Of a DNA stretch of 64,000 nucleotides, positions 1 to 64,000 are shown one piece after another; position 1 is the stretch's first letter; every line of letters begins with the position of its first letter. The stretch lies in contig NZ_RZGZ01000002.1 in NCBI RefSeq assembly GCF_003990045.1, forward strand, positions 1,302,001 to 1,366,000. The letters run 5' to 3'. The notes beneath the pieces were generated by a model. It was not told the DNA's origin and did no database searches. It saw nothing but the letters and a program-made list of their open reading frames with translations. Source of the stretch: Labedella endophytica (GTDB lineage Bacteria; Actinomycetota; Actinomycetes; Actinomycetales; Microbacteriaceae). The position numbers and the translations under genes are program-made.

Positions 1-308
1 TCCTGTCGATGACCTCCGGCGGCGAGCAGGGCTTCCCCGGCGAGGTGTCGTACGGGGCGGCGAAGGCCGCGATCGTCAACTACACGATGTCGGCGAGCCT
101 CGAACTGAACCGCTTCGGCGTCACGGCGAACGCGCTGCACCCGCCCGTGACCGACACCGGATGGGTGACGGACGAGGTGCGCGGCTTCGTGGAGCAGGAC
201 GACCGCTTCTTCAGCGTCGCCGAGCCCTCGGAGGTGAGCGACGTGGTCTCGTTCCTCGTCTCGGACGCCGGCCGTCGCGTCACGGGCAACGTCATCCGCA
301 TGGGCTGA
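1..308 (+). CDS. SDR family oxidoreductase, C-terminal part (5' end outside window)
   Basis: Open frame from the window edge (frame set by base 3) to TGA at 306-308, about 101 residues. It holds the second half of a short-chain dehydrogenase/reductase: the catalytic YxxxK (SYGAAKAA, residues about 18-25 of this fragment), a run resembling the usual L-A-P-R/N-G-I-R-V-N segment (LNRFGVTANALHPP) and a glycine-rich C-terminus (RRVTGNVIRMG). SDR enzymes carry out NAD(P)-dependent oxidoreduction in the cytoplasm. The substrate cannot be told because the cofactor-binding N-terminus is missing. The next gene is convergent, 6 bp away. Confidence 0.9.
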   Translation, partial: LSMTSGGEQGFPGEVSYGAAKAAIVNYTMSASLELNRFGVTANALHPPVTDTGWVTDEVRGFVEQDDRFFSVAEPSEVSDVVSFLVSDAGRRVTGNVIRMG

Positions 309-314
309 CCTCGG

Positions 315-860
315 TCAGGCGGTGCGGGTGCCCTCGTTGTGCTCGGCGAGCCACCACGTCTTGCCGTCGTCGTCGGAGACGAAGCTCTCCCACGTGTACG
401 ACGACTCCGTGATGAGCGAGAAGTTCCAGCGGATCGCCTTTCCGTCGTTACGCGTGCCGTCCTGACGGATGCCGTCCTTGCGGTGCCCCGTCGCGAGGAG
501 GTTGCAGTACTCCCCCCGCGCCGGCTCCATATAGGAGACGCGCCACAGCCCGATGTCGGCGTCGTAGACGCGGATCGCGGTGCCGATCGTGACGGGTCCG
601 GCGGGCGACCGGCGCACGGACACGTCCTGCACGGCGCGGCCGTCGAGGATGAATGCGACGTGCCAGGAGAACGCGTCCTCGACCCACTCGCCCGAGCGTT
701 CGTCGAGCCGGCGTGCCGTGACGTCCCACGACCCCACGAGGCGCCCGAAGCGGGCGAGCCGCCGTTGGTGCAGGGCGGCCGGACCGGCGGAGATGAGCGC
801 GTCGGCGAAGCGGTCGCGCGCGGAGGCGGAGGATTCGGGCGTTTCGTGCGCGTCGGTCAT
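315..860 (-). CDS. DUF1579-like hypothetical protein
   Basis: 181 residues. The ATG at 860 is preceded by an AAGGGG ribosome site, so the longer in-frame extension to 1037 is not used. The sequence has the W-D-V (GSWDV) and repeated aromatic/Gly pattern of DUF1579-type or lipocalin-like beta-barrel proteins, with W-R-V-S-Y and W-E-S-F segments. No signal peptide or membrane segment, so cytoplasmic. Divergent from the FUSC-type gene; a TACCCT hexamer on the minus strand near 936 is a possible -10. The family call is from pattern only; function unknown. Confidence 0.75.
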   Translation of the reverse strand: MTDAHETPESSASARDRFADALISAGPAALHQRRLARFGRLVGSWDVTARRLDERSGEWVEDAFSWHVAFILDGRAVQDVSVRRSPAGPVTIGTAIRVYDADIGLWRVSYMEPARGEYCNLLATGHRKDGIRQDGTRNDGKAIRWNFSLITESSYTWESFVSDDDGKTWWLAEHNEGTRTA

Positions 861-1024
861 GGCGGCACCCCTTCTGGCGGAATCGCGGAGACGTCCACCG
901 GCCACCGTCGCCGATGGGGTCGGGATCAGGGTACCGGGCGCACGTGACGGCGCGCCCATACCGGCCACCGCTTCGTCGTCAATCCGTTCCTCCACGGCGA
1001 CCCGGCATGGGATGATCTTCGGCG

Positions 1025-2155
1025 ATGTCCTCACCACCCCCCACGAATCCCCTGCCCATCCAGAGGGATGCCACTCCGCACTCGCGACTCGTCGCGTCGC
1101 GGACGGCCCTGCGCCGGATGCTGCGGCCCGCCCGGTTGATCCTCGCCGGGAAGACGGCGCTCGCGGGCACGATCGCCTGGTACGTGGGGCACCTCCTCCC
1201 CGGGCAGGCCGCTGATTTCGCCTACTACGCGCCCCTCGGTTCGCTCATCGCGATGGCACCGACCCTCATGGACTCACTGCGCTCGAGCCTGCAGACCGTC
1301 GTGGCGCTCGCGATGGGAGTGGGGATCGCCTGGGTCCTCATCTTCTCGGGGGCACCCGGATGGGCCATCGTGCCGGTGGCGCTCGCCATCGGGACCGTGC
1401 TCGCGGGACTGCCCATCCTCGGCACGAGCCGCGACTACGTGCCCATCGCCGCTTTCATCGTGCTCATCATCGGCGGGACGAACGCCGACGACTTCTCCAC
1501 CGGCTACATCCTGCAGATGGCCCTCGGCATGGTCATCGGTGTCGCGGTGAACCTGCTCGTGGCTCCGCCGCTGCCCACCGATGACGCCTCGGCCGCCCTC
1601 TCGACGCTTCGACAGACGGGCGTCCGGACCCTCGACGCGATGGCCGACGCTCTCGGTGCCGGCAACCGCGAGTCAGGGTGGGTGGAGGAGCTCGCCACCT
1701 ACGAGTCGCGGCTCGCGGATGCGGCGACGGCGGTCCGGACGGCCAGGGAGAGCGCTCGAGTGAATCCGCGCGCCCGGTGGAATCCCCACGATGTGGACCA
1801 GGACCTCGAAGACGTGGCCTCGCTTCGCCGAGCCCGTGTGCATCTCTCGGCACTCGGCGCGATCCTGCGCGGGAGCGAGCACGAGCAGCCACTCGCAGCC
1901 GTCGTCGACGACGAGGGCCGGGACGTGGCCGCCCGTCTCCTCACCGCGCTCGCTCGCGGCATGGAGGGCTGGGACGACCGGCGAAGCGGAACGGACGGCG
2001 AGAGGGTGGATCCCGATGACGTCGCGTCTCTCGAGAAGGCGCTACGCGCGCATGCTTCCCCCGAGGATGCTCAACCGCTCGTGAGTGCATTCGCCGTCGC
2101 GGCCGGTCGCCTCGCCGAGGAGATCACTGACCGGGTGTCTCCGCACGACGACTGA
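1025..2155 (+). CDS. FUSC-type integral membrane protein (aromatic acid exporter-like)
   Basis: 376 residues. After a basic N-terminus (about 1-40) come roughly six hydrophobic helices between residues 40 and 180. A long hydrophilic, mostly helical C-terminal region (about 185-376) has acidic and arginine-rich stretches. This split is typical of the FUSC/ArAE superfamily, whose members are thought to export aromatic acids or other small molecules. The start at 1025 has no good ribosome site; a GATGAT hexamer 8 bases upstream could mean a leaderless start. The substrate is unknown. Confidence 0.75.
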   Translation: MSSPPPTNPLPIQRDATPHSRLVASRTALRRMLRPARLILAGKTALAGTIAWYVGHLLPGQAADFAYYAPLGSLIAMAPTLMDSLRSSLQTVVALAMGVGIAWVLIFSGAPGWAIVPVALAIGTVLAGLPILGTSRDYVPIAAFIVLIIGGTNADDFSTGYILQMALGMVIGVAVNLLVAPPLPTDDASAALSTLRQTGVRTLDAMADALGAGNRESGWVEELATYESRLADAATAVRTARESARVNPRARWNPHDVDQDLEDVASLRRARVHLSALGAILRGSEHEQPLAAVVDDEGRDVAARLLTALARGMEGWDDRRSGTDGERVDPDDVASLEKALRAHASPEDAQPLVSAFAVAAGRLAEEITDRVSPHDD

Positions 2156-2215
2156 GGTCTCGCTGACCGCCGACGCGCGCGTCGGCCGGATGTCAGGCGT
2201 CGTGCTCCGTCTCCG

Positions 2216-2422
2216 TCAGGCGTCGGCGTCGCCAGCGGGGTCGAGCCCCTCGTCGAACTCGGAGTGCTCGACGGACGGCTCGGCGGATCCGAAGCGATCG
2301 GCTTCGATGGCCTCGGCCAGGTCGACATCGAGCTGCGCGTTGATGTCGTCGTCGGATGTGCCGCCGGCTCCGTGGGAGCCGCCATCGGCGCGCGGGTGGT
2401 TCTCAGCGGTCAGGTCGGTCAT
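2216..2422 (-). CDS. Small acidic hypothetical protein
   Basis: 68 residues starting MTDLTAENH, with a clear AAGGA ribosome site 7-8 bases before the ATG at 2422. The protein is strongly acidic (many D and E, AQLDVDLAEAIEAD in the middle) with low complexity at both ends, no cysteines and no membrane segment. I do not recognise the family. It is convergent with the FUSC-type gene (60 bp gap) and is followed upstream by a gene-free stretch with inverted repeats. Confidence 0.65.
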   Translation of the reverse strand: MTDLTAENHPRADGGSHGAGGTSDDDINAQLDVDLAEAIEADRFGSAEPSVEHSEFDEGLDPAGDADA

Positions 2423-2423
2423 A

Positions 2424-2724
2424 CACGTCCTTCGGTACGGGCGACCCCGGTGGATCGCTCGCTCCGCTGACACTAGGCGATATTCGAGGCGCGCGACCCG
2501 CGCGGACCGACCCACCCCGCGTGTCGCGGGGGTTCCGAACGCCACATTCCCCCGTGCCGAGTGGACGCATTCTGTCGCTTGGCTGTCCTCGCAACGACCG
2601 TTCGCGTCCACTCCGCCCGATCCACTCCGCCGAGTGGACGCGAACTGCTGCCGCATTCGGGCGGAGGCGACGTTTCGCGACGACCCGGCGGCGCCCTCGC
2701 CTCGCCTCGTGGCCTGGGGAGCGA
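2424..2724. repeat. Gene-free stretch with GTGGACGC inverted repeats
   Basis: No supported gene. GAGTGGACGC at 2559-2568 faces GCGTCCACTC at 2604-2613 (perfect 10-bp arms, 35-base gap), and a third copy GAGTGGACGC follows at 2632-2641. A second element with the same GTGGACGC core lies at 35849-35909, so this is a repeat family rather than a chance terminator. It sits between the 3' end of dcd and the promoter of the small acidic gene, and could act as a terminator for dcd. Confidence 0.75.
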
Positions 2725-3315
2725 TCAGAGGTCGCGGTCGCCCACGTCGGTGCGGTGGAAGTTCTGGAACGAGCGCGACGCGGTGGGTCCGCGCTGGCCC
2801 TGGTACCGCGAGGAGTACGCGGCCGAACCGTACGGGTTCTCCGCAGGCGAGCTCAGGCGGAAGAAGCACATCTGCCCGATCTTCATCCCCGGCCACAGCT
2901 TGATCGGCAACGTCGCGACGTTGCTGAGCTCGAGCGTGACGTGGCCCTCGAAACCCGGGTCGATGAAGCCGGCCGTGGAGTGGGTGAGAAGACCGAGTCG
3001 ACCGAGCGAGCTCTTGCCCTCGAGGCGCGCGGCCACGTCGTCGGGAAGCGTCACGCTCTCGTAGGTGGAGCCGAGCACGAACTCGCCGGGGTGCAGGATG
3101 AACGGCTCGTCCGGCTTCGCCTCGATGAGTCGCGTGAGCTCCGGCTGGTCCTCCGCCGGGTCGATGAACGGGTACTTGTGGTTGTCGAACAACCGGAAGA
3201 AGCGGTCGAGCCGCACGTCGATGCTCGACGGCTGGATCATCGAGGGATCGTACGGGTCGAGCGCGATGCGCCCACTGGTCAGTTCGGCCGTGATGTCGCG
3301 ATCGGAGAGAAGCAC
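2725..3315 (-). CDS. dcd: dCTP deaminase (possibly bifunctional with dUTPase)
   Basis: 196 residues, close to the length of actinobacterial Dcd proteins. It deaminates dCTP to dUTP on the route to dTMP, in the cytoplasm. Visible signatures: SSLGRLGLL (residues 102-110) with the family Ser and Arg, then [20 protein letters not shown], where the Glu near 129 is the expected catalytic residue. Actinobacterial members often also cleave dUTP to dUMP; that is family knowledge, not visible here. The start is GTG at 3315. A TACACT hexamer ends 6 bases before it and there is no ribosome site, so the mRNA is probably leaderless. Confidence 0.95.
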
Positions 3316-3390
3316 ACGGTCAGTGTAGTGAAGGTCGAGTCTCGGGGGCTGCCGCGTTTGCTACGCTGGTCCGAGCGCCTCCGGGCGTAC

Positions 3391-3464
3391 GCGGATGTAG
3401 TTCAATGGTAGAACTTCAGCTTCCCAAGCTGATAGCGCGGGTTCGATTCCCGTCATCCGCTCCA
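3391..3464 (+). tRNA. tRNA-Gly (anticodon CCC)
   Basis: A full cloverleaf can be drawn: acceptor GCGGATG (3391-3397) pairs with CATCCGC (3454-3460); anticodon stem TCAGC/GCTGA encloses loop TTCCCAA, giving anticodon CCC; T-arm carries GGTTCGATTCC. The discriminator T (3461) is followed by an encoded CCA (3462-3464). It decodes GGG glycine codons. A TACGCT hexamer at 3362-3367 is a plausible -10. Confidence 0.95.
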
Positions 3465-3545
3465 TCTGTTGCCATGCTTCGGTCGCCCGTCTGACACCGT
3501 CGATCGACGCGATGCGCGAGTCGCCGTGTTCCGAATCGGCCCGGA

Positions 3546-4109
3546 TCAGCGTGCTGAATCGCGAGCCGCCACGACCCAGCGGAACGCGCGGGTCGGGGTC
3601 TCCGCGGCGAGCGCGTCGCCGTCCGGGTGGCGGATGAAACCGTGGCGCTCGGCGAAGCGCTCGGACGCCGTGTTGCCTGGCTCGATGTGGGCGTCGACGG
3701 TGGTCACGCCGAGGTCCTCCTCGGCGAGGCGGAGGATCTCACGGACAGCCTCGGAGGCCATGCCCTGACCTTCGCGGTCGCGGCGGACGACGTAACCGAT
3801 GTCGGCGTGACCCACCGGCCCCCGCCGCAGGTCGACCTCGCCGATCACGCGGCCGCTCGCGCGCTCCTCGATGGCCAGCACGAGCCAATCACCCTCGGCG
3901 GGCGCGCGGTCCTGCGACAGCTTCTTGAGGAGCGCCGTGCGGGTGTCGTCGCGGGAGCGGACGGGCCACGGGAGGTACCGCGTGGTCCGCTCGTCTCGAT
4001 GGAACACGGCCAGGTCGTCGAGATCGGTCAGCCGGTGCGCGCGGAGGATCAGACGCGGGGTGGTCAGCGGGAGCCGGGGCGCCCAAACGCCTGCGTCGGA
4101 CCCGGTCAT
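3546..4109 (-). CDS. GNAT family N-acetyltransferase (RimJ/RimL type)
   Basis: 187 residues starting MTGSDAGVWAP at ATG 4109, with an AGGAA ribosome site. The protein opens with LTTPRLILRAHRLTDLDDL, the usual beginning of RimJ/RimL-like acetyltransferases. The acetyl-CoA pyrophosphate loop is seen as DREGQGMASEAV (residues 111-122), followed by NTASERFAERHGF near 147-159. Such enzymes acetylate alpha-amino groups of proteins or small amines using acetyl-CoA. The target is unknown. It is divergent from the LtrA gene, and the 151-bp gap should hold both promoters. Confidence 0.88.
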   Translation of the reverse strand: MTGSDAGVWAPRLPLTTPRLILRAHRLTDLDDLAVFHRDERTTRYLPWPVRSRDDTRTALLKKLSQDRAPAEGDWLVLAIEERASGRVIGEVDLRRGPVGHADIGYVVRRDREGQGMASEAVREILRLAEEDLGVTTVDAHIEPGNTASERFAERHGFIRHPDGDALAAETPTRAFRWVVAARDSAR

Positions 4110-4260
4110 CCGTTCCTGCTCGTTCGGGCCGTCTCCACATACCGAGGCTAACCGCCGGGCGACCGACGGGACAGAGCGGACCGGCAGTTGCCCGAGCGGC
4201 ACGCTCCACGGCAGGATCGCCTCGGGGCACCTCGGCCCTCCCCCCATCGGAAGGCACGTC

Positions 4261-5430
4261 GTGAGCGCTCCCACCCCGCTCCTGTCCCGCTTCGGACTCG
4301 TCCCCATGCGACCGCGCGATCCGTCGGAACCGCACCGCGCGGCGAGCGGCCTCGAGCTGTTCTTCGACCTCGTCTTCGTCGTGTCGGTCTCGATCGCCTC
4401 GCAGAACCTGCACCACTTCGAGACGGAGGGCCGGATCGTGAGCGGCGTGGGCCCGTACCTCATGGTGTTCTTCGCGATCTGGTGGGCGTGGATGAACTTC
4501 ACGTGGTTCGCGTCGGCGTTCGACACGGACGACTGGTTGTACCGCGTGACGACGATCGTGCAGATGGCGGGCGCTCTCGTCGTGGCCGCCGGGGCCGGGC
4601 CGGCGATGGAGCGCGGCGACTTCGGTCTCGTGGTGCTCGGGTACATCGTCATGCGCCTCGCGATGGTCATCCAGTGGCTGCGTGCCGCCGCGGGATCGCC
4701 GGAGTTCCGGGCCACCGCTCTGCGGTACGCCGTCGGGATCGCCGGGGTGCAGGCGCTCTGGGTGCTGTGGTGGCTCACGGACGTGGACGGACTGCAGTAC
4801 CTCGGCTTCATCGTGCTCGCGGCCGCGGAGCTCGCCATCCCTGTCTGGGCGCAGCGCGCGGGCTTCACCCCGTCGCATCCGCATCACATCACCGAGCGTT
4901 ACGGCCTCTTCACCCTCATCCTTCTCGGGGAGTCGATCCTCGCCTCCGCGAACGCCATCATCGATGCGATCGACCACAGCGACGCGCTCGCTCCACTCCT
5001 CACGATCGCCGTCACCGGTCTCATCCTCGCGTCCGGCATGTGGTGGGTGTACTTCGCGCGGCCGCAGCACGAGCGCCTCGCGACGGCGCGCGGCTCGTTC
5101 GTCTTCGGCTACGTGCACTATGTGATCTTCGCCGCGGCCGGGGCGTTCTCCGCGGGCATCGAGGTGGCGATCGACCACGACACGCACCAGAGCAACCTGG
5201 CGGCGGCCGTCGCCGCCGCGACGACCACCGTCCCGGTCGCGCTCTTCGTCCTCGGGATCTGGTTCCTGGCCCTGCGCGATCTGCTGCCGCGCTGGGCGAA
5301 TTTCGCCGTCGTCCTCCTCGCCACCGCGATCGCCGCGAGCGCGCTCGCCCCGTTCAGCCTGGTATTCGCGGCCGCGCTGATGATCGCGGCGGTCGTCGTC
5401 CTCGAGGTCACCCGCCTCCGCCAGGTATAG
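4261..5430 (+). CDS. Low temperature requirement protein A (LtrA) family membrane protein
   Basis: 389 residues from GTG 4261, chosen because GGAAGG lies 6 bases upstream and the longer frame overlaps the divergent promoter region. The family signature FFDLVFVVSVSIASQNL appears near residue 38, followed by about ten to twelve hydrophobic helices. RHITERYGLFTLILLGES-like conservation is present (HHITERYGLFTLILLGESI). LtrA proteins are polytopic membrane proteins of unclear biochemical role, named for cold growth in Listeria. The stop codon TAG is the first part of the palindrome at 5429-5480. Confidence 0.88.
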   Translation: MSAPTPLLSRFGLVPMRPRDPSEPHRAASGLELFFDLVFVVSVSIASQNLHHFETEGRIVSGVGPYLMVFFAIWWAWMNFTWFASAFDTDDWLYRVTTIVQMAGALVVAAGAGPAMERGDFGLVVLGYIVMRLAMVIQWLRAAAGSPEFRATALRYAVGIAGVQALWVLWWLTDVDGLQYLGFIVLAAAELAIPVWAQRAGFTPSHPHHITERYGLFTLILLGESILASANAIIDAIDHSDALAPLLTIAVTGLILASGMWWVYFARPQHERLATARGSFVFGYVHYVIFAAAGAFSAGIEVAIDHDTHQSNLAAAVAAATTTVPVALFVLGIWFLALRDLLPRWANFAVVLLATAIAASALAPFSLVFAAALMIAAVVVLEVTRLRQV

Positions 5431-5480
5431 CGTCTGCGCCGTTTCGTGGCGGCGTAGCGCGGCGAAACGGCGCAAACGCT
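5429..5480. repeat. Palindrome of the GCGTTTGC family, likely terminator of the LtrA gene
   Basis: Arm AGCGTCTGCGCCGTTTCG (5429-5446) pairs with CGAAACGGCGCAAACGCT (5463-5480) with one mismatch around a 16-base gap. It begins inside the LtrA stop codon. The outer sequence resembles the element at 59194-59251 after catalase, so it belongs to a dispersed family. Confidence 0.8.
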
Positions 5481-5561
5481 CTCCATCGGGGTGGGCGCGG
5501 GTGAGGCCCGCGCGCCTCGGAGCGGTGGCGCGGATAATGGTGACGACGACCGGGAGGACCG

Positions 5562-6227
5562 ATGGCCGAGAAGAGCGCCGCCGATGTGGATGCTGCCGTT
5601 GACGCCGACCCCCGTCAGTCGGTGTACCAACGCGTCTTGGGCCCGGAGTACGCCTCGCTCGATCCACGCCTGCAGCAGTACTTCGGTCCGATCCCGGCGG
5701 GATGGGTGGGATCGGGATCGGGGGTCTACCGTGTCGCGGGATCGAGGCACCTGTTCCTCCGACCCGTTCTGACGGTGATGGCGTGGCGACATGTGCTCTT
5801 CCCCGAGCTCGGACACGATGTGCCGTTCGGTGTCGTCAATACCCCGAGTACGGATGGTGGCCTCGGCGCCGTTCGCACGTTCGAGTTCCTCCGCCGCACC
5901 CGCATCATGGAAGACGCCATGGTCGTCCAGGGCGACCGGCTCTACGACAGGCTGGGGAAACGCGGCGGACTCGGCGTCGCGATCCGTCTGTCGGTCGTCT
6001 CCGGGGCACTCCACATGACCTCCACCGCCCTCGCCCTGCACATCGGCCGCGTGCGGATCCCACTCCCGCCGCTCGCGACCATGCACCTCCGCGAACACAT
6101 CGGGGAGGCGGAAACGGCACGCCAGCAGGTCGATGTCCGCATCGACGCACCGATCCTCGGAGAGGTGTTCCGGTACACCGGATCCTTCGTCTACTCGGTC
6201 GGCCCTGCCACCGGATCAGGCGTTTGA
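5562..6227 (+). CDS. DUF4166 domain protein
   Basis: 221 residues from ATG 5562 with GGGAGG 4 bases upstream. The DUF4166 pattern is seen from the Y-Q-R-V-L-G-P-E-Y segment near residue 22 through LQQYFGPIPAGWVGSGSGVYRV and RTFEFLRRTRIMEDAMV to a beta-rich C-terminus. In other bacteria DUF4166 occurs alone or fused to saccharopine-dehydrogenase-like domains; its activity is not established. No signal peptide or membrane helix is clear. The last Val codon and the TGA stop lie inside the left arm of the palindrome at 6220-6269. Confidence 0.8.
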   Translation: MAEKSAADVDAAVDADPRQSVYQRVLGPEYASLDPRLQQYFGPIPAGWVGSGSGVYRVAGSRHLFLRPVLTVMAWRHVLFPELGHDVPFGVVNTPSTDGGLGAVRTFEFLRRTRIMEDAMVVQGDRLYDRLGKRGGLGVAIRLSVVSGALHMTSTALALHIGRVRIPLPPLATMHLREHIGEAETARQQVDVRIDAPILGEVFRYTGSFVYSVGPATGSGV

Positions 6228-6269
6228 GCGCTCTCGCGGCGTTGTACCGCCGCGAGAGCGCTCAAACGC
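6220..6269. terminator. Perfect 21-bp-arm palindrome overlapping the DUF4166 stop codon
   Basis: Left arm 6220-6240 starts GCGTTTGAGCGCTCTCGC; right arm 6249-6269 is its exact complement; the loop is 8 bases. The TGA of the preceding gene (6225-6227) lies inside the left arm. Such a long GC-rich hairpin should terminate or stabilise the transcript end. The outer GCGTTTG links it to the palindromes at 5429 and 59194. Confidence 0.85.
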
Positions 6270-6351
6270 AGCATGTGGTGACGGGGGCGGAGACGGGTGG
6301 GCCGGTAGCATCCGAGCAGGCGCGCGTGCGCCGTCGAAACGAGGAGACCGC

Positions 6352-7449
6352 ATGAAGGCCGTCGTGTTCCGCTCCCCCGAGATCCCCGTCGCCGTGACGG
6401 AGGTCGAGCTCGCCGCCCCGAAGGCCGGCGAGGTGCGCGTGAAGATCGCGGCCGCCGGAGTCTGCCACTCCGACCTGCACGTGCGACGCGGCGAATGGCC
6501 CGCCCCCGCCCCGCTCGTGATGGGCCACGAGGGATCCGGCGTCGTCACCGAACGGGGCGACGGCGTGACCGGGCTGTCCGTGGGCGACCACGTCGTGCTC
6601 TCGTGGGTGCCGCCGTGCGGCGAATGCCCCCGCTGCCTCGCCGGCCGGGAGGCGCAGTGCCAGAAGGTCGCCTCGATCATCGCTCCGCTCGGCACGCTCT
6701 TCGACCAGAGGTCCCGCCTCGGCGCCGACGGCGAGAGCCTGCACCACTACCTCGGCGTCTCCTCGTACGCGGAAGAGGTCGTGGTCCCCGCGTCGGGCGC
6801 GATCCGCGTGCGGAAGGATGCGCCGCTCGATGTGATCGCTGTGGTCGGTTGCGCTGTCGCGACGGGCGTCGGCGCCGTCACGAATACGGCAGGCGTCGAC
6901 GCAGGGTCGACCGTCGTCGTGATCGGATGCGGCGGAGTGGGCCTCAACGTCGTGCAGGGCGCGCGCCTCGCCGGAGCCTCCCGCATCGTGGCCGTCGACA
7001 TGCTGCCCGCGAAGACGGAGCTCGCCGCCCGCTTCGGCGCGACGGACGCGATCGATGCGTCACAGGGTGACGCGGTCGCCGCTCTCTTCGAGATCTTTCC
7101 GGACGGCGCCGACTACGTCTTCGACGCCATCGGACGCACGAGCACGACGGAGCAGGCCATCCGCATGCTCGCGCTCGGCGGCGCGGCCGTGATCGTCGGA
7201 CTGCCGCCAGCGGGCGCGACGGCGTCGTTCGAGCCGCTCGTGCTCGCCGAGGCCGACCAGCGCATCCTCGGTTCCAACTACGGCAGCGTGCGACCGGCGA
7301 TCGACATCCCGCGACTCGTCGACCAGTACATGGCCGGGGAGCTCCTCATCGACGAGCTGATATCGGCCCGACGTCCGTTGGCGGAGGCGTCGGACGCCCT
7401 CGACGATCTCGAGAGCGGCGGAGCCCTGCGGACCCTGCTCATCCCCTGA
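6352..7449 (+). CDS. Zinc-dependent alcohol dehydrogenase (MDR family)
   Basis: 365 residues from ATG 6352, with GAGGAG 5 bases upstream. The catalytic zinc ligands are visible as GVCHSD (Cys38) and GHEGSG (His59, Glu60). The structural zinc site has four cysteines (89, 92, 95, 103). A Rossmann fold follows with GCGGVG near residue 190. Members oxidise alcohols or reduce aldehydes with NAD(P); this one resembles the class III/formaldehyde-type branch in length and Cys pattern, but the substrate cannot be fixed from sequence. It stands alone between two palindromic regions. Confidence 0.92.
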   Translation: MKAVVFRSPEIPVAVTEVELAAPKAGEVRVKIAAAGVCHSDLHVRRGEWPAPAPLVMGHEGSGVVTERGDGVTGLSVGDHVVLSWVPPCGECPRCLAGREAQCQKVASIIAPLGTLFDQRSRLGADGESLHHYLGVSSYAEEVVVPASGAIRVRKDAPLDVIAVVGCAVATGVGAVTNTAGVDAGSTVVVIGCGGVGLNVVQGARLAGASRIVAVDMLPAKTELAARFGATDAIDASQGDAVAALFEIFPDGADYVFDAIGRTSTTEQAIRMLALGGAAVIVGLPPAGATASFEPLVLAEADQRILGSNYGSVRPAIDIPRLVDQYMAGELLIDELISARRPLAEASDALDDLESGGALRTLLIP

Positions 7450-7481
7450 GGCGGGGCCCCGTTCCCAGGAGGGCCGGGACG

Positions 7482-7625
7482 CCTCGGCGGGCTCAGCGTG
7501 CGGTGGGCAGCGGGACACCCGATCGCGGCGTGGTCGGGCGCTTCGAGAGTCTCAACGAGTCGTGGATGGTGGGCCCACCGACCAGAGATGGCCGGGGCGC
7601 TTCGACAAGCTCAGCGAACGGTGGG
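7482..7625. repeat. Three degenerate copies of a 59-bp tandem unit (CTTCGACAAGCTCAG type)
   Basis: Units begin at 7482, 7541 and 7600, exactly 59 bp apart. Each starts with a form of CTTCGACAAGCTCAGCGA followed by CGGTGGG. The same core recurs inverted or partial at 26438-26503, 30960-31022 and 61871-61918, so this is a dispersed REP-like sequence. No gene is supported in 7450-7696 apart from these copies. Confidence 0.7.
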
Positions 7626-7696
7626 AACCGGTGGGCGATGGGCTCGGCTGCTCTGGATGTGCACGACGCTTTGTGAGGTGCGGTGCGCGAGTTCCG

Positions 7697-7882
7697 TCAG
7701 GCGATGGAGCTTCTGGTCGGGCGGAGTTGGAGATCGCCTCCGCAGTTCGGGCATGCGCGATCCCGAAACCCGTCGGCGCACTCCGCGCACCAGGTGCATT
7801 CGAACGAGCAGATGAAGGCCGTGCTCGTCGGTCCGGTCACCGCACCGCATCGTTCGCAGGAGTCGCGCATCTCGAGGGCCAC
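7697..7882 (-). CDS. DUF1272 domain small zinc-ribbon protein
   Basis: 61 residues, VALEMRDSCERCG at the start. Eight cysteines fall in the DUF1272 pattern: CERC, then ICSFECTWCAEC, then CPNCGG, followed by a basic tail with LQLRPTR. The fold should bind one or two zinc ions; the function is unknown. The GTG at 7882 is chosen because the family begins ALEMR/ALELR and because a TACCGT hexamer ends 6 bases before it, the leaderless spacing seen at other genes here. It lies within 820 bp otherwise filled by repeats. Confidence 0.8.
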   Translation of the reverse strand: MALEMRDSCERCGAVTGPTSTAFICSFECTWCAECADGFRDRACPNCGGDLQLRPTRSSIA

Positions 7883-8197
7883 GCCTCGACGGTAGCGGCG
7901 TGCTCCCCTTCCGCGCCCGCCAGGTTCTGCCGCCGCTCTCCCGTTTCCCGCCACGTCGGCCCCTGTCCGGCTCGTGGTCACCGATTTTGCGTACGCAACT
8001 GCAATCCGCGGGTGAAATTTCGGCGGCAGAACGGAGTTGCGTGCGCAAAAGCAGAGGTGGTGGGGGCGGACAGGTGCGGCCGAGCCCGCGGCGGGGGGCC
8101 GGGCGGGGGCCGGGTGGGGCGGCGTGTGAGGCGGGGGCCGGGTGGGGCGGCGTGTGAGGCGGCCGGCGCGCAGGGCGCACCGCGCGGGAACGCACGA
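7883..8197. repeat. Repeat-rich gene-free stretch: palindrome plus 28-bp tandem duplication
   Basis: No gene supported. TTTTGCGTACGCAACT (7985-8000) faces AGTTGCGTGCGCAAAA (8035-8050), 15 of 16 matching, around a 34-base gap. A 28-bp unit starting GCGGGGGCCGGGTGGGGC is exactly duplicated at 8103-8130 and 8131-8158. GC content is extreme in the second half. Confidence 0.8.
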
Positions 8198-8227
8198 GCG
8201 GCGCGTCACCCGAAGGTGACGCGCCGC
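8198..8227 (-). terminator. Terminator hairpin of the surface nuclease gene
   Basis: GCGGCGCGTCACC (8198-8210) and GGTGACGCGCCGC (8215-8227) form a 13-bp stem with a CGAA tetraloop, 42 bp past the stop codon at 8270. No T-run follows, as is common in high-GC actinobacteria. Confidence 0.8.
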
Positions 8228-8269
8228 CGCGTGGTCCGCCTGAGAGCAGGCCCGTGCGATCAGGCCGGA

Positions 8270-11200
8270 TCAGGCCTGTGCGCGTCTCCGCATGATCAGC
8301 ACCGCGGCACCTGCCATGAGCAGCAAGAGCGCGAGGGCCGCGATCGGAGCGACCGTGGCACCGGTGACCGCGAGGCCGCCGTCATCATTGCCCGAACCGT
8401 CACCTGAGCCGTTGCCGGATCCGTCACCGGAGCCGCCATCGTCGCCGGGGGTGCCCGGCGTGCCCGGGTCGCCGTCGGCCGCGAGCACCGTGATGGTGTC
8501 CCAGCCGAGCACGGCGTTGTCGGCGTCAGTCACGGCGATGATGTGCTCGCCGGCCGTCGCGTCGAGCGGGATGGTCGCGGTGACCGTTCCCGCCGCCGAG
8601 ACCTGCTGCCAGTCGGCGATGAGGGTCGGAGCGGAGTACATCCACACCGCCACCCAGTCGCCGGCGTACTCGGTGCCGACGAAGGCCGTGATCTCGTCTC
8701 CCGGGTTCACCACGTCGGGGGCGACGGAGATGTCACCCTCGGCGTCGGCCGGCAGGTCGTCCGAGTCCACGCCGACGGGCGGCGTGGTGGGCTTACCCGG
8801 CTCCGGCTGCGGCTCCTCCGCGGCGTTCACCGAGACGGGGACGCGGAACGTCGTGCCCGACGGCTGCGCCGTGAGGACGATCTCGCTCGCCGCGGCCGCA
8901 TCGGCGGGCACCGTGAGCGACACCGAGGCCGCACCGTTCGCGACGGTGATCGGGTCGAACGAAGCATCCGTTCCGGCCCACTCCGCGGACAGCGAGGTGT
9001 TCACCGGGCTGCCGAGCGACGTGAGGTCGAGCGACGAGACGTCGAACGTGACCGTGGAGCCGGGCTCCACGACGTCGGTCGGCGCGTTCGTGACCGACAC
9101 GCTCTTGCGGTCGAACTCCGGGCTGAGGCCCGGGTTCGCCTCGAGGTAGGAGATCCACGCGTCGCGGTCGATGAGACCTGAATCGCGGGTGTCCTTGCCC
9201 TTCTCACCGAAGACCCGGAAGTTGTCGCCGCCCTGGAGGAGGAAGCTGAACGATCCGATCCGGTAGTCCTGGCTGGCGACGATCGGCTCGCCGTCGACCC
9301 AGATCCCCGTGATGCGGTCGCCCTGAGCACGGGCCGCGTCGTACGTGTACTCCACGTTGTCCGACAGGCCGAGCTTGAGGAACGGACGCGACGGGATCGT
9401 GCCGTCTGCGTTGGTCTGCCACTGCTGCTCGAGAGCCGCCTTGAAGTTGGCGCCCGTCAGGGTCGTCGTGTACAGGTTGTTGAGGAACGGGAGCACCGCG
9501 TTGGCCTCGGAATAGGTGATCGTGCCGTCCGGGGCGTAGATGAGCTCCCCGCGCAGACCTCCCGAGTTGACGACGCCGATCTCGGCGCCGCCTCGCTCGT
9601 CCGAGGACAGAATGGACTGCAGCGCGTCGGCGACGGTGTTGCCGAGCGTCGACTCGCTCGCGCGGTCGTCTCGCGTGCCGCCGGTCCACTTGCCGTCCAC
9701 GTAGGACCCGCCGCCGAAGGCGGTGGTGATGTCGGCCGTGACCGATCCCTTGGGCTGGTTGCCGATGACCGCTGCCTCGGCGAGTGCCGCGTCGACGATC
9801 GCCTTGACCTCCGCCACGCGGGGATACGTCGCGACGAGGACGTCGTCCGCCACCGTCGTGCGAGGAACGTTCTTCGCCACGTAGGACTGGACCTCGCCCG
9901 TCGCCGGGTCGAGGGTCAGGACCACGTTGCCGATGAACTCGCCGTAGTTGCCGGTCTGGAGCACCGGACGGGTCTCCCCCTCGACACCCGGGATGGGAGC
10001 GTCCCACGCGTACTGCTTGTGCGTGTGACCCGTGAAGATGACGTCGACGGCAGCCGAGGTCTTCGTGACGATGTCGGTGAACACGCCGTCCTCGGCGATC
10101 TCCTCCTCGAGCGTGGCGCCATCGGGCGTGCCCGCACCGGCTCCCTCGTGGTAGTTCGCGACGATCACGTCGGCCTCGCCGTTGGCGGCGTCACCGTCCG
10201 TGAGCTCGCCGGCCACACGGTTGACCGCCTCGACAGGGTCGCCGAAGTCGAGCGTCGCCACGTTCGCGGGCGACACGAGCGTCGGCGTCTCCTCCGTGAC
10301 GGTACCGATGAAGGCGACCGTGAGGCCGTCGATCTCCGCGAGCGTGTACTCCTGGAGCGCGGGGTTCGTGGTGCCCTTCTCGTAGACGTTGGCGCCCAGG
10401 TAGTCCCAGTCCGCCTCGGTCTCGATGCGGTCCGTGAGGTCAGCGAAGCCCTGGTCGAACTCGTGGTTGCCCACGGCGCTCGCGATGAGCTCGAGCGTGT
10501 TGAGCACGTCGATCGTGGGTTGGTCGTTCTGCGACGACGACGCGAAGACGGAAGCCCCCACGTTGTCGCCGGAGGAGACGAACATCGAGTTGTCGTCGCC
10601 GTACTCCGCCTTGAGCTGCTCGATGGTTCCCGCGAACTTCACCGTGTTGGCATCGATGCGACCGTGGAAGTCGTTGATGTCGATGAGGTTGAGTTCGACC
10701 GGCAGGGCCTCGGCGGAGTAGCCGACGAGGACCGGGTCGTGGTCGCTCGAGCGGTAGACGCTCTCGTCGTAGAAGTCCGTCGCGTTGTAGTTGTAGCGGC
10801 TGTACTCCTTCGCGATCGACTCGCCCGAGTTGATGTTCCAGATGTCGACGCCGGTGATCTTGGCGTCGGCGGCCGGGGAGGCGTAGATGTGGTCGAGCGA
10901 TCCGCTCTGCCCGCTGAACGAGTAGCTGTACTCACCCGTCTTGGACCCCTGGTCGACGTAGCCGGCATCCATGAGAACGACCGACGGGTCCTCCATCGTG
11001 TAGGCGTTGAAGTCGCCGATGAGGAAGACCTCGTCGGTGCCCAGCTCGGCCCGCAGGTCGGAGGAGAACTCGACAAGGGCCTCGGCCTGCGCGACGCGGG
11101 AGGCGTTGGAACCGCCCTGACCGTCGTTCTGGTCGGCGTCCGCGCCGGAGCCGGAGCCCTTGGACTTGAAGTGGTTGACGATGGCGATGAACGTGCCATC

Positions 11201-13246
11201 GGCGTCCGTGACCTGGAACTCCTGGGCGAGCGGCTGACGCGCGTTGTTGAACGCGGCGTCGAGCAGCACGCTCGAGTCGCCGACCGGCTGGACGTCCGCC
11301 TGCTTGTAGATGAACGCGTTGCGGATGACGTCCTGGGCGTCGACGGAGGGGAGCTCCGACGCGTCCGGTGAGGGCACGAACGCCCAGACGTCGCTGCCGG
11401 CGGCCTCGTTGAGGGCGTCGACGAGGATCGAGAGGGATTCGTCGCGGTCGGCGCCGAACTTCACGGAGTTCTCGATCTCCTCGAGGGAGACGACCTCGGC
11501 ACCGAGACCGTTGATCGCCGCGACGATCTTCGCCTCCTGGCGCTCGAGGTCTTCGTCCTCGGCCGCACCGCGCGCGTCGCAGCCCGAGTTGACCGTGACG
11601 GGGTCGCCGGCGCGGTCGGTGTAGAACGTGCAACCGTTCAGCTCGTCACCCGTGGTGGTGAAGTAGTTGAGCACGTTGAAGCTGGCGATCTGGATGTCGC
11701 CGCCCACCGCGTCGGGTGCCGTCGGGCGCACGTCGCTGAAGGCGGCGGGGAGCTCGTCCTCGGCCGTGAGCTGCGTGGTCGGCTGGAACTTCCAGGTGTT
11801 GTTGCGGTAGTCGATGATCACCGGCTCGGTGAACTCGACGGCCGATCCCACCGTGATGGAGTCGTCCTGCGTGAGGTACGGCAGCGGGATCGCCTTGTTG
11901 GTGTCGCCACCGAGGAAGTTGATCGAGGCACCGTCGTCGAGGGTCACACCGCGGGCAGCGTTCGCCGCGACGGCCGCCGTGTACTCGGCGGAACCGGGGC
12001 GCGCGATCTCGGTGGGGGTGATGAGCGGGGTGTCGCCTGCGGCGAGCCCGATCTCCGCGTACTGGTTGGTGGAGTACGTGTTGCTCACGGTGAAGGCGCC
12101 CTCGGGAGCGAGGAGCATGCCCTCGAGCGCTTCGCGCTGCGAGGCTTCCGTGGGGTACGAGACGGCGGCGGCGACCGGGGCCTCCGCAGCGGTGTCGAGC
12201 ACGGTGAGGCCCGCGGCCGTCGGCACGACGACCTGCGTGAGTCCGTTGAACTCGCTCGCCGTCCCCGTCACCTGGACGTGGTCGCCGACGGCGACGGATC
12301 CCACGGTGGCGGCGGAGTAGACGAAGACGGCGTCGGACGCGGTCTGCGCGCCGAGCTCGATGTCGCCGCCCGTTCCCGGCGTCTGGATGTAGTAGCCGTT
12401 GAAGCCGCCCGCGGGGTACGCGGCGGTGACGACGCCCGTGGTCGTCACGGTCTGACCCGCGAGGGGCGTCTCCGTGCCGGTGCCCTGGATGGCGGCGATC
12501 GTGATCGGCTCGCCCGGCTCGACGGGCTCCTCCGGCTCCGGCTCGCCCGGTTCCTCGGGCTCCTCCGGTGCGGTGCCCGCAGCATTCGTGGGCGTGGGGG
12601 CTCCCGCGACGAAGTCGGCGGCGTTGCTGTCCGTGTCGGCGCCGGCGGTGCGGGCGATCGACGTCGTCACGGACGCGGCGGGAGCGGCAGCCGTCTCGAA
12701 GGTTTTCGACGTGCCGTAGCCGACGAGGTCGACGATCGCGTCGTTGCCGACGATCGAACCCGTGGGCGGTGCGGTGAGCACCGTGGCCTGGTCGGCGAGG
12801 AAGATCGTGCCTCCCGCTCCCGCGAACGACATGTTGCCCGGCAGGGTGGCGTCGGCGGCGGGCAGAGCGGCTCCGGCCGAGCCGTTCGACGTGCCCTGCA
12901 CGAGGTAGTAGCCACCGGCTGCAACGGAGCCGCTGAGCGCGTAGACGCCCGAGGGGTTCGCATCGCCAGCGGCTGAGCGGTACTGGATCGACATCCCGTC
13001 GAGCGAGATGGCGGCGTCGGTGGGGTTGTACAGCTCCACGAACTTGTGGGTGTACGCAGCCCCGTTGCTGCCTCCGTTCAGGAAGGCCTCGCTGATGACG
13101 ACATCGCTGCCGTCGACGGCGGCTGATGCCGGGGCCGCCACCCCGATGAAGGGAGCCGCGACGAGCGCGCCCCCCAGAAGCGTCGCGAGACCGGCTCTGG
13201 CGGTGTGAATACCGCCCGGTCTCGTGGCTGATTGTGACAAGAGCAT
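8270..13246 (-). CDS. Cell-wall-anchored ExeM/NucH-type endonuclease fused to 5'-nucleotidase
   Basis: 1658 residues in one exported chain. Signal peptide about 1-42 (cut after APASA); lamin-tail-like domain about 47-220 (VVISEAFLNGG, KFVELYNPT); OB-fold region about 240-370; endonuclease/exonuclease/phosphatase domain about 515-840 (ASFNVLNY, SLEEIENS, LIGDFNAYT, SSDHDPV); metallophosphoesterase about 845-1130 (DINDFHGR, SSGDNVG, AVGNHEFDQG, FTGHTHKQY); 5'-nucleotidase C-domain about 1170-1380; Ig-like stalk about 1530-1600; Gly/Asp linker; LAVTG near 1620, hydrophobic helix, RRRAQA. It should cut DNA and free phosphate from nucleotides at the cell surface. GAGGAG touches the ATG; a TTG two codons on (13240) has better spacing, so the exact start is open. 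Confidence 0.93.
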   Translation of the reverse strand: MLLSQSATRPGGIHTARAGLATLLGGALVAAPFIGVAAPASAAVDGSDVVISEAFLNGGSNGAAYTHKFVELYNPTDAAISLDGMSIQYRSAAGDANPSGVYALSGSVAAGGYYLVQGTSNGSAGAALPAADATLPGNMSFAGAGGTIFLADQATVLTAPPTGSIVGNDAIVDLVGYGTSKTFETAAAPAASVTTSIARTAGADTDSNAADFVAGAPTPTNAAGTAPEEPEEPGEPEPEEPVEPGEPITIAAIQGTGTETPLAGQTVTTTGVVTAAYPAGGFNGYYIQTPGTGGDIELGAQTASDAVFVYSAATVGSVAVGDHVQVTGTASEFNGLTQVVVPTAAGLTVLDTAAEAPVAAAVSYPTEASQREALEGMLLAPEGAFTVSNTYSTNQYAEIGLAAGDTPLITPTEIARPGSAEYTAAVAANAARGVTLDDGASINFLGGDTNKAIPLPYLTQDDSITVGSAVEFTEPVIIDYRNNTWKFQPTTQLTAEDELPAAFSDVRPTAPDAVGGDIQIASFNVLNYFTTTGDELNGCTFYTDRAGDPVTVNSGCDARGAAEDEDLERQEAKIVAAINGLGAEVVSLEEIENSVKFGADRDESLSILVDALNEAAGSDVWAFVPSPDASELPSVDAQDVIRNAFIYKQADVQPVGDSSVLLDAAFNNARQPLAQEFQVTDADGTFIAIVNHFKSKGSGSGADADQNDGQGGSNASRVAQAEALVEFSSDLRAELGTDEVFLIGDFNAYTMEDPSVVLMDAGYVDQGSKTGEYSYSFSGQSGSLDHIYASPAADAKITGVDIWNINSGESIAKEYSRYNYNATDFYDESVYRSSDHDPVLVGYSAEALPVELNLIDINDFHGRIDANTVKFAGTIEQLKAEYGDDNSMFVSSGDNVGASVFASSSQNDQPTIDVLNTLELIASAVGNHEFDQGFADLTDRIETEADWDYLGANVYEKGTTNPALQEYTLAEIDGLTVAFIGTVTEETPTLVSPANVATLDFGDPVEAVNRVAGELTDGDAANGEADVIVANYHEGAGAGTPDGATLEEEIAEDGVFTDIVTKTSAAVDVIFTGHTHKQYAWDAPIPGVEGETRPVLQTGNYGEFIGNVVLTLDPATGEVQSYVAKNVPRTTVADDVLVATYPRVAEVKAIVDAALAEAAVIGNQPKGSVTADITTAFGGGSYVDGKWTGGTRDDRASESTLGNTVADALQSILSSDERGGAEIGVVNSGGLRGELIYAPDGTITYSEANAVLPFLNNLYTTTLTGANFKAALEQQWQTNADGTIPSRPFLKLGLSDNVEYTYDAARAQGDRITGIWVDGEPIVASQDYRIGSFSFLLQGGDNFRVFGEKGKDTRDSGLIDRDAWISYLEANPGLSPEFDRKSVSVTNAPTDVVEPGSTVTFDVSSLDLTSLGSPVNTSLSAEWAGTDASFDPITVANGAASVSLTVPADAAAASEIVLTAQPSGTTFRVPVSVNAAEEPQPEPGKPTTPPVGVDSDDLPADAEGDISVAPDVVNPGDEITAFVGTEYAGDWVAVWMYSAPTLIADWQQVSAAGTVTATIPLDATAGEHIIAVTDADNAVLGWDTITVLAADGDPGTPGTPGDDGGSGDGSGNGSGDGSGNDDGGLAVTGATVAPIAALALLLLMAGAAVLIMRRRAQA

Positions 13247-13423
13247 CTCCTCATAGAACGTCGCACGCGGACCCTTTCACGCTACGTGCGGCCTCCGACG
13301 TTCAGAAGGTCGGGAGGTTTCGAGCAGGTGAACTCTCGTGAAGTGAGAGCGGTCGGTTCGGTTGTCGGAGGATCATCCGAACGGTGGACGCGTCGTCCGA
13401 GCCGCACACGTAACGTCTGGAAG

Positions 13424-14230
13424 GTGCGCCCCCTCTCCCGTCTCGCCCTCGCCGCCGGGGTCACGCTGGTCCTGTGCGCCGTCGCCGGCGTCATCGGCGT
13501 CGTCTCACTCCTCAATCCGCCGAGTCCGACGACCCGGATCACGAGCGACGACGGGTCCGAGATCACCCTCGACTGGCGGGACTACCCCGCATTCGCCGAT
13601 CCGTCGCTCGACCCGCAGGACGTCCTCGACGCCCCTCGAGCGGGCGACGTCGCCGCGGTCGTCTCCGAGCAGATCGACGAGCTGAGCACCGGGCTCACCC
13701 CAGCGCTCCCGGGTGTCGGGTGGAATCCAGCCGATCCGGACGCTCCGATCCTCTTCCCTGCGGACGGGAACGGCTACGGCGGCGAATCGCTGCATCTCGG
13801 CTACAACGTGACCGCATCCACGACCGGCACGCTGCCGGAGGGCCACGACTGGAACGCGCTGACCGACGCCCTCGCGGGGGAGCTCTCCGCCCTCGGGTAT
13901 GCCGATGTCGTCTGGGATTTCGACCGCGCACCGTATCCGGGCCAGACCCGTTCGGAGCACGAGGACGAGGTCGTCTCCCAACACGGGTCGCTCGACCCGG
14001 ACGAGATGTGGATGTGGTCCGGCATGGCCCAGCAGGGCAGCCTCTGGGTCATGATCACGATCTGGGACGAGCGCCGCGGAGCACCCGAGGACGCCTGGCC
14101 GGAGGAGACGACCGGTCTCGACCTCCTCTTCGGCGGTACCGTGATCTCCCAGGACGACGAGGCAGCGTACGCCGACGGGGTCGCACCGTTCGAGGGACTC
14201 GCGCGCCCGGACTCGACCAGTTCGGACTGA
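13424..14230 (+). CDS. Hypothetical membrane-anchored or secreted protein
   Basis: 268 residues from GTG 13424. A TAACGT hexamer ends 7 bases before it, the local leaderless pattern; earlier in-frame GTGs at 13286 and 13328 would only add an arginine-rich leader. The N-terminus is basic, then one hydrophobic helix (about 8-30, LALAAGVTLVLCAVAGVIGVVSLL), then an acidic extracytoplasmic domain rich in Asp, Trp and Pro with one long soluble fold. I do not recognise the family. It lies head to head with the nuclease gene and 143 bp before the PAP2 phosphatase. Confidence 0.7.
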   Translation: MRPLSRLALAAGVTLVLCAVAGVIGVVSLLNPPSPTTRITSDDGSEITLDWRDYPAFADPSLDPQDVLDAPRAGDVAAVVSEQIDELSTGLTPALPGVGWNPADPDAPILFPADGNGYGGESLHLGYNVTASTTGTLPEGHDWNALTDALAGELSALGYADVVWDFDRAPYPGQTRSEHEDEVVSQHGSLDPDEMWMWSGMAQQGSLWVMITIWDERRGAPEDAWPEETTGLDLLFGGTVISQDDEAAYADGVAPFEGLARPDSTSSD

Positions 14231-14240
14231 CCACTCCGCC

Positions 14241-14273
14241 CCGCACCCGCCGTGCACCCTCCGTTCACCCGAG
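14241..14273 (+). promoter_or_regulatory. PHO-box-like 11-bp direct repeats upstream of the PAP2 phosphatase
   Basis: Three abutting 11-bp units: CCGCACCCGCC (14241-14251), GTGCACCCTCC (14252-14262), GTTCACCCGAG (14263-14273). The last two fit the actinobacterial PhoP direct-repeat pattern G(G/T)TCAYYY. A TATCGT hexamer at 14301-14306 lies 27 bases downstream, putting the repeats at the -35 position expected for an activator. Confidence 0.65.
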
Positions 14274-14373
14274 GTCTCCGATCCGGACACCGCTCGTCCG
14301 TATCGTCGCTCCGGGCCAGAAGCCCACGTGGCCCCGCCCCGGGCCGCGACGCCGAACGAGGGACATCACCGAC

Positions 14374-16455
14374 GTGACGACATCCAGAACCCGGCGGATC
14401 TCCCGCCGCCGCTCCACGCTCACCGCGGGCGCCGCCGCCGCGGCGACCGCGGCCATCCTCCTGGGGGGCGCCGCCGTGCCCGTCCAGGCGGCCGAGGAGG
14501 ACGCGATCGCGCCCCGGCCCGGCTCTTATGGGTTCTATGTGGACACCTACCTGAACAACACGAGCGCCCTCGCGACGCCCGACACGAACCCGTCGATCGG
14601 CCTGCTCTCGCAGATGCTCGAGTACTGGCAGCCCGGCCCCACCTGGGACACCGGAACCGCCCTCGTGCCCGACGTACTCGACGCCAACATCGACACGAGT
14701 ATCGAGATCACGCGGACGCGCACCGACGCAGGAGCGACGGACGCGTACCTCATCGACCGGCGGAATCAGAACTACTCCGCGATCGACGGCCTCGGCCCGT
14801 ACGCGGACGCCTTCCGCTCCGCGAGCAACGCCGGCACGACGATCCCCGACGCGATCCCCGCCGACGCCACGAGCGTGAAGTACGACGACGCCGGCAACAG
14901 CAACGGAACGTGGGCCGACGCGGTCTCCGAGGTCGGTTCCGTCGTCTCCCTCGTGAACACGATCCGCGGCAGCTACGCCACGTCGAACAACGCGAAGAAC
15001 TACTACGGCTACCCGCGTCCGTTCCGCTGGAGCGAGGACGTCTCCGTCCTCCCCACCCTCGAGCCCGTGAAGAAGCCCGTCGAGGAGGCCGCGAGCGACA
15101 ACGGCTACCCGAGCGGCCACACCAACGCCGGCTACCTCGCGTCCTACGCCCTCGCCTACGCCTTCCCCGAGCAGTACGCCGACCTGCTGGCGAACGCCTC
15201 GGACATCGGCAACAGCCGGATCGTGGCCGGGATGCACTCCCCCGCCGACGTCATCGGCGGGCGGATCCTCGCGACAGCGATCGCCGCGGCCGTGCTGAAC
15301 GACCCGGCGTACGCCGCCCTCCTCGACGAGGCCCGCACGGAGGCGCTCGAGCTCCTCGCCGCGCAGCCGACCACGACCTCGACGGCCGCCGTGGACGAGG
15401 AGGCGACCATCGCCCGCCTCACCTACGGGCTGCCCCGCGTCGGCGACACGACGCTCCCCGTGGTCGTCCCGAAGGGCGCCGAGGCTCTCCTGCAGACGCG
15501 AATGCCGTACCTCTCCGCCGACCAGCGCCGCTGGGTCCTGCAGAGCACGGGCCTCGAGTCCGGCTACGCGCTCCTCGACGACGCCGAGGGCTGGGGCCGG
15601 TTGAACCTCGCGCTCGCGGTGCAGGGTTACGGCGCGTTCGACACCGACGTGGTCGTGGACATGGACGCGGCCGACGGCGGCTTCAGTGCCGCGGACGCGT
15701 GGATCAACGACATCGACGGCGACGGCTCGCTCACGAAGCAGGGCTCCGGCGTGCTCACGCTCTCCGGCGACAACACCTACCTCGGCGGCACGATCGTCGA
15801 CGGTGGCTCCCTCGTCGCGACGTCGGCGACGGCCCTGGGTGACGGTTCGGTCGCGGCCGCCGACGGCCTCCTCGCGGAGACGGTCGACGGAACGCTCGCG
15901 ATCACGGGCGACTACGCGCAGTCCGACGCAGGTGAGCTCTCGCTCACGGTCGAGGACGGCTCGCCGCTCGCGATCGCCGGCGAGGCCACCTTCGGCGGGC
16001 GGCTCTCCGTCGCCTTCGCCGAGGGTGCCGCTCCCGCGGACGACGTCGTGCTCGCCACCTACGGCTCGCTCGCGGCGTCCCGCTTCACGTCGGTCGACGT
16101 CGACAGCCTGCCCGCCGGCTACGAGCCCGAGCTGCAGTACCGCGACGGCGCGCTCCACCTCGTGAACGCCGCGGCCGAGGGTGCCGAGCCCCAGCCGGGC
16201 GATGGCGGCGGCGACGACGGCGAGCCCGGAACCGGCACCCCCGGTGAGGGCGAGCCGGGCAACGGAGACGGTGGGAACGACGCGGGCGAGGGATCGGACG
16301 ACGGTACCGGATCGGGCGACGCCGAGGCGGGCGATGACCTCGCCGTCACGGGCGCGACCGACCCGTCCGTGCTCATCCTCGGCGCGGGAACGCTGCTCGT
16401 CGCGGGAGCCGTCGTGCTCCTCATCGCACGCCGACGTCGCAGCGGAGACGTGTAG
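14374..16455 (+). CDS. Cell-wall-anchored PAP2-family acid phosphatase
   Basis: 693 residues from GTG 14374, with GAGGG 11 bases upstream. Twin-arginine-like basic start (SRTRRISRRRS) and signal peptide to about 41 (VPVQA). The PAP2 catalytic set is visible: KNYYGYPRPF, PSGHTNAGY and SRIVAGMHSPADVIGG, the form seen in class A acid phosphatases. After about residue 440 comes an autotransporter-associated beta-strand motif (GSGVLTLSGDNTYLGGTIVDGGSL), then a Gly/Glu/Pro linker, LAVTG near 660, a hydrophobic helix and RRRRSGDV. It should hydrolyse phosphomonoesters on the cell wall. PHO-like repeats precede it and a strong hairpin follows. Confidence 0.92.
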   Translation: MTTSRTRRISRRRSTLTAGAAAAATAAILLGGAAVPVQAAEEDAIAPRPGSYGFYVDTYLNNTSALATPDTNPSIGLLSQMLEYWQPGPTWDTGTALVPDVLDANIDTSIEITRTRTDAGATDAYLIDRRNQNYSAIDGLGPYADAFRSASNAGTTIPDAIPADATSVKYDDAGNSNGTWADAVSEVGSVVSLVNTIRGSYATSNNAKNYYGYPRPFRWSEDVSVLPTLEPVKKPVEEAASDNGYPSGHTNAGYLASYALAYAFPEQYADLLANASDIGNSRIVAGMHSPADVIGGRILATAIAAAVLNDPAYAALLDEARTEALELLAAQPTTTSTAAVDEEATIARLTYGLPRVGDTTLPVVVPKGAEALLQTRMPYLSADQRRWVLQSTGLESGYALLDDAEGWGRLNLALAVQGYGAFDTDVVVDMDAADGGFSAADAWINDIDGDGSLTKQGSGVLTLSGDNTYLGGTIVDGGSLVATSATALGDGSVAAADGLLAETVDGTLAITGDYAQSDAGELSLTVEDGSPLAIAGEATFGGRLSVAFAEGAAPADDVVLATYGSLAASRFTSVDVDSLPAGYEPELQYRDGALHLVNAAAEGAEPQPGDGGGDDGEPGTGTPGEGEPGNGDGGNDAGEGSDDGTGSGDAEAGDDLAVTGATDPSVLILGAGTLLVAGAVVLLIARRRRSGDV

Positions 16456-16470
16456 TCGTCACGCACGCGT

Positions 16471-16510
16471 GACAGCGGGGGCGGGCCGACGACGGCCCGC
16501 CCCCGCTGTC
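16471..16510 (+). terminator. Terminator of the PAP2 phosphatase gene
   Basis: A 17-bp GC stem (16471-16487 with 16494-16510; left arm starts GACAGCGGGGGCGGG) around a 6-base loop, 15 bp after the stop codon. Confidence 0.9.
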
Positions 16511-16587
16511 GGTTCCGGGCATTCTCCCGCTCCGTGGCCGGCCGTCCACAGGTGCGGAATTCGAGAGCATCACCTGCATCGGCGAGC

Positions 16588-16606
16588 TATACAATCGCAT
16601 ATACAA
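16588..16606 (+). promoter_or_regulatory. TATACAA direct repeats before vapBC
   Basis: TATACAA occurs at 16588-16594 and 16600-16606, 12 bp apart, in an otherwise GC-rich region and 16-35 bp before the vapB start. They could be the -10 region and an autoregulatory operator of the toxin-antitoxin operon. Confidence 0.5.
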
Positions 16607-16622
16607 GACGAAGGGGGCGACC

Positions 16623-16847
16623 ATGACCGTGACATCGATTGACATCGACCAAGCCGAGCTCAAACTCGCCAAAGAGGTGGCCGGAACCGCGACGGCTCGC
16701 GAGACCGTCGATCTCGCCCTCCGAACCCTCATCGCCGTTCGTCGTCAACCGGCCGCCGTCGAGCGCCTGATCGGTACGACGTTCGAGCCCGACCAGATCG
16801 ATGCCCCGACGATCACTCCGTCGACGGCGCCCGAGTCGGACGCGTGA
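16623..16847 (+). CDS. vapB: VapB-type antitoxin
   Basis: 74 residues from ATG 16623, with AAGGGGG 5 bases upstream. The N-terminal half (SIDIDQAELKLAKEVAGTATARETVDLALRTLI) is a ribbon-helix-helix style DNA-binding and dimerisation region. The C-terminus is Pro/Thr-rich and disordered, as expected for the part that wraps the toxin. It overlaps vapC by 4 bp (GTGA), so the two are translationally coupled. It should neutralise VapC and repress the operon. Confidence 0.85.
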   Translation: MTVTSIDIDQAELKLAKEVAGTATARETVDLALRTLIAVRRQPAAVERLIGTTFEPDQIDAPTITPSTAPESDA

Positions 16848-17248
16848 CGACCTACCTCGTCGACAACAGCATCTGGCACAAGGCTGCACGGAGCGAGTCG
16901 ATCGCGACACGACTTCGCGCCATCTCTCCCCACCACCTCATCATCACGTGCCCGCCTCAAGTCCTCGAATACTGCCATTCAGCCCGGTCCCCACAAGAGT
17001 ACGAGGAGTTCCGGACGACGATGGAGCAATTACTGCCCGCGTTCATCCACCCGACGATGGACGATGCTCTGGATATCCAGCAGGCACTGTGGAACACCGG
17101 AATGGTGCGGGCGGCCGGCACTTTCGACTGCCTCATTGCGGCCTACGCGACGGTCAATGACGCCGTCGTCCTGAACAGCGACCATGACTTCGGCTACATC
17201 GAGTCCGCCACGGGCGGGAGAGTTCGCCAGGAATACGTGCCTGAGTAG
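16844..17248 (+). CDS. vapC: VapC-type PIN-domain ribonuclease toxin
   Basis: 134 residues from GTG 16844. PIN-domain acidic residues are visible: Asp7 in TYLVDNSIW, a Glu in PPQVLEYCHS, Asp in GTFDCLIAAYA and Asp in LNSDHDF. These coordinate magnesium for cleavage of tRNA or rRNA. Length and the NSDHDF ending match the family. Translation is coupled to vapB by the GTGA overlap. Confidence 0.9.
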   Translation: MTTYLVDNSIWHKAARSESIATRLRAISPHHLIITCPPQVLEYCHSARSPQEYEEFRTTMEQLLPAFIHPTMDDALDIQQALWNTGMVRAAGTFDCLIAAYATVNDAVVLNSDHDFGYIESATGGRVRQEYVPE

Positions 17249-17281
17249 TTCAGCACCGCCGCGGCGCGGCGCGATCATTGC

Positions 17282-17584
17282 CTACTCGTCGCCGCGCGAC
17301 GGTGCACGCCGCTCGTGAACGGACAGTTCCAGGTCGATGAAGGCGCCGATCATGGCCCGATACGTGCGTTCGACGACCTCCGGGTCGGCCCCCGCCTCGT
17401 CTGCGAGGGTTCGAACCTTATCGACAACCTGCTCCACGCGACCGGGCGCCCGAACCGCATGCCGATCGACCTTCATCAGGCCCGCCTCGACGACGCTGCG
17501 CTGCCGTTGCGCGATCAGCCGCACGATGTCGCGGTCAACCGCGTCGATCTCGGCACGCACGTCGTCGATTCCCCGGTCCGTCAT
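17282..17584 (-). CDS. Chorismate mutase (AroQ class)
   Basis: 100 residues. DDVRAEIDAVDRDIVRLIAQRQ and the following K-x-D-R segment are the AroQ helical signature; an R-x-x-Q-V helix and TYRAMIGAFIDLEL complete the three-helix pattern. It converts chorismate to prephenate for Phe and Tyr synthesis. ATG 17584 is preceded by TAGGCT with a 7-base spacer and no ribosome site, so it is probably leaderless. It sits between two toxin-antitoxin operons. Confidence 0.9.
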   Translation of the reverse strand: MTDRGIDDVRAEIDAVDRDIVRLIAQRQRSVVEAGLMKVDRHAVRAPGRVEQVVDKVRTLADEAGADPEVVERTYRAMIGAFIDLELSVHERRAPSRGDE

Positions 17585-17629
17585 GACGCCGAGCCTACCG
17601 AGACGGATGTCGCCTGCCGGAAGGCCGCG

Positions 17630-17947
17630 TCAGAGGTCGTGCAACTCAGCGGGAATGTCCCGTCGCGAATGCAGCACCCGGTGGACGCGGACAGCATCAT
17701 CATCGTCGGTATAGAAGACGATGTACGGGAAGCGCCGTAGGGCGACGCTCCTGAGCTCGGCTATCCCCGTCTCGACCGCGAACCGGGTCGAGCCCAGAGA
17801 CGGGTGGGCAGCGAGAAGCTCGATCGTGTCCTGAACGGCGTCGATGAAATCGAGGGCCACAGTTTGCGCACCCTCATCGAGGTAGTGGGTGACCGCCTCA
17901 TCGATGTCGAGGTGGGCGCGCCGCGTCGAGACGACACGGCGCGTCAC
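17630..17947 (-). CDS. parE: ParE/RelE superfamily toxin
   Basis: 105 residues starting VTRRVVSTRRAHLDIDEAVTHYL, a typical ParE opening (A-x-x-D-I-x-x). The core LRSVALRRFPYIVFYTDDDDAVRVHRVLHSRRDIP matches the RelE/ParE beta sheet and the conserved R-x-I-P tail. ParE toxins usually poison DNA gyrase. The GTG at 17947 overlaps the parD stop by 4 bp. Confidence 0.9.
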   Translation of the reverse strand: MTRRVVSTRRAHLDIDEAVTHYLDEGAQTVALDFIDAVQDTIELLAAHPSLGSTRFAVETGIAELRSVALRRFPYIVFYTDDDDAVRVHRVLHSRRDIPAELHDL

Positions 17948-18189
17948 GCGATGTCGGCTTCGGACCCACGGATCCGCGAGCGCAGTCCGTCGAAGTATTG
18001 GCTGTCGAGGTCCGGCCCGGGACCGGACGTCATTCCGTCGACGATGAAGCCGCGCACCTGGGTGCGCGCCTGATCCCTGCGGATGAGATCCCGGACGTAC
18101 TCACTGCTCGTGCCGTACCCACGCTCGCCGACCTGCAACTCGACGAAATCCTTGAGCCCATCCGGAAGAGAGACGTTCATTGTGGCCAT
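17944..18189 (-). CDS. parD: ParD-type antitoxin
   Basis: 81 residues. MATMNVSLPDGLKDFVELQV is the characteristic ParD beginning, which fixes the start at 18189 rather than the longer MAYPAYHG frame. A ribbon-helix-helix (RGYGTSSEYVRDLIRRDQ) is followed by a C-terminal toxin-binding arm ending LRSRIRGSEADIA. The operon order is parD then parE with GTGA coupling. Confidence 0.9.
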   Translation of the reverse strand: MATMNVSLPDGLKDFVELQVGERGYGTSSEYVRDLIRRDQARTQVRGFIVDGMTSGPGPDLDSQYFDGLRSRIRGSEADIA

Positions 18190-18240
18190 GATCCCATGGT
18201 ACGCCGGATATGCCAATCTTTGCCATCGTCTTCTGGCCCG

Positions 18241-19665
18241 TCAGCGCAGGGCGTGCTCGCCGATGTAGGCGCGGAGCGGGGCCTCGTCGTTCGGCATCTC
18301 CGTCAGGCGCTGCGGGGCGTCGAGGAGCGCACGCGTCGCGGGGTCGACCGGCGCGGTCGACCCGAGGGCCTCAGCGATCGTATTGGCGAACTTGGGCGAC
18401 TTCGCGGTCTCGAGGACGAGCATCGGGACGTCGGCCTCGACGTACTCCCGCGCGACCTTCACTCCGTCCGCGGTGTGGGGGTCGAGCACGACGGCGACAG
18501 CGTCGGAGAACTCGCGGATGGTGGCGATCCGGTTGTCGTGGGTGCTCGTGCCGCTCACGATTCCGAACTCGGACTCGAAGCGGTGCCGCTCGGCGGAGAG
18601 GTCGATCTGCCCTGTGGTGCGCAGCTCCTCCCACGCGGCGGCCGTGCGCTCCGCATCCCGTCCGAGCAGCTCGAAGATGAAACGCTCGAGATTCGATGCG
18701 CGGGAGACGTCCATCGAGGGGCTCGACGTGGCGAAGGTGTGCTCGGCCGACCGCGGGCGGTAGATGCCGGTGCGGAAGAAATCGTCGAGCACGTTGTTCT
18801 CGTTGACCGCGAGCACGAGCCGGCGGATCGGCACACCCATGAGCCGCGCGTACTGGCCGGAGAGGATGTTGCCGAAGTTGCCGGACGGCACCGCGAACGA
18901 CACCTCGAACTCCGCACGCTCGGACTCTGCGACCTCATCGGTGGCGCGGAGCCACGCCCACACGTAGTAGGCGACCTGCGCGGAGATACGGCCGAAGTTG
19001 ATGGAGTTCATGGCACCCAGGTGGTGCGTGCGCTTGAACTCGATGTCCTCGGAGAGCCGCTTGACGAGGTCCTGGCACTCGTCGAAGACGCCGTCCACGA
19101 CGATGTTGTGCACGTTGTCGTCGTGCAGGGAGTACATCTGGGCCCGCTGGTACTCGCTCATGCGACCCTCGGGCGAGAGCATGAAGATCGCGATGCGCTC
19201 GCGCCCGCGGACCGCGTGCTCGGCGGCCGATCCCGTGTCGCCGGAGGTCGCTCCCAGCACGTTGAGGACACTGTCCCGGTTCGTCAGGACGTATTCGAGC
19301 GCGCCCCCGAGGAACTGCATGGCGAGGTCCTTGAAGGCGAGGGTCGGACCATCGGACAGGCCGACGAGGGTGAGCCCCTCGCCGATGTCGCTGAGGGGCA
19401 CCACCTCGGGGCTCGAGAACCGGCCGGCGCCGTAGGCGGCGTCGCAGAGGCGCTCGAGGTCGGCGCGGGGGATGTCGGTCGCGAAGAGGCCGAGGACCTC
19501 GGTGGCGAGGCCGATGTAGTCGAGCGAGCGCCAGCGCTCGAGTTCGGCGGCGTCGATGCGCGGCATCTCGGCGGGGACGGCGAGACCGCCGTTCGGGGCG
19601 AGGCCCTCGATGAGAACGTCGGTGTACTGCCCGAGCGAGCCGCCGCGGGTGGAGATGAACTGCAC
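18241..19665 (-). CDS. thrC: Threonine synthase
   Basis: 474 residues from GTG 19665, with GAGG 9 bases upstream. It makes threonine from O-phosphohomoserine with PLP. The PLP lysine is Lys112 in LAFKDLAMQ; GATSGDTGSAAEHA and SFAVPSGNFGNILSG are the phosphate- and cofactor-binding loops. The N-terminus FISTRGG matches the family's start. The length fits the longer bacterial/fungal type. No other threonine genes are adjacent. A TAGAAT hexamer near 19717 on the minus strand is a plausible -10. Confidence 0.95.
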   Translation of the reverse strand: MQFISTRGGSLGQYTDVLIEGLAPNGGLAVPAEMPRIDAAELERWRSLDYIGLATEVLGLFATDIPRADLERLCDAAYGAGRFSSPEVVPLSDIGEGLTLVGLSDGPTLAFKDLAMQFLGGALEYVLTNRDSVLNVLGATSGDTGSAAEHAVRGRERIAIFMLSPEGRMSEYQRAQMYSLHDDNVHNIVVDGVFDECQDLVKRLSEDIEFKRTHHLGAMNSINFGRISAQVAYYVWAWLRATDEVAESERAEFEVSFAVPSGNFGNILSGQYARLMGVPIRRLVLAVNENNVLDDFFRTGIYRPRSAEHTFATSSPSMDVSRASNLERFIFELLGRDAERTAAAWEELRTTGQIDLSAERHRFESEFGIVSGTSTHDNRIATIREFSDAVAVVLDPHTADGVKVAREYVEADVPMLVLETAKSPKFANTIAEALGSTAPVDPATRALLDAPQRLTEMPNDEAPLRAYIGEHALR

Positions 19666-19780
19666 GATGGGTTGCCTCGGTCGCTTCCGTCGATGGTCGA
19701 TCGGTGGTCGCTCCCATTCTACGTAAGGGCGGTGACGGCGGAACCGGGATTCGGGTTTGGTCTGGGTCGCAGGCTGTGCG

Positions 19781-19790
19781 CAATATATTG
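19781..19790. promoter_or_regulatory. CAATATATTG palindrome at the GntR gene start
   Basis: A perfect 10-bp palindrome, AT-only in its core, ends one base before the ATG at 19792 in a strongly GC-rich region. The position suggests an autoregulatory operator or promoter element for the GntR gene; no ribosome site is present. Confidence 0.4.
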
Positions 19791-19791
19791 A

Positions 19792-20448
19792 ATGCCCATT
19801 CCCCAGAGCGCGCCCCTCGCCGACCGCACGCTCCTGCGCGACGATGTCTACCAGAAGCTCCGCGATGCGATCGTCGACGGGACCTTCGAGCCGGGCGAGC
19901 AGCTGAAGGACGCTTCCCTCGCCGAGTGGCTCGGGGTCAGTAGAACCCCCGTGCGCGAGGCGCTCCTGCGGCTCGGGTCGAGCGGACTCGTCGTCACGCA
20001 GCCCGGCCGCTCGACCACCGTCAGTGCGATCGACTCCCGGATGCTGCAGGAGGCGCGGGACGTCGTGGCCTCCATGCACGAACTCGCCGTGCGCGAGACG
20101 GTCGGAAAGCTCTCCGACGCGGAACTCGAACGTATGCGCACCGCCAATCGGCGGTTCGAGAAGGCGCTCGCGGAGGGGAACGCGACCGAGGCGCTCCAGG
20201 CCGACGACGAGCTGCACGCCGTGCCCGTCAAGGCGTCCCGGAACAGGGCGCTGCAGTCGGTCCTCGACACCTTCGGCCCGGTGGTCCGCCGCGCCGAGCT
20301 GCTCCGCTTCCGGTCGGACGACGGCGCCGAATCGTTGCGTATGCACGAGCGGCTCATCGAGCTGTCGGAAGCCGGTGACGTCGAGGGCGCGATGCGCGTC
20401 GCATTCGACACCTGGCACAGCCTCCCCGATGCGGCGGGGAGCGAGTAG
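19792..20448 (+). CDS. GntR-family regulator with FCD ligand domain
   Basis: 218 residues. Winged-helix domain about 15-80: LRDDVYQKLRDAIVDGTFEPGEQLKDASLAEWLGVSRTPVREAL is the GntR signature. The rest is an all-helical FadR/FCD-like effector domain (SMHELAVRETVGKLS, ADDELHAVPVKAS, HERLIELSEAGDVEGAM). Regulators of this type sense carboxylic acids or sugars acids and often repress nearby catabolic genes. No catabolic operon is adjacent here; thrC is divergent, 126 bp away. Its target is unknown. Confidence 0.92.
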   Translation: MPIPQSAPLADRTLLRDDVYQKLRDAIVDGTFEPGEQLKDASLAEWLGVSRTPVREALLRLGSSGLVVTQPGRSTTVSAIDSRMLQEARDVVASMHELAVRETVGKLSDAELERMRTANRRFEKALAEGNATEALQADDELHAVPVKASRNRALQSVLDTFGPVVRRAELLRFRSDDGAESLRMHERLIELSEAGDVEGAMRVAFDTWHSLPDAAGSE

Positions 20449-20496
20449 ACCCTCCCCGCCGAGAGCCTGTGGGAACCCGGCGCGCTCACTCTCGGC

Positions 20497-20520
20497 AGTG
20501 GTACGATATCCAGTACCACT
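20497..20520. promoter_or_regulatory. Operator-like inverted repeat before yefM-yoeB
   Basis: AGTGGTAC (20497-20504) and GTACCACT (20513-20520) are perfect 8-bp arms around an 8-base centre, 17 bp before the yefM start. YefM-type antitoxins bind palindromes with a central TAC/GTA core, so this is a good autoregulation site. Confidence 0.65.
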
Positions 20521-20537
20521 CGACGTGAGGACAGGCG

Positions 20538-20789
20538 ATGACCGCCATCACAGCAACGGACGCTCGCAAAGGGCTCTTCGGGTTGATCCAACAGGTCAAC
20601 CAAGATCACACCGCTGTCGAGGTCATCTCCAAGCACGGCAACGCGGTGTTGATGTCCAAAGACGATTACGACGCACTCACCGAGACCGCCTACCTGCTGC
20701 GCAACGCGGCCGGCGCCGAGCGCCTCCTCGAGTCGATCGACCGCGCTCGCCGCGGTGAGTTCGAGCAGCACGGTCTCCACGACGCGTGA
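20538..20789 (+). CDS. yefM: YefM/Phd-type antitoxin
   Basis: 83 residues from ATG 20538 with GAGGA upstream. TAITATDARKGLFGLIQQVN is the YefM/Phd DNA-binding N-terminus; VEVISKHGNAVLMSKDDYDALTETAYLL follows the family closely. The C-terminal region should cover the toxin active site. The gene overlaps yoeB by 4 bp. Confidence 0.92.
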   Translation: MTAITATDARKGLFGLIQQVNQDHTAVEVISKHGNAVLMSKDDYDALTETAYLLRNAAGAERLLESIDRARRGEFEQHGLHDA

Positions 20790-21046
20790 CGCGCGACCTG
20801 GCGTTCGACGCCCACGGCTGGGACGACTACACGTCTTGGCAGACCCAGGATCGCAGGACCCTGAAACGGATCAACACCCTGGTCACCGATGTCCTGCGCG
20901 ATCCGTTCTCGGGAATCGGCAAGCCCGAACCACTCAGGCACGTCCTCTCGGGCGCATGGTCACGCCGGATCGACGACGCCCATCGGCTCGTCTACTTCGT
21001 CACCGAGACGCACATCGTCATCCTGCAGGCGCGCGACCACTACTGA
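20786..21046 (+). CDS. yoeB: YoeB/Txe-type mRNA endonuclease toxin
   Basis: 86 residues from GTG 20786. W-D-D-Y near the start, INTLVTDVLRDPFSGIGKPEPLRH and SGAWSRRIDDAHRLVY are YoeB signatures; the C-terminal ARDHY carries the His-Tyr pair needed for RNA cleavage on the ribosome. Coupled to yefM by GTGA. Confidence 0.93.
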   Translation: MTRDLAFDAHGWDDYTSWQTQDRRTLKRINTLVTDVLRDPFSGIGKPEPLRHVLSGAWSRRIDDAHRLVYFVTETHIVILQARDHY

Positions 21047-21099
21047 AGACGTGCCCGCCGCGGACCACATCGGACAGAAGCCCACCGGCACAAACGAAA

Positions 21100-21121
21100 A
21101 CGGCCCGCTTTCGCGGGCCGT
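21100..21121. terminator. Terminator between yoeB and tRNA-Arg
   Basis: ACGGCCCGC (21100-21108) pairs with GCGGGCCGT (21113-21121) around TTTC. A-rich sequence lies on the left (GAAAA) and T-rich on the right (TCTCATT), so it can work in both directions. Confidence 0.85.
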
Positions 21122-21196
21122 CTCATTCTGTCTCAACCAGATCCTGCGTCAGCCGCACGCATCAGCCGGAGGCTGACAACTGTGTAGCTGACAGAG

Positions 21197-21269
21197 TGCG
21201 CCCGGAGGGATTCGAACCCCCAACCTTCTGATCCGTAGTCAGATGCTCTATCCGTTGAGCTACGGGCGC
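21197..21269 (-). tRNA. tRNA-Arg (anticodon ACG)
   Basis: 73-base cloverleaf on the minus strand: acceptor GCGCCCG/CGGGCGC, D-arm with AGCTCAACGGATAGAGCA, anticodon stem TCTGA/TCAGA with loop CTACGGA (anticodon ACG), T-loop TTCGAAT. No CCA is encoded. It reads CGU/CGC/CGA arginine codons after A34 deamination. Confidence 0.95.
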
Positions 21270-21376
21270 AGTTTTCGGCTGTCGAGGCGATTTCCCGCCC
21301 GCAGACCGAGGTAGAGACTATCAGGCGCACGGCAGGGTGCGCCAATCGGGGTGATTTCCGGTCAGGGGATGCGCCC

Positions 21377-21382
21377 TAGGCT
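21377..21382 (+). promoter_or_regulatory. -10 element TAGGCT of the first membrane paralog
   Basis: TAGGCT within CCCTAGGCTGG lies 34 bases before the start at 21417. The second paralog has the same CTAGGCTGG 39 bases before its start, so the promoter region was duplicated with the gene. Confidence 0.55.
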
Positions 21383-21416
21383 GGTCCGGTCGACGGTGAA
21401 CGGGGCGGGAGGCACG

Positions 21417-22763
21417 ATGACGCGAATCGGCCGCAATCCTGTGATCGGCGCCGCCCGGCTCACGAGCGTCGTGAGCGCGATCTTCGGCCTCGCGTTCGGT
21501 TCCGCCGTCTCCCGCATGACGGACGGTGCCATCGCGTACGAGCTCGCGGTGCTCGTGTCGGCGGCGGCGTTCTTCGGTCTCGTCTACGGGATCGCGGGAC
21601 TGCTCTACCGATCGCTCGTCTGGGACGAGCGGGCGGGAACCGTCTCGTTCGGGAGGCACACGGTGCCGCTCGCATCGATCACCCGGGTGGAGCGCACCCT
21701 GTCGACGGGTGCCACCACCAACGTCTATCTGAGCTACCGTTTCGTCTCCACGGAGGGGCCGAGCGTACGCATCCTCGTTGCGGGTCGGCCGTTGAAGGGG
21801 CTCGATCGCGAGGGGCTCGACGATCTCCGTCGCCTCGTGGAGGCCGCGCCGATCGCCGAGCCGGCGCCCGTCGAGGATCTCACCGACGAGCAGAACGTGC
21901 TCGTCGACGAGCTCTCCGAGTCGGGAGGGCGCTCCGCCGTCGGGAAGCGCCTGCTGCTCCGCGAGCTCGACCGCGCACTCGATCCGCGAGGCGCGACCGC
22001 GACGGGGTCGGCCGATGCCATCGGCGCGCGTGATGTGCTCCCCCGCGACCCGCTCGCTCCGTCCTCGTCCGGTCCGGACACCGCTGCGCGACCCACGATC
22101 TCGGGCCGCGAGCTCGCTCGGCTCGAGCGCCTGTGGCACGAGGACGACGACGATGCCGCCGCCTACGTCCGAGCCCACCCCGTGCCGACGGGGGCGCGTC
22201 GGTTCTTTTCCTGGCTGACCCTCGCGTCCGGGATCCTCTCGCCCGCGGCCCTCGCGATCATGCTCGTCATCCAGGCCGTCGCCGGCGCACTGATCGACAC
22301 CGATCTGAGCGACACCCTCATCGTGGTGTTCGCCGGTGCCGCGGTGGTCGGGATTCTCGCGTTCCTCTGCTGGTGCGCTGCGGCCGACGTCCAGGTGCGA
22401 CGTCTCCAGTCACGGGCGGTCGCCTGGCAGGAGACCCGCGGCCCCGAGGAACGCGAGCGCGGCCTCGCCACGCCGCTCCTCGGAGGATGGCTGGAACCGG
22501 CACCCGGCACGCGCACCGCGCGGGCTCTCGGCGTGCTGGTTGCGAGCCTCTCCGCACTCGCGGTCCTCGTCGGCATCGTCCTGCTCGGGTACCCCGACAC
22601 CCTCGATGCGGGAGCCGCCGCAGTGATGGCCGGTGTCGGCGCCGTGGTGTTGGCGGCCTCGATCGCCGGCCTCATGTGGACGACGCGAAAACGGCGCATG
22701 AGCAACCGCGAACTCGTGCGGCTGGCGGGCCGGCGGATGTCCCTGCCCGACGTTCGCGACTGA
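21417..22763 (+). CDS. Membrane protein with PH-like domain, paralog 1 of a tandem pair
   Basis: 448 residues from ATG 21417, with GGGAGG 4 bases upstream. Two N-terminal helices (about 12-60), then a beta-rich cytoplasmic segment (LVWDERAGTVSFGRHTVPLASITRVERTL) resembling bacterial PH-like domains, an acidic linker, and two pairs of hydrophobic helices in the C-terminal half (about 260-320 and 375-435). Not recognised as a named family. About half its residues match the next gene, including the start MTRIGR, RILVAGRPLKGL, LVEAAPIAEP, CWCAAADVQVR, W-L-E-P-A-P-G-T-R and the end SNRELVRLAGRRM. The role is unknown. Confidence 0.75.
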   Translation: MTRIGRNPVIGAARLTSVVSAIFGLAFGSAVSRMTDGAIAYELAVLVSAAAFFGLVYGIAGLLYRSLVWDERAGTVSFGRHTVPLASITRVERTLSTGATTNVYLSYRFVSTEGPSVRILVAGRPLKGLDREGLDDLRRLVEAAPIAEPAPVEDLTDEQNVLVDELSESGGRSAVGKRLLLRELDRALDPRGATATGSADAIGARDVLPRDPLAPSSSGPDTAARPTISGRELARLERLWHEDDDDAAAYVRAHPVPTGARRFFSWLTLASGILSPAALAIMLVIQAVAGALIDTDLSDTLIVVFAGAAVVGILAFLCWCAAADVQVRRLQSRAVAWQETRGPEERERGLATPLLGGWLEPAPGTRTARALGVLVASLSALAVLVGIVLLGYPDTLDAGAAAVMAGVGAVVLAASIAGLMWTTRKRRMSNRELVRLAGRRMSLPDVRD

Positions 22764-22807
22764 GCCCCGACTCGACGCACCGATCGAACCCGACCCGCGG
22801 CCGCCTC

Positions 22808-22813
22808 TAGGCT
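22808..22813 (+). promoter_or_regulatory. -10 element TAGGCT of the second membrane paralog
   Basis: TAGGCT in CTCTAGGCTGG, 39 bases before ATG 22853, matching the first paralog's promoter. Confidence 0.55.
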
Positions 22814-22852
22814 GGGGCGAACCCGTTCCGCCCACCGGAGGACGCCACCGTC

Positions 22853-24229
22853 ATGACCCGAATCGGACGACACCCTGCGATCCGCAGCCTGCGCTTCATC
22901 GTCATCGTGTGCGTCATCGGCGGATTCCTGCTGGGCGCGCCGCTCACGCGGATCACCGACGGCGAGGTGCCGTACCCGGTGGGTGTCGCGCTCTCGATCG
23001 CGCTGCTCCTCGCCCTGATCCTCGGCCTCACCGTGATCATGTACCGACCCGTCGCCTGGGACCCGGGCTCCGGAACGGTGTCTCTCGCCGGGCGCACGGT
23101 GGCGCTCTCCTCGATCACGCGAGTGGTCCGTGTGCTCTCGACGGGCAACGGCGCCGGCTATCTCACCTACCGCTTCTACTCGACGGACGGCCCGAGCGCT
23201 CGCGTACTCGTCGCAGGCCGCCCGATGAAGGGTCTGGTCGGCGGCGAGATCGACGAACTGCTCCGCCTCGTCGAGGCCGCACCCATCGCCGACCCGGTCC
23301 GCGCCGACGGACTCAGCGGTCAGCAGGCCGCCCTCGCCGACACGCTCTCCGAGACGGGCGGGAAGTCCGAGGTGGGTAAGCGACTGCTGGTCGAGGAACT
23401 GCAGACCATGATCGGGGCACGGTCGACGGTTCCCACGGCCGACGGTGAGGCCGGACGGGCGAACCAGCTCGATGCGAGCGGAGCACCGGTGCGCCGCGAC
23501 CCGGACCCCGCCGCGCCTCCGATCCCCGCCGGCGCCGGTGTCCCGCTTCCGGACCGTCCGCGGATGTCTCAGCGCGAGGCCGAGGAGCTCGAACGACGGT
23601 GGGAGGAGGACGATGCCGACGCCACGAGGTTCCTGGCGTCCCGACCGGCCCCCTTCCGAACGATCCGCCCCGTCCTCATCCTCCTGATCGTCGTCGCGGC
23701 GCTCCTCTCCGGGGTCGCTCTCGTGATCGCGGTCGTCGCGGAGAACGCGCGCGGCTCCCTCCTCGGCGACGACAACGACCTGGCCTCGCTCGCGATCGTC
23801 GGGCCCGGACTCCTCGGCGTCGTCCTCTACATGGCGTGGTGCGCCGCGGCGGACGCCCAGGTGCGTCACAAGCAGCGAACCGCCCACGAGTGGCTCGCCA
23901 CGCGCGACGACGGGCAGCGGCAACGCGGTCTCGCCGCTCCGCTCCTCGCGGCCTGGGGGGAACCGGCGCCAGGCACACGGCTGGCGCGCGCGCTGGGTTT
24001 CGCCGGCTCTACGCTCGGCGGACTCGCCTTCCTCGTCGGACTCGTGCTGTTCTTCACCGAAGACGAGACCGGACCCGTCGTGGCCGCGACGTTCGTGCTC
24101 GTGGGAGGGGCCGTCCTGACGGCCGGAACCGTCGGCATCGTATGGAGCTACCGGAGGCGGCGCACGGCGAACCGCGAACTCGTGCTGCTCGCCGGATGGC
24201 GGCTCGACCCGCCGTTCGTGTCCGAATAG
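22853..24229 (+). CDS. Membrane protein with PH-like domain, paralog 2 of a tandem pair
   Basis: 458 residues from ATG 22853, with GGAGG 12 bases upstream (a little far). Same order as paralog 1: two N-terminal helices, VAWDPGSGTVSLAGRTVALSSITRVVRVL, RVLVAGRPMKGL, LVEAAPIADP, ETGGKSEVGKRLL, a proline-rich linker, then helix pairs and the ending ANRELVLLAGWRLDPPF. The two copies differ most in the linker. The gene ends 10 bp before a palindrome. Function unknown; tandem retention suggests the two work together or have diverged in partner. Confidence 0.75.
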   Translation: MTRIGRHPAIRSLRFIVIVCVIGGFLLGAPLTRITDGEVPYPVGVALSIALLLALILGLTVIMYRPVAWDPGSGTVSLAGRTVALSSITRVVRVLSTGNGAGYLTYRFYSTDGPSARVLVAGRPMKGLVGGEIDELLRLVEAAPIADPVRADGLSGQQAALADTLSETGGKSEVGKRLLVEELQTMIGARSTVPTADGEAGRANQLDASGAPVRRDPDPAAPPIPAGAGVPLPDRPRMSQREAEELERRWEEDDADATRFLASRPAPFRTIRPVLILLIVVAALLSGVALVIAVVAENARGSLLGDDNDLASLAIVGPGLLGVVLYMAWCAAADAQVRHKQRTAHEWLATRDDGQRQRGLAAPLLAAWGEPAPGTRLARALGFAGSTLGGLAFLVGLVLFFTEDETGPVVAATFVLVGGAVLTAGTVGIVWSYRRRRTANRELVLLAGWRLDPPFVSE

Positions 24230-24239
24230 GCACCCTCGC

Positions 24240-24305
24240 CGAGGGCGCCACTCCGGCACCGAGGGCGCTAGGTAGAAGTGGCGCCCTCGCTCGGGAGTAG
24301 CCCCC
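24240..24305. repeat. GAGGGCGCCACT-family palindrome between convergent genes
   Basis: CGAGGGCGCCACT (24240-24252) and AGTGGCGCCCTCG (24277-24289) are perfect 13-bp arms. On the minus strand, bases 24305 back to 24280 match 32261-32286 exactly over 26 bases (begins GGGCTACTCCCGAG). It lies between the convergent ends of paralog 2 and the permease and probably terminates both. Confidence 0.8.
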
Positions 24306-24309
24306 TCGG

Positions 24310-25518
24310 TTACTTGAGGGAGCCTGCGGTGAGGCCCGCGACGAGCCAGCGCTGCAGGAAGACGGCGGCGGCGAAGACCGGGACGACGCCCATGAGGGAC
24401 GCGGCCGCGATCTTGCCGAAGTCCTGGACGCGCTCGCCGAGCATGAGGGACAGGATCACGGGGACGGTCTGCGCGTCCGGCCCCTGGGTGAGGAAGGTCG
24501 CGAAGAGGAATTCGTTGTAGTTGAGCACCGCCACGATCACGCCGACCGCCACGAGCGCGGGCGTGAGCAGCGGGGTGACCACGCTCACGAGCACCCGCCA
24601 CTCCCCCGCACCGTCGAGCTGCGCGGCCTCGTCGAGTTCCACCGGCAGCCTCCGCACGAATCCCTCGAGCAGCCAGATCGCGACCGCCGTGTTCGTGAGC
24701 GCGTAGACGAGGGTGAGCCCCGCGAGCGTGTTGTTGAGCCCGAGCACGCGCAGGAGCGTGAAGAGCGGCACGATCGCGACGATCGGCGGCAGCAGCCACG
24801 GACTCAGCACGAGACCCGCGAGGGTCCGTCCGCCGGTGCGGTGGCGGGCCATCGCCCACGCGGCGGGCAGCGCGAAGGCGAGGGTGAGTGCCGCTCCGCC
24901 GAGCGACGCGACGACGGAGTTGAGCACCGCGCGCGGCAGCCCCGTCTCCGTGAAGGCGGCCGCCCAGTTGCCCCACGCCGGCGACGACGGCACGAGGAGC
25001 CCCGCCGATACCTGCCCCTGCGTCATGAGCGACACCGACACGAGGTACGCGATCGGCACGAGCGCCGCGGCGAGCGCGAGCCCCACCCACAGCCCGGCCC
25101 CCCACGACCGCGTCGCTCGCAGTCCGCTTCCAGGCCGTCCGATCTCCCTCTGTCCACTCCCACTTCGTCTGCCGTCGAGCCGCCCGGGCCGTGCAAGCCG
25201 CGCAGGCCGCCAGGGCCGCGCGGACTCCCCCGGCCCACCCTCCCGCGAAGTGCGGACTTTCGCCCCCTCCGAACCCGATCGGGCGACGAATGTCCGCACT
25301 TCGCGGGAAGGAAGAGCGGAAGTCCGCACTTCGGCGGAGAGTGGAGTTGCGGAGAGTGGTGTTGCGGTGGGTGGTGTTGCGGTGGGTGGTGTTGCGGTGG
25401 GTGCTGACGCCGAGCGAGCTGAGGTGTCGAACGCCGAGGTATCGGAATCTGTTGCCGAACGGGCGTCGGAGGCAACAGATTGTGACGCCTCACGGGTCTG
25501 GGGGTGCGGGTCAGTCAT
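24310..25518 (-). CDS. ABC sugar-type permease, inner membrane subunit 2, with unusual repeat-encoded N-terminus
   Basis: 402 residues. ATG 25518 has GGAGG 7 bases upstream and overlaps the previous permease by 8 bp. From about residue 140 it is a normal binding-protein-dependent permease: six helices and the EAA loop (ELDEAAQLDGAGEWRVLVSVVTPLL). The first 135 residues are atypical: Ser/Ala/Thr-rich, TATPP repeats (about 41-60) and a segment (about 60-92) encoded by a palindromic element also found between genes at 60298-60391. Apart from a GTG inside the first helix I see no good later start, so the extension seems to be translated. It forms the channel with permease 1. Confidence 0.9.
   Translation of the reverse strand: MTDPHPQTREASQSVASDARSATDSDTSAFDTSARSASAPTATPPTATPPTATPLSATPLSAEVRTSALPSREVRTFVARSGSEGAKVRTSREGGPGESARPWRPARLARPGRLDGRRSGSGQREIGRPGSGLRATRSWGAGLWVGLALAAALVPIAYLVSVSLMTQGQVSAGLLVPSSPAWGNWAAAFTETGLPRAVLNSVVASLGGAALTLAFALPAAWAMARHRTGGRTLAGLVLSPWLLPPIVAIVPLFTLLRVLGLNNTLAGLTLVYALTNTAVAIWLLEGFVRRLPVELDEAAQLDGAGEWRVLVSVVTPLLTPALVAVGVIVAVLNYNEFLFATFLTQGPDAQTVPVILSLMLGERVQDFGKIAAASLMGVVPVFAAAVFLQRWLVAGLTAGSLK
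25242..25337. repeat. Composite palindromic element inside the permease reading frame
   Basis: CCCGCGAAGTGCGGAC (25242-25257) and GTCCGCACTTCGCGGG (25292-25307) are perfect 16-bp arms, followed by GGAAGGA and a third arm AAGTCCGCACTTCGGCGG (25320-25337). The same arm order and GGAAGGA spacer occur at 60298-60391 outside any gene. Confidence 0.85.
25342..25401. repeat. 15-bp tandem repeat coding for TATPP
   Basis: TGGTGTTGCGGTGGG is repeated exactly at 25357, 25372 and 25387, with a degenerate fourth copy at 25342. On the coding strand it gives the TATPP repeats in the permease N-terminal tail. Confidence 0.9.
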
Positions 25519-26596
25519 GGTGGAGCCTCCGGGTGAGGGCGACGACGGGGAGGGTCACGAGCGTGACGACGACGGCGAGGAGCAGCGTGATCGCGGCAGC
25601 GCGGCCCACGTCGAACTGTTGGAGCGCCGCCTGCCAGATGATGTACGCGGGCATCGTCGTCGACTGGCCGGGGCCGCCCGACGTGAGGATGTAGACGAGG
25701 TCGAAGACCTTGAACGCGAGCACCAGGCGGATGAGGAAAGCGGCGCCGACCGTCGCGGCGATCGCCGGGAACGTGATGCTCCGGAACAGACGGAACCCGT
25801 GGGCTCCGTCGAGCGCCGCGGCCTCCGCGATCTCGACGTCCTGCCCGATGAGGGCGGCGAACACGAGGAGCACGATGAGCGGAGTCCACTCCCACACGTC
25901 GGCGAGCGCGACGCCGAGGAACGCGAGCACCGGGTCCGAGAGCACGGAGAAGGTCGCCCCACCCGGGACCACGGCCCCCAGAACGGTGTCGACGAGACCG
26001 CCGGACGGGTTGAAGACGAGCTTCCAGAGGATGCCGACCACGACGGGCGGGGTGATCATCGGGAGGAGCAGCAGGGTGCGGATCACCGCCCCCGCGCGCA
26101 CCGAGCGCCACAGCGCGACGGCCGTCGCGACGCCGAGCGCGACGCTCGCGACGGCGACGAGCACCGCGTAGACGACACCGCGCACGAGCGAGGCGGTGAC
26201 GTCCGCGTCGGCGAGCACCGTCTCGAACGTGGCCGTGCCGACGAACTCCTGGAACGGACGCCCCAGGCTCGACTCCGTGAACGCGGCGAGCACGATGAAC
26301 ACGAGCGGGTAGCCGCCGAGCACCACGAGGGCGAGCACGGCGGGGGCGACGAAGACGCGCCGCGTCCACGTGGTGCGAGGGTGGGGTCGGCCGTTCCCCC
26401 GGACGGCGCGGGCGTCGCGTCCCTGACGTGGCCGATCAGTCCCTGAGCTTGGCTTGCCCTGAGCCTGCCGAAGGGTCGACGGGTCGAAAGGCTCAGGGAC
26501 CGAGGGAGAAGGTCCCGAGGACGCACCGGGCGAGCCCGCGGCGGCGTCCGGAGACGCGGCCGCGGGCTCGGCGAGGGAACGGGGCGACTCGGTCAC
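25511..26596 (-). CDS. ABC sugar-type permease, inner membrane subunit 1
   Basis: 361 residues from GTG 26596, which overlaps the binding-protein stop codon by 4 bp. Six helices from about residue 78 onward; the EAA loop is EIAEAAALDGAHGFRLFRSITFPAI. A 75-residue Pro/Ser/Arg-rich cytoplasmic tail precedes helix 1; residues about 32-53 (FDPSTLRQAQGKP) are encoded by the dispersed CTTCGACAAGCTCAG-type repeat. It pairs with permease 2. No ATP-binding subunit is encoded nearby, so the importer would need a shared ATPase from elsewhere. Confidence 0.92.
   Translation of the reverse strand: MTESPRSLAEPAAASPDAAAGSPGASSGPSPSVPEPFDPSTLRQAQGKPSSGTDRPRQGRDARAVRGNGRPHPRTTWTRRVFVAPAVLALVVLGGYPLVFIVLAAFTESSLGRPFQEFVGTATFETVLADADVTASLVRGVVYAVLVAVASVALGVATAVALWRSVRAGAVIRTLLLLPMITPPVVVGILWKLVFNPSGGLVDTVLGAVVPGGATFSVLSDPVLAFLGVALADVWEWTPLIVLLVFAALIGQDVEIAEAAALDGAHGFRLFRSITFPAIAATVGAAFLIRLVLAFKVFDLVYILTSGGPGQSTTMPAYIIWQAALQQFDVGRAAAITLLLAVVVTLVTLPVVALTRRLHHD
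26438..26503. repeat. REP-like CTGAGCCTGCCGAAGGG repeat within permease 1
   Basis: TCCCTGAGCTTGG, CCCTGAGCCTGCCGAAGGG and TCGAAAGGCTCAGGGAC form an inverted arrangement of the same core seen at 7600 and 61871. It lies in frame in the permease 1 N-terminal tail. Confidence 0.75.
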
Positions 26597-27936
26597 TCGA
26601 GGAGGTCTTCCCACTCGGCTTGGACACGGTCGAGGGTGTCCTGCGCGGATCCGCCCTCGCCGGCGAGCAGCTTCGCGAGCTCGTCCGTGAGCACCTGCGC
26701 GGCCTCCGTGGCGTTCTCGCCGGTGGGCCACGCGAGGGCGCCGTCGAGCGTCGCGCGGTTCGCCTCCTGGATCTCGGGGAACTCCTCGCCGTAGGTCGGG
26801 TCCTCGAGGGACGAGACGCGGTTCGGGTCGATGCCGGTCGGCGGCAGCTCGGTGAGCAGGGCCGCGTTCACCTCGGACGACGAGGCCCACTCGACGAACT
26901 TCTGCGCGAGCGCCGTCTTCTGCGTGTTGGCGGCGATCACCCAGCTGAAACCGGCGACGAGCGAGGCGCGCGACTCCGTGTTGTCGCCACCCGTGGGCAG
27001 CAGCGTGACGCCCCACTGGTCGACGACCTCCGAACCGCTCTCCGGATCCTGCGAGCGCACACCCAGGTCGGTCCAGTTCTCGATGAAGCCCACCTTGCCG
27101 GCGAACCAGGCGCTGTTGCCCGCGCCGAAGTCGGTCTCGGCTGGCGTCGGCAGGGCGTAGTCGTTCACGTCCACGAGGGCCTGCGCCGCGGCGACGGCCT
27201 CCGGAGTGTTGATCGTGGGCTTCCCGTCCTCGTCGAGGAACTCGCCGCCGTAGCCCGCGAGCCGGTTGGCGAAGCTCGCTCCGAGGATGAGCGGCGACTT
27301 CTGCCCGAAGACCGCGGCGCCGTAGACGCCGTCGGCGCTCTCGTTCTCGGTGATCGTCTTCGTCTGCTCGAGGTACTCGTCCCAGGTGGTCGGCGGGGCG
27401 TCGAAACCGTTCCGCGCCAGGATCTCCTTGTTGTAGAAGAGGACGTGCGTGTCACCGTCGAAGGGCAGCCCGTAGGTCTTCCCGTCCACCTGGCTGTAGG
27501 GCTCCCAGATGGAGGGGATGAAGTCGTCGACGTCGATCGCGTCGTTGCCGTCGACCCACTCGGTGAGGTCCTGGATAGCGCCGTCCGCGGCGAGGTCGCC
27601 GAGCGAGGTGTACCAGGGCGCGGCGACGTCGATCGTGTTCGCGCCCGACTGCTGGTCGAGCGCGAGCTTCGATCCGATCTCGTCGTACGGCACGATGACC
27701 GGGTTGATGATCGCGCCCGTCTCCTTCTCGAACTCGGTCTTCAGCCATTCGGACGCACCCTCGTGCGACGAGATGAGGAGGACGGAGAGTTCCTCGCCGG
27801 TGAAGTCGCCGTCGGCGTCGTCTGCGCCAGCCGCACCGCCCGCGCAGGCCGAGAGCACCATCGCGACGGCGGCTGCTCCGGCGACGACCGCCGCGCGGCG
27901 AGCGCGGGGGGCGAACGGGGATCGAGTCGTGGTCAT
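26593..27936 (-). CDS. Extracellular solute-binding lipoprotein of an ABC importer
   Basis: 447 residues from ATG 27936 with GAGGAG 5 bases upstream. Signal peptide with lipobox VLSAC (Cys near 31), then a family 1 binding-protein fold: LSVLLISSHEGASEWLKTEFEKETG, IDVAAPWYTSLGDLAADGAIQDL, YGLPFDGDTHVLFYNKEIL. It captures a ligand outside the membrane and passes it to the two permeases. The ligand is unknown. Binding proteins of this family usually carry sugars, but the divergent flavin monooxygenase operon suggests an organosulfur or similar compound instead (inference). Confidence 0.92.
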   Translation of the reverse strand: MTTTRSPFAPRARRAAVVAGAAAVAMVLSACAGGAAGADDADGDFTGEELSVLLISSHEGASEWLKTEFEKETGAIINPVIVPYDEIGSKLALDQQSGANTIDVAAPWYTSLGDLAADGAIQDLTEWVDGNDAIDVDDFIPSIWEPYSQVDGKTYGLPFDGDTHVLFYNKEILARNGFDAPPTTWDEYLEQTKTITENESADGVYGAAVFGQKSPLILGASFANRLAGYGGEFLDEDGKPTINTPEAVAAAQALVDVNDYALPTPAETDFGAGNSAWFAGKVGFIENWTDLGVRSQDPESGSEVVDQWGVTLLPTGGDNTESRASLVAGFSWVIAANTQKTALAQKFVEWASSSEVNAALLTELPPTGIDPNRVSSLEDPTYGEEFPEIQEANRATLDGALAWPTGENATEAAQVLTDELAKLLAGEGGSAQDTLDRVQAEWEDLLE

Positions 27937-28044
27937 GGGGTCTCCTCGGGAGCTGTGGGGAACGGTTCGGATCGCCGCCGATGTGCAGCGGTTCATCGAA
28001 ATGTAGGGATGCGCGGAGCATCACGGAAGGGGCCGCGTAAGACG

Positions 28045-28092
28045 ACGACACGGTGTGACGAACTGTGTCGCCCAACGTGTCGCCGTGTGTCG
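28045..28092. promoter_or_regulatory. Cluster of TGTGTCG-type repeats between divergent operons
   Basis: Within 50 bp lie CGACAC (28046-28051), TGTGACG (28054-28060), TGTGTCG (28064-28070), CGTGTCG (28076-28082) and TGTGTCG (28086-28092). The spacing of about 10-12 bp puts them on one helix face. They sit between the importer and monooxygenase operons and could be shared regulator sites. Confidence 0.45.
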
Positions 28093-28217
28093 GACGGCCT
28101 TCCCGAGCGGTGCGGCCCGCCGGTAGCTTCGGCCGGGATGGCTCCTCCGGGAGCCGACCGACCGTCCCGCCGGAGCACGCGGCGACCCCCGAGAACTCAC
28201 CGACAGGAGACAGCGAG

Positions 28218-29660
28218 ATGGCATCGCGCATCATCCTCAACGCGTTCGACATGAGCTGCGTCACCCACCAGGCGCCCGGCCTCTGGAAGCACCCGGACAA
28301 CCAGGCCCACCGCTACAACTCGCTCGACTACTGGGTGGACCTCGCGAAGCTCCTCGAGCGGGGTACCTTCGACGCTCTCTTCATCGCGGACGTCGTGGGC
28401 GTGTACGACGTGTACCGCCACTCGGCTGCCTCGGCGCTCGAGGACTCGGCGCAGATCCCCGTGGGAGACCCGATCGTGCAGGTCTCCGCGATGGCGCACG
28501 CCACGGAGAACATCGGCTTCGGCGTCACGGTCGCCTCCACCTACGAGCTGCCGTACGCACTCGCCCGTCGGTTCTCGACGCTCGACCACTTCACGCAGGG
28601 CCGGGTGGGCTGGAACGTCGTCACCTCCTACCTCGATTCGGCGGCGAAGAACCTCGGCCTCGACAAGCAGATCGGCCACGACGACCGCTACGGCATCGGC
28701 GACGAGTTCCTCGACGTGACCTACAAGCTGTGGGAGGGCTCGTGGGAGGACGACGCCGTCGTGAAGGACCGCGAGCGCGGCGTCTACACGGACCCCACGA
28801 AGGTCCACCCGATCGCGCACGACGGCGAGTACTTCCGTGTGCCCGGCGTGCATCTCTCCGAGCCGAGCCCGCAGCGCACACCCGTGATCTTCCAGGCGGG
28901 CGCCTCCTCCCGTGGTCGTGAGTTCGCGGCGAAGCACGGCGAGGCGATCTTCATCAACGGCCTGAAGCCCGAGCTGACGCGTCGCATCACGGACGACATC
29001 CGTGACCGCGCCGAGCGGATCGGCCGGCCGCGCGACAGCGTCAAGATCCTGACGCTCGCAACCGTGATCGTCGCGGAGACGGACGCGGAGGCGCAGGCGA
29101 AATACGACGACTACCGGCCGTACGTGAGCCTCGACGGCGCGCTCGCCCTCTACGGCGGATGGTCGGGACTCGACCTCTCGCAGTACGACCCCGACGTTCC
29201 GCTCACCTACGTGGACACGGACGCCGCGCGATCGGCGCTCGCGATCTTCACCCAGTACGACCCGGAGCGCGAGTGGACGCCGCGCGACATCGCGCACTAC
29301 GTGGGCATCGGCGGCATCGGTCCGGTCATCGTCGGAAGCCCGACGACCGTCGCCGACGAGCTCGAGCGGTGGATCGAGGTGGGCGGGATCGACGGCTTCA
29401 ACCTCGCCTACGCCGTCACCCCCGGCACGTTCGAGGACGTCGTGGAGCTTCTCATCCCGGAGCTGCGCCGCCGCGGCCGCGTGTGGGACGAGTACCCGGA
29501 GGGCACGCTGCGCAGCCGCCTCAACGGGTCGGACTCGCCCGTCGTGCCGGAGTGGCACCCCGCTCACGCCTACCGCGGCGCGTACGTCGACCGTCCGAGC
29601 GTGGCCGACGACACCGCACCGTCCCTCTTCACCGCTTCGCTCGAGACCCAAGGAGCCTGA
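28218..29660 (+). CDS. LLM-class flavin-dependent monooxygenase (NtaA/SnaA/DszA family)
   Basis: 480 residues from ATG 28218, with AGGAGA upstream. It begins like the family (SRIILNAFDMSCVTHQAPGLWKHPDN, YWVDLAKLLERGTFDALFIADVVGVYDVY). GRVGWNVVTSYLDSAAKNLG, QAGASSRGREFAAKHGEAIFI and DGFNLAYAVTPGTFEDVVELLIPEL are further signatures. These enzymes use FMNH2 from a separate reductase and O2 to cleave C-S or C-N bonds, as in dibenzothiophene sulfone, nitrilotriacetate or dimethylsulfide breakdown. First gene of a three-gene operon with two DszC/SfnB-like enzymes. A related copy lies at 62537-63907. Confidence 0.93.
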   Translation: MASRIILNAFDMSCVTHQAPGLWKHPDNQAHRYNSLDYWVDLAKLLERGTFDALFIADVVGVYDVYRHSAASALEDSAQIPVGDPIVQVSAMAHATENIGFGVTVASTYELPYALARRFSTLDHFTQGRVGWNVVTSYLDSAAKNLGLDKQIGHDDRYGIGDEFLDVTYKLWEGSWEDDAVVKDRERGVYTDPTKVHPIAHDGEYFRVPGVHLSEPSPQRTPVIFQAGASSRGREFAAKHGEAIFINGLKPELTRRITDDIRDRAERIGRPRDSVKILTLATVIVAETDAEAQAKYDDYRPYVSLDGALALYGGWSGLDLSQYDPDVPLTYVDTDAARSALAIFTQYDPEREWTPRDIAHYVGIGGIGPVIVGSPTTVADELERWIEVGGIDGFNLAYAVTPGTFEDVVELLIPELRRRGRVWDEYPEGTLRSRLNGSDSPVVPEWHPAHAYRGAYVDRPSVADDTAPSLFTASLETQGA

Positions 29661-29661
29661 C

Positions 29662-30897
29662 GTGACCGACACGACCATCGCCCACACCACGATCGCACGC
29701 TCCCCGTGGAGCGGGACGGCGTCGCGGGAGGAGCTCGCGCACTGGCGCGGCGTCGCCGAGCGGGTCGCCGCGACCCTCGGCGAGGACGCCCTCGCCCGCG
29801 ATCGCGCGAACCTCGACCCCACGACGGAACTCGACCTGCTTCGCGAGAGCGGACTCGTGAACCTCCTCGACCCGGCCGAGTACGGCGGAGGCGGCGGGCA
29901 CTGGGAGTCCGCGTTCCTCGCCGTCCGCATCCTGTCGCGCACCGACGCGTCGATCGCGCAGGTCCTCGCGTACCACTACATCAACTCCGGCAACATCGGC
30001 TTCAACACGGACCCCGCGAAGCGGGTCGACTGGTACCGACGCACGGTCGAGGGCCGCTGGGTGTGGGGTGACTCGGTGAACCCGACGGACCCGAATCTCG
30101 TGCTCACGCCGGAGGGCGACGACTACCGCCTCGACGGCCTCAAGCGGTTCTCCACCGGGGCGTCCGCGGGAGACGTGATCCTCGTCAACGCGGTCGTGCG
30201 CGGCGGGGAACTCGACGGGCGTTTCCTGTTCTTCGCGCTCGATCACGACCGAGAGGGCGTGTCGTACCTCGGCGACTGGGACGCACTCGGGCAGCGCCTG
30301 TCCGCGAGCGGCTCCGTGCGCTTCACGGACGTCGTGGTCACGCCCGACGACGTCCTCGGAGTGGGTACGGAGGAGCCGTTCTCCACCCTCATCACCCCGG
30401 GCATCCAGCTCGCCTTCGGCAACCTCTATCTCGGAGTCGCGGAGGGCGCGCTCGCGCAGGGGCTCGACATCACCAGGGCCCGCCCGGCGGCGTGGTTCCT
30501 CAGCCAGGCGGACTCGTACCGCAACGATCCCTTCACGCAGCGCATCGTCGGTGAGTTCGCGTCGAAGATCGCGGCCGTGGAAGCCCTCGCCGATCGCGCG
30601 GGGCGGGCGTTCGACGAGGTCATCGCCCTCGGCGACGACGTGACGGCCGAGATCCGCGGCGAGATCGCCATCGAGATCGCGAAGCTCAAGGTGGTGTCCA
30701 CGGACGTCGGCATCGAGGTGGCGAACCGGATCTTCGAGATCACCGGGTCGAGCTCGGCGAAGTCGTCGACGGGGCTCGACCTGTTCTGGCGGAACGTGCG
30801 CACCCACTCCCTCCACGACCCCGTGGACTACAAGAAGCTCGAGGTGGGCGCGTACGTGCTCAACGGCGAGCTCCAGCCGATCTCGCTCTACACGTAG
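29662..30897 (+). CDS. DszC/SfnB-like flavin-dependent oxidoreductase (acyl-CoA dehydrogenase fold), copy 1
   Basis: 411 residues from GTG 29662, one base after the previous stop, with AAGGAG upstream. Acyl-CoA dehydrogenase fold: helical N-domain (LRESGLVNLLDPAEYGGGGGHW), beta middle domain (WVWGDSVNPTDPNLVLTPEGDDYRLDGLKRFSTGA, with a T/S-G-x pattern) and helical C-domain ending HDPVDYKKLEVGAYVLNGELQPI. DszC-type members are FMNH2-dependent monooxygenases that add oxygen to sulfur; the length is close to DszC. Its ending differs from true acyl-CoA dehydrogenases, which supports this reading. Confidence 0.88.
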   Translation: MTDTTIAHTTIARSPWSGTASREELAHWRGVAERVAATLGEDALARDRANLDPTTELDLLRESGLVNLLDPAEYGGGGGHWESAFLAVRILSRTDASIAQVLAYHYINSGNIGFNTDPAKRVDWYRRTVEGRWVWGDSVNPTDPNLVLTPEGDDYRLDGLKRFSTGASAGDVILVNAVVRGGELDGRFLFFALDHDREGVSYLGDWDALGQRLSASGSVRFTDVVVTPDDVLGVGTEEPFSTLITPGIQLAFGNLYLGVAEGALAQGLDITRARPAAWFLSQADSYRNDPFTQRIVGEFASKIAAVEALADRAGRAFDEVIALGDDVTAEIRGEIAIEIAKLKVVSTDVGIEVANRIFEITGSSSAKSSTGLDLFWRNVRTHSLHDPVDYKKLEVGAYVLNGELQPISLYT

Positions 30898-30905
30898 GAG
30901 TCCCG

Positions 30906-32255
30906 ATGACCTCGACATCCACCACCCCGAAGGCATCGGCGACTCGGGGGCCCGACCACACGGCCCCTGAGCCTGTCGACGGGCGAACCACCCACGAAGC
31001 TCGAGACGCTTCGGCAAGCAATGCGACCGTGAATGCGACCGGGACGGGTATCGTGCCATCCCGCCTCGAGGCGGCGCTCGCACGGCTGCGGCCCGTGTTC
31101 GACCGCATCGCGGAGGGCACGATCGCGCGGGAGCAGGACCACGTGCTCCCCGTGGAGCCGGTGCGCTGGCTCGTCGACGCCGGGTTCGCCCGCCTCCGCG
31201 TTCCGACGGACTTCGGGGGCGACGGTCTCACGATCCCGGAGCTCGCCGAGGTGCTCATCGAACTCGCGACGGCGGACTCGAACCTGCCGCAGGTCTTCCG
31301 CGGCCACATCGCGTTCGTCGAGGACCGCCTCCAGGCCGCCCCCGGCGGCGAGCGCGACGCGTGGCTGCGCCGCTTCGCCGCCGGGGAGATCGTCGGAAAC
31401 GCGTGGAGCGAGACGGGGGCCGGCGCGCTCGGCACCTCGCAGACGAAGCTGGAACGTCGCGGCGACCGCTGGGTGCTCAACGGCCGCAAGTTCTACACGA
31501 CGGGCAGCATCTTCGCGGAGTGGACGGACGTCACGGCCGATCGCGACGGCGACGCTGTCACGGCCATCGTCCGCACGGGCCAGCCGGGTGTCGCCATCTC
31601 GGACGACTGGGACGGCTTCGGCCAGCAGCTCACCGGCACGGGCACGATCGTCTTCACCGACGCCGAGGTGGAGGACGCGCACGTCGCGCTCTTCGACGAC
31701 CGCTTCCGCTACCAGACGGCGCTCTACCAGCTCGTGCTCCTGGCGGTCCTCGCGGGCATCGCCGCGGCGACCGAGCGGGACACGGCGCAGGCGATCCGCG
31801 ATCGCACTCGCGTGTACAGCCACGGGGTCGCCTCGCTCGTGCGGGACGATGCGCAGATCCAGGCCGTCGTGGGTGAGATCTCGTCCGTCGCGTACACCGC
31901 CAGCACTCTGGTGCGCGGAGTGGCCGAGGCCGTGCAGGACGCCGCCGATACGGCCGGGCTCCGCGACACCGAGGCCGACCTCGCGGCGAACGTGCTCGCC
32001 GAGATCCGCTCGGCGCAGGCCCAGGTCGTGCTCTCGGAGTCGGTCCCCCGGGCGGCCACCCTCGTGTTCAACACCCTCGGCGCCTCGGCGACGAGCCGCG
32101 CGAAGGGCCTCGACCGCCACTGGCGGAACGCCCGCACGGTCGCGTCCCACAACCCCGTGATCTACAAGGCACGCATCGTGGGCGACTGGTCGATCAACGA
32201 CACCCCTCCGCCCTTCATCTGGAACATCGGCACCGCCCCCTCGCCCACCCCCTAG
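30906..32255 (+). CDS. DszC/SfnB-like flavin-dependent oxidoreductase, copy 2
   Basis: 449 residues from ATG 30906, with AGGAG 5-6 bases upstream. From about residue 50 the acyl-CoA dehydrogenase fold runs normally: FARLRVPTDFGGDGLTIPELAEVL, GNAWSETGAGALGTSQTKLERRGDRWVLNGRKFYTTGS, and the ending RHWRNARTVASHNPVIYKARIVGDWSIN, which is the SfnB/DszC-type C-terminus. Residues about 19-39 come from a copy of the dispersed CTGAGCCTGTCGA repeat in frame. A 26-base sequence shared with 24280-24305 begins 6 bases after the stop. Likely acts with the two enzymes upstream. Confidence 0.88.
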   Translation: MTSTSTTPKASATRGPDHTAPEPVDGRTTHEARDASASNATVNATGTGIVPSRLEAALARLRPVFDRIAEGTIAREQDHVLPVEPVRWLVDAGFARLRVPTDFGGDGLTIPELAEVLIELATADSNLPQVFRGHIAFVEDRLQAAPGGERDAWLRRFAAGEIVGNAWSETGAGALGTSQTKLERRGDRWVLNGRKFYTTGSIFAEWTDVTADRDGDAVTAIVRTGQPGVAISDDWDGFGQQLTGTGTIVFTDAEVEDAHVALFDDRFRYQTALYQLVLLAVLAGIAAATERDTAQAIRDRTRVYSHGVASLVRDDAQIQAVVGEISSVAYTASTLVRGVAEAVQDAADTAGLRDTEADLAANVLAEIRSAQAQVVLSESVPRAATLVFNTLGASATSRAKGLDRHWRNARTVASHNPVIYKARIVGDWSINDTPPPFIWNIGTAPSPTP

Positions 32256-32260
32256 CGAAA

Positions 32261-32321
32261 GGGCTACTCCCGAGCGAGGGCGCCACCTCTCCGTGGCGCC
32301 CTCGAGCCGTATCTGTAGCCC
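32261..32321. terminator. Nested hairpin of the GAGGGCGCCAC family after the monooxygenase operon
   Basis: Inner stem CGAGGGCGCCAC (32275-32286) with GTGGCGCCCTCG (32293-32304), 6-base loop; outer arms GGGCTAC (32261-32267) and GTAGCCC (32315-32321). Same family as 24240-24305. The rest of the 370-bp gap to 32626 holds a TAGCCT hexamer near 32495, a likely -10 for the peptidase gene, and nothing else I can support. Confidence 0.85.
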
Positions 32322-32625
32322 TCGACGACGCATCATCACCGATGCGGACGACGCTCTCTCGAATCACGATCAGCGCGTGCGACGCACCGAATCGCCGCCA
32401 CCGGAAGCCTCAGCGCACACATCCGATGCAACACCCCTCGAAGTGGGGGCACGCCCGGAAATCGACCGCGACACGACGGACACACAGGCGAAACATAGCC
32501 TCCCTAGGTTCGAAGGACACCCCTCCCCGGCCCCTCGGCCACCGCCTCGCGCTCCCCGGCACACCTCCCGGTATCCGCGCGTCGCGTTCCTCGTTCCACC
32601 GCGCCCTCGAACGAAAGAAGCATTC

Positions 32626-35600
32626 GTGCTCACACGTGTCGTGGCCGGAGCGAGCAGCGTCATCGTTGCCGTTTCAGCCGTGTTCCTCGCCGCCCCCGCG
32701 GCAACCGCCGCTCCTGGCATCCTCGATGCCCCGACCATCCCCATCGTCCGCACCGACGGAGGCGTGGCCTTCCCGACGAGCTACCCCGTCCAGCCGACCC
32801 TCACCGAGGTCCCGGCCGACGCCACCGACGCGTCGATCGCTCGCGGGGCGCTGCCCTTCGCCGACATCGCCCCGGCCCTCAACGACCTCATGGACGAGAG
32901 CGACTACGTCTCGTCGCAGGTGATCGGCCAGTCCGAGCAGGGCCGCGACCTCTACCTCGTCACGGTCACCTCGCCGGAGACGGCGGAGGAGACCGCGCAG
33001 CAGACGGCCTGGCGCGACGCGATCAAGCACGCGCCGACCGCCGCGTCCCAGGATGCCGCGATCGCCGACGGCTACAAGCTGCCGATCTGGTTCAACGCGA
33101 ACATCCACGGCAACGAGTGGGAGGGCACGGACGCGACGATGAACTACATCGAGCAGCTCGTCGACACCTCCGAGGACCCCGAGGTCGCCGAGCTCCTCGA
33201 CACCACGCGTCTCTACTTCACGGTCACCGCGAATCCGGACGGCCGCTTCAACGGCACGCGCGCCACGGCGAACGGCTACGACCCGAACCGCGACTTCATC
33301 ACGAACGCGACGAACACGACCACCGCGCTGCGCGACATCACGGGCCTCATCCAGCCCACGTACTTCGTGGACATCCACGGGTACACGGGGATCCTGCAGG
33401 TCGAGCCGTGCGGTCCGCCCCACGGCGAGAACTACGAATACGACCTCTTCCTCCCGCACGCGTACTCCGCTGCCCTCGCGGTGGAGGAGGCCGTCGCCGA
33501 GGCCGACATCCCCGGCAACACCTACGACGACGGCGCAGGCAACGCGACGCTTACGAACACCGGCAAGATCCTCATCCCCTACCGCGACATCCGCGAGGGC
33601 TGGGACGACTGGCCCCCGATCTTCGCCCCGCAGTACGTGGCGTACCAGGGCGCCATCACGAACACCGTCGAGCTGCCCCTCGGCCGCACGAACGACCCGG
33701 CCACGAACCAGGCCAACTCGATCGTCGACACCGAGGTGGCCGAGGTCGTCATCGACTCGATCATCGAGTACGTCGTGGACAACCGCGACCCGCTCCTGTC
33801 GAACCAGATGGAGATCTTCGAGCGCGGCCTGAACGGCGCCGAGCAGACCCCGATCCCCGCCGACGTCGCCCCCGAGGACCTCGCCCCCGGCGTGCCCACG
33901 GAGTGGACCGACATCTGGGACGAGACGGACATCTACAACGCGACGTTCCCGCGCGCCTACGTCATCCCCGTGGACGGTTCGCAGCGCTCGCGTTCCGACG
34001 CCGAACAGCTCGTGGAGCAGCTCCTCGTGAACGATGTCGAGGTCACTCGCGCCACCGAGGACTTCACGGCCGACGGCACGACGTACGCGGCCGGCACGTT
34101 CCTCGTGGACATGCACCAGCCGCTCCGCGGCCTCGCGAACGTGCTGCTCGCGGACGGCACGGACATCTCCGACCGCATCTCGAGCATGTACGACATCTCC
34201 GCGTGGAGCCTCGCACTCCTGTGGGGCGCCGACGTGATCGCGGTCGGCGACACGACCGACCCGGCGCTCAGCGTCACCGTCGAGGACGTCGCCACGGTGG
34301 ACCTCGGCGGATCCGTCGCGGACGGCGGGCCGTACCTCGAGCTCGAGCCCGCCGGCACCGCGGAGTGGCAGGCCATCACGGCCCTGCTCGACGCGGGAGT
34401 CGCCCTCTCGCAGACGGCGGACGGCACCGTGGTGCTCGGGAAGGACGCGGCGAGCCGCGCCGCCGCGGAGGAGGCCGCCTCCCTGTTCGGGGTGGACTTC
34501 ACCGCGACCGACGGCCTCGCCCTCCGCGACGAGACGACGACCTCGCTGCGTTCGCTCGCCGTGGGGTACACCACGACGGACGACCGCGATGTGCTCCTCA
34601 AGCTCGGCTTCGACGAGCCGGTGCTCGTGAGCGCCGCGCTCGTCACCTCGGGTGCCGTCGACCTGTCGACGCTCGACGTGCTCTTCCTCGGCGGCAACCT
34701 GAGCTTCACCGGCGACAACGCCGCGGGAGCCGAGAAGCTCACCGCCTACCTCGCGGCCGGCGGTGACGTGGTCGCTCGCGGCAGCGGCGGTGCCACCTTC
34801 GCGAACGCGAACGGCCTGGCGCAGGTGACGGCGACCAGCGGGACGAGCGGGTCGAACGGCATCGTGCGCGTCGACACCCCAGAGGGCAGCGTGTTCGGAG
34901 CCGACACGGCCGACACCGCGTTCATCTACCCGGCCACGTGGTTCGCAGGGTTGGGCGAGGGCGTGACCGTGGAGCAGAGCTACGCGAGCGACGTGTTCGT
35001 GGCGGGCCACTGGGCGCAGTCGGACGGCCGCTCGCCGGCCGACGCCGCGGGCCAGGCCTCGGCGATCTCGTCGGAGACGGATGCGGGCAGCCGCTTCTTC
35101 CTCTTCGGCACGTCGCCCACGTTCCGCAACCACCCCGTCGGGCAGTTCGGCGACATCGCGAGCGCCCTCTACTGGTCCGCCGGACCGGGAACGGCCGTCG
35201 TGCCGCCCATCACGGAGGAGGACCTGACGGAGGAGACGAAGACGGGCGTGAGCGTTCCCGAGCAGGCGACGGCGGGCGACACCATCACGGTGACGGTCGA
35301 TGAGGCCTTCGCGGGTCAGGAGCTCACGACGACGCTCTTCTCCGAGCCCGTCGGCCTCGGCACCCGCACGGTGTCGGCCACCGGTACCTTCGAGGTGACG
35401 ATCCCGGCGGACACGACGGCCGAACTGCACCGCGTCGCGGTGGAGGACGCCGCGGGCGCCCTCATCGGCTGGGACGACATCACGGTGCTCGCTGTCGAGG
35501 TGCCGGGCGAGGAGCCCGGCGAGGGTGAGCCCGGTACGGGTGAGCCGGGCGAGGGCGAACCGGGCGCCGGTGAGCCGGGCGCCGAGGCACCGGGCGGAGA

Positions 35601-35748
35601 CGACGGCTCGCCCGGCGAGGGCGTGGCGGTGACCGGCGCGAACGATGCGCTGCCCGTGATCGGCCTCGCGAGTGCGCTCCTGCTGTTCGGAGCCTGCCTC
35701 GTCGTCGCGAAGCGGATGCGACGCACGGCGGACGACATGATCGAGTAG
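32626..35748 (+). CDS. Cell-wall-anchored M14 family zinc carboxypeptidase
   Basis: 1040 residues from GTG 32626, with AGAAG 5 bases upstream. Signal peptide to about 29 (PAATAAP). M14 zinc site: HGNEWE (His and Glu near 160-163), then His in FVDIHGY near 249, and the catalytic Glu in NTVELPLG near 347. After the peptidase comes a long region (about 440-880) with two Rossmann-like parts. The C-terminus has the shared stalk domain (LFSEPVGLG, LHRVAVEDAAGALIGWDDITVLA), a GEPGEGEPG linker, VAVTG near 1002, a hydrophobic helix and RMRR. It should trim peptides at the surface. Ig-stalk sharing links it to the nuclease, GH92 and phosphoesterase. Confidence 0.92.
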   Translation: MLTRVVAGASSVIVAVSAVFLAAPAATAAPGILDAPTIPIVRTDGGVAFPTSYPVQPTLTEVPADATDASIARGALPFADIAPALNDLMDESDYVSSQVIGQSEQGRDLYLVTVTSPETAEETAQQTAWRDAIKHAPTAASQDAAIADGYKLPIWFNANIHGNEWEGTDATMNYIEQLVDTSEDPEVAELLDTTRLYFTVTANPDGRFNGTRATANGYDPNRDFITNATNTTTALRDITGLIQPTYFVDIHGYTGILQVEPCGPPHGENYEYDLFLPHAYSAALAVEEAVAEADIPGNTYDDGAGNATLTNTGKILIPYRDIREGWDDWPPIFAPQYVAYQGAITNTVELPLGRTNDPATNQANSIVDTEVAEVVIDSIIEYVVDNRDPLLSNQMEIFERGLNGAEQTPIPADVAPEDLAPGVPTEWTDIWDETDIYNATFPRAYVIPVDGSQRSRSDAEQLVEQLLVNDVEVTRATEDFTADGTTYAAGTFLVDMHQPLRGLANVLLADGTDISDRISSMYDISAWSLALLWGADVIAVGDTTDPALSVTVEDVATVDLGGSVADGGPYLELEPAGTAEWQAITALLDAGVALSQTADGTVVLGKDAASRAAAEEAASLFGVDFTATDGLALRDETTTSLRSLAVGYTTTDDRDVLLKLGFDEPVLVSAALVTSGAVDLSTLDVLFLGGNLSFTGDNAAGAEKLTAYLAAGGDVVARGSGGATFANANGLAQVTATSGTSGSNGIVRVDTPEGSVFGADTADTAFIYPATWFAGLGEGVTVEQSYASDVFVAGHWAQSDGRSPADAAGQASAISSETDAGSRFFLFGTSPTFRNHPVGQFGDIASALYWSAGPGTAVVPPITEEDLTEETKTGVSVPEQATAGDTITVTVDEAFAGQELTTTLFSEPVGLGTRTVSATGTFEVTIPADTTAELHRVAVEDAAGALIGWDDITVLAVEVPGEEPGEGEPGTGEPGEGEPGAGEPGAEAPGGDDGSPGEGVAVTGANDALPVIGLASALLLFGACLVVAKRMRRTADDMIE

Positions 35749-35848
35749 CAGGACCGCTCGATCGACCGATGCCCGGTCGCGTGGACTTCCGTCCCGCGGC
35801 CGGGCGTCGTCGCGTGTGCCCGCCTCCCTTACCCCCCACCCGCCCGAC

Positions 35849-35909
35849 CCCGGGTGGACGCAAACGGCGGCCTCAGCCACCCGCGCACGACGTTTCGCGT
35901 CCACCCGGG
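35849..35909. repeat. GTGGACGC-family palindrome between convergent genes
   Basis: CCCGGGTGGACGC (35849-35861) and GCGTCCACCCGGG (35897-35909) are perfect 13-bp arms around 35 bases. The GTGGACGC core matches the elements at 2559-2641. It lies between the convergent peptidase and MmcQ/YjbR-like genes. Confidence 0.85.
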
Positions 35910-35963
35910 ATGTGCGCGGGCCGACCGGGACCGGGCCTGAAGCGCTCGGTGCAGGTGCGGCGC

Positions 35964-36392
35964 CTACTCCTGGGCCGGGCGGGTGGGCTCGGCGACGGGT
36001 ACCACGGGCCGCGCGTCGAGGGCGGCGATCTGGCGCTTGAGCGCCACCTGGCGGTAGGACGCGTCGATCAGCTCGGCGACGAACGTCCAGTCGGTCTCGG
36101 CCGAATCGTCCACGTCGGCTCCCAGCCATCCCCCCGGGCCGAAGTACGGCGGGACGAAGATCCGGGGCAGCTCCAGCAGCGCTCGGCGCTCCTCGACGTC
36201 CGGCTTGAAGACGATCGCGTGGGGCCGCTGCATCGACGAGCCGAGCGAGACGAAGATCTTCTTGCCCGCGCGGAAGGTGGGCCGCCCCCACGCCATGACC
36301 TCGGCGGACTCCGGGTACGGCACGCACAGGGAGCGCACGCGCGCGACGATCGGGTCGCCCTCCTCGAAGAGGAGCGGATGCTGCCGTTCCAT
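35964..36392 (-). CDS. MmcQ/YjbR family protein
   Basis: 142 residues. The pattern PYPESAEVMAWGRPTFRAGKKIFVSLG, FKPDVEERRALLE, FVPPYFGPGGWLGADVD and W-T-F-V-A-E-L-I-D-A-S-Y-R is typical of MmcQ/YjbR proteins (CyaY-like fold), whose function is not settled; some are annotated as DNA-binding. ATG 36392 follows TAGCCT with a 6-base spacer and no ribosome site, so it is probably leaderless. Confidence 0.85.
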   Translation of the reverse strand: MERQHPLLFEEGDPIVARVRSLCVPYPESAEVMAWGRPTFRAGKKIFVSLGSSMQRPHAIVFKPDVEERRALLELPRIFVPPYFGPGGWLGADVDDSAETDWTFVAELIDASYRQVALKRQIAALDARPVVPVAEPTRPAQE

Positions 36393-36481
36393 GCGGTCAG
36401 GCTACCGCCGAGCACCGACGGCGGCACCCACCGACGCTGCCTCCGAGCGCGACGGATCGGGGGCGGCGTCGGTGGAGGGAA

Positions 36482-39400
36482 TCAGCGCGTGCCGAGGCCG
36501 CGGCGGCGCGCGATCACGAGGGTCGCTCCGAGAGCCATCAGGAGGATCGCCAGCACGCCGGCCGCCCATCCGACCGCTCCGCCGGTGACGGCCAGGCCAC
36601 CGTCGTCCTCCCCTGCTGCGAGCGTGAACTCCGCCCATCCCATCAGCTCACCCGCGTCGTCGAGCACGGCGATGCGGTGCTCGCCGGCCGTGACGGACGC
36701 CGGGAGCGTGACGGTCGCGCTGCCGTCGGCATCGGCCTCCACCCACCCGAGAGCCGTCGGCTCCGAGTAGACGTAGACGTAGTGCCAGCTGGAGGGGTCG
36801 AGCCCGCCGAGCGTCGCGATACGCCCCGAGACCGACACCGTGATGCGATCCCGCAGCGCCTCGGGTAGGTCGTCACCCGTCTCCGCCGGTGCCGACGGAG
36901 CGAACGAGGGGGCCCCGGGGGTCGTCGGGTCGGTCGGGTCCGTGGGGTCGGTCGGCGGATCGGTGGGATCGACCGGCGGGTCGGTCGGATCGACCGGCGG
37001 GTCGGTCGGATCCACGGGCGGGTCCGTGGGATCCACGGGCGGGTCGGTCGGATCCACGGGCGGGTCCGTGGGATCCGTCGGTTCCACCAGCCCGGCGAGC
37101 GCGTCGGTGAGCCCGTCGAACGCGCCGACGTAGGTCTCGTACGACGCGTCCTCGGCGACGGCGCGCGCCGTCGCGAGCGCCGACTCGAGCACCGCGACGC
37201 TCTCCGGCGTGTAGAGCGACGAGTCGACGGCCTCGGCCTCCGCGATGAGCAGCGGGAGCTGCCGCACGACCTTCCACTCGAGCTGATCGGCCGCGGCCGT
37301 GAGGATGCGCAGCGCCGCATCGGCCTCGTACTGCGTGGACTCTGCTCGCTCCACGACACTCTGCGCCGCGGCGAGAGCACGACGGAACGCCGCGAAGTCG
37401 ATCGCGATGTAGCGCTCCTCCTGCTCGACGATCGTCTTCGCGTCGGCGATGGCTGCGCGCAGCTCCGTGAAGTCCACGGGCGTCGTCTCCCCCTCGGCGG
37501 GGGCGAACTCGAACCAGTCGAGGTTGGAGACGTACTGGTACGACTGACCCGCGACGGGATCGGAGTGCATGACGACGACGAGCGTGTGCTCGCCCGTCAC
37601 CGGTGCGTCCAGGTCGACCGTCGTGGTCACGTAGTTGCCCCAGCCGCCGGTCTTCGGGAGGGCGACCGCCCCGACCATGTTCGCCGGCGTCACCTCGTCG
37701 AGGTAGAACTCGAGTCGGGGGTTCGCGCCCACCCGTTCGTCGCGCGTGGAGGTACGCACCGTGAGAGTGCTCAGCTCGCCGGCACCGAAGTCCACGTCCG
37801 CGTAGGTCAGGCGCCCGCCGTCGTAGGTGCCGCCGACGTTGCCCGACGGGCTCGCGCCCTCGGCCACGAGCGTGCCGCCGCTCGAGTCCGTGAAGCCCTC
37901 CGCCTGGATGCGTACGGGGTCGATCGGCGCGGCCTCGGTCGCCCCGAGGAGCGTGACCCGATCGATGGAGATGGCGCCCGTATCGAGCCGGAGGCTGAGG
38001 GTGGGGTCCCAGCTCAGGAGCTGCTCGGGGGTCACGGCAGAGGTGAGGACACCCGAGCGGAGCTTCCGCCAGGAGCCGTCCTCCTCCATCCAGGAGGTGA
38101 TCACGCCGTCGGCGACGACGGTCGCGAACCGGTCGCCGGGATTCCACTGAACTCCCGTGAGGGAACCGGCACCGCTGTCCTTGCCCTCGCCACCGACCCA
38201 GAAGTCCATCCCGGTCTCGGCGCGCGTGTTGTTGAACCAGCTGTGCGCCCGGTTCGTGGGCCCGTCGGTGAGCCCGACGAAGAGGCTGTCCTCGGCCGCT
38301 TTCGTCCCGGCGAAGCTCTCGGGCTCCACGACGAGGGCGAAGTCCTCCCCGCCACTCACGGGAAGGGCGATGTGGCTGAAGCGGCGCCCGTCGGCCGTCG
38401 CGGTGAGGGTGCCGGACGCCGTGTCCACCGAGATATCCGCGGACGGCTCGCTCGAGTCGCCGAACACGGTGTACTCGGACGAGCGGTCCGTCGAGAAGTC
38501 GTCGTCGAAGAGCACCTCGCCGTACAGCGTGTCGCCGAGGACGAGATCCTCTGACGTGTCCGCGATCGCGAGCGCCGCAGCGGCCTTCGTCAGGGTCGTG
38601 AAGGCGCCCTTGAGCTGCTCGTCCGTCGCCGCCGCGTCGTCCAGGACGGCCTTCGCCGACTCCCGCGCCGCGCTGAACGCGGCGAACGAGGTCTCGGTGT
38701 ACGCGCCCTCCACGACGAGCTCGGCCTCCTCGACCAGGGCGGCGAGCTTCGCCCGCCACTCCTGGTCGACGGCGAGCGTGAGCGTGCCGAGGCCGGAGAC
38801 GCCGTCCCCGCGGAGCTCGGTCGCGAGCACCCCCGAGAGTGCGGCGTCGGTGAACGCGAGCGCGAACGCGGCTCGCTGCGATGCACCGAGCGATCCCGTC
38901 AGCCGCAGGTCGATCGTGGTGTCGTCGCGCTTCACGGCGCTCGCGGTCACCCCGGAGGGCAGTCCCGGCACGGTGAGCGCACCGTCGGCGACGAGGTCGC
39001 GCCCGTTCGCTCCGGCGAAGGTCGCGCCGCTCAAGGAGAGCGCGACCGATGTGTCCACGGTGCCGTCGGCCGCGGCCGTAAGCGTCGTGCGCTCCGCCGT
39101 GAGGGTGGCCCCGTCGAACGTGACCTTGAACGAGAACTCGCGCGCACCGGCCGACGGCTTCGTGCGGAAGGTGGAGTCCCCGACGCTCAGCTCGAGGTCG
39201 TCGATGCTGTCGAGCGTGCCGTGCTCCGCCGCCTGGCCCGCGAGCGACAGCGTCACGCTGCGGTCGCCGGTGCGTGTCGCGACGAGGCTCAATCCCTCGG
39301 GCAGGTTCTCGGCCGAGATCGCGCCGTCACCGGTGAGATCGTCGCCGTTCTTCCCCGCGAACGCGCCGTTGGCGAGCGTCAGCGAGATCTCGTTCCCGAC

Positions 39401-41860
39401 GGACCCGTCCCCCGCCTCGGCCTCGGTGAACTCACGCGAGGATACGGAGACGGCGCTCGTCCGGTCGTACGTCGAGCTCGGGAGGACGTCGCTCAGCGAG
39501 GACGACGCGACGCCGTCCTCGGCCCAGTCGGAGGCCTCGTCGCCCATCTGGAACGCCAGCTCCCCGCCGGCGGTGAGCTGGTCGTAGGTGATCCACGTGC
39601 GCTCGAAGTCCTGCCCGTTGAGGGCGGCGGACTGGATGAAGTAGTCGTCGGGCGAGACGCCGTCCGCGCTGATGTCGAACGTGCGGCCGGACTCGTAGTT
39701 GATCTGGACGTTCTCGAAGAAGGGCGTGCCGATCTGGTATTCGTCCGAACCCGCCTGCACCGGGTAGAGGCCGAGCGCCGCCGCGACGAACGTGGCCGAC
39801 ATCGCGCCGGTGTCGTTGTCCTGCGTGGGGAGGAAGCCCTGCGGGGAGTTCTGGTAGACCTTCGTCTTGATCGGCGGCCGGAACTCGCCGCCGCTCGTGG
39901 GGTACTCGCCCGTGGATCCGGTGGCGATGTACCGGTTCCACGTCTCCTTCGTGTAGAGGTTGCGCACCCACTCCTGCGTCTTCGACGGTTCCCCGACGTA
40001 GTTGAAGAGGTACGGCACCTGCAGGTCGGTCTCGTTGGCGCTCGAGAACAGCATTCGCGATCCATCGTCCGGAGCCTGCTCACCGAACATGAAGCTGAGC
40101 GCCGCGAGGGTCTCGTCCTGCCCGCCCATGAGGTCGATCATGCCGCCCATGTCACTCGCGACGGTCCAGTTGTACTGCCAGAGCGTGCCCTGGTAGACGT
40201 TGCCCGCTTCGAACTGCTCCGGGTTCGCATTCACCCAGGCGCCGTTGCCGTCCTTCGGGAACACGAGGCCCACGGTGTCGCCGTCAGCGACGGTCACCGC
40301 GTCGTCCTTGAACAGGTTGGTCCAGTTCGCGGCCCGCAGTCGGAAGCCCTGCGCCTCCTCGGTCTTGCCGAGGGCGTCGGCGATCGTCGCGAGCGCCGTG
40401 TCGTCGTAGGCAGTCCCGAGGGTGTCGTCGACCTCGTTCGCGATGTAACCGCGCTTCACGTTGTCGGGGTTGCCGTAGCCGCCCTGCGATTGCGACACGA
40501 GCGCCGGCCAGGCCTCCTCGAGTCCGCTCAGATCGGCGCCCTTCGCGACCGCATCGGCGATCACGACGGCGGCACGCTCGAAGCGCACGGTCGGCACGGA
40601 GTGGACCACGCCGGACAGCGAGCTCGCGCCGCTGGTCGTGAAGGAGCCGTAGAGGTCGACGAGCGACTGCGCCATGTCCCGGAAGACCTCGGGGTAGCCG
40701 ATCGCGAGCACCTCGAACTTGCGGAAGTCGTCCCACGTGCCCCAGCCGTCGTAGTGCGTGTAGCCGTCGGCCTCGGAGATCTCGCCGTCGAGCCCGCGGT
40801 ACGTCCCGCTCGTGCTCGTGGCGTTCACCGGCTGACCGAAGAGGCGATAGAGGTGCGTGTAGAACAGCTTCTGGAGCTCGCCGTCGGGGTCGCTCGTCTC
40901 CGACGCGGTCACGGCGAGGCGGCCGAGGATCTCGTTCCAGTCGGCCTTCGTGTCCGCACGCACGTCGTCGAATCCACGATCGCCCATCTCGGCGGCGAGG
41001 TCGATCTTCGCCTGTGCGGCGCTGATCGGGGAGATCGCGACCTCGAGGCCCAGCTGCTCGCCCGCGGCCACGTCGAAGTCGAGGATCGCGCCGAGGTTCG
41101 TGCCGTCCTGGTGCGATTCGGTGCCGAGCGCTCCGGAGGCACCCCACGTGCGCGTGTTCGACGGCGCGGTGGTGGTCTCGACGTAGTAGTACATCTCGTA
41201 GTCGTAGCCGTTGAAGTGGCCGCCGATCTCCCCCGCGAGCGCGACGCGGCCGTCCGCGAGCGTCGTGACGTCGATGGAGGCGGCGTTGCGGCGGGTGAAG
41301 TTGTTGCGCAGATCGACGACGAGCGAGGCCGTGCCGGCCTCCGGGAAGGTGAAGCGGTCCTGGCCGGTGCGCACGTCGGTGGTCGCCTCGGCGAGGATGG
41401 GCCCCCTCGCGGTCTCGAGTTCCACGCCGTAGTAGCCGGGCTCGGCGTCCTCGGCGTCGTGGCTGTAGTCCTTCGCGTAGGAGGACGTCGTCGGCACGCT
41501 CGAGTAGCTCGTGTAGGTCGGCACCACGAGCAGGTCGCCGCCCCCGCCCGAGCCGCCGACGCCGTTGAGGTTGGTGTGGGTGAAGCCGGCGATCTGGTCC
41601 TCGGCGTAGTCGTAACCGCTGTGGGAGCGGCCCGGCGTGGTCATCGGGTTGATCTTGACGATCGAGCTGGGCGCCTCGGCGCCGGGCAGGTCCTGCCCGA
41701 AGTCGTCCTCCGTCGACACGAACGTGTTGACGAGCTCGGCGTAGTCGATGGCCGCGGGGGGCGGGGCCGCGGTGGCCGCCGTGGGAGCGAAGCCCGAGCC
41801 GAGGATCGCGGCGAGCAGTCCTCCGGCGAGGAGGCGGCGGGACAGGGATGACGTCGGCAT
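36482..41860 (-). CDS. Cell-wall-anchored GH92 family alpha-mannosidase
   Basis: 1792 residues from ATG 41860, with GGAGAG 7 bases upstream. Signal peptide to about 33. GH92 domains about 38-780: LVNTFVSTEDDFGQDLPGAEAP, GYDYAEDQIAGFTHTNLNGVG, WGTWDDFR, SSANETDLQVPYLFNYVGEP and QDNDTGAMSATFVAAALGLYP with the catalytic-site Asp. Then beta-sandwich repeats, FIVAR-like helical modules, a concanavalin-like region, a CBM6-like domain near 1315-1460 (VRIQAEGF, RVGANPRLEFYLDE), DPTDPPV linker, stalk domain, LAVTG and RRRGLGTR. GH92 enzymes are calcium-dependent exo-alpha-mannosidases acting on N-glycans or mannans. It shares CBM, linker and stalk with the next gene. Confidence 0.93.
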   Translation of the reverse strand: MPTSSLSRRLLAGGLLAAILGSGFAPTAATAAPPPAAIDYAELVNTFVSTEDDFGQDLPGAEAPSSIVKINPMTTPGRSHSGYDYAEDQIAGFTHTNLNGVGGSGGGGDLLVVPTYTSYSSVPTTSSYAKDYSHDAEDAEPGYYGVELETARGPILAEATTDVRTGQDRFTFPEAGTASLVVDLRNNFTRRNAASIDVTTLADGRVALAGEIGGHFNGYDYEMYYYVETTTAPSNTRTWGASGALGTESHQDGTNLGAILDFDVAAGEQLGLEVAISPISAAQAKIDLAAEMGDRGFDDVRADTKADWNEILGRLAVTASETSDPDGELQKLFYTHLYRLFGQPVNATSTSGTYRGLDGEISEADGYTHYDGWGTWDDFRKFEVLAIGYPEVFRDMAQSLVDLYGSFTTSGASSLSGVVHSVPTVRFERAAVVIADAVAKGADLSGLEEAWPALVSQSQGGYGNPDNVKRGYIANEVDDTLGTAYDDTALATIADALGKTEEAQGFRLRAANWTNLFKDDAVTVADGDTVGLVFPKDGNGAWVNANPEQFEAGNVYQGTLWQYNWTVASDMGGMIDLMGGQDETLAALSFMFGEQAPDDGSRMLFSSANETDLQVPYLFNYVGEPSKTQEWVRNLYTKETWNRYIATGSTGEYPTSGGEFRPPIKTKVYQNSPQGFLPTQDNDTGAMSATFVAAALGLYPVQAGSDEYQIGTPFFENVQINYESGRTFDISADGVSPDDYFIQSAALNGQDFERTWITYDQLTAGGELAFQMGDEASDWAEDGVASSSLSDVLPSSTYDRTSAVSVSSREFTEAEAGDGSVGNEISLTLANGAFAGKNGDDLTGDGAISAENLPEGLSLVATRTGDRSVTLSLAGQAAEHGTLDSIDDLELSVGDSTFRTKPSAGAREFSFKVTFDGATLTAERTTLTAAADGTVDTSVALSLSGATFAGANGRDLVADGALTVPGLPSGVTASAVKRDDTTIDLRLTGSLGASQRAAFALAFTDAALSGVLATELRGDGVSGLGTLTLAVDQEWRAKLAALVEEAELVVEGAYTETSFAAFSAARESAKAVLDDAAATDEQLKGAFTTLTKAAAALAIADTSEDLVLGDTLYGEVLFDDDFSTDRSSEYTVFGDSSEPSADISVDTASGTLTATADGRRFSHIALPVSGGEDFALVVEPESFAGTKAAEDSLFVGLTDGPTNRAHSWFNNTRAETGMDFWVGGEGKDSGAGSLTGVQWNPGDRFATVVADGVITSWMEEDGSWRKLRSGVLTSAVTPEQLLSWDPTLSLRLDTGAISIDRVTLLGATEAAPIDPVRIQAEGFTDSSGGTLVAEGASPSGNVGGTYDGGRLTYADVDFGAGELSTLTVRTSTRDERVGANPRLEFYLDEVTPANMVGAVALPKTGGWGNYVTTTVDLDAPVTGEHTLVVVMHSDPVAGQSYQYVSNLDWFEFAPAEGETTPVDFTELRAAIADAKTIVEQEERYIAIDFAAFRRALAAAQSVVERAESTQYEADAALRILTAAADQLEWKVVRQLPLLIAEAEAVDSSLYTPESVAVLESALATARAVAEDASYETYVGAFDGLTDALAGLVEPTDPTDPPVDPTDPPVDPTDPPVDPTDPPVDPTDPPVDPTDPPTDPTDPTDPTTPGAPSFAPSAPAETGDDLPEALRDRITVSVSGRIATLGGLDPSSWHYVYVYSEPTALGWVEADADGSATVTLPASVTAGEHRIAVLDDAGELMGWAEFTLAAGEDDGGLAVTGGAVGWAAGVLAILLMALGATLVIARRRGLGTR
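36921..37089. repeat. In-frame 21-bp tandem repeats encoding DPTDPPV (GH92)
   Basis: About eight units coding for DPTDPPV, then degenerate DPTDPT, in the linker before the stalk domain. The same linker is encoded at 42424-42612 in the neighbouring gene. Confidence 0.9.
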
Positions 41861-41926
41861 GCGCGGGGGCTCTCCGGAGGCGTGGGTGGGGCGCGGGGTG
41901 GAGCAGAAAGGGTGGAACAGAGGGGG

Positions 41927-41960
41927 CCGTCGGGGACCGGCGCGAGCCGGTCCCCGACGG
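41927..41960 (-). terminator. Terminator of the surface metallophosphoesterase gene
   Basis: CCGTCGGGGACCGG (41927-41940) and CCGGTCCCCGACGG (41947-41960) form a 14-bp stem with a 6-base loop, 10 bp past the stop. It separates the phosphoesterase from the downstream GH92 gene. Confidence 0.9.
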
Positions 41961-41969
41961 CTTACAGCG

Positions 41970-44900
41970 TCAGCTCTCGGTGACGCGGTTCCGGCGGGCC
42001 AGCAGCAGGGCGCCGCCACCGGCGAGCAGGAGCGCGCCGAGTGCGATCGAGGCCCACGCGGAGGCCGCGTCCGAGCCCGTCACGGCGAGGCCGTCCGGGT
42101 CGGACGGGTCCGCCGCGGCGAGGACGAAGTCGTCCCAGCCCACGAGGGTGCCCGCGTCGTCGAGCACGGCGGCTCGGTGCGCACCGGCCGTCAGACCGCT
42201 CGGGAGGGTGGCACTCGCGCCGCCGCTCGCATCCGCCTGGACCCAGCCGAGTCCGATCGGCGACGAGTAGACGTACACGTAGTACCACTCGCCGGCTTCG
42301 AGCCCGTCGATGTTCACGGTGGAGCCCGAGACCGTCACGGTCACGCGGTCACGCAGCTCGTCCGGCAGGTCCGAGCCGTCGGCCGAGGGCGGGGACGGAG
42401 TGAAGGACGGCTGGGGCATGCCCGGCTCCGACGGATCGGTCGGCGGGTTCGTCGGGTCCACCGGCGGGTCCGTCGGCTCGACCGGCGGGTCCGTCGGGTC
42501 CACCGGCGGGTCCGTCGGGTCCACCGGAGGATCGGTCGGGTCCACGGGCGGGTCGGTCGGGTCCACGGGCGGGTCCGTCGGGTCCACCGGCGGGTCCGTC
42601 GGGTCCGTGCCCGGCTCGACGACCGTGACGATGCGCTCGACCGTCGTGACGTTGCCGCGAGCGTCCGACACCGTGTACGTCAGCGTGTAATCGCCGGCCG
42701 TCGCGGTGTCGACCGAACCGGCGACCTCGATCTCCTCGGTGAGGTCGCCGTCGACGTTGTCCGTCGCGGTGACGCCCTCGCGGGGGTCGAACTCGGTGTC
42801 CTGCTGGATCTCGCCGTCTTCGGGCACCGTCAGCTCGGGGGCTGCGTCCTTGGTCAGAGAGACCTCGTCCACGACGCTGTTCACCGGCATCTCGGAGCCG
42901 TTCTGCTGGCTGCGCAGCGTGCGCACCGAGATCTCGTCGTCCGTGACCTCGAGGACGGTGTAGTTGCGCACCTTCTCCTGGTTGATGACGGAGGCCCACC
43001 ACGCGGTGGGGTTCTCCGTGTTGTAGTACTTCGAGCCGCTCGAGGAGTTGGCGGTCACGTACATGACCTCGCCGTCCTTCGCTTCGACCTTGACCGCGGC
43101 CGGGACCTCGTTCTCGTCGGCCTTCTGGCCGTTCTTGATGAGGTAGGTGCGGGCGTAGTTGTGGTCGTGGCCCATGAGGACCAGGTCGATGCCGAGGTCG
43201 GAGATCTTCTCCGGCATCGTGCTGCGGCGGTCGAGCACGTCGCCGTCGTCCTGGTGCGGTCCCACCGAGTAGATGGAGTGGTGGAACGCCACGGCCTTCC
43301 ACTTGGCGTTCGCACCCTGCTCGGCGATCACCCGATCCATCCAGGCGTAGTGCGAGGTGTAGTCGCGGCTGTTGGAGTTGATGTTGAGGAACAGCACGTC
43401 CTTGTAGATGAACCAGTAGTCGCCGCCCGACGAGGTGGCCGAACCGGCGCCGGCCGTGAGGTCCTCGTTCGGAGCGTTGAAGTGCTGCTCGTAGGCCTTG
43501 GAGCCCACGTCGTGGTTCCCGTTGTTCGCCACGAAGGGCAGCTCGCGCAGGTGGTCCGACTGGAGGAAGAGCTCGTACTGCGACTCGCTCGAGGCGTTCT
43601 CGACCTGGTCTCCGGACGAGTACAGCAGTTCCGCGTCCGGGTAGGTCTGGGTCGCGAGGTCGAGCGTGTCCTGCCAGCCGGCGGCGTCTCTCGCCGCGTC
43701 TCCCGACGCTCCGAGCTGCGGGTCTCCGAAGAAGAAGAACGAGAAGTCACCGGAGAATTCCTGGGTGCGGAACGTGTAGACGTCCGACCAGCCCATGTCG
43801 TCGCTGCCGACGCGGTAGGAGTACTCGGTGTTCTCCGAGAGGCCGTCGAGGGTCACGTCGCGGAAGAACTCGCCGCTCGTGGTGCCGCCGGTCTTGCTCG
43901 TCTCGATCGTGCGGGCGGAGTCCGGGAACTCACCGTCGACGACCTCGGAGGCCGTCGCGAGCTGCGCGGTCTGGGGCACGTCCACGTCCGAGTACCAGGC
44001 GAGCGTGCGCTCGGCCTCGGTCGCGCCGACGCCGAGAACGAGGTCGGAGATCGTCGCTTCCGTGGGCGCCGGGGTCGGCACCACGGGCACGAGAGCCTGC
44101 AGGTCCAGGTAGTTGTCGCTGCTCGTCTCGCGGTCCTGATAGAGCGCGATGGCGATGGTGTTCTCGCCCTCCTGGAGAACATCGGCGGGAACGGTGAAGG
44201 TGCTCGTCACGGGGTTTCCACCGCTGGCACCGGCGTAGGTGAGGTTCTGGTTGGCCGCACCGTTCACGCGGTCGTCGACGAAGCCGGCGACCTTCTGACC
44301 GTTGACGTACACGCGCACGGCGTCGTCGTAGGTGATCGTGCCCTGCAGGGACTCGATCTGGCCGAGGTCGCTCTCCGAGACGTCGAAGTCGTTACGGAAG
44401 TGGTAGGTCTCGATCGTGTTCGAGGAACCGGTCTTCGCGTACTGGATCAGCGTTTTGGCGACGAAGCCGCCGCCGAGGTCCGCGGCGCCGCGCTTCGAGC
44501 CGAAGGAACCGACGCCGTTCTTCCACGCGGAATCATCGAAGTCCGCCGTCGTCCACGAGAGCGTGCCATCGCCGGACGGGTCGGTGCCGTTGTCCGAGTA
44601 CGACCAGGCGTCGGCCGTCGTGAGGTACGACGCGGGGAGCGGCGCCGTCGTGAACTCGAAGTAGTCGAAGTTGCCGGCGAACGGGTGGCCGGAATCGGCG
44701 GTCACGCTCATCACGACGATGAGCGTGTGCTCACCGGAGAGCTCGCTCGCGAGGTCGACCGTGGTCGTGTTGTACGCCTGCCAGTTGTCGCCGGTGACCG
44801 GAAGGGCCGCGGTGGCGATCTTATTGGCGTCGGTCTTCTCGTCGATGTAGAAGTCGAGCGACGGGTTCGCGCCGACGCGGTTCGAGTTGTTGACGTAGCG

Positions 44901-45275
44901 GACCGTCAGCGACGACAGGGGAGCCGAGCCGAAGTCGACCGTGTCGTACGTGAGCTCGCCCCCGTTCCAGGTGCCGCCGACGTTGCCGAGCGATGCTCCC
45001 GTGGAGTCGCTCGACGTCTCCTTCTTCAGGCCGTTTCCGTTGTCGCCCGTGTAGTCCTCCGCCTGGACGCGCACCGGCTCGGCGGCGATGCCCACCGCGG
45101 CGGCGTTCACGCCCTGCGTGGCGGCGGCGGCCGGCAGGCTCGCCAGTGCGGCGCCTCCGGCGGTGAGGGAGAGGAGCAGGAGACCGGCGATGCCGCGTCT
45201 CGCGATCCTGTTCGTGCGTGGCTCGGCCGGGGAGTCCGGCGTCGCGTGGGTAGTCAGCAAGATGTCACAAACCAA
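41970..45275 (-). CDS. Cell-wall-anchored metallophosphoesterase (purple acid phosphatase-like)
   Basis: 1101 residues. Start uncertain: TTG 45275 is the first possible codon after a stop, TTG 45260 another; neither has a clear ribosome site. Signal peptide to about 53 (PAAAATQG). CBM6-like domain about 65-215; beta-sandwich about 220-395; fibronectin-like domain about 405-510; metallophosphoesterase about 512-790 with FFGDPQLG, YSSGDQVEN, NNGNHDVG, AFHHS and MGHDHNYART; DUF5011-like Ig domain (EFDPREGVTATDNVDGDL); DPTDPPV linker; stalk domain; LAVTG near 1070; RRNRVTES. It should free phosphate at the surface. PHO-like repeats lie upstream. Confidence 0.92.
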   Translation of the reverse strand: MVCDILLTTHATPDSPAEPRTNRIARRGIAGLLLLSLTAGGAALASLPAAAATQGVNAAAVGIAAEPVRVQAEDYTGDNGNGLKKETSSDSTGASLGNVGGTWNGGELTYDTVDFGSAPLSSLTVRYVNNSNRVGANPSLDFYIDEKTDANKIATAALPVTGDNWQAYNTTTVDLASELSGEHTLIVVMSVTADSGHPFAGNFDYFEFTTAPLPASYLTTADAWSYSDNGTDPSGDGTLSWTTADFDDSAWKNGVGSFGSKRGAADLGGGFVAKTLIQYAKTGSSNTIETYHFRNDFDVSESDLGQIESLQGTITYDDAVRVYVNGQKVAGFVDDRVNGAANQNLTYAGASGGNPVTSTFTVPADVLQEGENTIAIALYQDRETSSDNYLDLQALVPVVPTPAPTEATISDLVLGVGATEAERTLAWYSDVDVPQTAQLATASEVVDGEFPDSARTIETSKTGGTTSGEFFRDVTLDGLSENTEYSYRVGSDDMGWSDVYTFRTQEFSGDFSFFFFGDPQLGASGDAARDAAGWQDTLDLATQTYPDAELLYSSGDQVENASSESQYELFLQSDHLRELPFVANNGNHDVGSKAYEQHFNAPNEDLTAGAGSATSSGGDYWFIYKDVLFLNINSNSRDYTSHYAWMDRVIAEQGANAKWKAVAFHHSIYSVGPHQDDGDVLDRRSTMPEKISDLGIDLVLMGHDHNYARTYLIKNGQKADENEVPAAVKVEAKDGEVMYVTANSSSGSKYYNTENPTAWWASVINQEKVRNYTVLEVTDDEISVRTLRSQQNGSEMPVNSVVDEVSLTKDAAPELTVPEDGEIQQDTEFDPREGVTATDNVDGDLTEEIEVAGSVDTATAGDYTLTYTVSDARGNVTTVERIVTVVEPGTDPTDPPVDPTDPPVDPTDPPVDPTDPPVDPTDPPVDPTDPPVEPTDPPVDPTNPPTDPSEPGMPQPSFTPSPPSADGSDLPDELRDRVTVTVSGSTVNIDGLEAGEWYYVYVYSSPIGLGWVQADASGGASATLPSGLTAGAHRAAVLDDAGTLVGWDDFVLAAADPSDPDGLAVTGSDAASAWASIALGALLLAGGGALLLARRNRVTES
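42424..42612. repeat. In-frame 21-bp tandem repeats encoding DPTDPPV (metallophosphoesterase)
   Basis: About nine units coding for DPTDPPV with EPTDPPV and DPTNPPT variants. Longer than, but clearly the same as, the linker at 36921-37089. Confidence 0.9.
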
Positions 45276-45371
45276 TCAGGGGTTCGGGAGGGATGGAGAG
45301 AGGGGGAAGGGTCGCCTCTCGGGCGCCCTCAGCAACCTTTCAGGTCGCCCGTGACGCCGACGGGGCCTTTG

Positions 45372-45400
45372 GATGAACGGCGCGTGACTCGCCTGTGAAG
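45372..45400 (-). promoter_or_regulatory. PHO-box-like 11-bp direct repeats upstream of the metallophosphoesterase
   Basis: On the minus strand TTCAC, GTCAC and TTCAT recur at exactly 11-bp steps (units CTTCACAGGCG, AGTCACGCGCC, GTTCATCCAAA). They lie about 95-125 bp before the gene start and resemble the triple 11-bp repeat before the PAP2 phosphatase. Confidence 0.5.
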
Positions 45401-45459
45401 CGTGGCGCTCGACCGATCGGTCTTCGTCCGCTTCGCACCAGCCGTTCACCGGGGTGCGA

Positions 45460-46095
45460 TCAGTCGAGGCTGAGGACCACTCCGGAGACGCCGTCCCGGA
45501 TGCTCGCGATGCCGGCTCCGAGCGCGTCGACGCCCCGGTCGACGGTCACGCCGTCGTCGTCGGCGGTGTCCCGGGACGTCGCCCCCGGCCAGATCACACT
45601 GGTCACATTCGCGGTCGGCTCGGCCAGTTGCGCCCCGATGAGGAGCACCTCCTGATCGAGGATCTTCCCCGTCTCGAAGTCGAAGACGGGGACGACACCC
45701 TCGCCGAGGCCGACGATCAGATCGGACTCGGCCCCGACCGCCTCCGCGAACGCGTCCCCGACGGGGTCCTCCCCCGCCGCGGCGGCGGGGAACTCGACGA
45801 GCTCCGCACCGCTGCTCGCCGCGACGTCCCGCGCGGCCGTCAACAGCGTTTGCGACGCCTCCGATTCGTCCCCCACGACGACGGCGATGCGGTAGCCGGT
45901 GAGGTCCGGAGCGGCGGTCGGTGTGGCGTCGATCGTGCGCCCCGGCGTGGGGAGCGCGGTCGCGGCGAGACTCACCGACGACGCCGGTGCGTCCGAGCCG
46001 TCGGGCTCCGCGACGCACGCCACGAGGGCTAGGGCGAGCACGGCGGTCGAGGCGAACGCGGCCGCTCGGCGGGCGGAGCGGGGATTGATCGGCAC
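45460..46095 (-). CDS. Small periplasmic-binding-protein-like lipoprotein
   Basis: 211 residues from GTG 46095; TTCACT ends 6 bases before it, fitting a leaderless start. Signal peptide with lipobox ALVAC (Cys near 27), a Ser/Thr/Pro tether, then a single Rossmann-like alpha/beta domain from about residue 67 (YRIAVVVGDESEASQTLLTAARDVAASSGAELVEFP, DLIVGLGEGVVPVFD). It resembles one half of a BMP/LacI-type binding protein, but no transporter is adjacent. Function unknown. It is divergent from the HupE/UreJ gene. Confidence 0.7.
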   Translation of the reverse strand: MPINPRSARRAAAFASTAVLALALVACVAEPDGSDAPASSVSLAATALPTPGRTIDATPTAAPDLTGYRIAVVVGDESEASQTLLTAARDVAASSGAELVEFPAAAAGEDPVGDAFAEAVGAESDLIVGLGEGVVPVFDFETGKILDQEVLLIGAQLAEPTANVTSVIWPGATSRDTADDDGVTVDRGVDALGAGIASIRDGVSGVVLSLD

Positions 46096-46128
46096 CGCGT
46101 CAGTGAACAGGGAGCCGACGTCGGACAG

Positions 46129-46161
46129 GTGACCGGTGCATGGCCGCCCGATGAACGACCG
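46129..46161 (-). promoter_or_regulatory. Weak PHO-like repeats between lipoprotein and HupE genes
   Basis: On the minus strand GTTCATCGGGC and GGTCACCTGTC-type units are 22 bp (two helical steps of 11) apart with a degenerate middle unit; a lone GTTCACC also lies near 46212 on the plus strand. Weaker than the sites at 14241 and 45372. Confidence 0.3.
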
Positions 46162-46279
46162 TGCGGGCGGGGACGGATGACGGCCGCCGTTCTCCTCCCG
46201 TTGGCCGCCGGTTCACCGTCCGACGACAGAGTTCCTCAGGGCTCCGGCGAACCGTCGGGCCGCCAGTCGAAGGAGTTCC

Positions 46280-47530
46280 ATGCCATCCCCCCGCTCTCGC
46301 CGTCACCGGGTACCGGTCCTGATCGCGGGGTCCGCCGCCGTGGGTGCCGCGATCCTGTCCGGCGTCGGCGTCGGCGCGACGCCCGCATCGGCGCACGGTA
46401 TCTCGTCCGTGGTCTACGCGGAGCTGTCCGAGGGCCAAGCGGCGGGGCACGTCGGAGTGGAGCTCCAGCTCGAATACGACCTCTTCGTCGTGTCGGCGGC
46501 GGACGCCGAACAGGTCGATCCGCTCTTCCAGGACGGGACCGAGGCCTGGGAGTACGGAGACGCGGACGAGCAGGCGGCGGCGCTCGACGCGTACGCCGAC
46601 ACGGCGCTCGCCTACGTCTCCGACCGGTTCACCGTGTCATCGGGGACCGAACGGTGCGAGCTCGCACAGGTCGGCGGATACGACATCACCGAGCAGCAGG
46701 GCGTGCCCTACGCGATCCTCACGCTCGACGCCGCGTGCGCCGACGGCGACGAGATCGCGGTCACGAGCACGCTGTTCCCCGACGACGAGCTCTACGTCGT
46801 CGGCACCGAGACGATCCTGACCTACGACGTCCGCGGTAGCTCGGGGAGCGCCGTGATCGACGCCGACAACCCCGAGTTCTCGGTCGGCCAGAGCCTCCCC
46901 GAGCGGCTGTGGGAGTTCTTCGTGCTCGGCGGCGAGCACCTGCTCTTCGGGATCGACCACATCCTGTTCCTGCTGGCGCTCATCGCCGGATCGCGCCGAC
47001 TCCGTGAGATCGTGGTGGCCGCGACCGCCTTCACGGTGGCGCACTCGATCACCTTCATCCTCGCGGCGTTGCAGATCTTCACCCTGCCGGCGGACGTCAT
47101 CGAACCGATCATCGCCCTGTCGATCGCCGTCGTCGCCGCCTGGCCGCTGTTCCGGATCTGGCGGCGGAAACGCGACGCCGATGCGGACGCCGACGCGCTG
47201 TCACCGACGAGCGGCCCGCTCGGGATCGACCGCGGCGGGTGGATCCGCCTCGCCATCGTGTTCCTCTTCGGCCTCATCCACGGCATGGGCTTCGCGTCCG
47301 CCCTCGGCATCGACGAGGCGTGGTCGTGGTCGCTGCTGGGGTCGCTGCTCGTCTTCAACGTGGGGATCGAGGCCGTACAGGTCGCGATCATCCTGGTCGT
47401 CTTCCCACTCCTGGCGCTGCTCCGCCGCCGGTCGCCGCGCGTCGCCCTGTGGGTCAGCGGTCTGCTGAGCGCCGGGGTCGCGGTCTTCGGGCTCGTGTGG
47501 TTCGTGCAGCGCATCTTCGGCTGGGAGTGA
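46280..47530 (+). CDS. HupE/UreJ family membrane protein with extracytoplasmic domain
   Basis: 416 residues from ATG 46280, with AAGGAG 4 bases upstream. Signal peptide ending PASAHG (about 38), an extracytoplasmic beta domain (about 40-195, one Cys pair at C138/C156 region), then about seven helices. The HupE/UreJ motif GGEHLLFGIDHILFLLAL and the second LFGLIHGMGFASALG carry the conserved His and Asp thought to bind nickel or cobalt. A His-Ser-Ile-Thr-F segment lies between. The N-terminal exported domain is like that of secreted-domain HupE relatives. No urease or hydrogenase genes are near, so metal transport is inference. Confidence 0.87.
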   Translation: MPSPRSRRHRVPVLIAGSAAVGAAILSGVGVGATPASAHGISSVVYAELSEGQAAGHVGVELQLEYDLFVVSAADAEQVDPLFQDGTEAWEYGDADEQAAALDAYADTALAYVSDRFTVSSGTERCELAQVGGYDITEQQGVPYAILTLDAACADGDEIAVTSTLFPDDELYVVGTETILTYDVRGSSGSAVIDADNPEFSVGQSLPERLWEFFVLGGEHLLFGIDHILFLLALIAGSRRLREIVVAATAFTVAHSITFILAALQIFTLPADVIEPIIALSIAVVAAWPLFRIWRRKRDADADADALSPTSGPLGIDRGGWIRLAIVFLFGLIHGMGFASALGIDEAWSWSLLGSLLVFNVGIEAVQVAIILVVFPLLALLRRRSPRVALWVSGLLSAGVAVFGLVWFVQRIFGWE

Positions 47531-47593
47531 CGCCGGGCCGGGAGCGATCGCGAAGGTTCCGCTTCCGGGCCGAACAGCTCATTCCAGGCCGCG

Positions 47594-48631
47594 TCAGGCC
47601 GGCGGTGTCGTGGCCGGCTGCTGCTGGGTGATGCAGTGGATGCCTCCGCCCCTTTCGAAGAGGGGTCTGGCGTCGACCGTGACGACGCGTCGACCGCCGT
47701 ACGCGGCACTCAGGATGCTCCTCGCCTCGGCATCCGCCTCCTCCTCGCCGAACCCGCACGCGATGACACCACCGTTGACCACGAGGTGGTTGACGTAGCT
47801 CCAGTCGACGAACCCGACACTGTCCCGCAGTGTGGCGGGAGCGGGTAGCGAGGTGATGCGGAGCGGCTTCCCATCGGCCGCGTACGCCTCCTCCAGCTCG
47901 CCGCGGATGACGGCGGACACCTCGTGATCGGGGTGCGCGGGGTCACGCTGATCGTGGAGGAGGATGTGACCCGCCTCGGCGAATGCGGCCACGATGTCCA
48001 CGTGGCCGTTCGTGCCGAAGTCGTCGTAGTCGCGCGTGAGCCCACGGGAGAGCCAGACCGCCCGACTCACGCCGAGGGTGCGGGCCATCTCGGCCTCGAC
48101 GCGCGCGCGATCCGCGTACGGATTGCGGCGTGGATCGAGCTGCACCGTCTCCGTGAGGAGGACAGTGCCCTCGCCGTCGACGTGCAACCCACCGCCCTCG
48201 GCGACGAGGAGCGAGCTGACGACCTCCGCCCCCGCCGCCTCTCCGGCGATACGACCGATGTGGGCGGACTTCCGCCACTCGGCCCATTCCGGATCCCCCC
48301 ACCCGTTGAACGTCCAGTCCACGGCACCGAGCACACCCGGGCGCTCGGGGTCGATGACGAACGTCGGTCCCATGTCGCGCATCCAGAATTCATCGAGTGG
48401 GGCCTCGACGATGTCGATCGAGGAGTCCAACATCCGTCTCGCGCGACTGATCTCCGTCGGATCGACGACCATGGTGACGGGTTCGAACTCGAGGATGGCG
48501 TGGGCGACCTCCGTCCACGCCGCGTATCCCTCCTCACGGGACGAGGCGTTGTCGCCGAGGGTGAGGCCCTCGCGAGGGAAGGCCATCCACGTCCGCTCGT
48601 GCGGGGCGGATTCTGCCGGCATGTGCCACAT
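47594..48631 (-). CDS. Agmatine deiminase family protein
   Basis: 345 residues from ATG 48631 (MWHMPAES), chosen for its GAGAAG site and match to the family start; an ATG six codons earlier has none. Guanidine-modifying fold motifs: HERTWMAFP, FWMRDMGPTFV, WTFNGWG, GGGLHVDGEGTVL, GTNGHVDIVAAF (catalytic His) and the catalytic Cys in GGGIHCITQQQP. The family turns agmatine into N-carbamoylputrescine and ammonia; some members act on other guanidines. Last gene of the amidase operon, 54 bp after the fusion enzyme. Confidence 0.9.
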   Translation of the reverse strand: MWHMPAESAPHERTWMAFPREGLTLGDNASSREEGYAAWTEVAHAILEFEPVTMVVDPTEISRARRMLDSSIDIVEAPLDEFWMRDMGPTFVIDPERPGVLGAVDWTFNGWGDPEWAEWRKSAHIGRIAGEAAGAEVVSSLLVAEGGGLHVDGEGTVLLTETVQLDPRRNPYADRARVEAEMARTLGVSRAVWLSRGLTRDYDDFGTNGHVDIVAAFAEAGHILLHDQRDPAHPDHEVSAVIRGELEEAYAADGKPLRITSLPAPATLRDSVGFVDWSYVNHLVVNGGVIACGFGEEEADAEARSILSAAYGGRRVVTVDARPLFERGGGIHCITQQQPATTPPA

Positions 48632-48685
48632 GTGTTCTTCTCTCGTCATCGATCGGTGCGGGTGGAGGATGGCATCGCTACCGGG

Positions 48686-51583
48686 TCACCATCCTGTGGA
48701 CAGAACCCGCTGCAGGCCGTCGACGAAGAAGTCGGCGGACTCCTGCGTGACGCACAGCGGCGGCTTGATCTTCAGCACGTTCAGGTGGTCCCCCGTCGGC
48801 TGCATGATGATGCCCAGGTCGAGGAGACGGTCGCAGATGGCGGCGGTCTCCTCCCGAGCGGGCTCGAGGGTGTCGCGATCACGGACGAATTCCAGGCCGA
48901 GGTAGAGGCCGGAGCCGTGGACCGTGCCGACGATCGGGTGCTCCTCCCCCAACGCCTCGAGGCGACTCTTGAGGTGGGCGCCGACCACTCGGGCGTTCTC
49001 CTGGAGCGACTCGTCCTCGATCACGTCGAGCACGGCCATGCCGATGACGGAGGAGACCGGCGACCCGCCCGTGGACGAGAAGAAGTATCCCTGCGTGCGA
49101 TATCGGTCGGCGATGTCACGCCGCGTGATCACCGCACCGACCGGTTGACCGGCGCCGATCGACTTCGCGACCGCCACGACGTCCGGAACGACGCCCTGCT
49201 GTTGGAACCCCCAGAACCACTCGCCGAGGCGTCCGAAGCCCACCTGCACTTCGTCCGCGATGGCGATACCGCCGTGCGACCGGATCGCGCGATAGACCTC
49301 CGAGAGGTAGCCGTCCGGGAGGGCGACGCCGCCGGCATTGCCGAAGTAGGACTCGCACATGAACCCGGCCGGAGCGCGCCCCTCTGCGGCGAGCCTGTCG
49401 ATGACGGCCACCGCCTCTGGCGCATAGAGGGACGCGTCCTCACCCCGGTGGACGCCCCGGTAGGAGTTCGCGGCGTCGACCGTGTGCACCCACTCGGGGC
49501 GCGTCTCCACGGCGCCGGGGTTGTCCGCGATGGACGTGGAGACGGCATCGCTCGCGAACGTCCACCCGTGGTACGCCTCACGCATCGCGACGATGTCGCT
49601 CCGCCCGGTGGACGCCATCGCGAGCCGGATCGCGAGGTCCGCCGCCTCCGAGCCCGAGTTGACGAAGAACACGGTGTCAAGTTCGTCGGGCAACGTCGCC
49701 GCGATCCTCTCGGCGTAGTCGGCGATCGCGGCGTAATGGAAGCGCGAGTTGGTGTTCAGGAGGCGCAGCTGACGAGAGGCGGCATCCGCGATCCGCGGGT
49801 GCGCGTGTCCCACCGAGGCGACGTTGTTGACCATGTCGAGGAAGACGCGGCCGTCGACGTCGACGAGGTACTCGCGCCAGCCGCGCTCGATCTGCGGCGG
49901 CCGGGCGTAGTAGTGCTCCTGCACCTCAGCGAGGACTCGGCCGCGGCGATCGAGGAGATCGTCGTTCTGCCCGTGCGAATCCGGGGCAGGGATGTCGAAG
50001 CCGAGGGCCGACGCCGGGTCCCCCAGAACCGCACGCCAGCCGGGGGCGAGGGCGGCGGTCACGAGGTCGGGTGCGTCGACGTCCCCGCGGAGCGCGCCCC
50101 GAACACGGATCGGCACGCCCGCTGGCACCATGTGCGCCGCCGTCTCGGTCGGGAAGCCGGAGAAGGACACGCAGCGGTCTCCCGAGCGCACGAGCAGCCT
50201 CCCGTCGCCCGCTTCGACGATGATGTCGACGGTGGCGTCGGCGCCGAGCGGCGTCTCGCGCGCCAGCCACAGCGTGAGCCCGGTCGACACGGTGGCCGGA
50301 GGAGCTGGTGTGCGCCGCGGCGCCCCCGCGAGGACCGGCCGCCACGCGGGCAGGACCACGGCATCGGCACCGTCATCGAGCGCGGCGCGAGCGGCACGCT
50401 CGACGACGTCGGCGGTCAGCCAGGCGCCGTCGTCGTTGAGGGGCGAGACCGTACCGGCATCGAGCACGGCGATGCGCGACAGCGGCGGCAGGAGGACGGG
50501 GCCGCTCCACGGCTGGGCGACCGGGGACGTGCCCCCGACGGCGCGACGGATCGTCTCCGTCATGACCTCCACGGGAACGGAGGCGGCCTGGCTCAGCACG
50601 CGGAACTCGCGATCGAGCGCATCACCGGCGTAGGTGTTCTCCTCGTCGAGCCTGACCTGCTGTCGTCCACTCAACACGAGGACCGCACCGCGGAGGACGA
50701 CGAGCGGCCAGAGCGCCTCGACCTCGTCATCGGAGAGCGGGCGCGCGGCGTGGAAGGCGCGGATGGCCGGAAGGGCTCCGACCGGGTCTACGCCGTCGTG
50801 GTGGAGGACGGACGAGACCGTCACGGCGATCTCGCCGACCGCCCACGATTCCACGACGTCGCCGAAGTCGATGACGGCGTCGGGGAGGCGCTCCCCGACG
50901 GGATGCAGGATGTTGTCGTCGGTCACGTCGAAGTGCCCGGCCTGTACCGGCAGCCGGTCGGACACGGCGTCCAGAGCGCTGCGCGCCCGCCGGGTGGCAC
51001 GCTCGACGGCGTCTCGCACGTCGGCGTCGGGCTCGAGCGGGAGGAGGAGATCGATGACGCGGGAGGCGTGACGAAGATCCCACTGGAGCACGCGACCGGA
51101 CGCCTCGTGCGTGTAGTCGGCGAGCGACGTGCTCACCTTCGCGGCCACCTCGCCCATGCGCGCCACGACGGCCGGAGAGAGATATCCGGACCCCGTGAGA
51201 GTGCTCCCCGAGATGTTCTCGATGACCCGGCCGTGGATGCGTCCCTGCGACGACTCCCACCACGCCGACATCGGCCCGCGCGGACCGACGACGATGCGCG
51301 GGATGCGCAGCGTGGGCTGCCGCTCGGCCACCACGGCGGCGGCCTCGTCCTGCATCTCGATCTCGGCGGCGCTGAAGACCGGGTTGCTGAGCTTGAGGAC
51401 TCCGAGCGGTCCGTCCTCGCCCCGGGCGAAGACACGGAAGTTCTGGTCCTGCTGGCTGCCGAGGGATCTGACGTCCACCTCCACCCCGAAGTGATCGACG
51501 AACAGGCGCTCGACCTCGTCGACGGAGAGCGTCGGCGTCGGGAGCTCGGTCTGCGTGAAGTAGTCGAACGTCTGGTCGGTCAT
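48686..51583 (-). CDS. Fusion of aminoglycoside-phosphotransferase-like kinase and class III aminotransferase/phospho-lyase
   Basis: 965 residues from ATG 51583, with AGGAG 6 bases upstream. Kinase domain about 20-320 with the catalytic loop GHFDVTDDNIL and metal loop VIDFGDVVESW. Middle domain about 350-520 resembles a lipoyl/peptidase M23-like beta fold. Class III PLP domain about 540-960 with NNVASVGHAHPRI, NSGSEAADLAIRLA, ADEVQVGFGRLG and the PLP Lys in AVAKSIGAG (about 806). Known relatives of the two halves are hydroxylysine kinase and phospho-amine lyases (AGXT2L type), and such fusions are known in bacteria. It may phosphorylate a hydroxy-amine and then eliminate phosphate and ammonia; the substrate is unknown. 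Confidence 0.9.
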   Translation of the reverse strand: MTDQTFDYFTQTELPTPTLSVDEVERLFVDHFGVEVDVRSLGSQQDQNFRVFARGEDGPLGVLKLSNPVFSAAEIEMQDEAAAVVAERQPTLRIPRIVVGPRGPMSAWWESSQGRIHGRVIENISGSTLTGSGYLSPAVVARMGEVAAKVSTSLADYTHEASGRVLQWDLRHASRVIDLLLPLEPDADVRDAVERATRRARSALDAVSDRLPVQAGHFDVTDDNILHPVGERLPDAVIDFGDVVESWAVGEIAVTVSSVLHHDGVDPVGALPAIRAFHAARPLSDDEVEALWPLVVLRGAVLVLSGRQQVRLDEENTYAGDALDREFRVLSQAASVPVEVMTETIRRAVGGTSPVAQPWSGPVLLPPLSRIAVLDAGTVSPLNDDGAWLTADVVERAARAALDDGADAVVLPAWRPVLAGAPRRTPAPPATVSTGLTLWLARETPLGADATVDIIVEAGDGRLLVRSGDRCVSFSGFPTETAAHMVPAGVPIRVRGALRGDVDAPDLVTAALAPGWRAVLGDPASALGFDIPAPDSHGQNDDLLDRRGRVLAEVQEHYYARPPQIERGWREYLVDVDGRVFLDMVNNVASVGHAHPRIADAASRQLRLLNTNSRFHYAAIADYAERIAATLPDELDTVFFVNSGSEAADLAIRLAMASTGRSDIVAMREAYHGWTFASDAVSTSIADNPGAVETRPEWVHTVDAANSYRGVHRGEDASLYAPEAVAVIDRLAAEGRAPAGFMCESYFGNAGGVALPDGYLSEVYRAIRSHGGIAIADEVQVGFGRLGEWFWGFQQQGVVPDVVAVAKSIGAGQPVGAVITRRDIADRYRTQGYFFSSTGGSPVSSVIGMAVLDVIEDESLQENARVVGAHLKSRLEALGEEHPIVGTVHGSGLYLGLEFVRDRDTLEPAREETAAICDRLLDLGIIMQPTGDHLNVLKIKPPLCVTQESADFFVDGLQRVLSTGW

Positions 51584-51639
51584 GCGGTACTCCTGCGGGA
51601 TGCGGGTCGGCGGAACGCGCGGGTGCGACGGACGGGGGA

Positions 51640-53664
51640 TCAGAAGGGGGATTCGGCCGTCGAGCCGACGGCCCCGGCGACCGCACCGTCGGCGTCACGG
51701 ACGACGACGACGACGAGAGGGCCGTAGGGCGCGCGCCACACGCTGTGGGGGCGACGGTGCGGCTCGGCCGGCACGGTGGCGGACCCGCTCACCCTGTTCC
51801 CGTCCACCTCCACCGCGACGCGGACGCCGCCGATGAAGGCGGCGTACTCGTCGGCCGTGCCCTGCGTGACCGTCGCAGCGAAGGAGACCGCGAGTCCGTC
51901 GGCCGTCTCCGTTCCGGTCACGCTGTCGATGTGGACGGCCAGATCACCGAGCGCGGCCGGGTGGGGGCGCTCGAAGGGGGCCTCGTCGGCCAGCGGCGGG
52001 GTGAGCGGAGGAGCGACGCGACGCGCTCCGAGAGCCGAGATGGCCGATGCGAGCGCGACGAGCCGGGGGTCGTCATAGGCGGGCCCGGCGATGGTCAATC
52101 CGACCGGCATCATGATGTCGGGCATGATCCCCATCGGGACCGTGACGGTCGGGATCCCGAGGTGCCGCGGGACGAGGTTGCCGTTGGACACCCACACGCC
52201 GTTGCGCCAAGCGACCTCCGCGGAGGCGTCGACCACGTCGGCATCGGCGGGACCCACGTCCGCTGCGGCGGGGAAGATCACAGCATCGAAGCCACCGTCC
52301 GCGAGCCACTGCTCGAAGTCGACCTCCCGCGTGCGCTCGAGGCCGCGCAATCCGGCCTCGAGGCCCTCGACGTCGACCACCGCCGGCAGTCCGTCCGCGG
52401 CACGCTCCACGTACTCTCCGAGGTCGTACGACACGTCGAAATCGTACGTGCCGTAGCTGTCGGGCAGCGCCCCGTCCGGATCGGGGAAGATCAGGGTCGG
52501 GTCGACGTCGGCGAGGCGATGCAGCGCCGGATCGCCGTTGCGGCGGAGGAAGTCGTCGAACGACGCTGCGGCCAGATCGCCGACCTCCGTCTCGAGAAAG
52601 GACTCCGCGACGAGTCCGCGATCGACGAAGGTGCGGGAGTCGGCGTGCAATCGCTCGTAGTTCTCCACCGCGGGGAAGTCCGTCTCGACGACGGTGGCTC
52701 CCGCCGCCTCAAGATCCGTCCGGAGACCCGCCCACAGCTCCATCACACTCGGACGGGTGTCGATGGGAGCAGCGCTCTCCGGGTCGGCGTTGATGTAGAT
52801 CCGTGGAACAGCGAGGCGCAGGCCGGCGAGCGGAAGATCGTCGAGCTCGCTGAACGAGGCCGGTCGCACCTCGGACGGGCGCGGAAGGGGCACCCATGGC
52901 TGCTGCCGCCAGAGGTCGCCGCTCGTGTCGGCATCATCGACCACGACCACGTCGAGCACGCGCTTCAGGTCCGCCACCGAACGCGTGTGCGGCACCACGA
53001 CGTCCATCGTGGGGACGAGTGGCCAGTTGCCACGGGCGGAGATCATCCCGCGCGATGGCGTGTACGCGACGAGGGCGTTGTTCGAGGCAGGGGCCCGGCC
53101 CGACGACCAGGTCTCCTCGCCGAGACCGAAAGCGGCGAAGCTCGCAGCCGTCGCGGTTCCCGATCCGTTGGAGGACCCCGACCCGAACGCCGCCGTGAGG
53201 TAGTCGAGGTTGTAGGGGGATTCAGCGCGACCGTACAGACCGCGCTGCATCCCACCCGCAGCCATCGGCGGCATGTTCGTCAGCCCGAGGAACACGGCTC
53301 CGGCGTTCCGCAGTCGGTCGATGGCGAAAGCGTCCGTGCTCGCGATCAACTCCGCGAAGGCCGGAGACCCTGCCGCGACGCTCAGTCCTCTGACCATGTA
53401 GCTGTCCTTGGCCGTGAAGGGGATGCCGTCGAGTGGTCCGAGCACCCGGCCGCTCGCCCGTCGTTCGTCCGATTCCCGAGCCTGCTCGAAGGCCGTCGGA
53501 TCGAGCACCGGGACGGAGTTCAGCACGGGACCGCTCCGGTCGTAGGCGGCGATGCGGTTCAGGTAGCGCGCGACCAGCTCGACACTCGTGAGGGTGTGGC
53601 GCTCGAGCGCTTCGCGCAGGCCGTCGATGTCCGCCTCGACGACGCTGAAGGTGGCGGGGTTCAT
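51640..53664 (-). CDS. Amidase (amidase signature family) with C-terminal extension
   Basis: 674 residues. Amidase signature: catalytic Lys in PFTAKDSYMV (about 85), then GSGSSNGSGTATAASFAAFGLGEETWSSGR (about 163-190; the cis-Ser and nucleophile Ser are present). The core ends near 555; the last 110 residues form a beta-rich domain of unknown role. It hydrolyses an amide to an acid plus ammonia or amine. ATG 53664 has no ribosome site; TATGTT ends 8 bases upstream, so it may be leaderless. First gene of a three-gene operon. Confidence 0.92.
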   Translation of the reverse strand: MNPATFSVVEADIDGLREALERHTLTSVELVARYLNRIAAYDRSGPVLNSVPVLDPTAFEQARESDERRASGRVLGPLDGIPFTAKDSYMVRGLSVAAGSPAFAELIASTDAFAIDRLRNAGAVFLGLTNMPPMAAGGMQRGLYGRAESPYNLDYLTAAFGSGSSNGSGTATAASFAAFGLGEETWSSGRAPASNNALVAYTPSRGMISARGNWPLVPTMDVVVPHTRSVADLKRVLDVVVVDDADTSGDLWRQQPWVPLPRPSEVRPASFSELDDLPLAGLRLAVPRIYINADPESAAPIDTRPSVMELWAGLRTDLEAAGATVVETDFPAVENYERLHADSRTFVDRGLVAESFLETEVGDLAAASFDDFLRRNGDPALHRLADVDPTLIFPDPDGALPDSYGTYDFDVSYDLGEYVERAADGLPAVVDVEGLEAGLRGLERTREVDFEQWLADGGFDAVIFPAAADVGPADADVVDASAEVAWRNGVWVSNGNLVPRHLGIPTVTVPMGIMPDIMMPVGLTIAGPAYDDPRLVALASAISALGARRVAPPLTPPLADEAPFERPHPAALGDLAVHIDSVTGTETADGLAVSFAATVTQGTADEYAAFIGGVRVAVEVDGNRVSGSATVPAEPHRRPHSVWRAPYGPLVVVVVRDADGAVAGAVGSTAESPF

Positions 53665-53670
53665 GGGGCT

Positions 53671-53692
53671 AAAACATACTGTGTTTGTTTTA
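53671..53692. promoter_or_regulatory. AT-rich operator at the amidase promoter
   Basis: AAAACA and TGTTTT are 6-bp inverted arms around 9 bases (start AAAACATACTGTGTTTG), overlapping the presumed -10 of the amidase gene. A fitting binding site for the adjacent TetR-type regulator. Confidence 0.5.
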
Positions 53693-53806
53693 AGAACGCT
53701 ACTGTCCCAGTGGCCGGCGCCGCCACGGTCATGAAGACGTCACACACCTGTGACACGGCCGACATCCGAGGGAACGCTCACCGACGGAACGGGCGCACAG
53801 TCCGCC

Positions 53807-54472
53807 TCATGAGGGCCGCTGACGCGGGAGATTCGTCGCCGTCGCGGAGAGACTCTCCGGTCGAGCGGAGGCGATCAGCATCCCCAGGCCCAGCTCGAAG
53901 GCGCGGGAGGCGACGGGGTCGCGGGGGTCCTCCGACTCGAGACTCGCGAACGCTTCGGCGAAGCGGGGGAATCGCGCTTCCTGCCCTGTGGGGTCGAACA
54001 CGACGCTCGGCCCCGACATGTCGAGCACACTGCCGAGGATGAATGATTCGAAGGCGGTCAGGAGGGGCAGGACGTCGCGGCTCGTCCAGCCCACGGCTTC
54101 CGCCGCGACGGCGAAGTCCTCGTACTCGGCGAGCAGCACCGACGCGGACGCGGTCGTCGTCATGAGGAGCGGGATGGTGCCGGGGTGTCGCGAGAACGCC
54201 GTGCGGTACGACCACGCCCAGGCGTGCAGCCCCTCCTCCCACGGCCGTTCACGCAGAGGGGCGGAGTCGATGGGCGCTGACACGATCGCCCGGACGTCCT
54301 CGATCATCGCGGCTCGGCTGGCCACATGGTTGTAGAGGGAGGCGGGATTGACGCCGAGCTCCGACGCGACACGACGGATGCTCGCTCCCCCGACACCCTC
54401 GCGGTCGATGAGCATGAGGGCGGTGCGCGCGATCAGGTCGCGGCTCAGGAGAGGGTGGGGCGGTCGAGCGAT
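53807..54472 (-). CDS. TetR-family regulator with apparent AUC start codon
   Basis: 221 residues if translation starts at ATC 54470-54472, giving (M)ARPPHPLLSRDLIARTALMLIDREG, a typical TetR opening. The first ATG (54415) would remove helix 1 of the DNA-binding domain. GAAGGAG lies 6 bases before the ATC and TAGGCT (54496-54501) gives a matching -10. Only CTG codons lie between. HTH: ASIRRVASELGVNPASLYNHVASR. The C-terminal ligand domain (about 80-195) resembles TetR_C types binding small hydrophobic molecules. It probably represses the amidase operon 142 bp downstream. Confidence 0.85.
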   Translation of the reverse strand: MARPPHPLLSRDLIARTALMLIDREGVGGASIRRVASELGVNPASLYNHVASRAAMIEDVRAIVSAPIDSAPLRERPWEEGLHAWAWSYRTAFSRHPGTIPLLMTTTASASVLLAEYEDFAVAAEAVGWTSRDVLPLLTAFESFILGSVLDMSGPSVVFDPTGQEARFPRFAEAFASLESEDPRDPVASRAFELGLGMLIASARPESLSATATNLPRQRPS

Positions 54473-54557
54473 GGCGGGCTCCTTCGGCTGCTGTCAGCCT
54501 ACGCACTGCGCGACGGACGAGTGCTGACGCCCTCGACTCGCCACGGTCGGTGCGTGC

Positions 54558-54797
54558 TCAGGCGGACGCGAGCGAGTAGCCGGCTTCGACGACGGCTGCC
54601 TCGACGTCGGCGGCGGCGAGCGGGCGCGAGAGGGTGACGTCCACCGTCGAGACCCCTCCGGCGTTGAGGTCGACGGACACGCTCTCGACGCCGTCGATCG
54701 CCGACAGCTCCTCGGTGACGGCGGAGACACAGTGACCGCACGTCATTCCGGCGACGAGGTACTGCTCGTGGAGCTGGGCGGAGTCGGACGTGGTCAT
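54558..54797 (-). CDS. Heavy-metal-associated (CopZ-like) copper chaperone
   Basis: 79 residues from ATG 54797, with GAGGTG 5 bases upstream. One HMA domain: YLVAGMTCGHC (Cys20, Cys23), VTEELSAIDGVESVSVDLNAGG, DVEAAVVEAGYSLA. The two cysteines bind Cu(I) for delivery to an ATPase, but no copper ATPase is in the window. A CsoR-like palindrome overlaps the expected transcription start. Confidence 0.93.
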   Translation of the reverse strand: MTTSDSAQLHEQYLVAGMTCGHCVSAVTEELSAIDGVESVSVDLNAGGVSTVDVTLSRPLAAADVEAAVVEAGYSLASA

Positions 54798-54830
54798 CGG
54801 TTCACCTCACGTGTCGGGGGACGGCCGGAG

Positions 54831-54847
54831 ATACCCGACCGGGGTAT
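54831..54847. promoter_or_regulatory. CsoR-like operator upstream of the copper chaperone
   Basis: ATACCCGACCGGGGTAT: ATACCC and GGGTAT arms around five bases. Just beyond it on the minus strand TAGGCT forms a -10, so a repressor here would sit on the transcription start. The arms match the TACCC/GGGTA half-sites of copper-sensing CsoR repressors. Confidence 0.55.
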
Positions 54848-54883
54848 TCAGCCTAGGTCACGACGGCCGGACGGACAACGCCG

Positions 54884-56332
54884 TCAGTCGCGGTCCACCG
54901 CCACGGCGGCCTCCGCGAGCAGCACCCGCGCGGCCATCCCGATCACGGCACTGTAGGTGGGGTAGGCGAAGCGCACGTTCGCGAGCGTCGCCACGTCGAC
55001 CCCCGACGCCATCGCGGTCGTGACCGACTGGACGACCTCGATCGCGTTCTCGCCCACCGCGTGGGCGCCGAGGATCAGTTCGCGACGACGGTCGGCGATG
55101 AGGAGCAGGAATCCGCTCTCGCGATCATCGATCACGGCGCGGTCGACGCTCGAGAAGGGCACCCGGGCCACGACACAGCCGGGGTCCTGCTCGCGCGCCT
55201 GCTCCTGCGTGAGGCCGACACCCGCATAGTCGGGGTCGGTGAATCCACCGGCGGGGAGGAGGTGGTGCGGTGTGCGGCGGTTGGCGCCGAGCACGGCGTT
55301 CTCGGCGGCAGCCTCCCCCTCGAACTGCGCGGCCTGCACGAGCATGTCGCGCCCGTTCGCGTCTCCGATCGAGAACACGTGGGGCACGCTCGTGCGGAAG
55401 TAGCGGTCGGCCGGGATCGAGGACTTCACCACCTCGATGCCGGCGTTCTCGAGCCCGAGGTCCTCGACATCAGCCGGCCACCCCGTCGCCATGATGACGG
55501 CGTCCACGTGGCGGGAGATCGACTCCTCCCCCTCCTTCCACGTGATCGTGATCGCACCGTTCCCCCCGCGCTCGAGGCTTTCGACCGTGGAGATGCCCGT
55601 GCGCACGTCCACCCCTTGCTCGGTGAAGGCGGAGGTCACGACCTCGGCGATCGATTCGTCGGAGGCGACGAGGATGCGCGGAGCGACGTCGAGCAGCGTC
55701 ACCTCCGATCCGAAGGCGTTGAAGACCGTGACGAGCTGCGCTCCCGTGTTGCCCGCACCGATCACGGCGACGCGGCGCGGCAGTTCAGGGAGGGACAGGA
55801 CGTCCTCCGGCACCGTCGCGAGCTCCGCGCCCGGGATCGGCAGGCGGCGCGAGTGTCCGCCGACGCACACGAGGATCGACGTGGCCGAGATGCGGCGTCC
55901 GCTGTCGAGCACGAGCGTGGAGTCGTCGACGAAGCGCGCGCGTCCCTCCTGGATCAGGGTGACGCCGGCCTCCTCGAAGCGAGCGGCCTCGCGCTTGATC
56001 GAGCGCACGGCGTCGACCCGCTCGTGGACACGCTCGACGACGGCCGCCCAGTCCACCGTCGGAGGGTTCACCTGCACGCCGTAGTCGCCGGCGGAACGCG
56101 TCTCCCGCACGAGACGCGCCGTCTTCGCGAGCACACGCGTCGGCACGCAACCGGTGTTGACGCACGTCCCTCCGAGGCGACCCGCCTCGAGCACCACGAC
56201 GGATGCCCCGAGTTCCGCCGCGCGGAGGGCGGCAGCCGTGCCCGCGGGACCGGCTCCGATCACCGCGACGTCGTAGTGGTCCGCTGCGGTGGAATCGGTG
56301 TCCGGAACGGTCTCGCGCTGCGTCGTGGTCAT
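54884..56332 (-). CDS. MerA-like pyridine nucleotide-disulfide oxidoreductase
   Basis: 482 residues from ATG 56332, with GAGGAG 9 bases upstream. FAD-binding VAVIGAGPAGTAAALRA; redox disulfide GGTCVNTGCVP (Cys57, Cys62); NAD(P)-binding RVAVIGAGNTGAQLVTVF; FAD loop FSIGDAN; dimerisation domain to the end. The C-terminal region reads FAYPTYSAVIGMAARVL, without the His of lipoamide dehydrogenases and without the Cys-Cys tail or HMA head of mercuric reductase. It therefore is a relative of unknown electron acceptor. It lies just upstream of the copper chaperone, which suggests metal or thiol stress. Confidence 0.88.
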   Translation of the reverse strand: MTTTQRETVPDTDSTAADHYDVAVIGAGPAGTAAALRAAELGASVVVLEAGRLGGTCVNTGCVPTRVLAKTARLVRETRSAGDYGVQVNPPTVDWAAVVERVHERVDAVRSIKREAARFEEAGVTLIQEGRARFVDDSTLVLDSGRRISATSILVCVGGHSRRLPIPGAELATVPEDVLSLPELPRRVAVIGAGNTGAQLVTVFNAFGSEVTLLDVAPRILVASDESIAEVVTSAFTEQGVDVRTGISTVESLERGGNGAITITWKEGEESISRHVDAVIMATGWPADVEDLGLENAGIEVVKSSIPADRYFRTSVPHVFSIGDANGRDMLVQAAQFEGEAAAENAVLGANRRTPHHLLPAGGFTDPDYAGVGLTQEQAREQDPGCVVARVPFSSVDRAVIDDRESGFLLLIADRRRELILGAHAVGENAIEVVQSVTTAMASGVDVATLANVRFAYPTYSAVIGMAARVLLAEAAVAVDRD

Positions 56333-56381
56333 GCCCCGATTCTCCTCTCCACCGCTGCGAAACCTCCGGGGGTTGCCCTTG

Positions 56382-56401
56382 CTCCCGCGGTGCCGCGGGA
56401 G
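56382..56401 (-). terminator. Terminator of the O-acetyltransferase gene
   Basis: CTCCCGCGG (56382-56390) and CCGCGGGAG (56393-56401) form a compact stem 5 bp past the stop at 56407. Confidence 0.75.
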
Positions 56402-56406
56402 GTCGG

Positions 56407-56994
56407 CTACCCCTCGATCGTCCGTACGACGCGAGCGGGCGATCCCACGACGATGGAGCGCGCAGGGACGTCCTTCGTGACGATCGATCCGGCCCCGACG
56501 ACCGCGTCGGCGCCGATCGTCACCCCGGGCAACACGGTCACGTTCGCTCCCAACCACACGTTCCGACCGAGCACCACGGGCGACGGCAGGAGGTCTGCTC
56601 GACGGTCGGGCGTGATCTCGTGCTGGAGCGTCGCGATCACGGCGTTGTGGCCGATGAGGCAGTCGTCGCCGATTGTGATGCCGCCCTGGTCCTGGAACCG
56701 GGAGCCCGCGTTGATGAATACCCGAGCGCCGAGGGTGATGTTCTTCCCGAAGTCCGCCGTGAAGGGAGGGAAGAGCGTGACCGAATCGTCGACCGCGCCG
56801 CCGATGAGCCAGGAGAGGAGTTCCCGGACCCGCTCCGGCGGGTGGTAGCCGGAGTTGAGCTCACCCGTGATACGCAGCGCCTCCTCGGACACCTCGAGGA
56901 TCGCTGCGAACGCCGCGGACCCTGCCGTGACGGTCTCCCCCGCGTCGAGCACGGCGAGCAGTTCGGGCAGCGTCATGCGGTTCTCTGTCGTCAT
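56407..56994 (-). CDS. Sugar O-acetyltransferase (maltose/galactoside acetyltransferase family)
   Basis: 195 residues. Helical N-terminus, then left-handed beta-helix hexapeptide repeats: FTADFGKNITLGARVFINAGSRF, ITIGDDCLIGHNAVIATLQHEI, VVLGRNVWLGANVTVLPGVTIGADAVVGAGSIVTKDVPA, closing VVGSPARVVRTI. The His in the H-E pair of ATLQHEI is the expected catalytic base. It moves acetyl from acetyl-CoA to a sugar hydroxyl. ATG 56994 follows TAGCGT with a 6-base spacer (GAGGGC), a leaderless layout. Confidence 0.92.
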   Translation of the reverse strand: MTTENRMTLPELLAVLDAGETVTAGSAAFAAILEVSEEALRITGELNSGYHPPERVRELLSWLIGGAVDDSVTLFPPFTADFGKNITLGARVFINAGSRFQDQGGITIGDDCLIGHNAVIATLQHEITPDRRADLLPSPVVLGRNVWLGANVTVLPGVTIGADAVVGAGSIVTKDVPARSIVVGSPARVVRTIEG

Positions 56995-57103
56995 GCCCTC
57001 ACGCTAGAACGGGGGCGTCGCGCGGGGAACACCCTCTCGGGACACCTCCCGGGGGTGCCTCTCCGCTTCCCCTGCGTCGCCTCCGAATCAACCGAGTAAG
57101 GCC

Positions 57104-57140
57104 ACCCTTGTTTTGAGTCGTTCACGATAAGGGTTAGCGT
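57104..57140 (+). promoter_or_regulatory. Fur-box-like operator and -10 of the fur gene
   Basis: ACCCTT (57104-57109) and AAGGGT (57129-57134) flank an AT-rich centre, followed at once by TAGCGT (57135-57140), which ends 6 bases before the ATG. The layout resembles the self-regulated furA promoters upstream of catalase in other actinobacteria. Confidence 0.6.
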
Positions 57141-57146
57141 GGAGAC

Positions 57147-57578
57147 ATGACCACCGACCTCGCAGCCGACCTCCGCGCGGCCGGCCTGCGCGTCACGCGG
57201 GGTCGCCTCGAGGTCCTCGAACTGCTCGAGAACGCCCCGCACTCCGACGCCGAGAGCATCCGCACCCGGCTGCGCGCGGTCGACCCCGACGTCTCCATCC
57301 AGTCCGTGCACAACGTACTGTCGGCTCTCGCCTCGGCCGGGCTCGTGCGGCGCATCGAGCCCGCGAAGTCCGCCGCCCTCTACGAACGGCGCATCGGTGA
57401 CAACCACCACCATGTGGTGTGCACGGGCTGCGGGGCGATCGAGGACATCGACTGCGTCGTCGGTCACGCGCCGTGCCTCACGCCGTCGTCGACGAGCGGC
57501 TTCCGCATCGAGACCGCCGAGGTCACCTTCTGGGGGCTGTGCGCCGCGTGCGCCGCACCGCCGCCCATCGCCGCGTGA
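57147..57578 (+). CDS. furA: Fur-family regulator upstream of catalase
   Basis: 143 residues from ATG 57147, leaderless by promoter spacing. Winged helix ([56 protein letters not shown]), then [21 protein letters not shown] with metal-binding His and Cys residues and a second Cys pair (LCAACAAP). By family and position it should repress itself and the catalase gene 56 bp downstream until oxidised or metal-free. Confidence 0.93.
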
Positions 57579-57634
57579 CGCCCCCCCTTCTTATCCGACC
57601 AGACCACCAGCGAAGACACACGAGGAGTCCATCA

Positions 57635-59131
57635 GTGACGAACCACACGACCACCAATTCCGGAGAACCCGTCGCGAGCGACCAGCACTCCCAGAGCGTC
57701 GGAGCGGACGGCGCCATCGCGCTCACCGACCACTACCTCGTCGAGAAGCTCGCGCAGTTCAACCGTGAGCGGGTGCCGGAGCGCGTCGTCCATGCCAAGG
57801 GTGGCGGAGCATTCGGAACCTTCACGACCACGCACGACGTGAGCGCCTACACGCGCGCCGCGCTCTTCCAGCCCGGCGTCGAGACGGAGATGCTCGCACG
57901 CTTCTCCTCGGTGGCCGGCGAGCAGGGTAGCCCCGACACGTGGCGCGACCCCCGCGGTTTCGCGCTCAAGTTCTACACGAGCGAGGGCAACTACGACCTC
58001 GTGGGCAACAACACGCCCGTCTTCTTCATCAAGGACGGCATCAAGTTCCCCGACTTCATCCGCTCGCAGAAGCGCCTCCCGGGCAGCCACCTGCGCGACC
58101 ACAACATGCAGTGGGACTTCTGGACCCTGCAGCCCGAGTCGGCCCACCAGGTCACGTGGCTCATGGGAGACCGCGGCCTGCCCACCTCGTGGCGCCACAT
58201 GGACGGCTTCGGCTCGCACACCTACCAGTGGATCAACGCCGCCGGCGAGCGCTTCTGGGTGAAGTACCACTTCCGCACCGCTCAGGGCCACGAGACCCTC
58301 ACGCAGGCGCAGGCCGACCAGATCGCCGGTGAGGACGGGGACTTCCACATCCGCGACCTGCACGACGCGATCGCCGACGGCAACCACCCCAGCTGGGATC
58401 TCTCGGTGCAGATCATGCCCTACGCCGACGCGGCCGAGTACCGCTTCAACCCGTTCGACCTCACGAAGGTGTGGCCGAAGAGCGACTACCCGCTCATCCC
58501 GGTCGGTCGTATGACGCTCAACCGGAACCCCGGCAACTACTTCGCCGAGATCGAGCAGGCCACCTTCGCTCCGTCGAACTTCGTGCCCGGCATCGCCGCG
58601 AGCCCCGACAAGATGCTCCAGGCGCGCATCTTCAGCTACGCGGACGCGCACCGGTACCGCGTGGGCACGAACCACGCCGAGCTGCCCGTGAACCGTCCCC
58701 ACACCGAGGTCAACAGCTACTCGAAGGACGGTGCCATGCGTCACGGCTACCGCTCCCCCGAGCAGCCGGTCTACGCGCCGAACTCGTTCGGCGGCGCCCA
58801 CGCCGACCCGGTCGCCCACGGTGACGACCGCGGCTGGCAGAACGACGGCGAGCTCATCCGCTCCGCCGTGACCCTGCACCCCGAGGACGACGATTTCGGT
58901 CAGCCCCGCACCCTCGTCAACGAGGTCATGGACGACGCTCAGCGCGATCGTCTCGTGTCGAACATCGCCGGCCACGTGTCGAAGGTCACGATCCCGGAGC
59001 TGCGCGAGCGCGTCATCACCTACTGGAGCAACGTCGACGTGACCCTCGGGCGTCGCGTGGCCGAGGCGCTCGACCCGATCGAGACCCCGCGCTCGACCCT
59101 CGTCGACACCCCGGCACCGGCCTCCCGCTAG
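57635..59131 (+). CDS. katA: Monofunctional heme catalase
   Basis: 498 residues from GTG 57635, with GAGGAG 7 bases upstream. It splits hydrogen peroxide to water and oxygen. Catalytic His53 in [12 protein letters not shown], Asn near 126 in [11 protein letters not shown], and the heme-ligand Tyr near 335 in [37 protein letters not shown] is typical. Length fits small-subunit catalases. Co-transcribed with furA. Confidence 0.97.
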
Positions 59132-59488
59132 GACCACCCTCCGGCCCGGGGCGGGCCCGGAGACGGCCCCCGCCCCGCACCACCCCTCCCCCGTAGAGCG
59201 TTTGCACCGATTCGCGGCAGTACACCGCACCGGATCGGCGCAAACGCTCTACCTCGTTGAGGGAGTCTCAGGCCGAGGCACGGTCTGCCTCAGGCGCACC
59301 GGCCTGGATAGGGCCCCCGGGGGGTGGCGGGCGCGGCACCGACCCGAACGGTTCGCAGCCCGACACTCCCCGGTAGCCGACGTAAATCCTACGGGGCCAC
59401 CGGACTCGGCCAGTGGAGCGTCGCGCCATGTTGCCCGACCCGGAGCATGGTTCCATGTTGCCGAGCCCGGAGCGTTGGAGCATCACCC
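59132..59488. repeat. Gene-free stretch after catalase: terminator, palindrome and direct repeats
   Basis: A short stem TCCGGCCCG/CGGGCCCGGA near 59140-59162 is the likely catalase terminator. TAGAGCGTTTGC (59194-59205) and GCAAACGCTCTA (59240-59251) are perfect arms of the GCGTTTGC family. Two 21-bp direct repeats, starting CCATGTTGCC and ending CCGGAGC, lie at 59426-59446 and 59453-59473. No gene is supported. Confidence 0.8.
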
Positions 59489-59746
59489 CTAGGACACCGT
59501 CGGCGTGACTTTCGGGCAGTGGAGCATCGTTCGCGGGCCGGAACGGTCGACCACGTGTTCCGACATCGGCGCCCCGCAGACGGGGCACGCGGAACCGGAG
59601 CTCGGTGGCAGTGGCTCCTCGTTGTACGGCCCGAGGGGCGGCGGCCCGATCCACGGGAAGAGCGTCGCGTTCAGCCAATTGGTGAAGCCGACCTCGCGGA
59701 TGCGGGGTCGGGGTGCGCGTTCGCCGCGGCCAGTGTTTCGTGCCAT
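59489..59746 (-). CDS. Small CxxC protein of unknown function
   Basis: 85 residues starting MARNTGRGERAPRPRIREVGF. A TACACT hexamer ends 7 bases before this ATG, fixing it over two upstream starts that would fall inside the operator. WLNATLFPWIGPPPLGPYNEEPLPP is followed by ACPVCGAPMSEHVVDRSGPRTMLHCPK: a CxxC pair, a His and a third Cys that could form a zinc ribbon. I recognise no named family. Divergent from the MarR-type gene with a shared palindrome, so probably under its control. Confidence 0.75.
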   Translation of the reverse strand: MARNTGRGERAPRPRIREVGFTNWLNATLFPWIGPPPLGPYNEEPLPPSSGSACPVCGAPMSEHVVDRSGPRTMLHCPKVTPTVS

Positions 59747-59750
59747 AACC

Positions 59751-59768
59751 ATTAGTGTACTCACTAAT
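59751..59768. promoter_or_regulatory. Shared palindromic operator of the MarR-type regulator
   Basis: ATTAGTG and CACTAAT are perfect 7-bp arms around TACT. The palindrome contains the -10 of the leftward gene (TACACT, minus strand 59759-59754) and the -35 zone of the rightward gene, whose -10 is TAGAGT (59773-59778). One bound dimer would block both. Confidence 0.7.
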
Positions 59769-59784
59769 TTGGTAGAGTGCAGAG

Positions 59785-60273
59785 ATGACGACGACGCCCC
59801 CTCCCGCGCATATGGCCGCCGAGAGCGACGATTCTGAGGAGATCGACCTCCTCGCCCTCGAGAACCAGGTGTGCTTCGCGCTCGTCGTCGCCTCGCGCAG
59901 CGTCCTCTCCCTCTACCGCCCGGTACTCGAACCCCTCGGGCTCACCCACCCGCAGTACCTCGTGATGCTCGCGCTCTGGAGCGAGGACGGCCGTTCCGTC
60001 GGCACCCTCGCGACCACGCTCGCGCTCGAGCCCGCGACCCTCTCCCCGTTGCTCAAACGGCTGGAGTCCGCCGGCCTCGTGGCGCGCCGGCGCAGCGCCA
60101 GCGACGAGCGCGTCCTCGTGATCGAGCTGACGGAGGAAGGACGCGCCCTGCGCACCCAGGCCGAACTCATCCCCCAGAAGATCGCCGCCTCGCTCGGCAT
60201 GGACACCGCTCAACTCACCGCCCTCCGCAGCACCCTCCACACCCTCACGGACGCCGCCAACCTCCCGTCCTGA
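59785..60273 (+). CDS. MarR/OhrR-like transcriptional regulator
   Basis: 162 residues from ATG 59785, leaderless by spacing (TAGAGT, 6 bases). The opening LENQVCFALVVASRSVLSLYRPVLEPLGLTHPQYLVMLALW matches OhrR proteins, with the peroxide-sensing Cys at 30. Winged helix: SVGTLATTLALEPATLSPLLKRLESAGLVARRRSASDERVLVIELTEEG. OhrR represses organic hydroperoxide resistance genes; here the divergent partner is the small CxxC protein and no ohr gene is seen. Confidence 0.9.
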   Translation: MTTTPPPAHMAAESDDSEEIDLLALENQVCFALVVASRSVLSLYRPVLEPLGLTHPQYLVMLALWSEDGRSVGTLATTLALEPATLSPLLKRLESAGLVARRRSASDERVLVIELTEEGRALRTQAELIPQKIAASLGMDTAQLTALRSTLHTLTDAANLPS

Positions 60274-60445
60274 CCATCGCCCCAGCTCTCCTCCCTCCCC
60301 GCGAAGTGCAGACTTTCGCCCTCCGATCGGCCCCGGAGAGGGCCGAAGTCCGCACTTCGAGGAAGGAGGGGGCCGAAGTCCGCACTTCGCGAGGTGCGTC
60401 TGGATACGGAAGGGAGCCCCGGATCGGGGCATCGGTATAGTGGGG
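60274..60445. repeat. Composite GCGAAGTGC palindromic element and promoter before the riboswitch
   Basis: From 60298: arm 1 GCGAAGTGCAGACTTTCG, arm 2 GGCCGAAGTCCGCACTTCG (60341-60359), spacer GGAAGGA, arm 3 GGCCGAAGTCCGCACTTCGC (60371-60390). Same arm order as inside the permease at 25242-25337. TATAGT at 60436-60441 is the -10 for the riboswitch transcript. Confidence 0.8.
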
Positions 60446-60605
60446 GGAGCGAAGGGGAGTAGCTCCGAGCGTCCACCACGATCCACCGGTTCCGCCGGCG
60501 AGAACGAGGGCGACGCAGCGGGTCTGTCGACATACTGGAGCCGGTCACGACGATCGGCACCCGGCAGCCCACCCGGTCACCGGGCGAGCGAGACCTTCGG
60601 CCACA
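60446..60605 (+). ncRNA. yybP-ykoY (manganese) riboswitch
   Basis: The conserved 5' element GGGGAGTAGC lies at 60454-60463 and the conserved 3' element GCGAGACCTTCGGCC at 60588-60602, the two ends of the yybP-ykoY class. GAGCCGGTCACGACG between them fits the inner conserved strand. CGGCCAC (60598-60604) can pair with GTGGCCG (60615-60621), a competing hairpin suitable as expression platform. Mn2+ binding normally turns on export or storage genes. Downstream lies a VIT1/CCC1 transporter. Confidence 0.85.
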
Positions 60606-60664
60606 CATCCACCCGTGGCCGGTCCTCCCTCGTGATTGCCGGTCGCCCGAACGGAAGAACTCCC

Positions 60665-61804
60665 GTGACCGGACTCCCCGCCCCCACCCAGGTCGATGCA
60701 CACGGCGCTGCCGTCTCCCCCACGAAGACGCAGATCAGGCGTTGGCGCCGCTATCTCGCGGCCGAACGCGCCGAGGCCGCCGTCTACCGGGACCTCGCCT
60801 CCCGCCGTACGGGCGAGGAGAAGCAGATCCTCCTCGGCCTCGTCGAGGCGGAGGAGCGGCACCAGCAGCACTGGATCGACCTCCTCGGCGAGCGCGTCGG
60901 CCGCCCGATCCCGTCCGACCTGCGAACGCGCGTTCTCTCCTTCTTCGCCCGCCGCTATGGCTCCGTCTTCGTCCTCGCACTCATGCAGCGGGCCGAGGCG
61001 CGCTCCCCCTACGAAGCCGATGTGGACGCGTCGCCCGCGATGGCCGCCGACGAGCGGATCCACGGGGAGGTCGTCCGCGGCCTCGCCGAGCGCGGACGCT
61101 CGCGCCTGTCCGGCAGCTTCCGGGCCGCCGTCTTCGGCATGAACGACGGACTGGTCTCGAACCTCGCCCTCGTCGTGGGCATGAGCGCGACGGGCGTCGG
61201 GACCTCCGTCGTGCTCGCGTCGGGAGTCGCCGGACTCCTCGCGGGAGCGCTCTCGATGGGTGCCGGCGAGTACGTGTCCGTCCGCTCGCAGCGCGAACTG
61301 CTCGAAGCCTCCACCCCCGACCCCGACGCGCGCACCGCGCTCCCCCACCTCGACGTGGAGGCCAATGAACTCGCCCTGGTGTACCGCGCCCGAGGTATGA
61401 GCGAGGAGGAGGCGAGCACCCACGCCCGCGAGGTGCTCCACAGCATCGAGCACAGCGCCGACGGTCCGGCCACCGGCGCGATGGCGCTCGGACACGACGC
61501 GGAGCTCGCCGACGCCCACGAGTCCATCGGCACGGCATGGGGCGCCGCGATCACGAGCTTCTTCCTCTTCGCCGCCGGCGCGATCATCCCCGTGATCCCC
61601 TATCTGATCGGGCTCTCCGGGTTCACGGCGATCGCCGTGGCCGCTGTCCTCGTCGGCGCGGCCCTGCTCCTCACGGGTGCGTCCGTCGGCATCCTCTCGG
61701 GCGCCTCACCGCTCGCCCGCGCCCTCCGCCAGCTCGCGATCGGCTTCGGCGCGGCCGCGGTCACCTACGCGCTCGGCCTGCTCTTCGGCACCTCCGTCGG
61801 TTGA
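60665..61804 (+). CDS. VIT1/CCC1 family iron/manganese transporter with ferritin-like N-terminal domain
   Basis: 379 residues from GTG 60665, with GGAAG 7 bases upstream. N-terminal ferritin-like domain about 20-145 (RRWRRYLAAERAEAAVYRDLA, EEKQILLGLVEAEERHQQHW with E-x-x-H metal ligands). VIT1/CCC1 part from about 150: FRAAVFGMNDGLVSNLALVVGMSATG, LLAGALSMGAGEYVSVRSQREL, then AWGAAITSFFLFAAGAIIPVIPYL and a last pair of helices. It moves Fe2+ or Mn2+ out of the cytosol. The manganese riboswitch in its leader supports Mn2+ efflux. Confidence 0.94.
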   Translation: MTGLPAPTQVDAHGAAVSPTKTQIRRWRRYLAAERAEAAVYRDLASRRTGEEKQILLGLVEAEERHQQHWIDLLGERVGRPIPSDLRTRVLSFFARRYGSVFVLALMQRAEARSPYEADVDASPAMAADERIHGEVVRGLAERGRSRLSGSFRAAVFGMNDGLVSNLALVVGMSATGVGTSVVLASGVAGLLAGALSMGAGEYVSVRSQRELLEASTPDPDARTALPHLDVEANELALVYRARGMSEEEASTHAREVLHSIEHSADGPATGAMALGHDAELADAHESIGTAWGAAITSFFLFAAGAIIPVIPYLIGLSGFTAIAVAAVLVGAALLLTGASVGILSGASPLARALRQLAIGFGAAAVTYALGLLFGTSVG

Positions 61805-61870
61805 TCCCGGACGCTGAGCGTGTCGATGTGTCGACGTATCGACACGTGTCACCGAAGTCCGTGGTCGGCA

Positions 61871-61918
61871 CCCTTCGACACTTCGACGGGCTCAGCGCAG
61901 GTGCTGCTCAGGGAACGA
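61871..61918. repeat. REP-like CTTCGACGGGCTCAG repeat
   Basis: CCCTTCGACACTTCGACGGGCTCAGCG followed by GCTCAGGGAACGAG in the 163-bp gap between convergent genes; the same core as at 7600 and 26438. It may end transcripts from both sides. Confidence 0.7.
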
Positions 61919-61967
61919 GATGGTGACGAATCCGGACAACTCGCGCCCTCGGTCCCTGAACTCATAC

Positions 61968-62417
61968 TCAGAGCGCGTTGACCTGGAACCAGCGGATCAG
62001 TGCGCGGAGCGCCGGGACGGAATCGGTCATGTCGCGGCCGGCCGCGAGGTCCTCGAAGGCCGTCCGCATACCGGGGACGTCGTCCGCGGCCTCGCCGTAG
62101 CCCATCGTCCACGCCGGGAACATGCGCTCCTCGATCGGCTCCTCGAGGAGCACGTCGACGCCGTCGTGACGAGGGTCGGAGGCGATGATCGCCATACGCT
62201 CGCGCAGGACGGGTTCCGGTCCCTCGATGACCTGCAGGAAGATGCCCGCCCGGTAGAGAAGCATGCCCGAGAGGCCGAGCCGCCGATTGTTCCTCCGGCT
62301 GCGGAGGAGTACGTCGACGAGGTGCGACGGATCGAATTCCGCCGACGCCTTGCTCGAGTAGAGGATCGACAGCATCGGTACCGTTGCTCCGCTCGCTGCC
62401 GCGCCGATCCCTGTCAC
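61968..62417 (-). CDS. BLUF-domain blue-light photoreceptor
   Basis: 149 residues from GTG 62417, with GGAGG 4 bases upstream; an ATG at 62375 (MLSILYSS) is the usual family start and would give 135 residues. The BLUF fold is clear: SILYSSKASAEF with the flavin-adjacent Tyr20, RSRRNNRRLGLSGMLLYRAGIFLQVIEGPEPVL with Asn44 and Gln62, and DVLLEEPIEERMFPAWTMGY with the semi-conserved Trp/Met strand. It binds FAD and shifts shape under blue light. No output domain is fused, so it must act through a partner. Confidence 0.93.
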   Translation of the reverse strand: MTGIGAAASGATVPMLSILYSSKASAEFDPSHLVDVLLRSRRNNRRLGLSGMLLYRAGIFLQVIEGPEPVLRERMAIIASDPRHDGVDVLLEEPIEERMFPAWTMGYGEAADDVPGMRTAFEDLAAGRDMTDSVPALRALIRWFQVNAL

Positions 62418-62536
62418 GTGCCCTCCAGTCACCGCTGAACTCCGGGGAGGGCGGTGAGTCCACTCTTCCGGCACGCGTCGGGGGAGCACACGTGGTTGAC
62501 AGCGTAGTCGTCGGTCGGCACGTCCGTACCGTGGTC

Positions 62537-63907
62537 CTACTCGGAGAACGCCCCGCGGTAGGCGGCGGCCGGGTGCGTCGGAGGCAGGAGCGGACCGGCG
62601 CCGGGGAACAGCCGCTCGCGCAGCGTCGTCTCGGCGTACTCGGTGCGGTAGCGGCCCCGGCGCTGCAGCTCGGGCACGAGCATCTCGACCACATCGGTGA
62701 ACGTCCCGGGCGAGAGGTACTGCACCACGTTGAAGCCGTCGACTCCCGTGATCTCGACGATCTCCTCGAGCCGATCGGCCACCTGCTCGGGCGTGCCGAT
62801 CACGTGGAACGCGTCGCTCCATGGATCGCTGAGCGAGTCGATGATGGCCTTCGCCTTGCCGCCCTGGGCCTCCGCGAACTCCTTCTCGCGCGACTCGATG
62901 TGCCCGCGGCCGGAGAAGGAGACGCCCTCGTCCTCGGCGAGCGCCGCCACGTCGATGCCCGTCCCGCCGCCGAAGTGCACGAGGTAGCCGTCGAGGTCGC
63001 GATAGCCGAAGACGTCCTCCGCCTTCCGCCGCGCCTCCTCCTCCGTCTCGCCGAGCACGATGTTGATGGAGGTGAAGGCGCGGATCGCGTCGCGCCCGCG
63101 GCCGAACGCCTCGGCGCGGTCGCGCAGGTCCCGCACGTCGGCGGCGACCCGCTCGAGAGTGCGCGAGGACACGAACACACCCTCCGCGTGCCGCGCGGCG
63201 AGGTTCTTCCCCGACTCGGAGCTGCCCGCCTGGTAGATCACGGGAGTGCGCTGCCGGCTCGGCTCGCTGAGATGCGGACCGTCGACGGAGAAGAAGCGGC
63301 CCTCGTGAGCGATCTCGTGCACCTTCGCGGGGTCCGTGTAGACGCGACGCTCGCGATCGAGCACCACCGCGTCCGCGTCCCACGACCCCTCCCACAGCTT
63401 GTAGGAGACGTCGAGGAACTCCTCGGCCACCTCGTAACGCGCGTCGTGCGTCACCTGCTCGCGGAGCCCGAAGTTCCGCGCCGCGTCGGGCAGATACCCC
63501 GTGACGACGTTCCAGGCGATCCGTCCCTTCGTGAGGTGATCGAGCGTCGACAACCGTCGGGCGTTGCCGAACGGCGGCTCGTACGTGGTCGACGCCGTCA
63601 CCGCGAAGCCGAGGTTCCGCGTGACCGCGGCCATGGCGGGCACCACGAGATACGGGTCGTTGTTCGGGATCTGGATACCGCGCTCCACCGCCGGGTCCCG
63701 GCTGCCGCGATACACGTCGTAGGTGCCCACGACGTCGGCGATGAACATCGCGTCGAAGAGCCCTCGCTCGAGGAGGGCGGCCGTCTCGGTCCAGTAATCG
63801 ATGTCGGTGTAGCGGTTCCGCTGGTTCTCCGGGTGCACCCACAAGCCGTGGTTGATGTGGCTGGGGGTGTTCATCTCGAAGCCGTTGAGGTGGATCGGTG
63901 AGGCCAT
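62537..63907 (-). CDS. LLM-class flavin-dependent monooxygenase, second copy
   Basis: 456 residues. ATG 63907 follows TAGCGT with the spacer CGAGAC, a leaderless layout. PIHLNGFEMNTPSHINHGLWVHPENQ, YWTETAALLERGLFDAMFIADVVGTYDVY, GRIAWNVVTGYLPDAARNFGL, QAGSSESGKNLAARHAEGVFV and DGFNVVQYLSPGTFTDVVEMLVPEL follow the NtaA/SnaA/DszA family and parallel the copy at 28218. FMNH2 is supplied by a separate reductase. It has no ABC transporter or DszC-like partner beside it. Confidence 0.92.
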   Translation of the reverse strand: MASPIHLNGFEMNTPSHINHGLWVHPENQRNRYTDIDYWTETAALLERGLFDAMFIADVVGTYDVYRGSRDPAVERGIQIPNNDPYLVVPAMAAVTRNLGFAVTASTTYEPPFGNARRLSTLDHLTKGRIAWNVVTGYLPDAARNFGLREQVTHDARYEVAEEFLDVSYKLWEGSWDADAVVLDRERRVYTDPAKVHEIAHEGRFFSVDGPHLSEPSRQRTPVIYQAGSSESGKNLAARHAEGVFVSSRTLERVAADVRDLRDRAEAFGRGRDAIRAFTSINIVLGETEEEARRKAEDVFGYRDLDGYLVHFGGGTGIDVAALAEDEGVSFSGRGHIESREKEFAEAQGGKAKAIIDSLSDPWSDAFHVIGTPEQVADRLEEIVEITGVDGFNVVQYLSPGTFTDVVEMLVPELQRRGRYRTEYAETTLRERLFPGAGPLLPPTHPAAAYRGAFSE

Positions 63908-63932
63908 GTCTCGACGCTACCCGTGGTCGCGC

Positions 63933-64000
63933 TCACTCGGGGAGCGGGACACCGCCGGTCTGACACACAGCGCAGTACTGGGCCGCGCCCTTGGAACCCG
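63933..64000 (-). CDS. C-terminal end of a gene running off the window, CxxC-containing
   Basis: Open frame on the minus strand from the window edge to TGA at 63935-63933, giving GSKGAAQYCAVCQTGGVPLPE (split: GSKGAAQYCAVCQT then GGVPLPE). A CxxC pair close to the end recalls the zinc finger of Fpg/Nei DNA glycosylases, but too little is visible. Ends 25 bp before the monooxygenase, whose -10 lies in the gap. Confidence 0.45.
   Translation of the reverse strand, partial: GSKGAAQYCAVCQTGGVPLPE

Follow-up and report, generated by a model that had tools for sequence, protein, structure and literature searches.

Five large open reading frames (ORFs) in the window, a 64,000-nucleotide stretch of the Labedella endophytica genome, encode proteins that end in an LAVTG or VAVTG motif, a hydrophobic stretch, and a basic tail. 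Four of them share a domain of about 85 residues just before this anchor, which we refer to as the stalk. These observations, made earlier in a sequence-only reading, are confirmed; its interpretation of the proteins as a wall-displayed scavenging set with interchangeable heads on one stalk is partly supported. The proteins probably represent wall-anchored hydrolases with an Ig-like spacer that form a chiefly phosphorus-scavenging surface, part of it under PHO boxes. This reading is built on the sequence anatomy, the sortase gene, the stalk-anchor pairing, the head composition, and the PHO-box repeats, from which covalent anchoring, the fold and spacer role of the stalk, the enzyme activities, and PhoP control are predicted.

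According to the proposed mechanism, the multi-domain hydrolases would be secreted and then cut at (L/V)AVTG by a class E sortase, which would link them to peptidoglycan, while the stalk would act as a spacer keeping the catalytic head clear of the wall. Bound to the cell, the set would serve as a scavenging surface, mainly for phosphorus from DNA and nucleotides, phosphate esters, and phytate-like substrates, with side enzymes acting on mannosides and peptides. Phosphate starvation would switch on part of the wall-anchored set via PHO boxes.

Domain organization and anchors of the five proteins

The nuclease/nucleotidase Nuc (positions 8270–13246, minus strand, 1658 residues) is composed of a lamin-tail domain (LTD), an ExeM/NucH nuclease, and a 5'-nucleotidase, followed by the stalk (8480–8749, minus) and the LAVTG sorting signal (8273–8374, minus). 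Its match to NF033681 (588.7 bits, cut-off 300) places it among ExeM/NucH nucleases, and PF02872 scores 112.6 bits. Nuc resembles ExeM/NucH nucleases and LPXTG 5'-nucleotidases (NF033681, NF047875, NF040549) in its nuclease head and nucleotidase-like second head, but has both heads fused and carries a stalk and LAVTG; its scores against the two LPXTG nucleotidase models NF047875 and NF040549, 123 and 84.6 bits, are far under their cut-offs (1050). The PAP2 phosphatase (14374–16455, plus) contains one autotransporter-type (PATR) repeat and an LAVTG signal (16339–16452, plus), and lacks the stalk. The M14 carboxypeptidase (32626–35748, plus) has a stalk (35227–35493, plus) and the only VAVTG signal of the five (35623–35745, plus). 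The GH92 glycosidase (36482–41860, minus; TIGR01180, 304.8 bits) includes CBM6 and FIVAR domains, a stalk (36614–36877, minus), and LAVTG (36485–36595, minus). The metallophosphoesterase MPE (41970–45275, minus) is formed by CBM6, a purple-acid-phosphatase-type catalytic domain, an Ig-like domain, the stalk (42114–42377, minus), and LAVTG (41973–42089, minus). Stalks were delimited with a profile of the four copies, and sorting signals from the sequence and model NF058582. The listed GH92 and PAP2 ORFs overrun the likely starts, which were set by eye at 41860 and 14374, respectively; N-terminal signal peptides were judged by eye from the translations only.

The anchor is already modelled at NCBI as NF058582, "LAVTG motif-containing sortase-dependent surface protein" (Microco_LAVTG). 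The model describes the same C-terminal LAVTG domain, but covers the 34-residue anchor alone, without the stalk. In a genome scan with its cut-off of 27 bits, four of the five proteins score above (30.5–34.4) and M14 below (24.4). When whole proteins are scored, Nuc (27) and PAP2 (27.4) reach the cut-off, and MPE (25.8), GH92 (25), and M14 (19.8) fall below it.

As had been read from the sequence, the window contains no sortase gene: all four sortase-domain matches of the genome lie outside it, the nearest being a class F-like one 4.2 kb before its start. Anchoring by a class E sortase requires that the genome encode one, and the only clear class E sortase of this genome lies on a different contig (G000:C8:44193-44843; NF033747, 238 bits, cut-off 160). 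The five proteins share with known class E substrates, such as the long chaplins of Streptomyces coelicolor, the non-canonical C-terminal LAxTG-type signal (four LAVTG, one VAVTG), the helix, the basic tail, and the genomic class E sortase. Unlike in chaplin-type substrates, the cargo here consists of large hydrolases, four of the five have a stalk ahead of the signal, and M14 has VAVTG. Most likely, the class E sortase cuts at (L/V)AVTG and links the proteins to peptidoglycan, so that anchoring would be covalent. It is improbable that the C-terminal helix instead holds the proteins non-covalently in the membrane, or that they are released. LxxTG is indeed missing ahead of the helix and basic tail in some stalk proteins (e.g., Aeromicrobium L173 and L177), but LAXTG is described as the class E sortase signal (PMC5148588) and the genome encodes such an enzyme.

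Placed at random, five of the at least 19 LAxTG-type genes of the genome would fall within 37 kb with a P of about 5e-4, for a span chosen after the fact. Because genes of other functions lie between the five, we do not claim an operon. The 109-nt gap between the MPE and GH92 genes contains a strong inverted repeat, recognized by eye, and these two genes may therefore not share a transcript.

The stalk domain and its pairing with sorting signals

The motif proposed for the stalk, YS-x-P, GW, and AGEHR-x-AV-x-D-x-x-G-x-L-x-GW, holds as a loose pattern and not to the letter. AGEHR occurs literally in GH92 only and is replaced by AGEHI in Nuc, AGAHR in MPE, and AELHR in M14, and the first GW is present in GH92 and MPE only. 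Pairwise stalk identities are 38–42%, except for 61% between GH92 and MPE (alignment A1). Across 52 stalk copies, one G and one W are invariant, and S-x-P, G-x-HR, V-x-DA-x-G, and the last G are conserved in at least 90%. Searched against its own genome, the four-copy profile recovers the four stalks, two more copies elsewhere (E 2.4e-26 and 8.3e-13), and one further weak match (E 0.083). Two stalk copies of this genome belong to a cluster (L046) of the type of anchored-repeat ABC transporter surface proteins (TIGR03769, TIGR03772, TIGR03773), which differ in that choice-of-anchor M domains take the place of hydrolase heads. An internal copy is located 338 residues from the C-terminus of a protein whose C-terminal membrane segment lacks LxxTG. 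Since only five of the at least 19 LAxTG-type proteins of the genome carry the stalk (14 of 19 were found without it), the stalk does not define the LAxTG class.

Neither Pfam nor NCBIfam, searched with the stalk copies, holds a dedicated model of the domain, which would merit an entry of its own. At E up to 1, the 52 copies gave weak matches to Ig-like or β-sandwich models: MalQ_N in 31, Big_3_5 in 27, and Big_6 in nine. Scores per copy come from 20 copies scanned singly; another 31 of the 52 are known from a summary of library matches. MalQ_N (PF21226) was rejected as the stalk family, as 19 of the 20 stay under its cut-off of 24.1 bits and one passes it (L192, 27.7 bits); the Nuc stalk does not match MalQ_N at E up to 1. 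Big_3_5 (PF16640) was likewise rejected, with none of the 20 over 35.5 bits and a best score of 23.9. A sequence search of the PDB returned weak matches only, the best to a surface glycan-binding protein (E 5.3e-4, profile positions 50–90 of 91). The weak library matches, the one MalQ_N match over cut-off, and the sequence pattern point to an Ig-like fold, and the stalk is most likely an Ig-like β-sandwich spacer between catalytic head and wall anchor. A similar layout of head, stalk, and surface is described for fibrillar adhesins with stalk domains (PMC8286594, PMC9210967); in contrast to these, the proteins studied here bear enzymes as heads, and their anchor is preceded by a single short stalk domain.

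Of 150 Microbacteriaceae genomes, 100 contain the stalk, and the family scan also gave many weaker, partial matches. Class E sortases occur in 136 of the 150 genomes, so their co-occurrence with the stalk is weak evidence. In the phylum, the stalk was found at E up to 1e-6 in at least 12 of 396 genomes, a lower bound because up to 13 candidates were scored per genome, and is strong only in its own family and in genome G363. Among the best-scoring relatives, an LxxTG sorting signal ends 62 of 66 stalk ORFs, compared with two among 539 controls, which are other ORFs of 250 residues or more; four of the 66 have no recognized signal, and the distance from stalk to C-terminus is 3–90 residues (median 55). 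The corresponding counts in a partly overlapping named set are 61 of 71 and seven of 1286, with nine of the 71 lacking a recognized signal. The expected repeated pairing of the stalk with LAxTG in relatives is borne out as a pairing with LxxTG in general, as LPxTG and LSxTG occur too. Together, stalk and LxxTG provide a sequence marker of enzymes displayed on the wall throughout a large family, on whose sortases there seems to be little published work.

The pairing has other possible explanations. The stalk may be just a branch within the Ig-like repeats common among bacteria, its proximity to anchors reflecting the general occurrence of such repeats in wall proteins, an explanation we regard as plausible but short of an even chance. 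The weak matches to many Ig-like and β-sandwich models and the partial matches in the family scan speak for it. However, nearly all proteins contain a single, anchor-proximal stalk (a few in the named set have two), the stalk has its own C-terminal signature, and the pairing is far above that of control ORFs, although these controls are ORFs in general and not Ig-bearing wall proteins. We consider it unlikely that the stalk is a functional module, for instance by binding to peptidoglycan or some other polymer of the wall or by helping the sortase to handle the signal. The few residues conserved across distant heads in the 52 copies and the nearly fixed position beside the sorting signal would fit such a role, but the 14 stalk-less LAxTG-type proteins of the genome and the internal copy argue against it, as does the GH92 orthologue of relative G108, in which the stalk is absent and the anchor kept. 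The conserved G, W, and hydrophobic positions would probably be needed by an Ig-like core anyway. The absence of the stalk beside a retained anchor in this orthologue shows that the stalk is a separable module.

Catalytic heads and PHO boxes

The heads of 68 stalk proteins include LTD (31), Metallophos (28), 5_nucleotid_C (21), and Exo_endo_phos (16), and these commonest heads point to phosphorus scavenging. The proposal of a scavenging set on one stalk survives in part: the heads are mainly hydrolases, often of phosphorus type, and the stalk is carried by only four of the five proteins in the window, where neither the M14 nor the GH92 head is a phosphorus enzyme. To speak of "interchangeable heads" overstates the case. 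Stalks mostly travel with their heads, since in 84 of 98 cases the nearest stalk comes with a head of the same cluster, compared with a mean of 27 and a maximum of 39 for shuffled labels; the comparison covers head clusters of at least three, and one cluster holds 64 of 123 proteins. On this result, free head swapping was rejected as the main mode. In at least four of the 14 mismatches a short or split frame takes part (L201_7917 in three of them, L091_5057 in one), which leaves fewer than 14 true swaps.

GTTCACC is the PHO-box unit of Streptomyces coelicolor (PMC4415409). We looked for the dimer GTTCACC-N4-GTTCACC (7-nt units 11 nt apart). Of 115 distinct stalk genes, 16 have such a dimer nearby, whereas none has a match to any of four control patterns. 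Eight of the 16 come from Microbacterium and resemble each other in length and repeat, and the independent cases therefore number approximately nine. Nine of the 16 were scanned for domains: seven contain a phytase-like, nucleotidase, or metallophosphoesterase domain, and the other two have only LTD over cut-off.

In the window, a PHO-box-like direct repeat with one mismatch (14252–14269, plus) lies 122 nt upstream of the likely start of PAP2, and a one-mismatch repeat precedes the PAP2 gene of relative G108 at about equal distance. An upstream repeat shared with a relative is what is expected of a PHO-regulon gene, and PhoP control of PAP2 is predicted. Dimers with up to two mismatches are absent before the four stalk genes of the window, where the best sites have 4, 5, 5, and 3 mismatches; common PHO regulation of the five genes was rejected, the box having been found before PAP2 only. 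We do not claim a GTTCACC unit near the nuclease start, which recurs in three genomes of the genus Labedella and has four mismatches over the dimer. A reverse-oriented repeat before the MPE gene (three mismatches) was discarded, being absent from relatives G108 and G033.

These repeats suggest that sortase cargo and phosphate starvation are linked. We tentatively propose, as a possibility rather than an expectation, that in Microbacteriaceae a dedicated anchor-proximal domain marks sortase-displayed exoenzymes, a PhoP-controlled subset of which would form a wall-bound phosphorus-harvesting surface, in contrast to the freely secreted phosphatases on which better-known actinobacteria rely. The L. 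endophytica genome has 45 PHO-box dimers, compared with nine for the reversed pattern, and most of the sites lie near genes without a visible phosphate role. One dimer precedes a pstS gene, and a tandem repeat is located near the guessed start of a stalk-less phytase-like LAVTG gene.

Heads and gene order of the putatively anchored proteins

Inspection of the C-termini and translations bears out the five giant window proteins with LAVTG or VAVTG sorting ends, all encoded in the 3.67 Mb genome of Labedella endophytica. According to Pfam and NCBIfam models, the Nuc protein is composed of LTD, ExeM/NucH nuclease and 5'-nucleotidase domains, the PAP2 protein of a PAP2 head beside one PATR repeat, the GH92 protein of a GH92 head with CBM6 and FIVAR, and the MPE protein of CBM6 and a metallophosphoesterase of the purple-acid-phosphatase type; the M14 head of the M14 protein is confirmed. 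The observation of these five proteins and the stalk is sound, and chance is ruled out as its cause. The PATR repeat of the PAP2 protein (window 14374-16455) matches PF12951 with 38.4 bits. The PATR motif is known mainly from autotransporters of Gram-negative bacteria.

The order of the MPE, GH92 and M14 genes is kept in three relatives of the genus Labedella. The MPE gene of Labedella phragmitis (locus L091:3402-6853) shows up as two overlapping frames. A long G+C-rich inverted repeat, by eye without a clear T run, lies between the window's MPE and GH92 genes (41927-41960).

The sequence-only reading proposed interchangeable heads on one stalk, which is too strong. In the relative G108, the GH92 protein still ends in LAVTG but has no stalk, so that the domain can be acquired or lost as one piece. 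However, the stalk mostly follows its head: the nearest stalk belongs to the same head cluster in 84 of 98 cases (mean 27 and maximum 39 with shuffled labels). The stalks of the GH92 and MPE proteins are 61% identical; the sequences of these neighbors suggest a common origin.

Sorting signal and sortases

The LAVTG anchor is already covered by an NCBI model, NF058582. At least 19 proteins of the genome have a LAxTG-type C-terminal signal, five in the window and 14 from 15 regions around NF058582 matches; two more LAxTG pattern matches in those regions were discarded as spurious frames. LAXTG is the recognition signal of class E sortases (PMC5148588). The genome contains four sortase-domain matches. 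One is the class E sortase expected from the sorting ends (238 bits, cut-off 160), and three are best matched by class F, one of them over the cut-off of 166. It is plausible that the five window proteins are class E sortase cargo. A lipoprotein-like, class F-type sortase at G000:C2:1297435-1297845 (L005:13154-13852), 4.2 kb before the window, falls short of the NF033748 cut-off (110.6 bits versus 166) and is followed by an apparent anti-sigma factor gene, identified by eye.

Class E sortases occur in 136 of 150 genomes sampled from the family (E ≤1e-20). Stalk and sortase are both present in 96 genomes, the stalk only in 4, the sortase only in 40, and neither in 10, as determined by reading two presence lists against each other (Fisher p 0.0026, with genome size, completeness and kinship uncontrolled).

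The stalk domain

The stalk is a genuine domain that is widespread in Microbacteriaceae and usually occurs once per protein, close to the anchor. It is found in 100 of the 150 genomes (E ≤0.001). A profile built from the four window copies finds six clear copies in the genome of L. endophytica. The fifth copy is in a choice-of-anchor M protein with a LAVTG end, and the sixth is internal in a TIGR03773-type protein. A gene cluster of the anchored-repeat ABC transporter type (TIGR03772, 753.9 bits) lies at G000:C1:664500-684400. It encodes three large surface proteins of the choice-of-anchor M kind; the stalk is present in two of them, internally in one.

In the 60 loci with the highest-scoring stalk matches of the 150-genome scan, 62 of 66 stalk ORFs end in [L/V/I/M/F]xxTG, a helix and a basic tail. 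Among 539 six-frame ORFs without a stalk (at least 250 residues long, many of them not genes), two have the same signal; one of the two is the stalk-less GH92 orthologue. A pattern search of named genomes provided a second set of 60 loci, where 61 of 71 stalk ORFs have the signal, nine are without it and one is cut by a contig end (controls, 7/1286). The pairing of stalk and sorting signal holds in relatives, and not for LAxTG alone: the second signal residue in the 62 ORFs is A in 39, P in 10, S in 9 and another in 4. Fifty-six of the named loci are titled Microbacteriaceae or belong to genera that we take to be members; the titles of the remaining four give Aeromicrobium twice, Micropruina once and an unclassified actinomycete once. 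The two sets overlap and, together with the own-genome copies, comprise 139 proteins of at least 50 bits, 123 of them distinct.

The conserved core of the stalk is approximately G-x-x-x-T ... VG ... AG ... W ... S-x-P ... G ... P ... G-x-HR-x-x-V-x-DA-x-G-x-x-GW. Stalk members have weak matches to a number of models for Ig-like or beta-sandwich domains. Among 20 copies scanned singly, 19 pass no Pfam cut-off, and one, from locus L192, passes that of the Pfam MalQ_N N-terminal beta sandwich (27.7 versus 24.1). The stalk has no library model of its own; we infer from sequence that it is an Ig-like domain.

Phosphorus-type heads and PHO boxes

The best functional reading of the proposed scavenging set is a wall-bound surface centered on phosphorus and partly under PHO control, with wall attachment predicted. 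Among 68 stalk proteins (66 ORFs from relatives' loci and two window proteins), the commonest Pfam heads are LTD (31), Metallophos (28), 5_nucleotid_C (21) and Exo_endo_phos (16), with each domain of a protein counted separately among the 25 commonest families listed per scan. M14, GH92, GH95, GH3, GH26, esterase and ThuA heads occur in few or single cases. Phosphorus-type heads are a trait of the anchored set beyond the stalk alone, since stalk-less anchored proteins of the genome also have phytase-like, metallophosphoesterase and endonuclease/phosphatase heads.

The direct repeat GTTCACC-N4-GTTCACC is the Streptomyces PHO-box form (PMC4415409). The PAP2 gene has such a repeat with one mismatch 122 nt before its likely start, and 0.05% of random 380-base stretches from the sampled parts of the genome contain an equally good match. 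In G108, the PAP2 match is preceded at a similar distance by a one-mismatch repeat with a different spacer; a more distant homologue, in G004, has no such repeat. Against the phosphate link, none of the four window stalk genes has a PHO-box dimer with up to two mismatches. The whole window contains eight matches with up to three mismatches versus 5.2 expected, no clear excess. Genome-wide, 45 sites have at most two mismatches, versus 9 for the reversed pattern. Among 30 sites with surroundings read, one precedes a pstS gene (TIGR00975, 190.7 bits, under the cut-off of 205, E 3.2e-56), one is close to a gene for a Pit-type transporter on the opposite strand, and a pair of overlapping sites lies by a phytase-like LAVTG gene with a guessed start; genes near most others have no visible phosphate role.

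Of 115 stalk genes examined across relatives, 16 have a dimer with up to two mismatches near the frame start, in the sense orientation in 15, and each of four control patterns gives 0/115. Eight of the 16 are similar Microbacterium genes. Phytase-like, nucleotidase or metallophosphoesterase domains are present in seven of the nine scanned PHO-boxed genes; in the other two, LTD is the sole domain over the cut-off.

Three tandem PHO-box-like units with 3 and 2 mismatches (window 46189-46217) lie about 65 nt before an ORF at 46280, by eye a HupE/UreJ-like membrane protein. A Microbacterium marinilacus protein (L184:4458-8363), with a PHO-box-like repeat near the start of its gene, unites PAP2, LTD, phytase-like and stalk parts that are kept separate in the L. 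endophytica genome.
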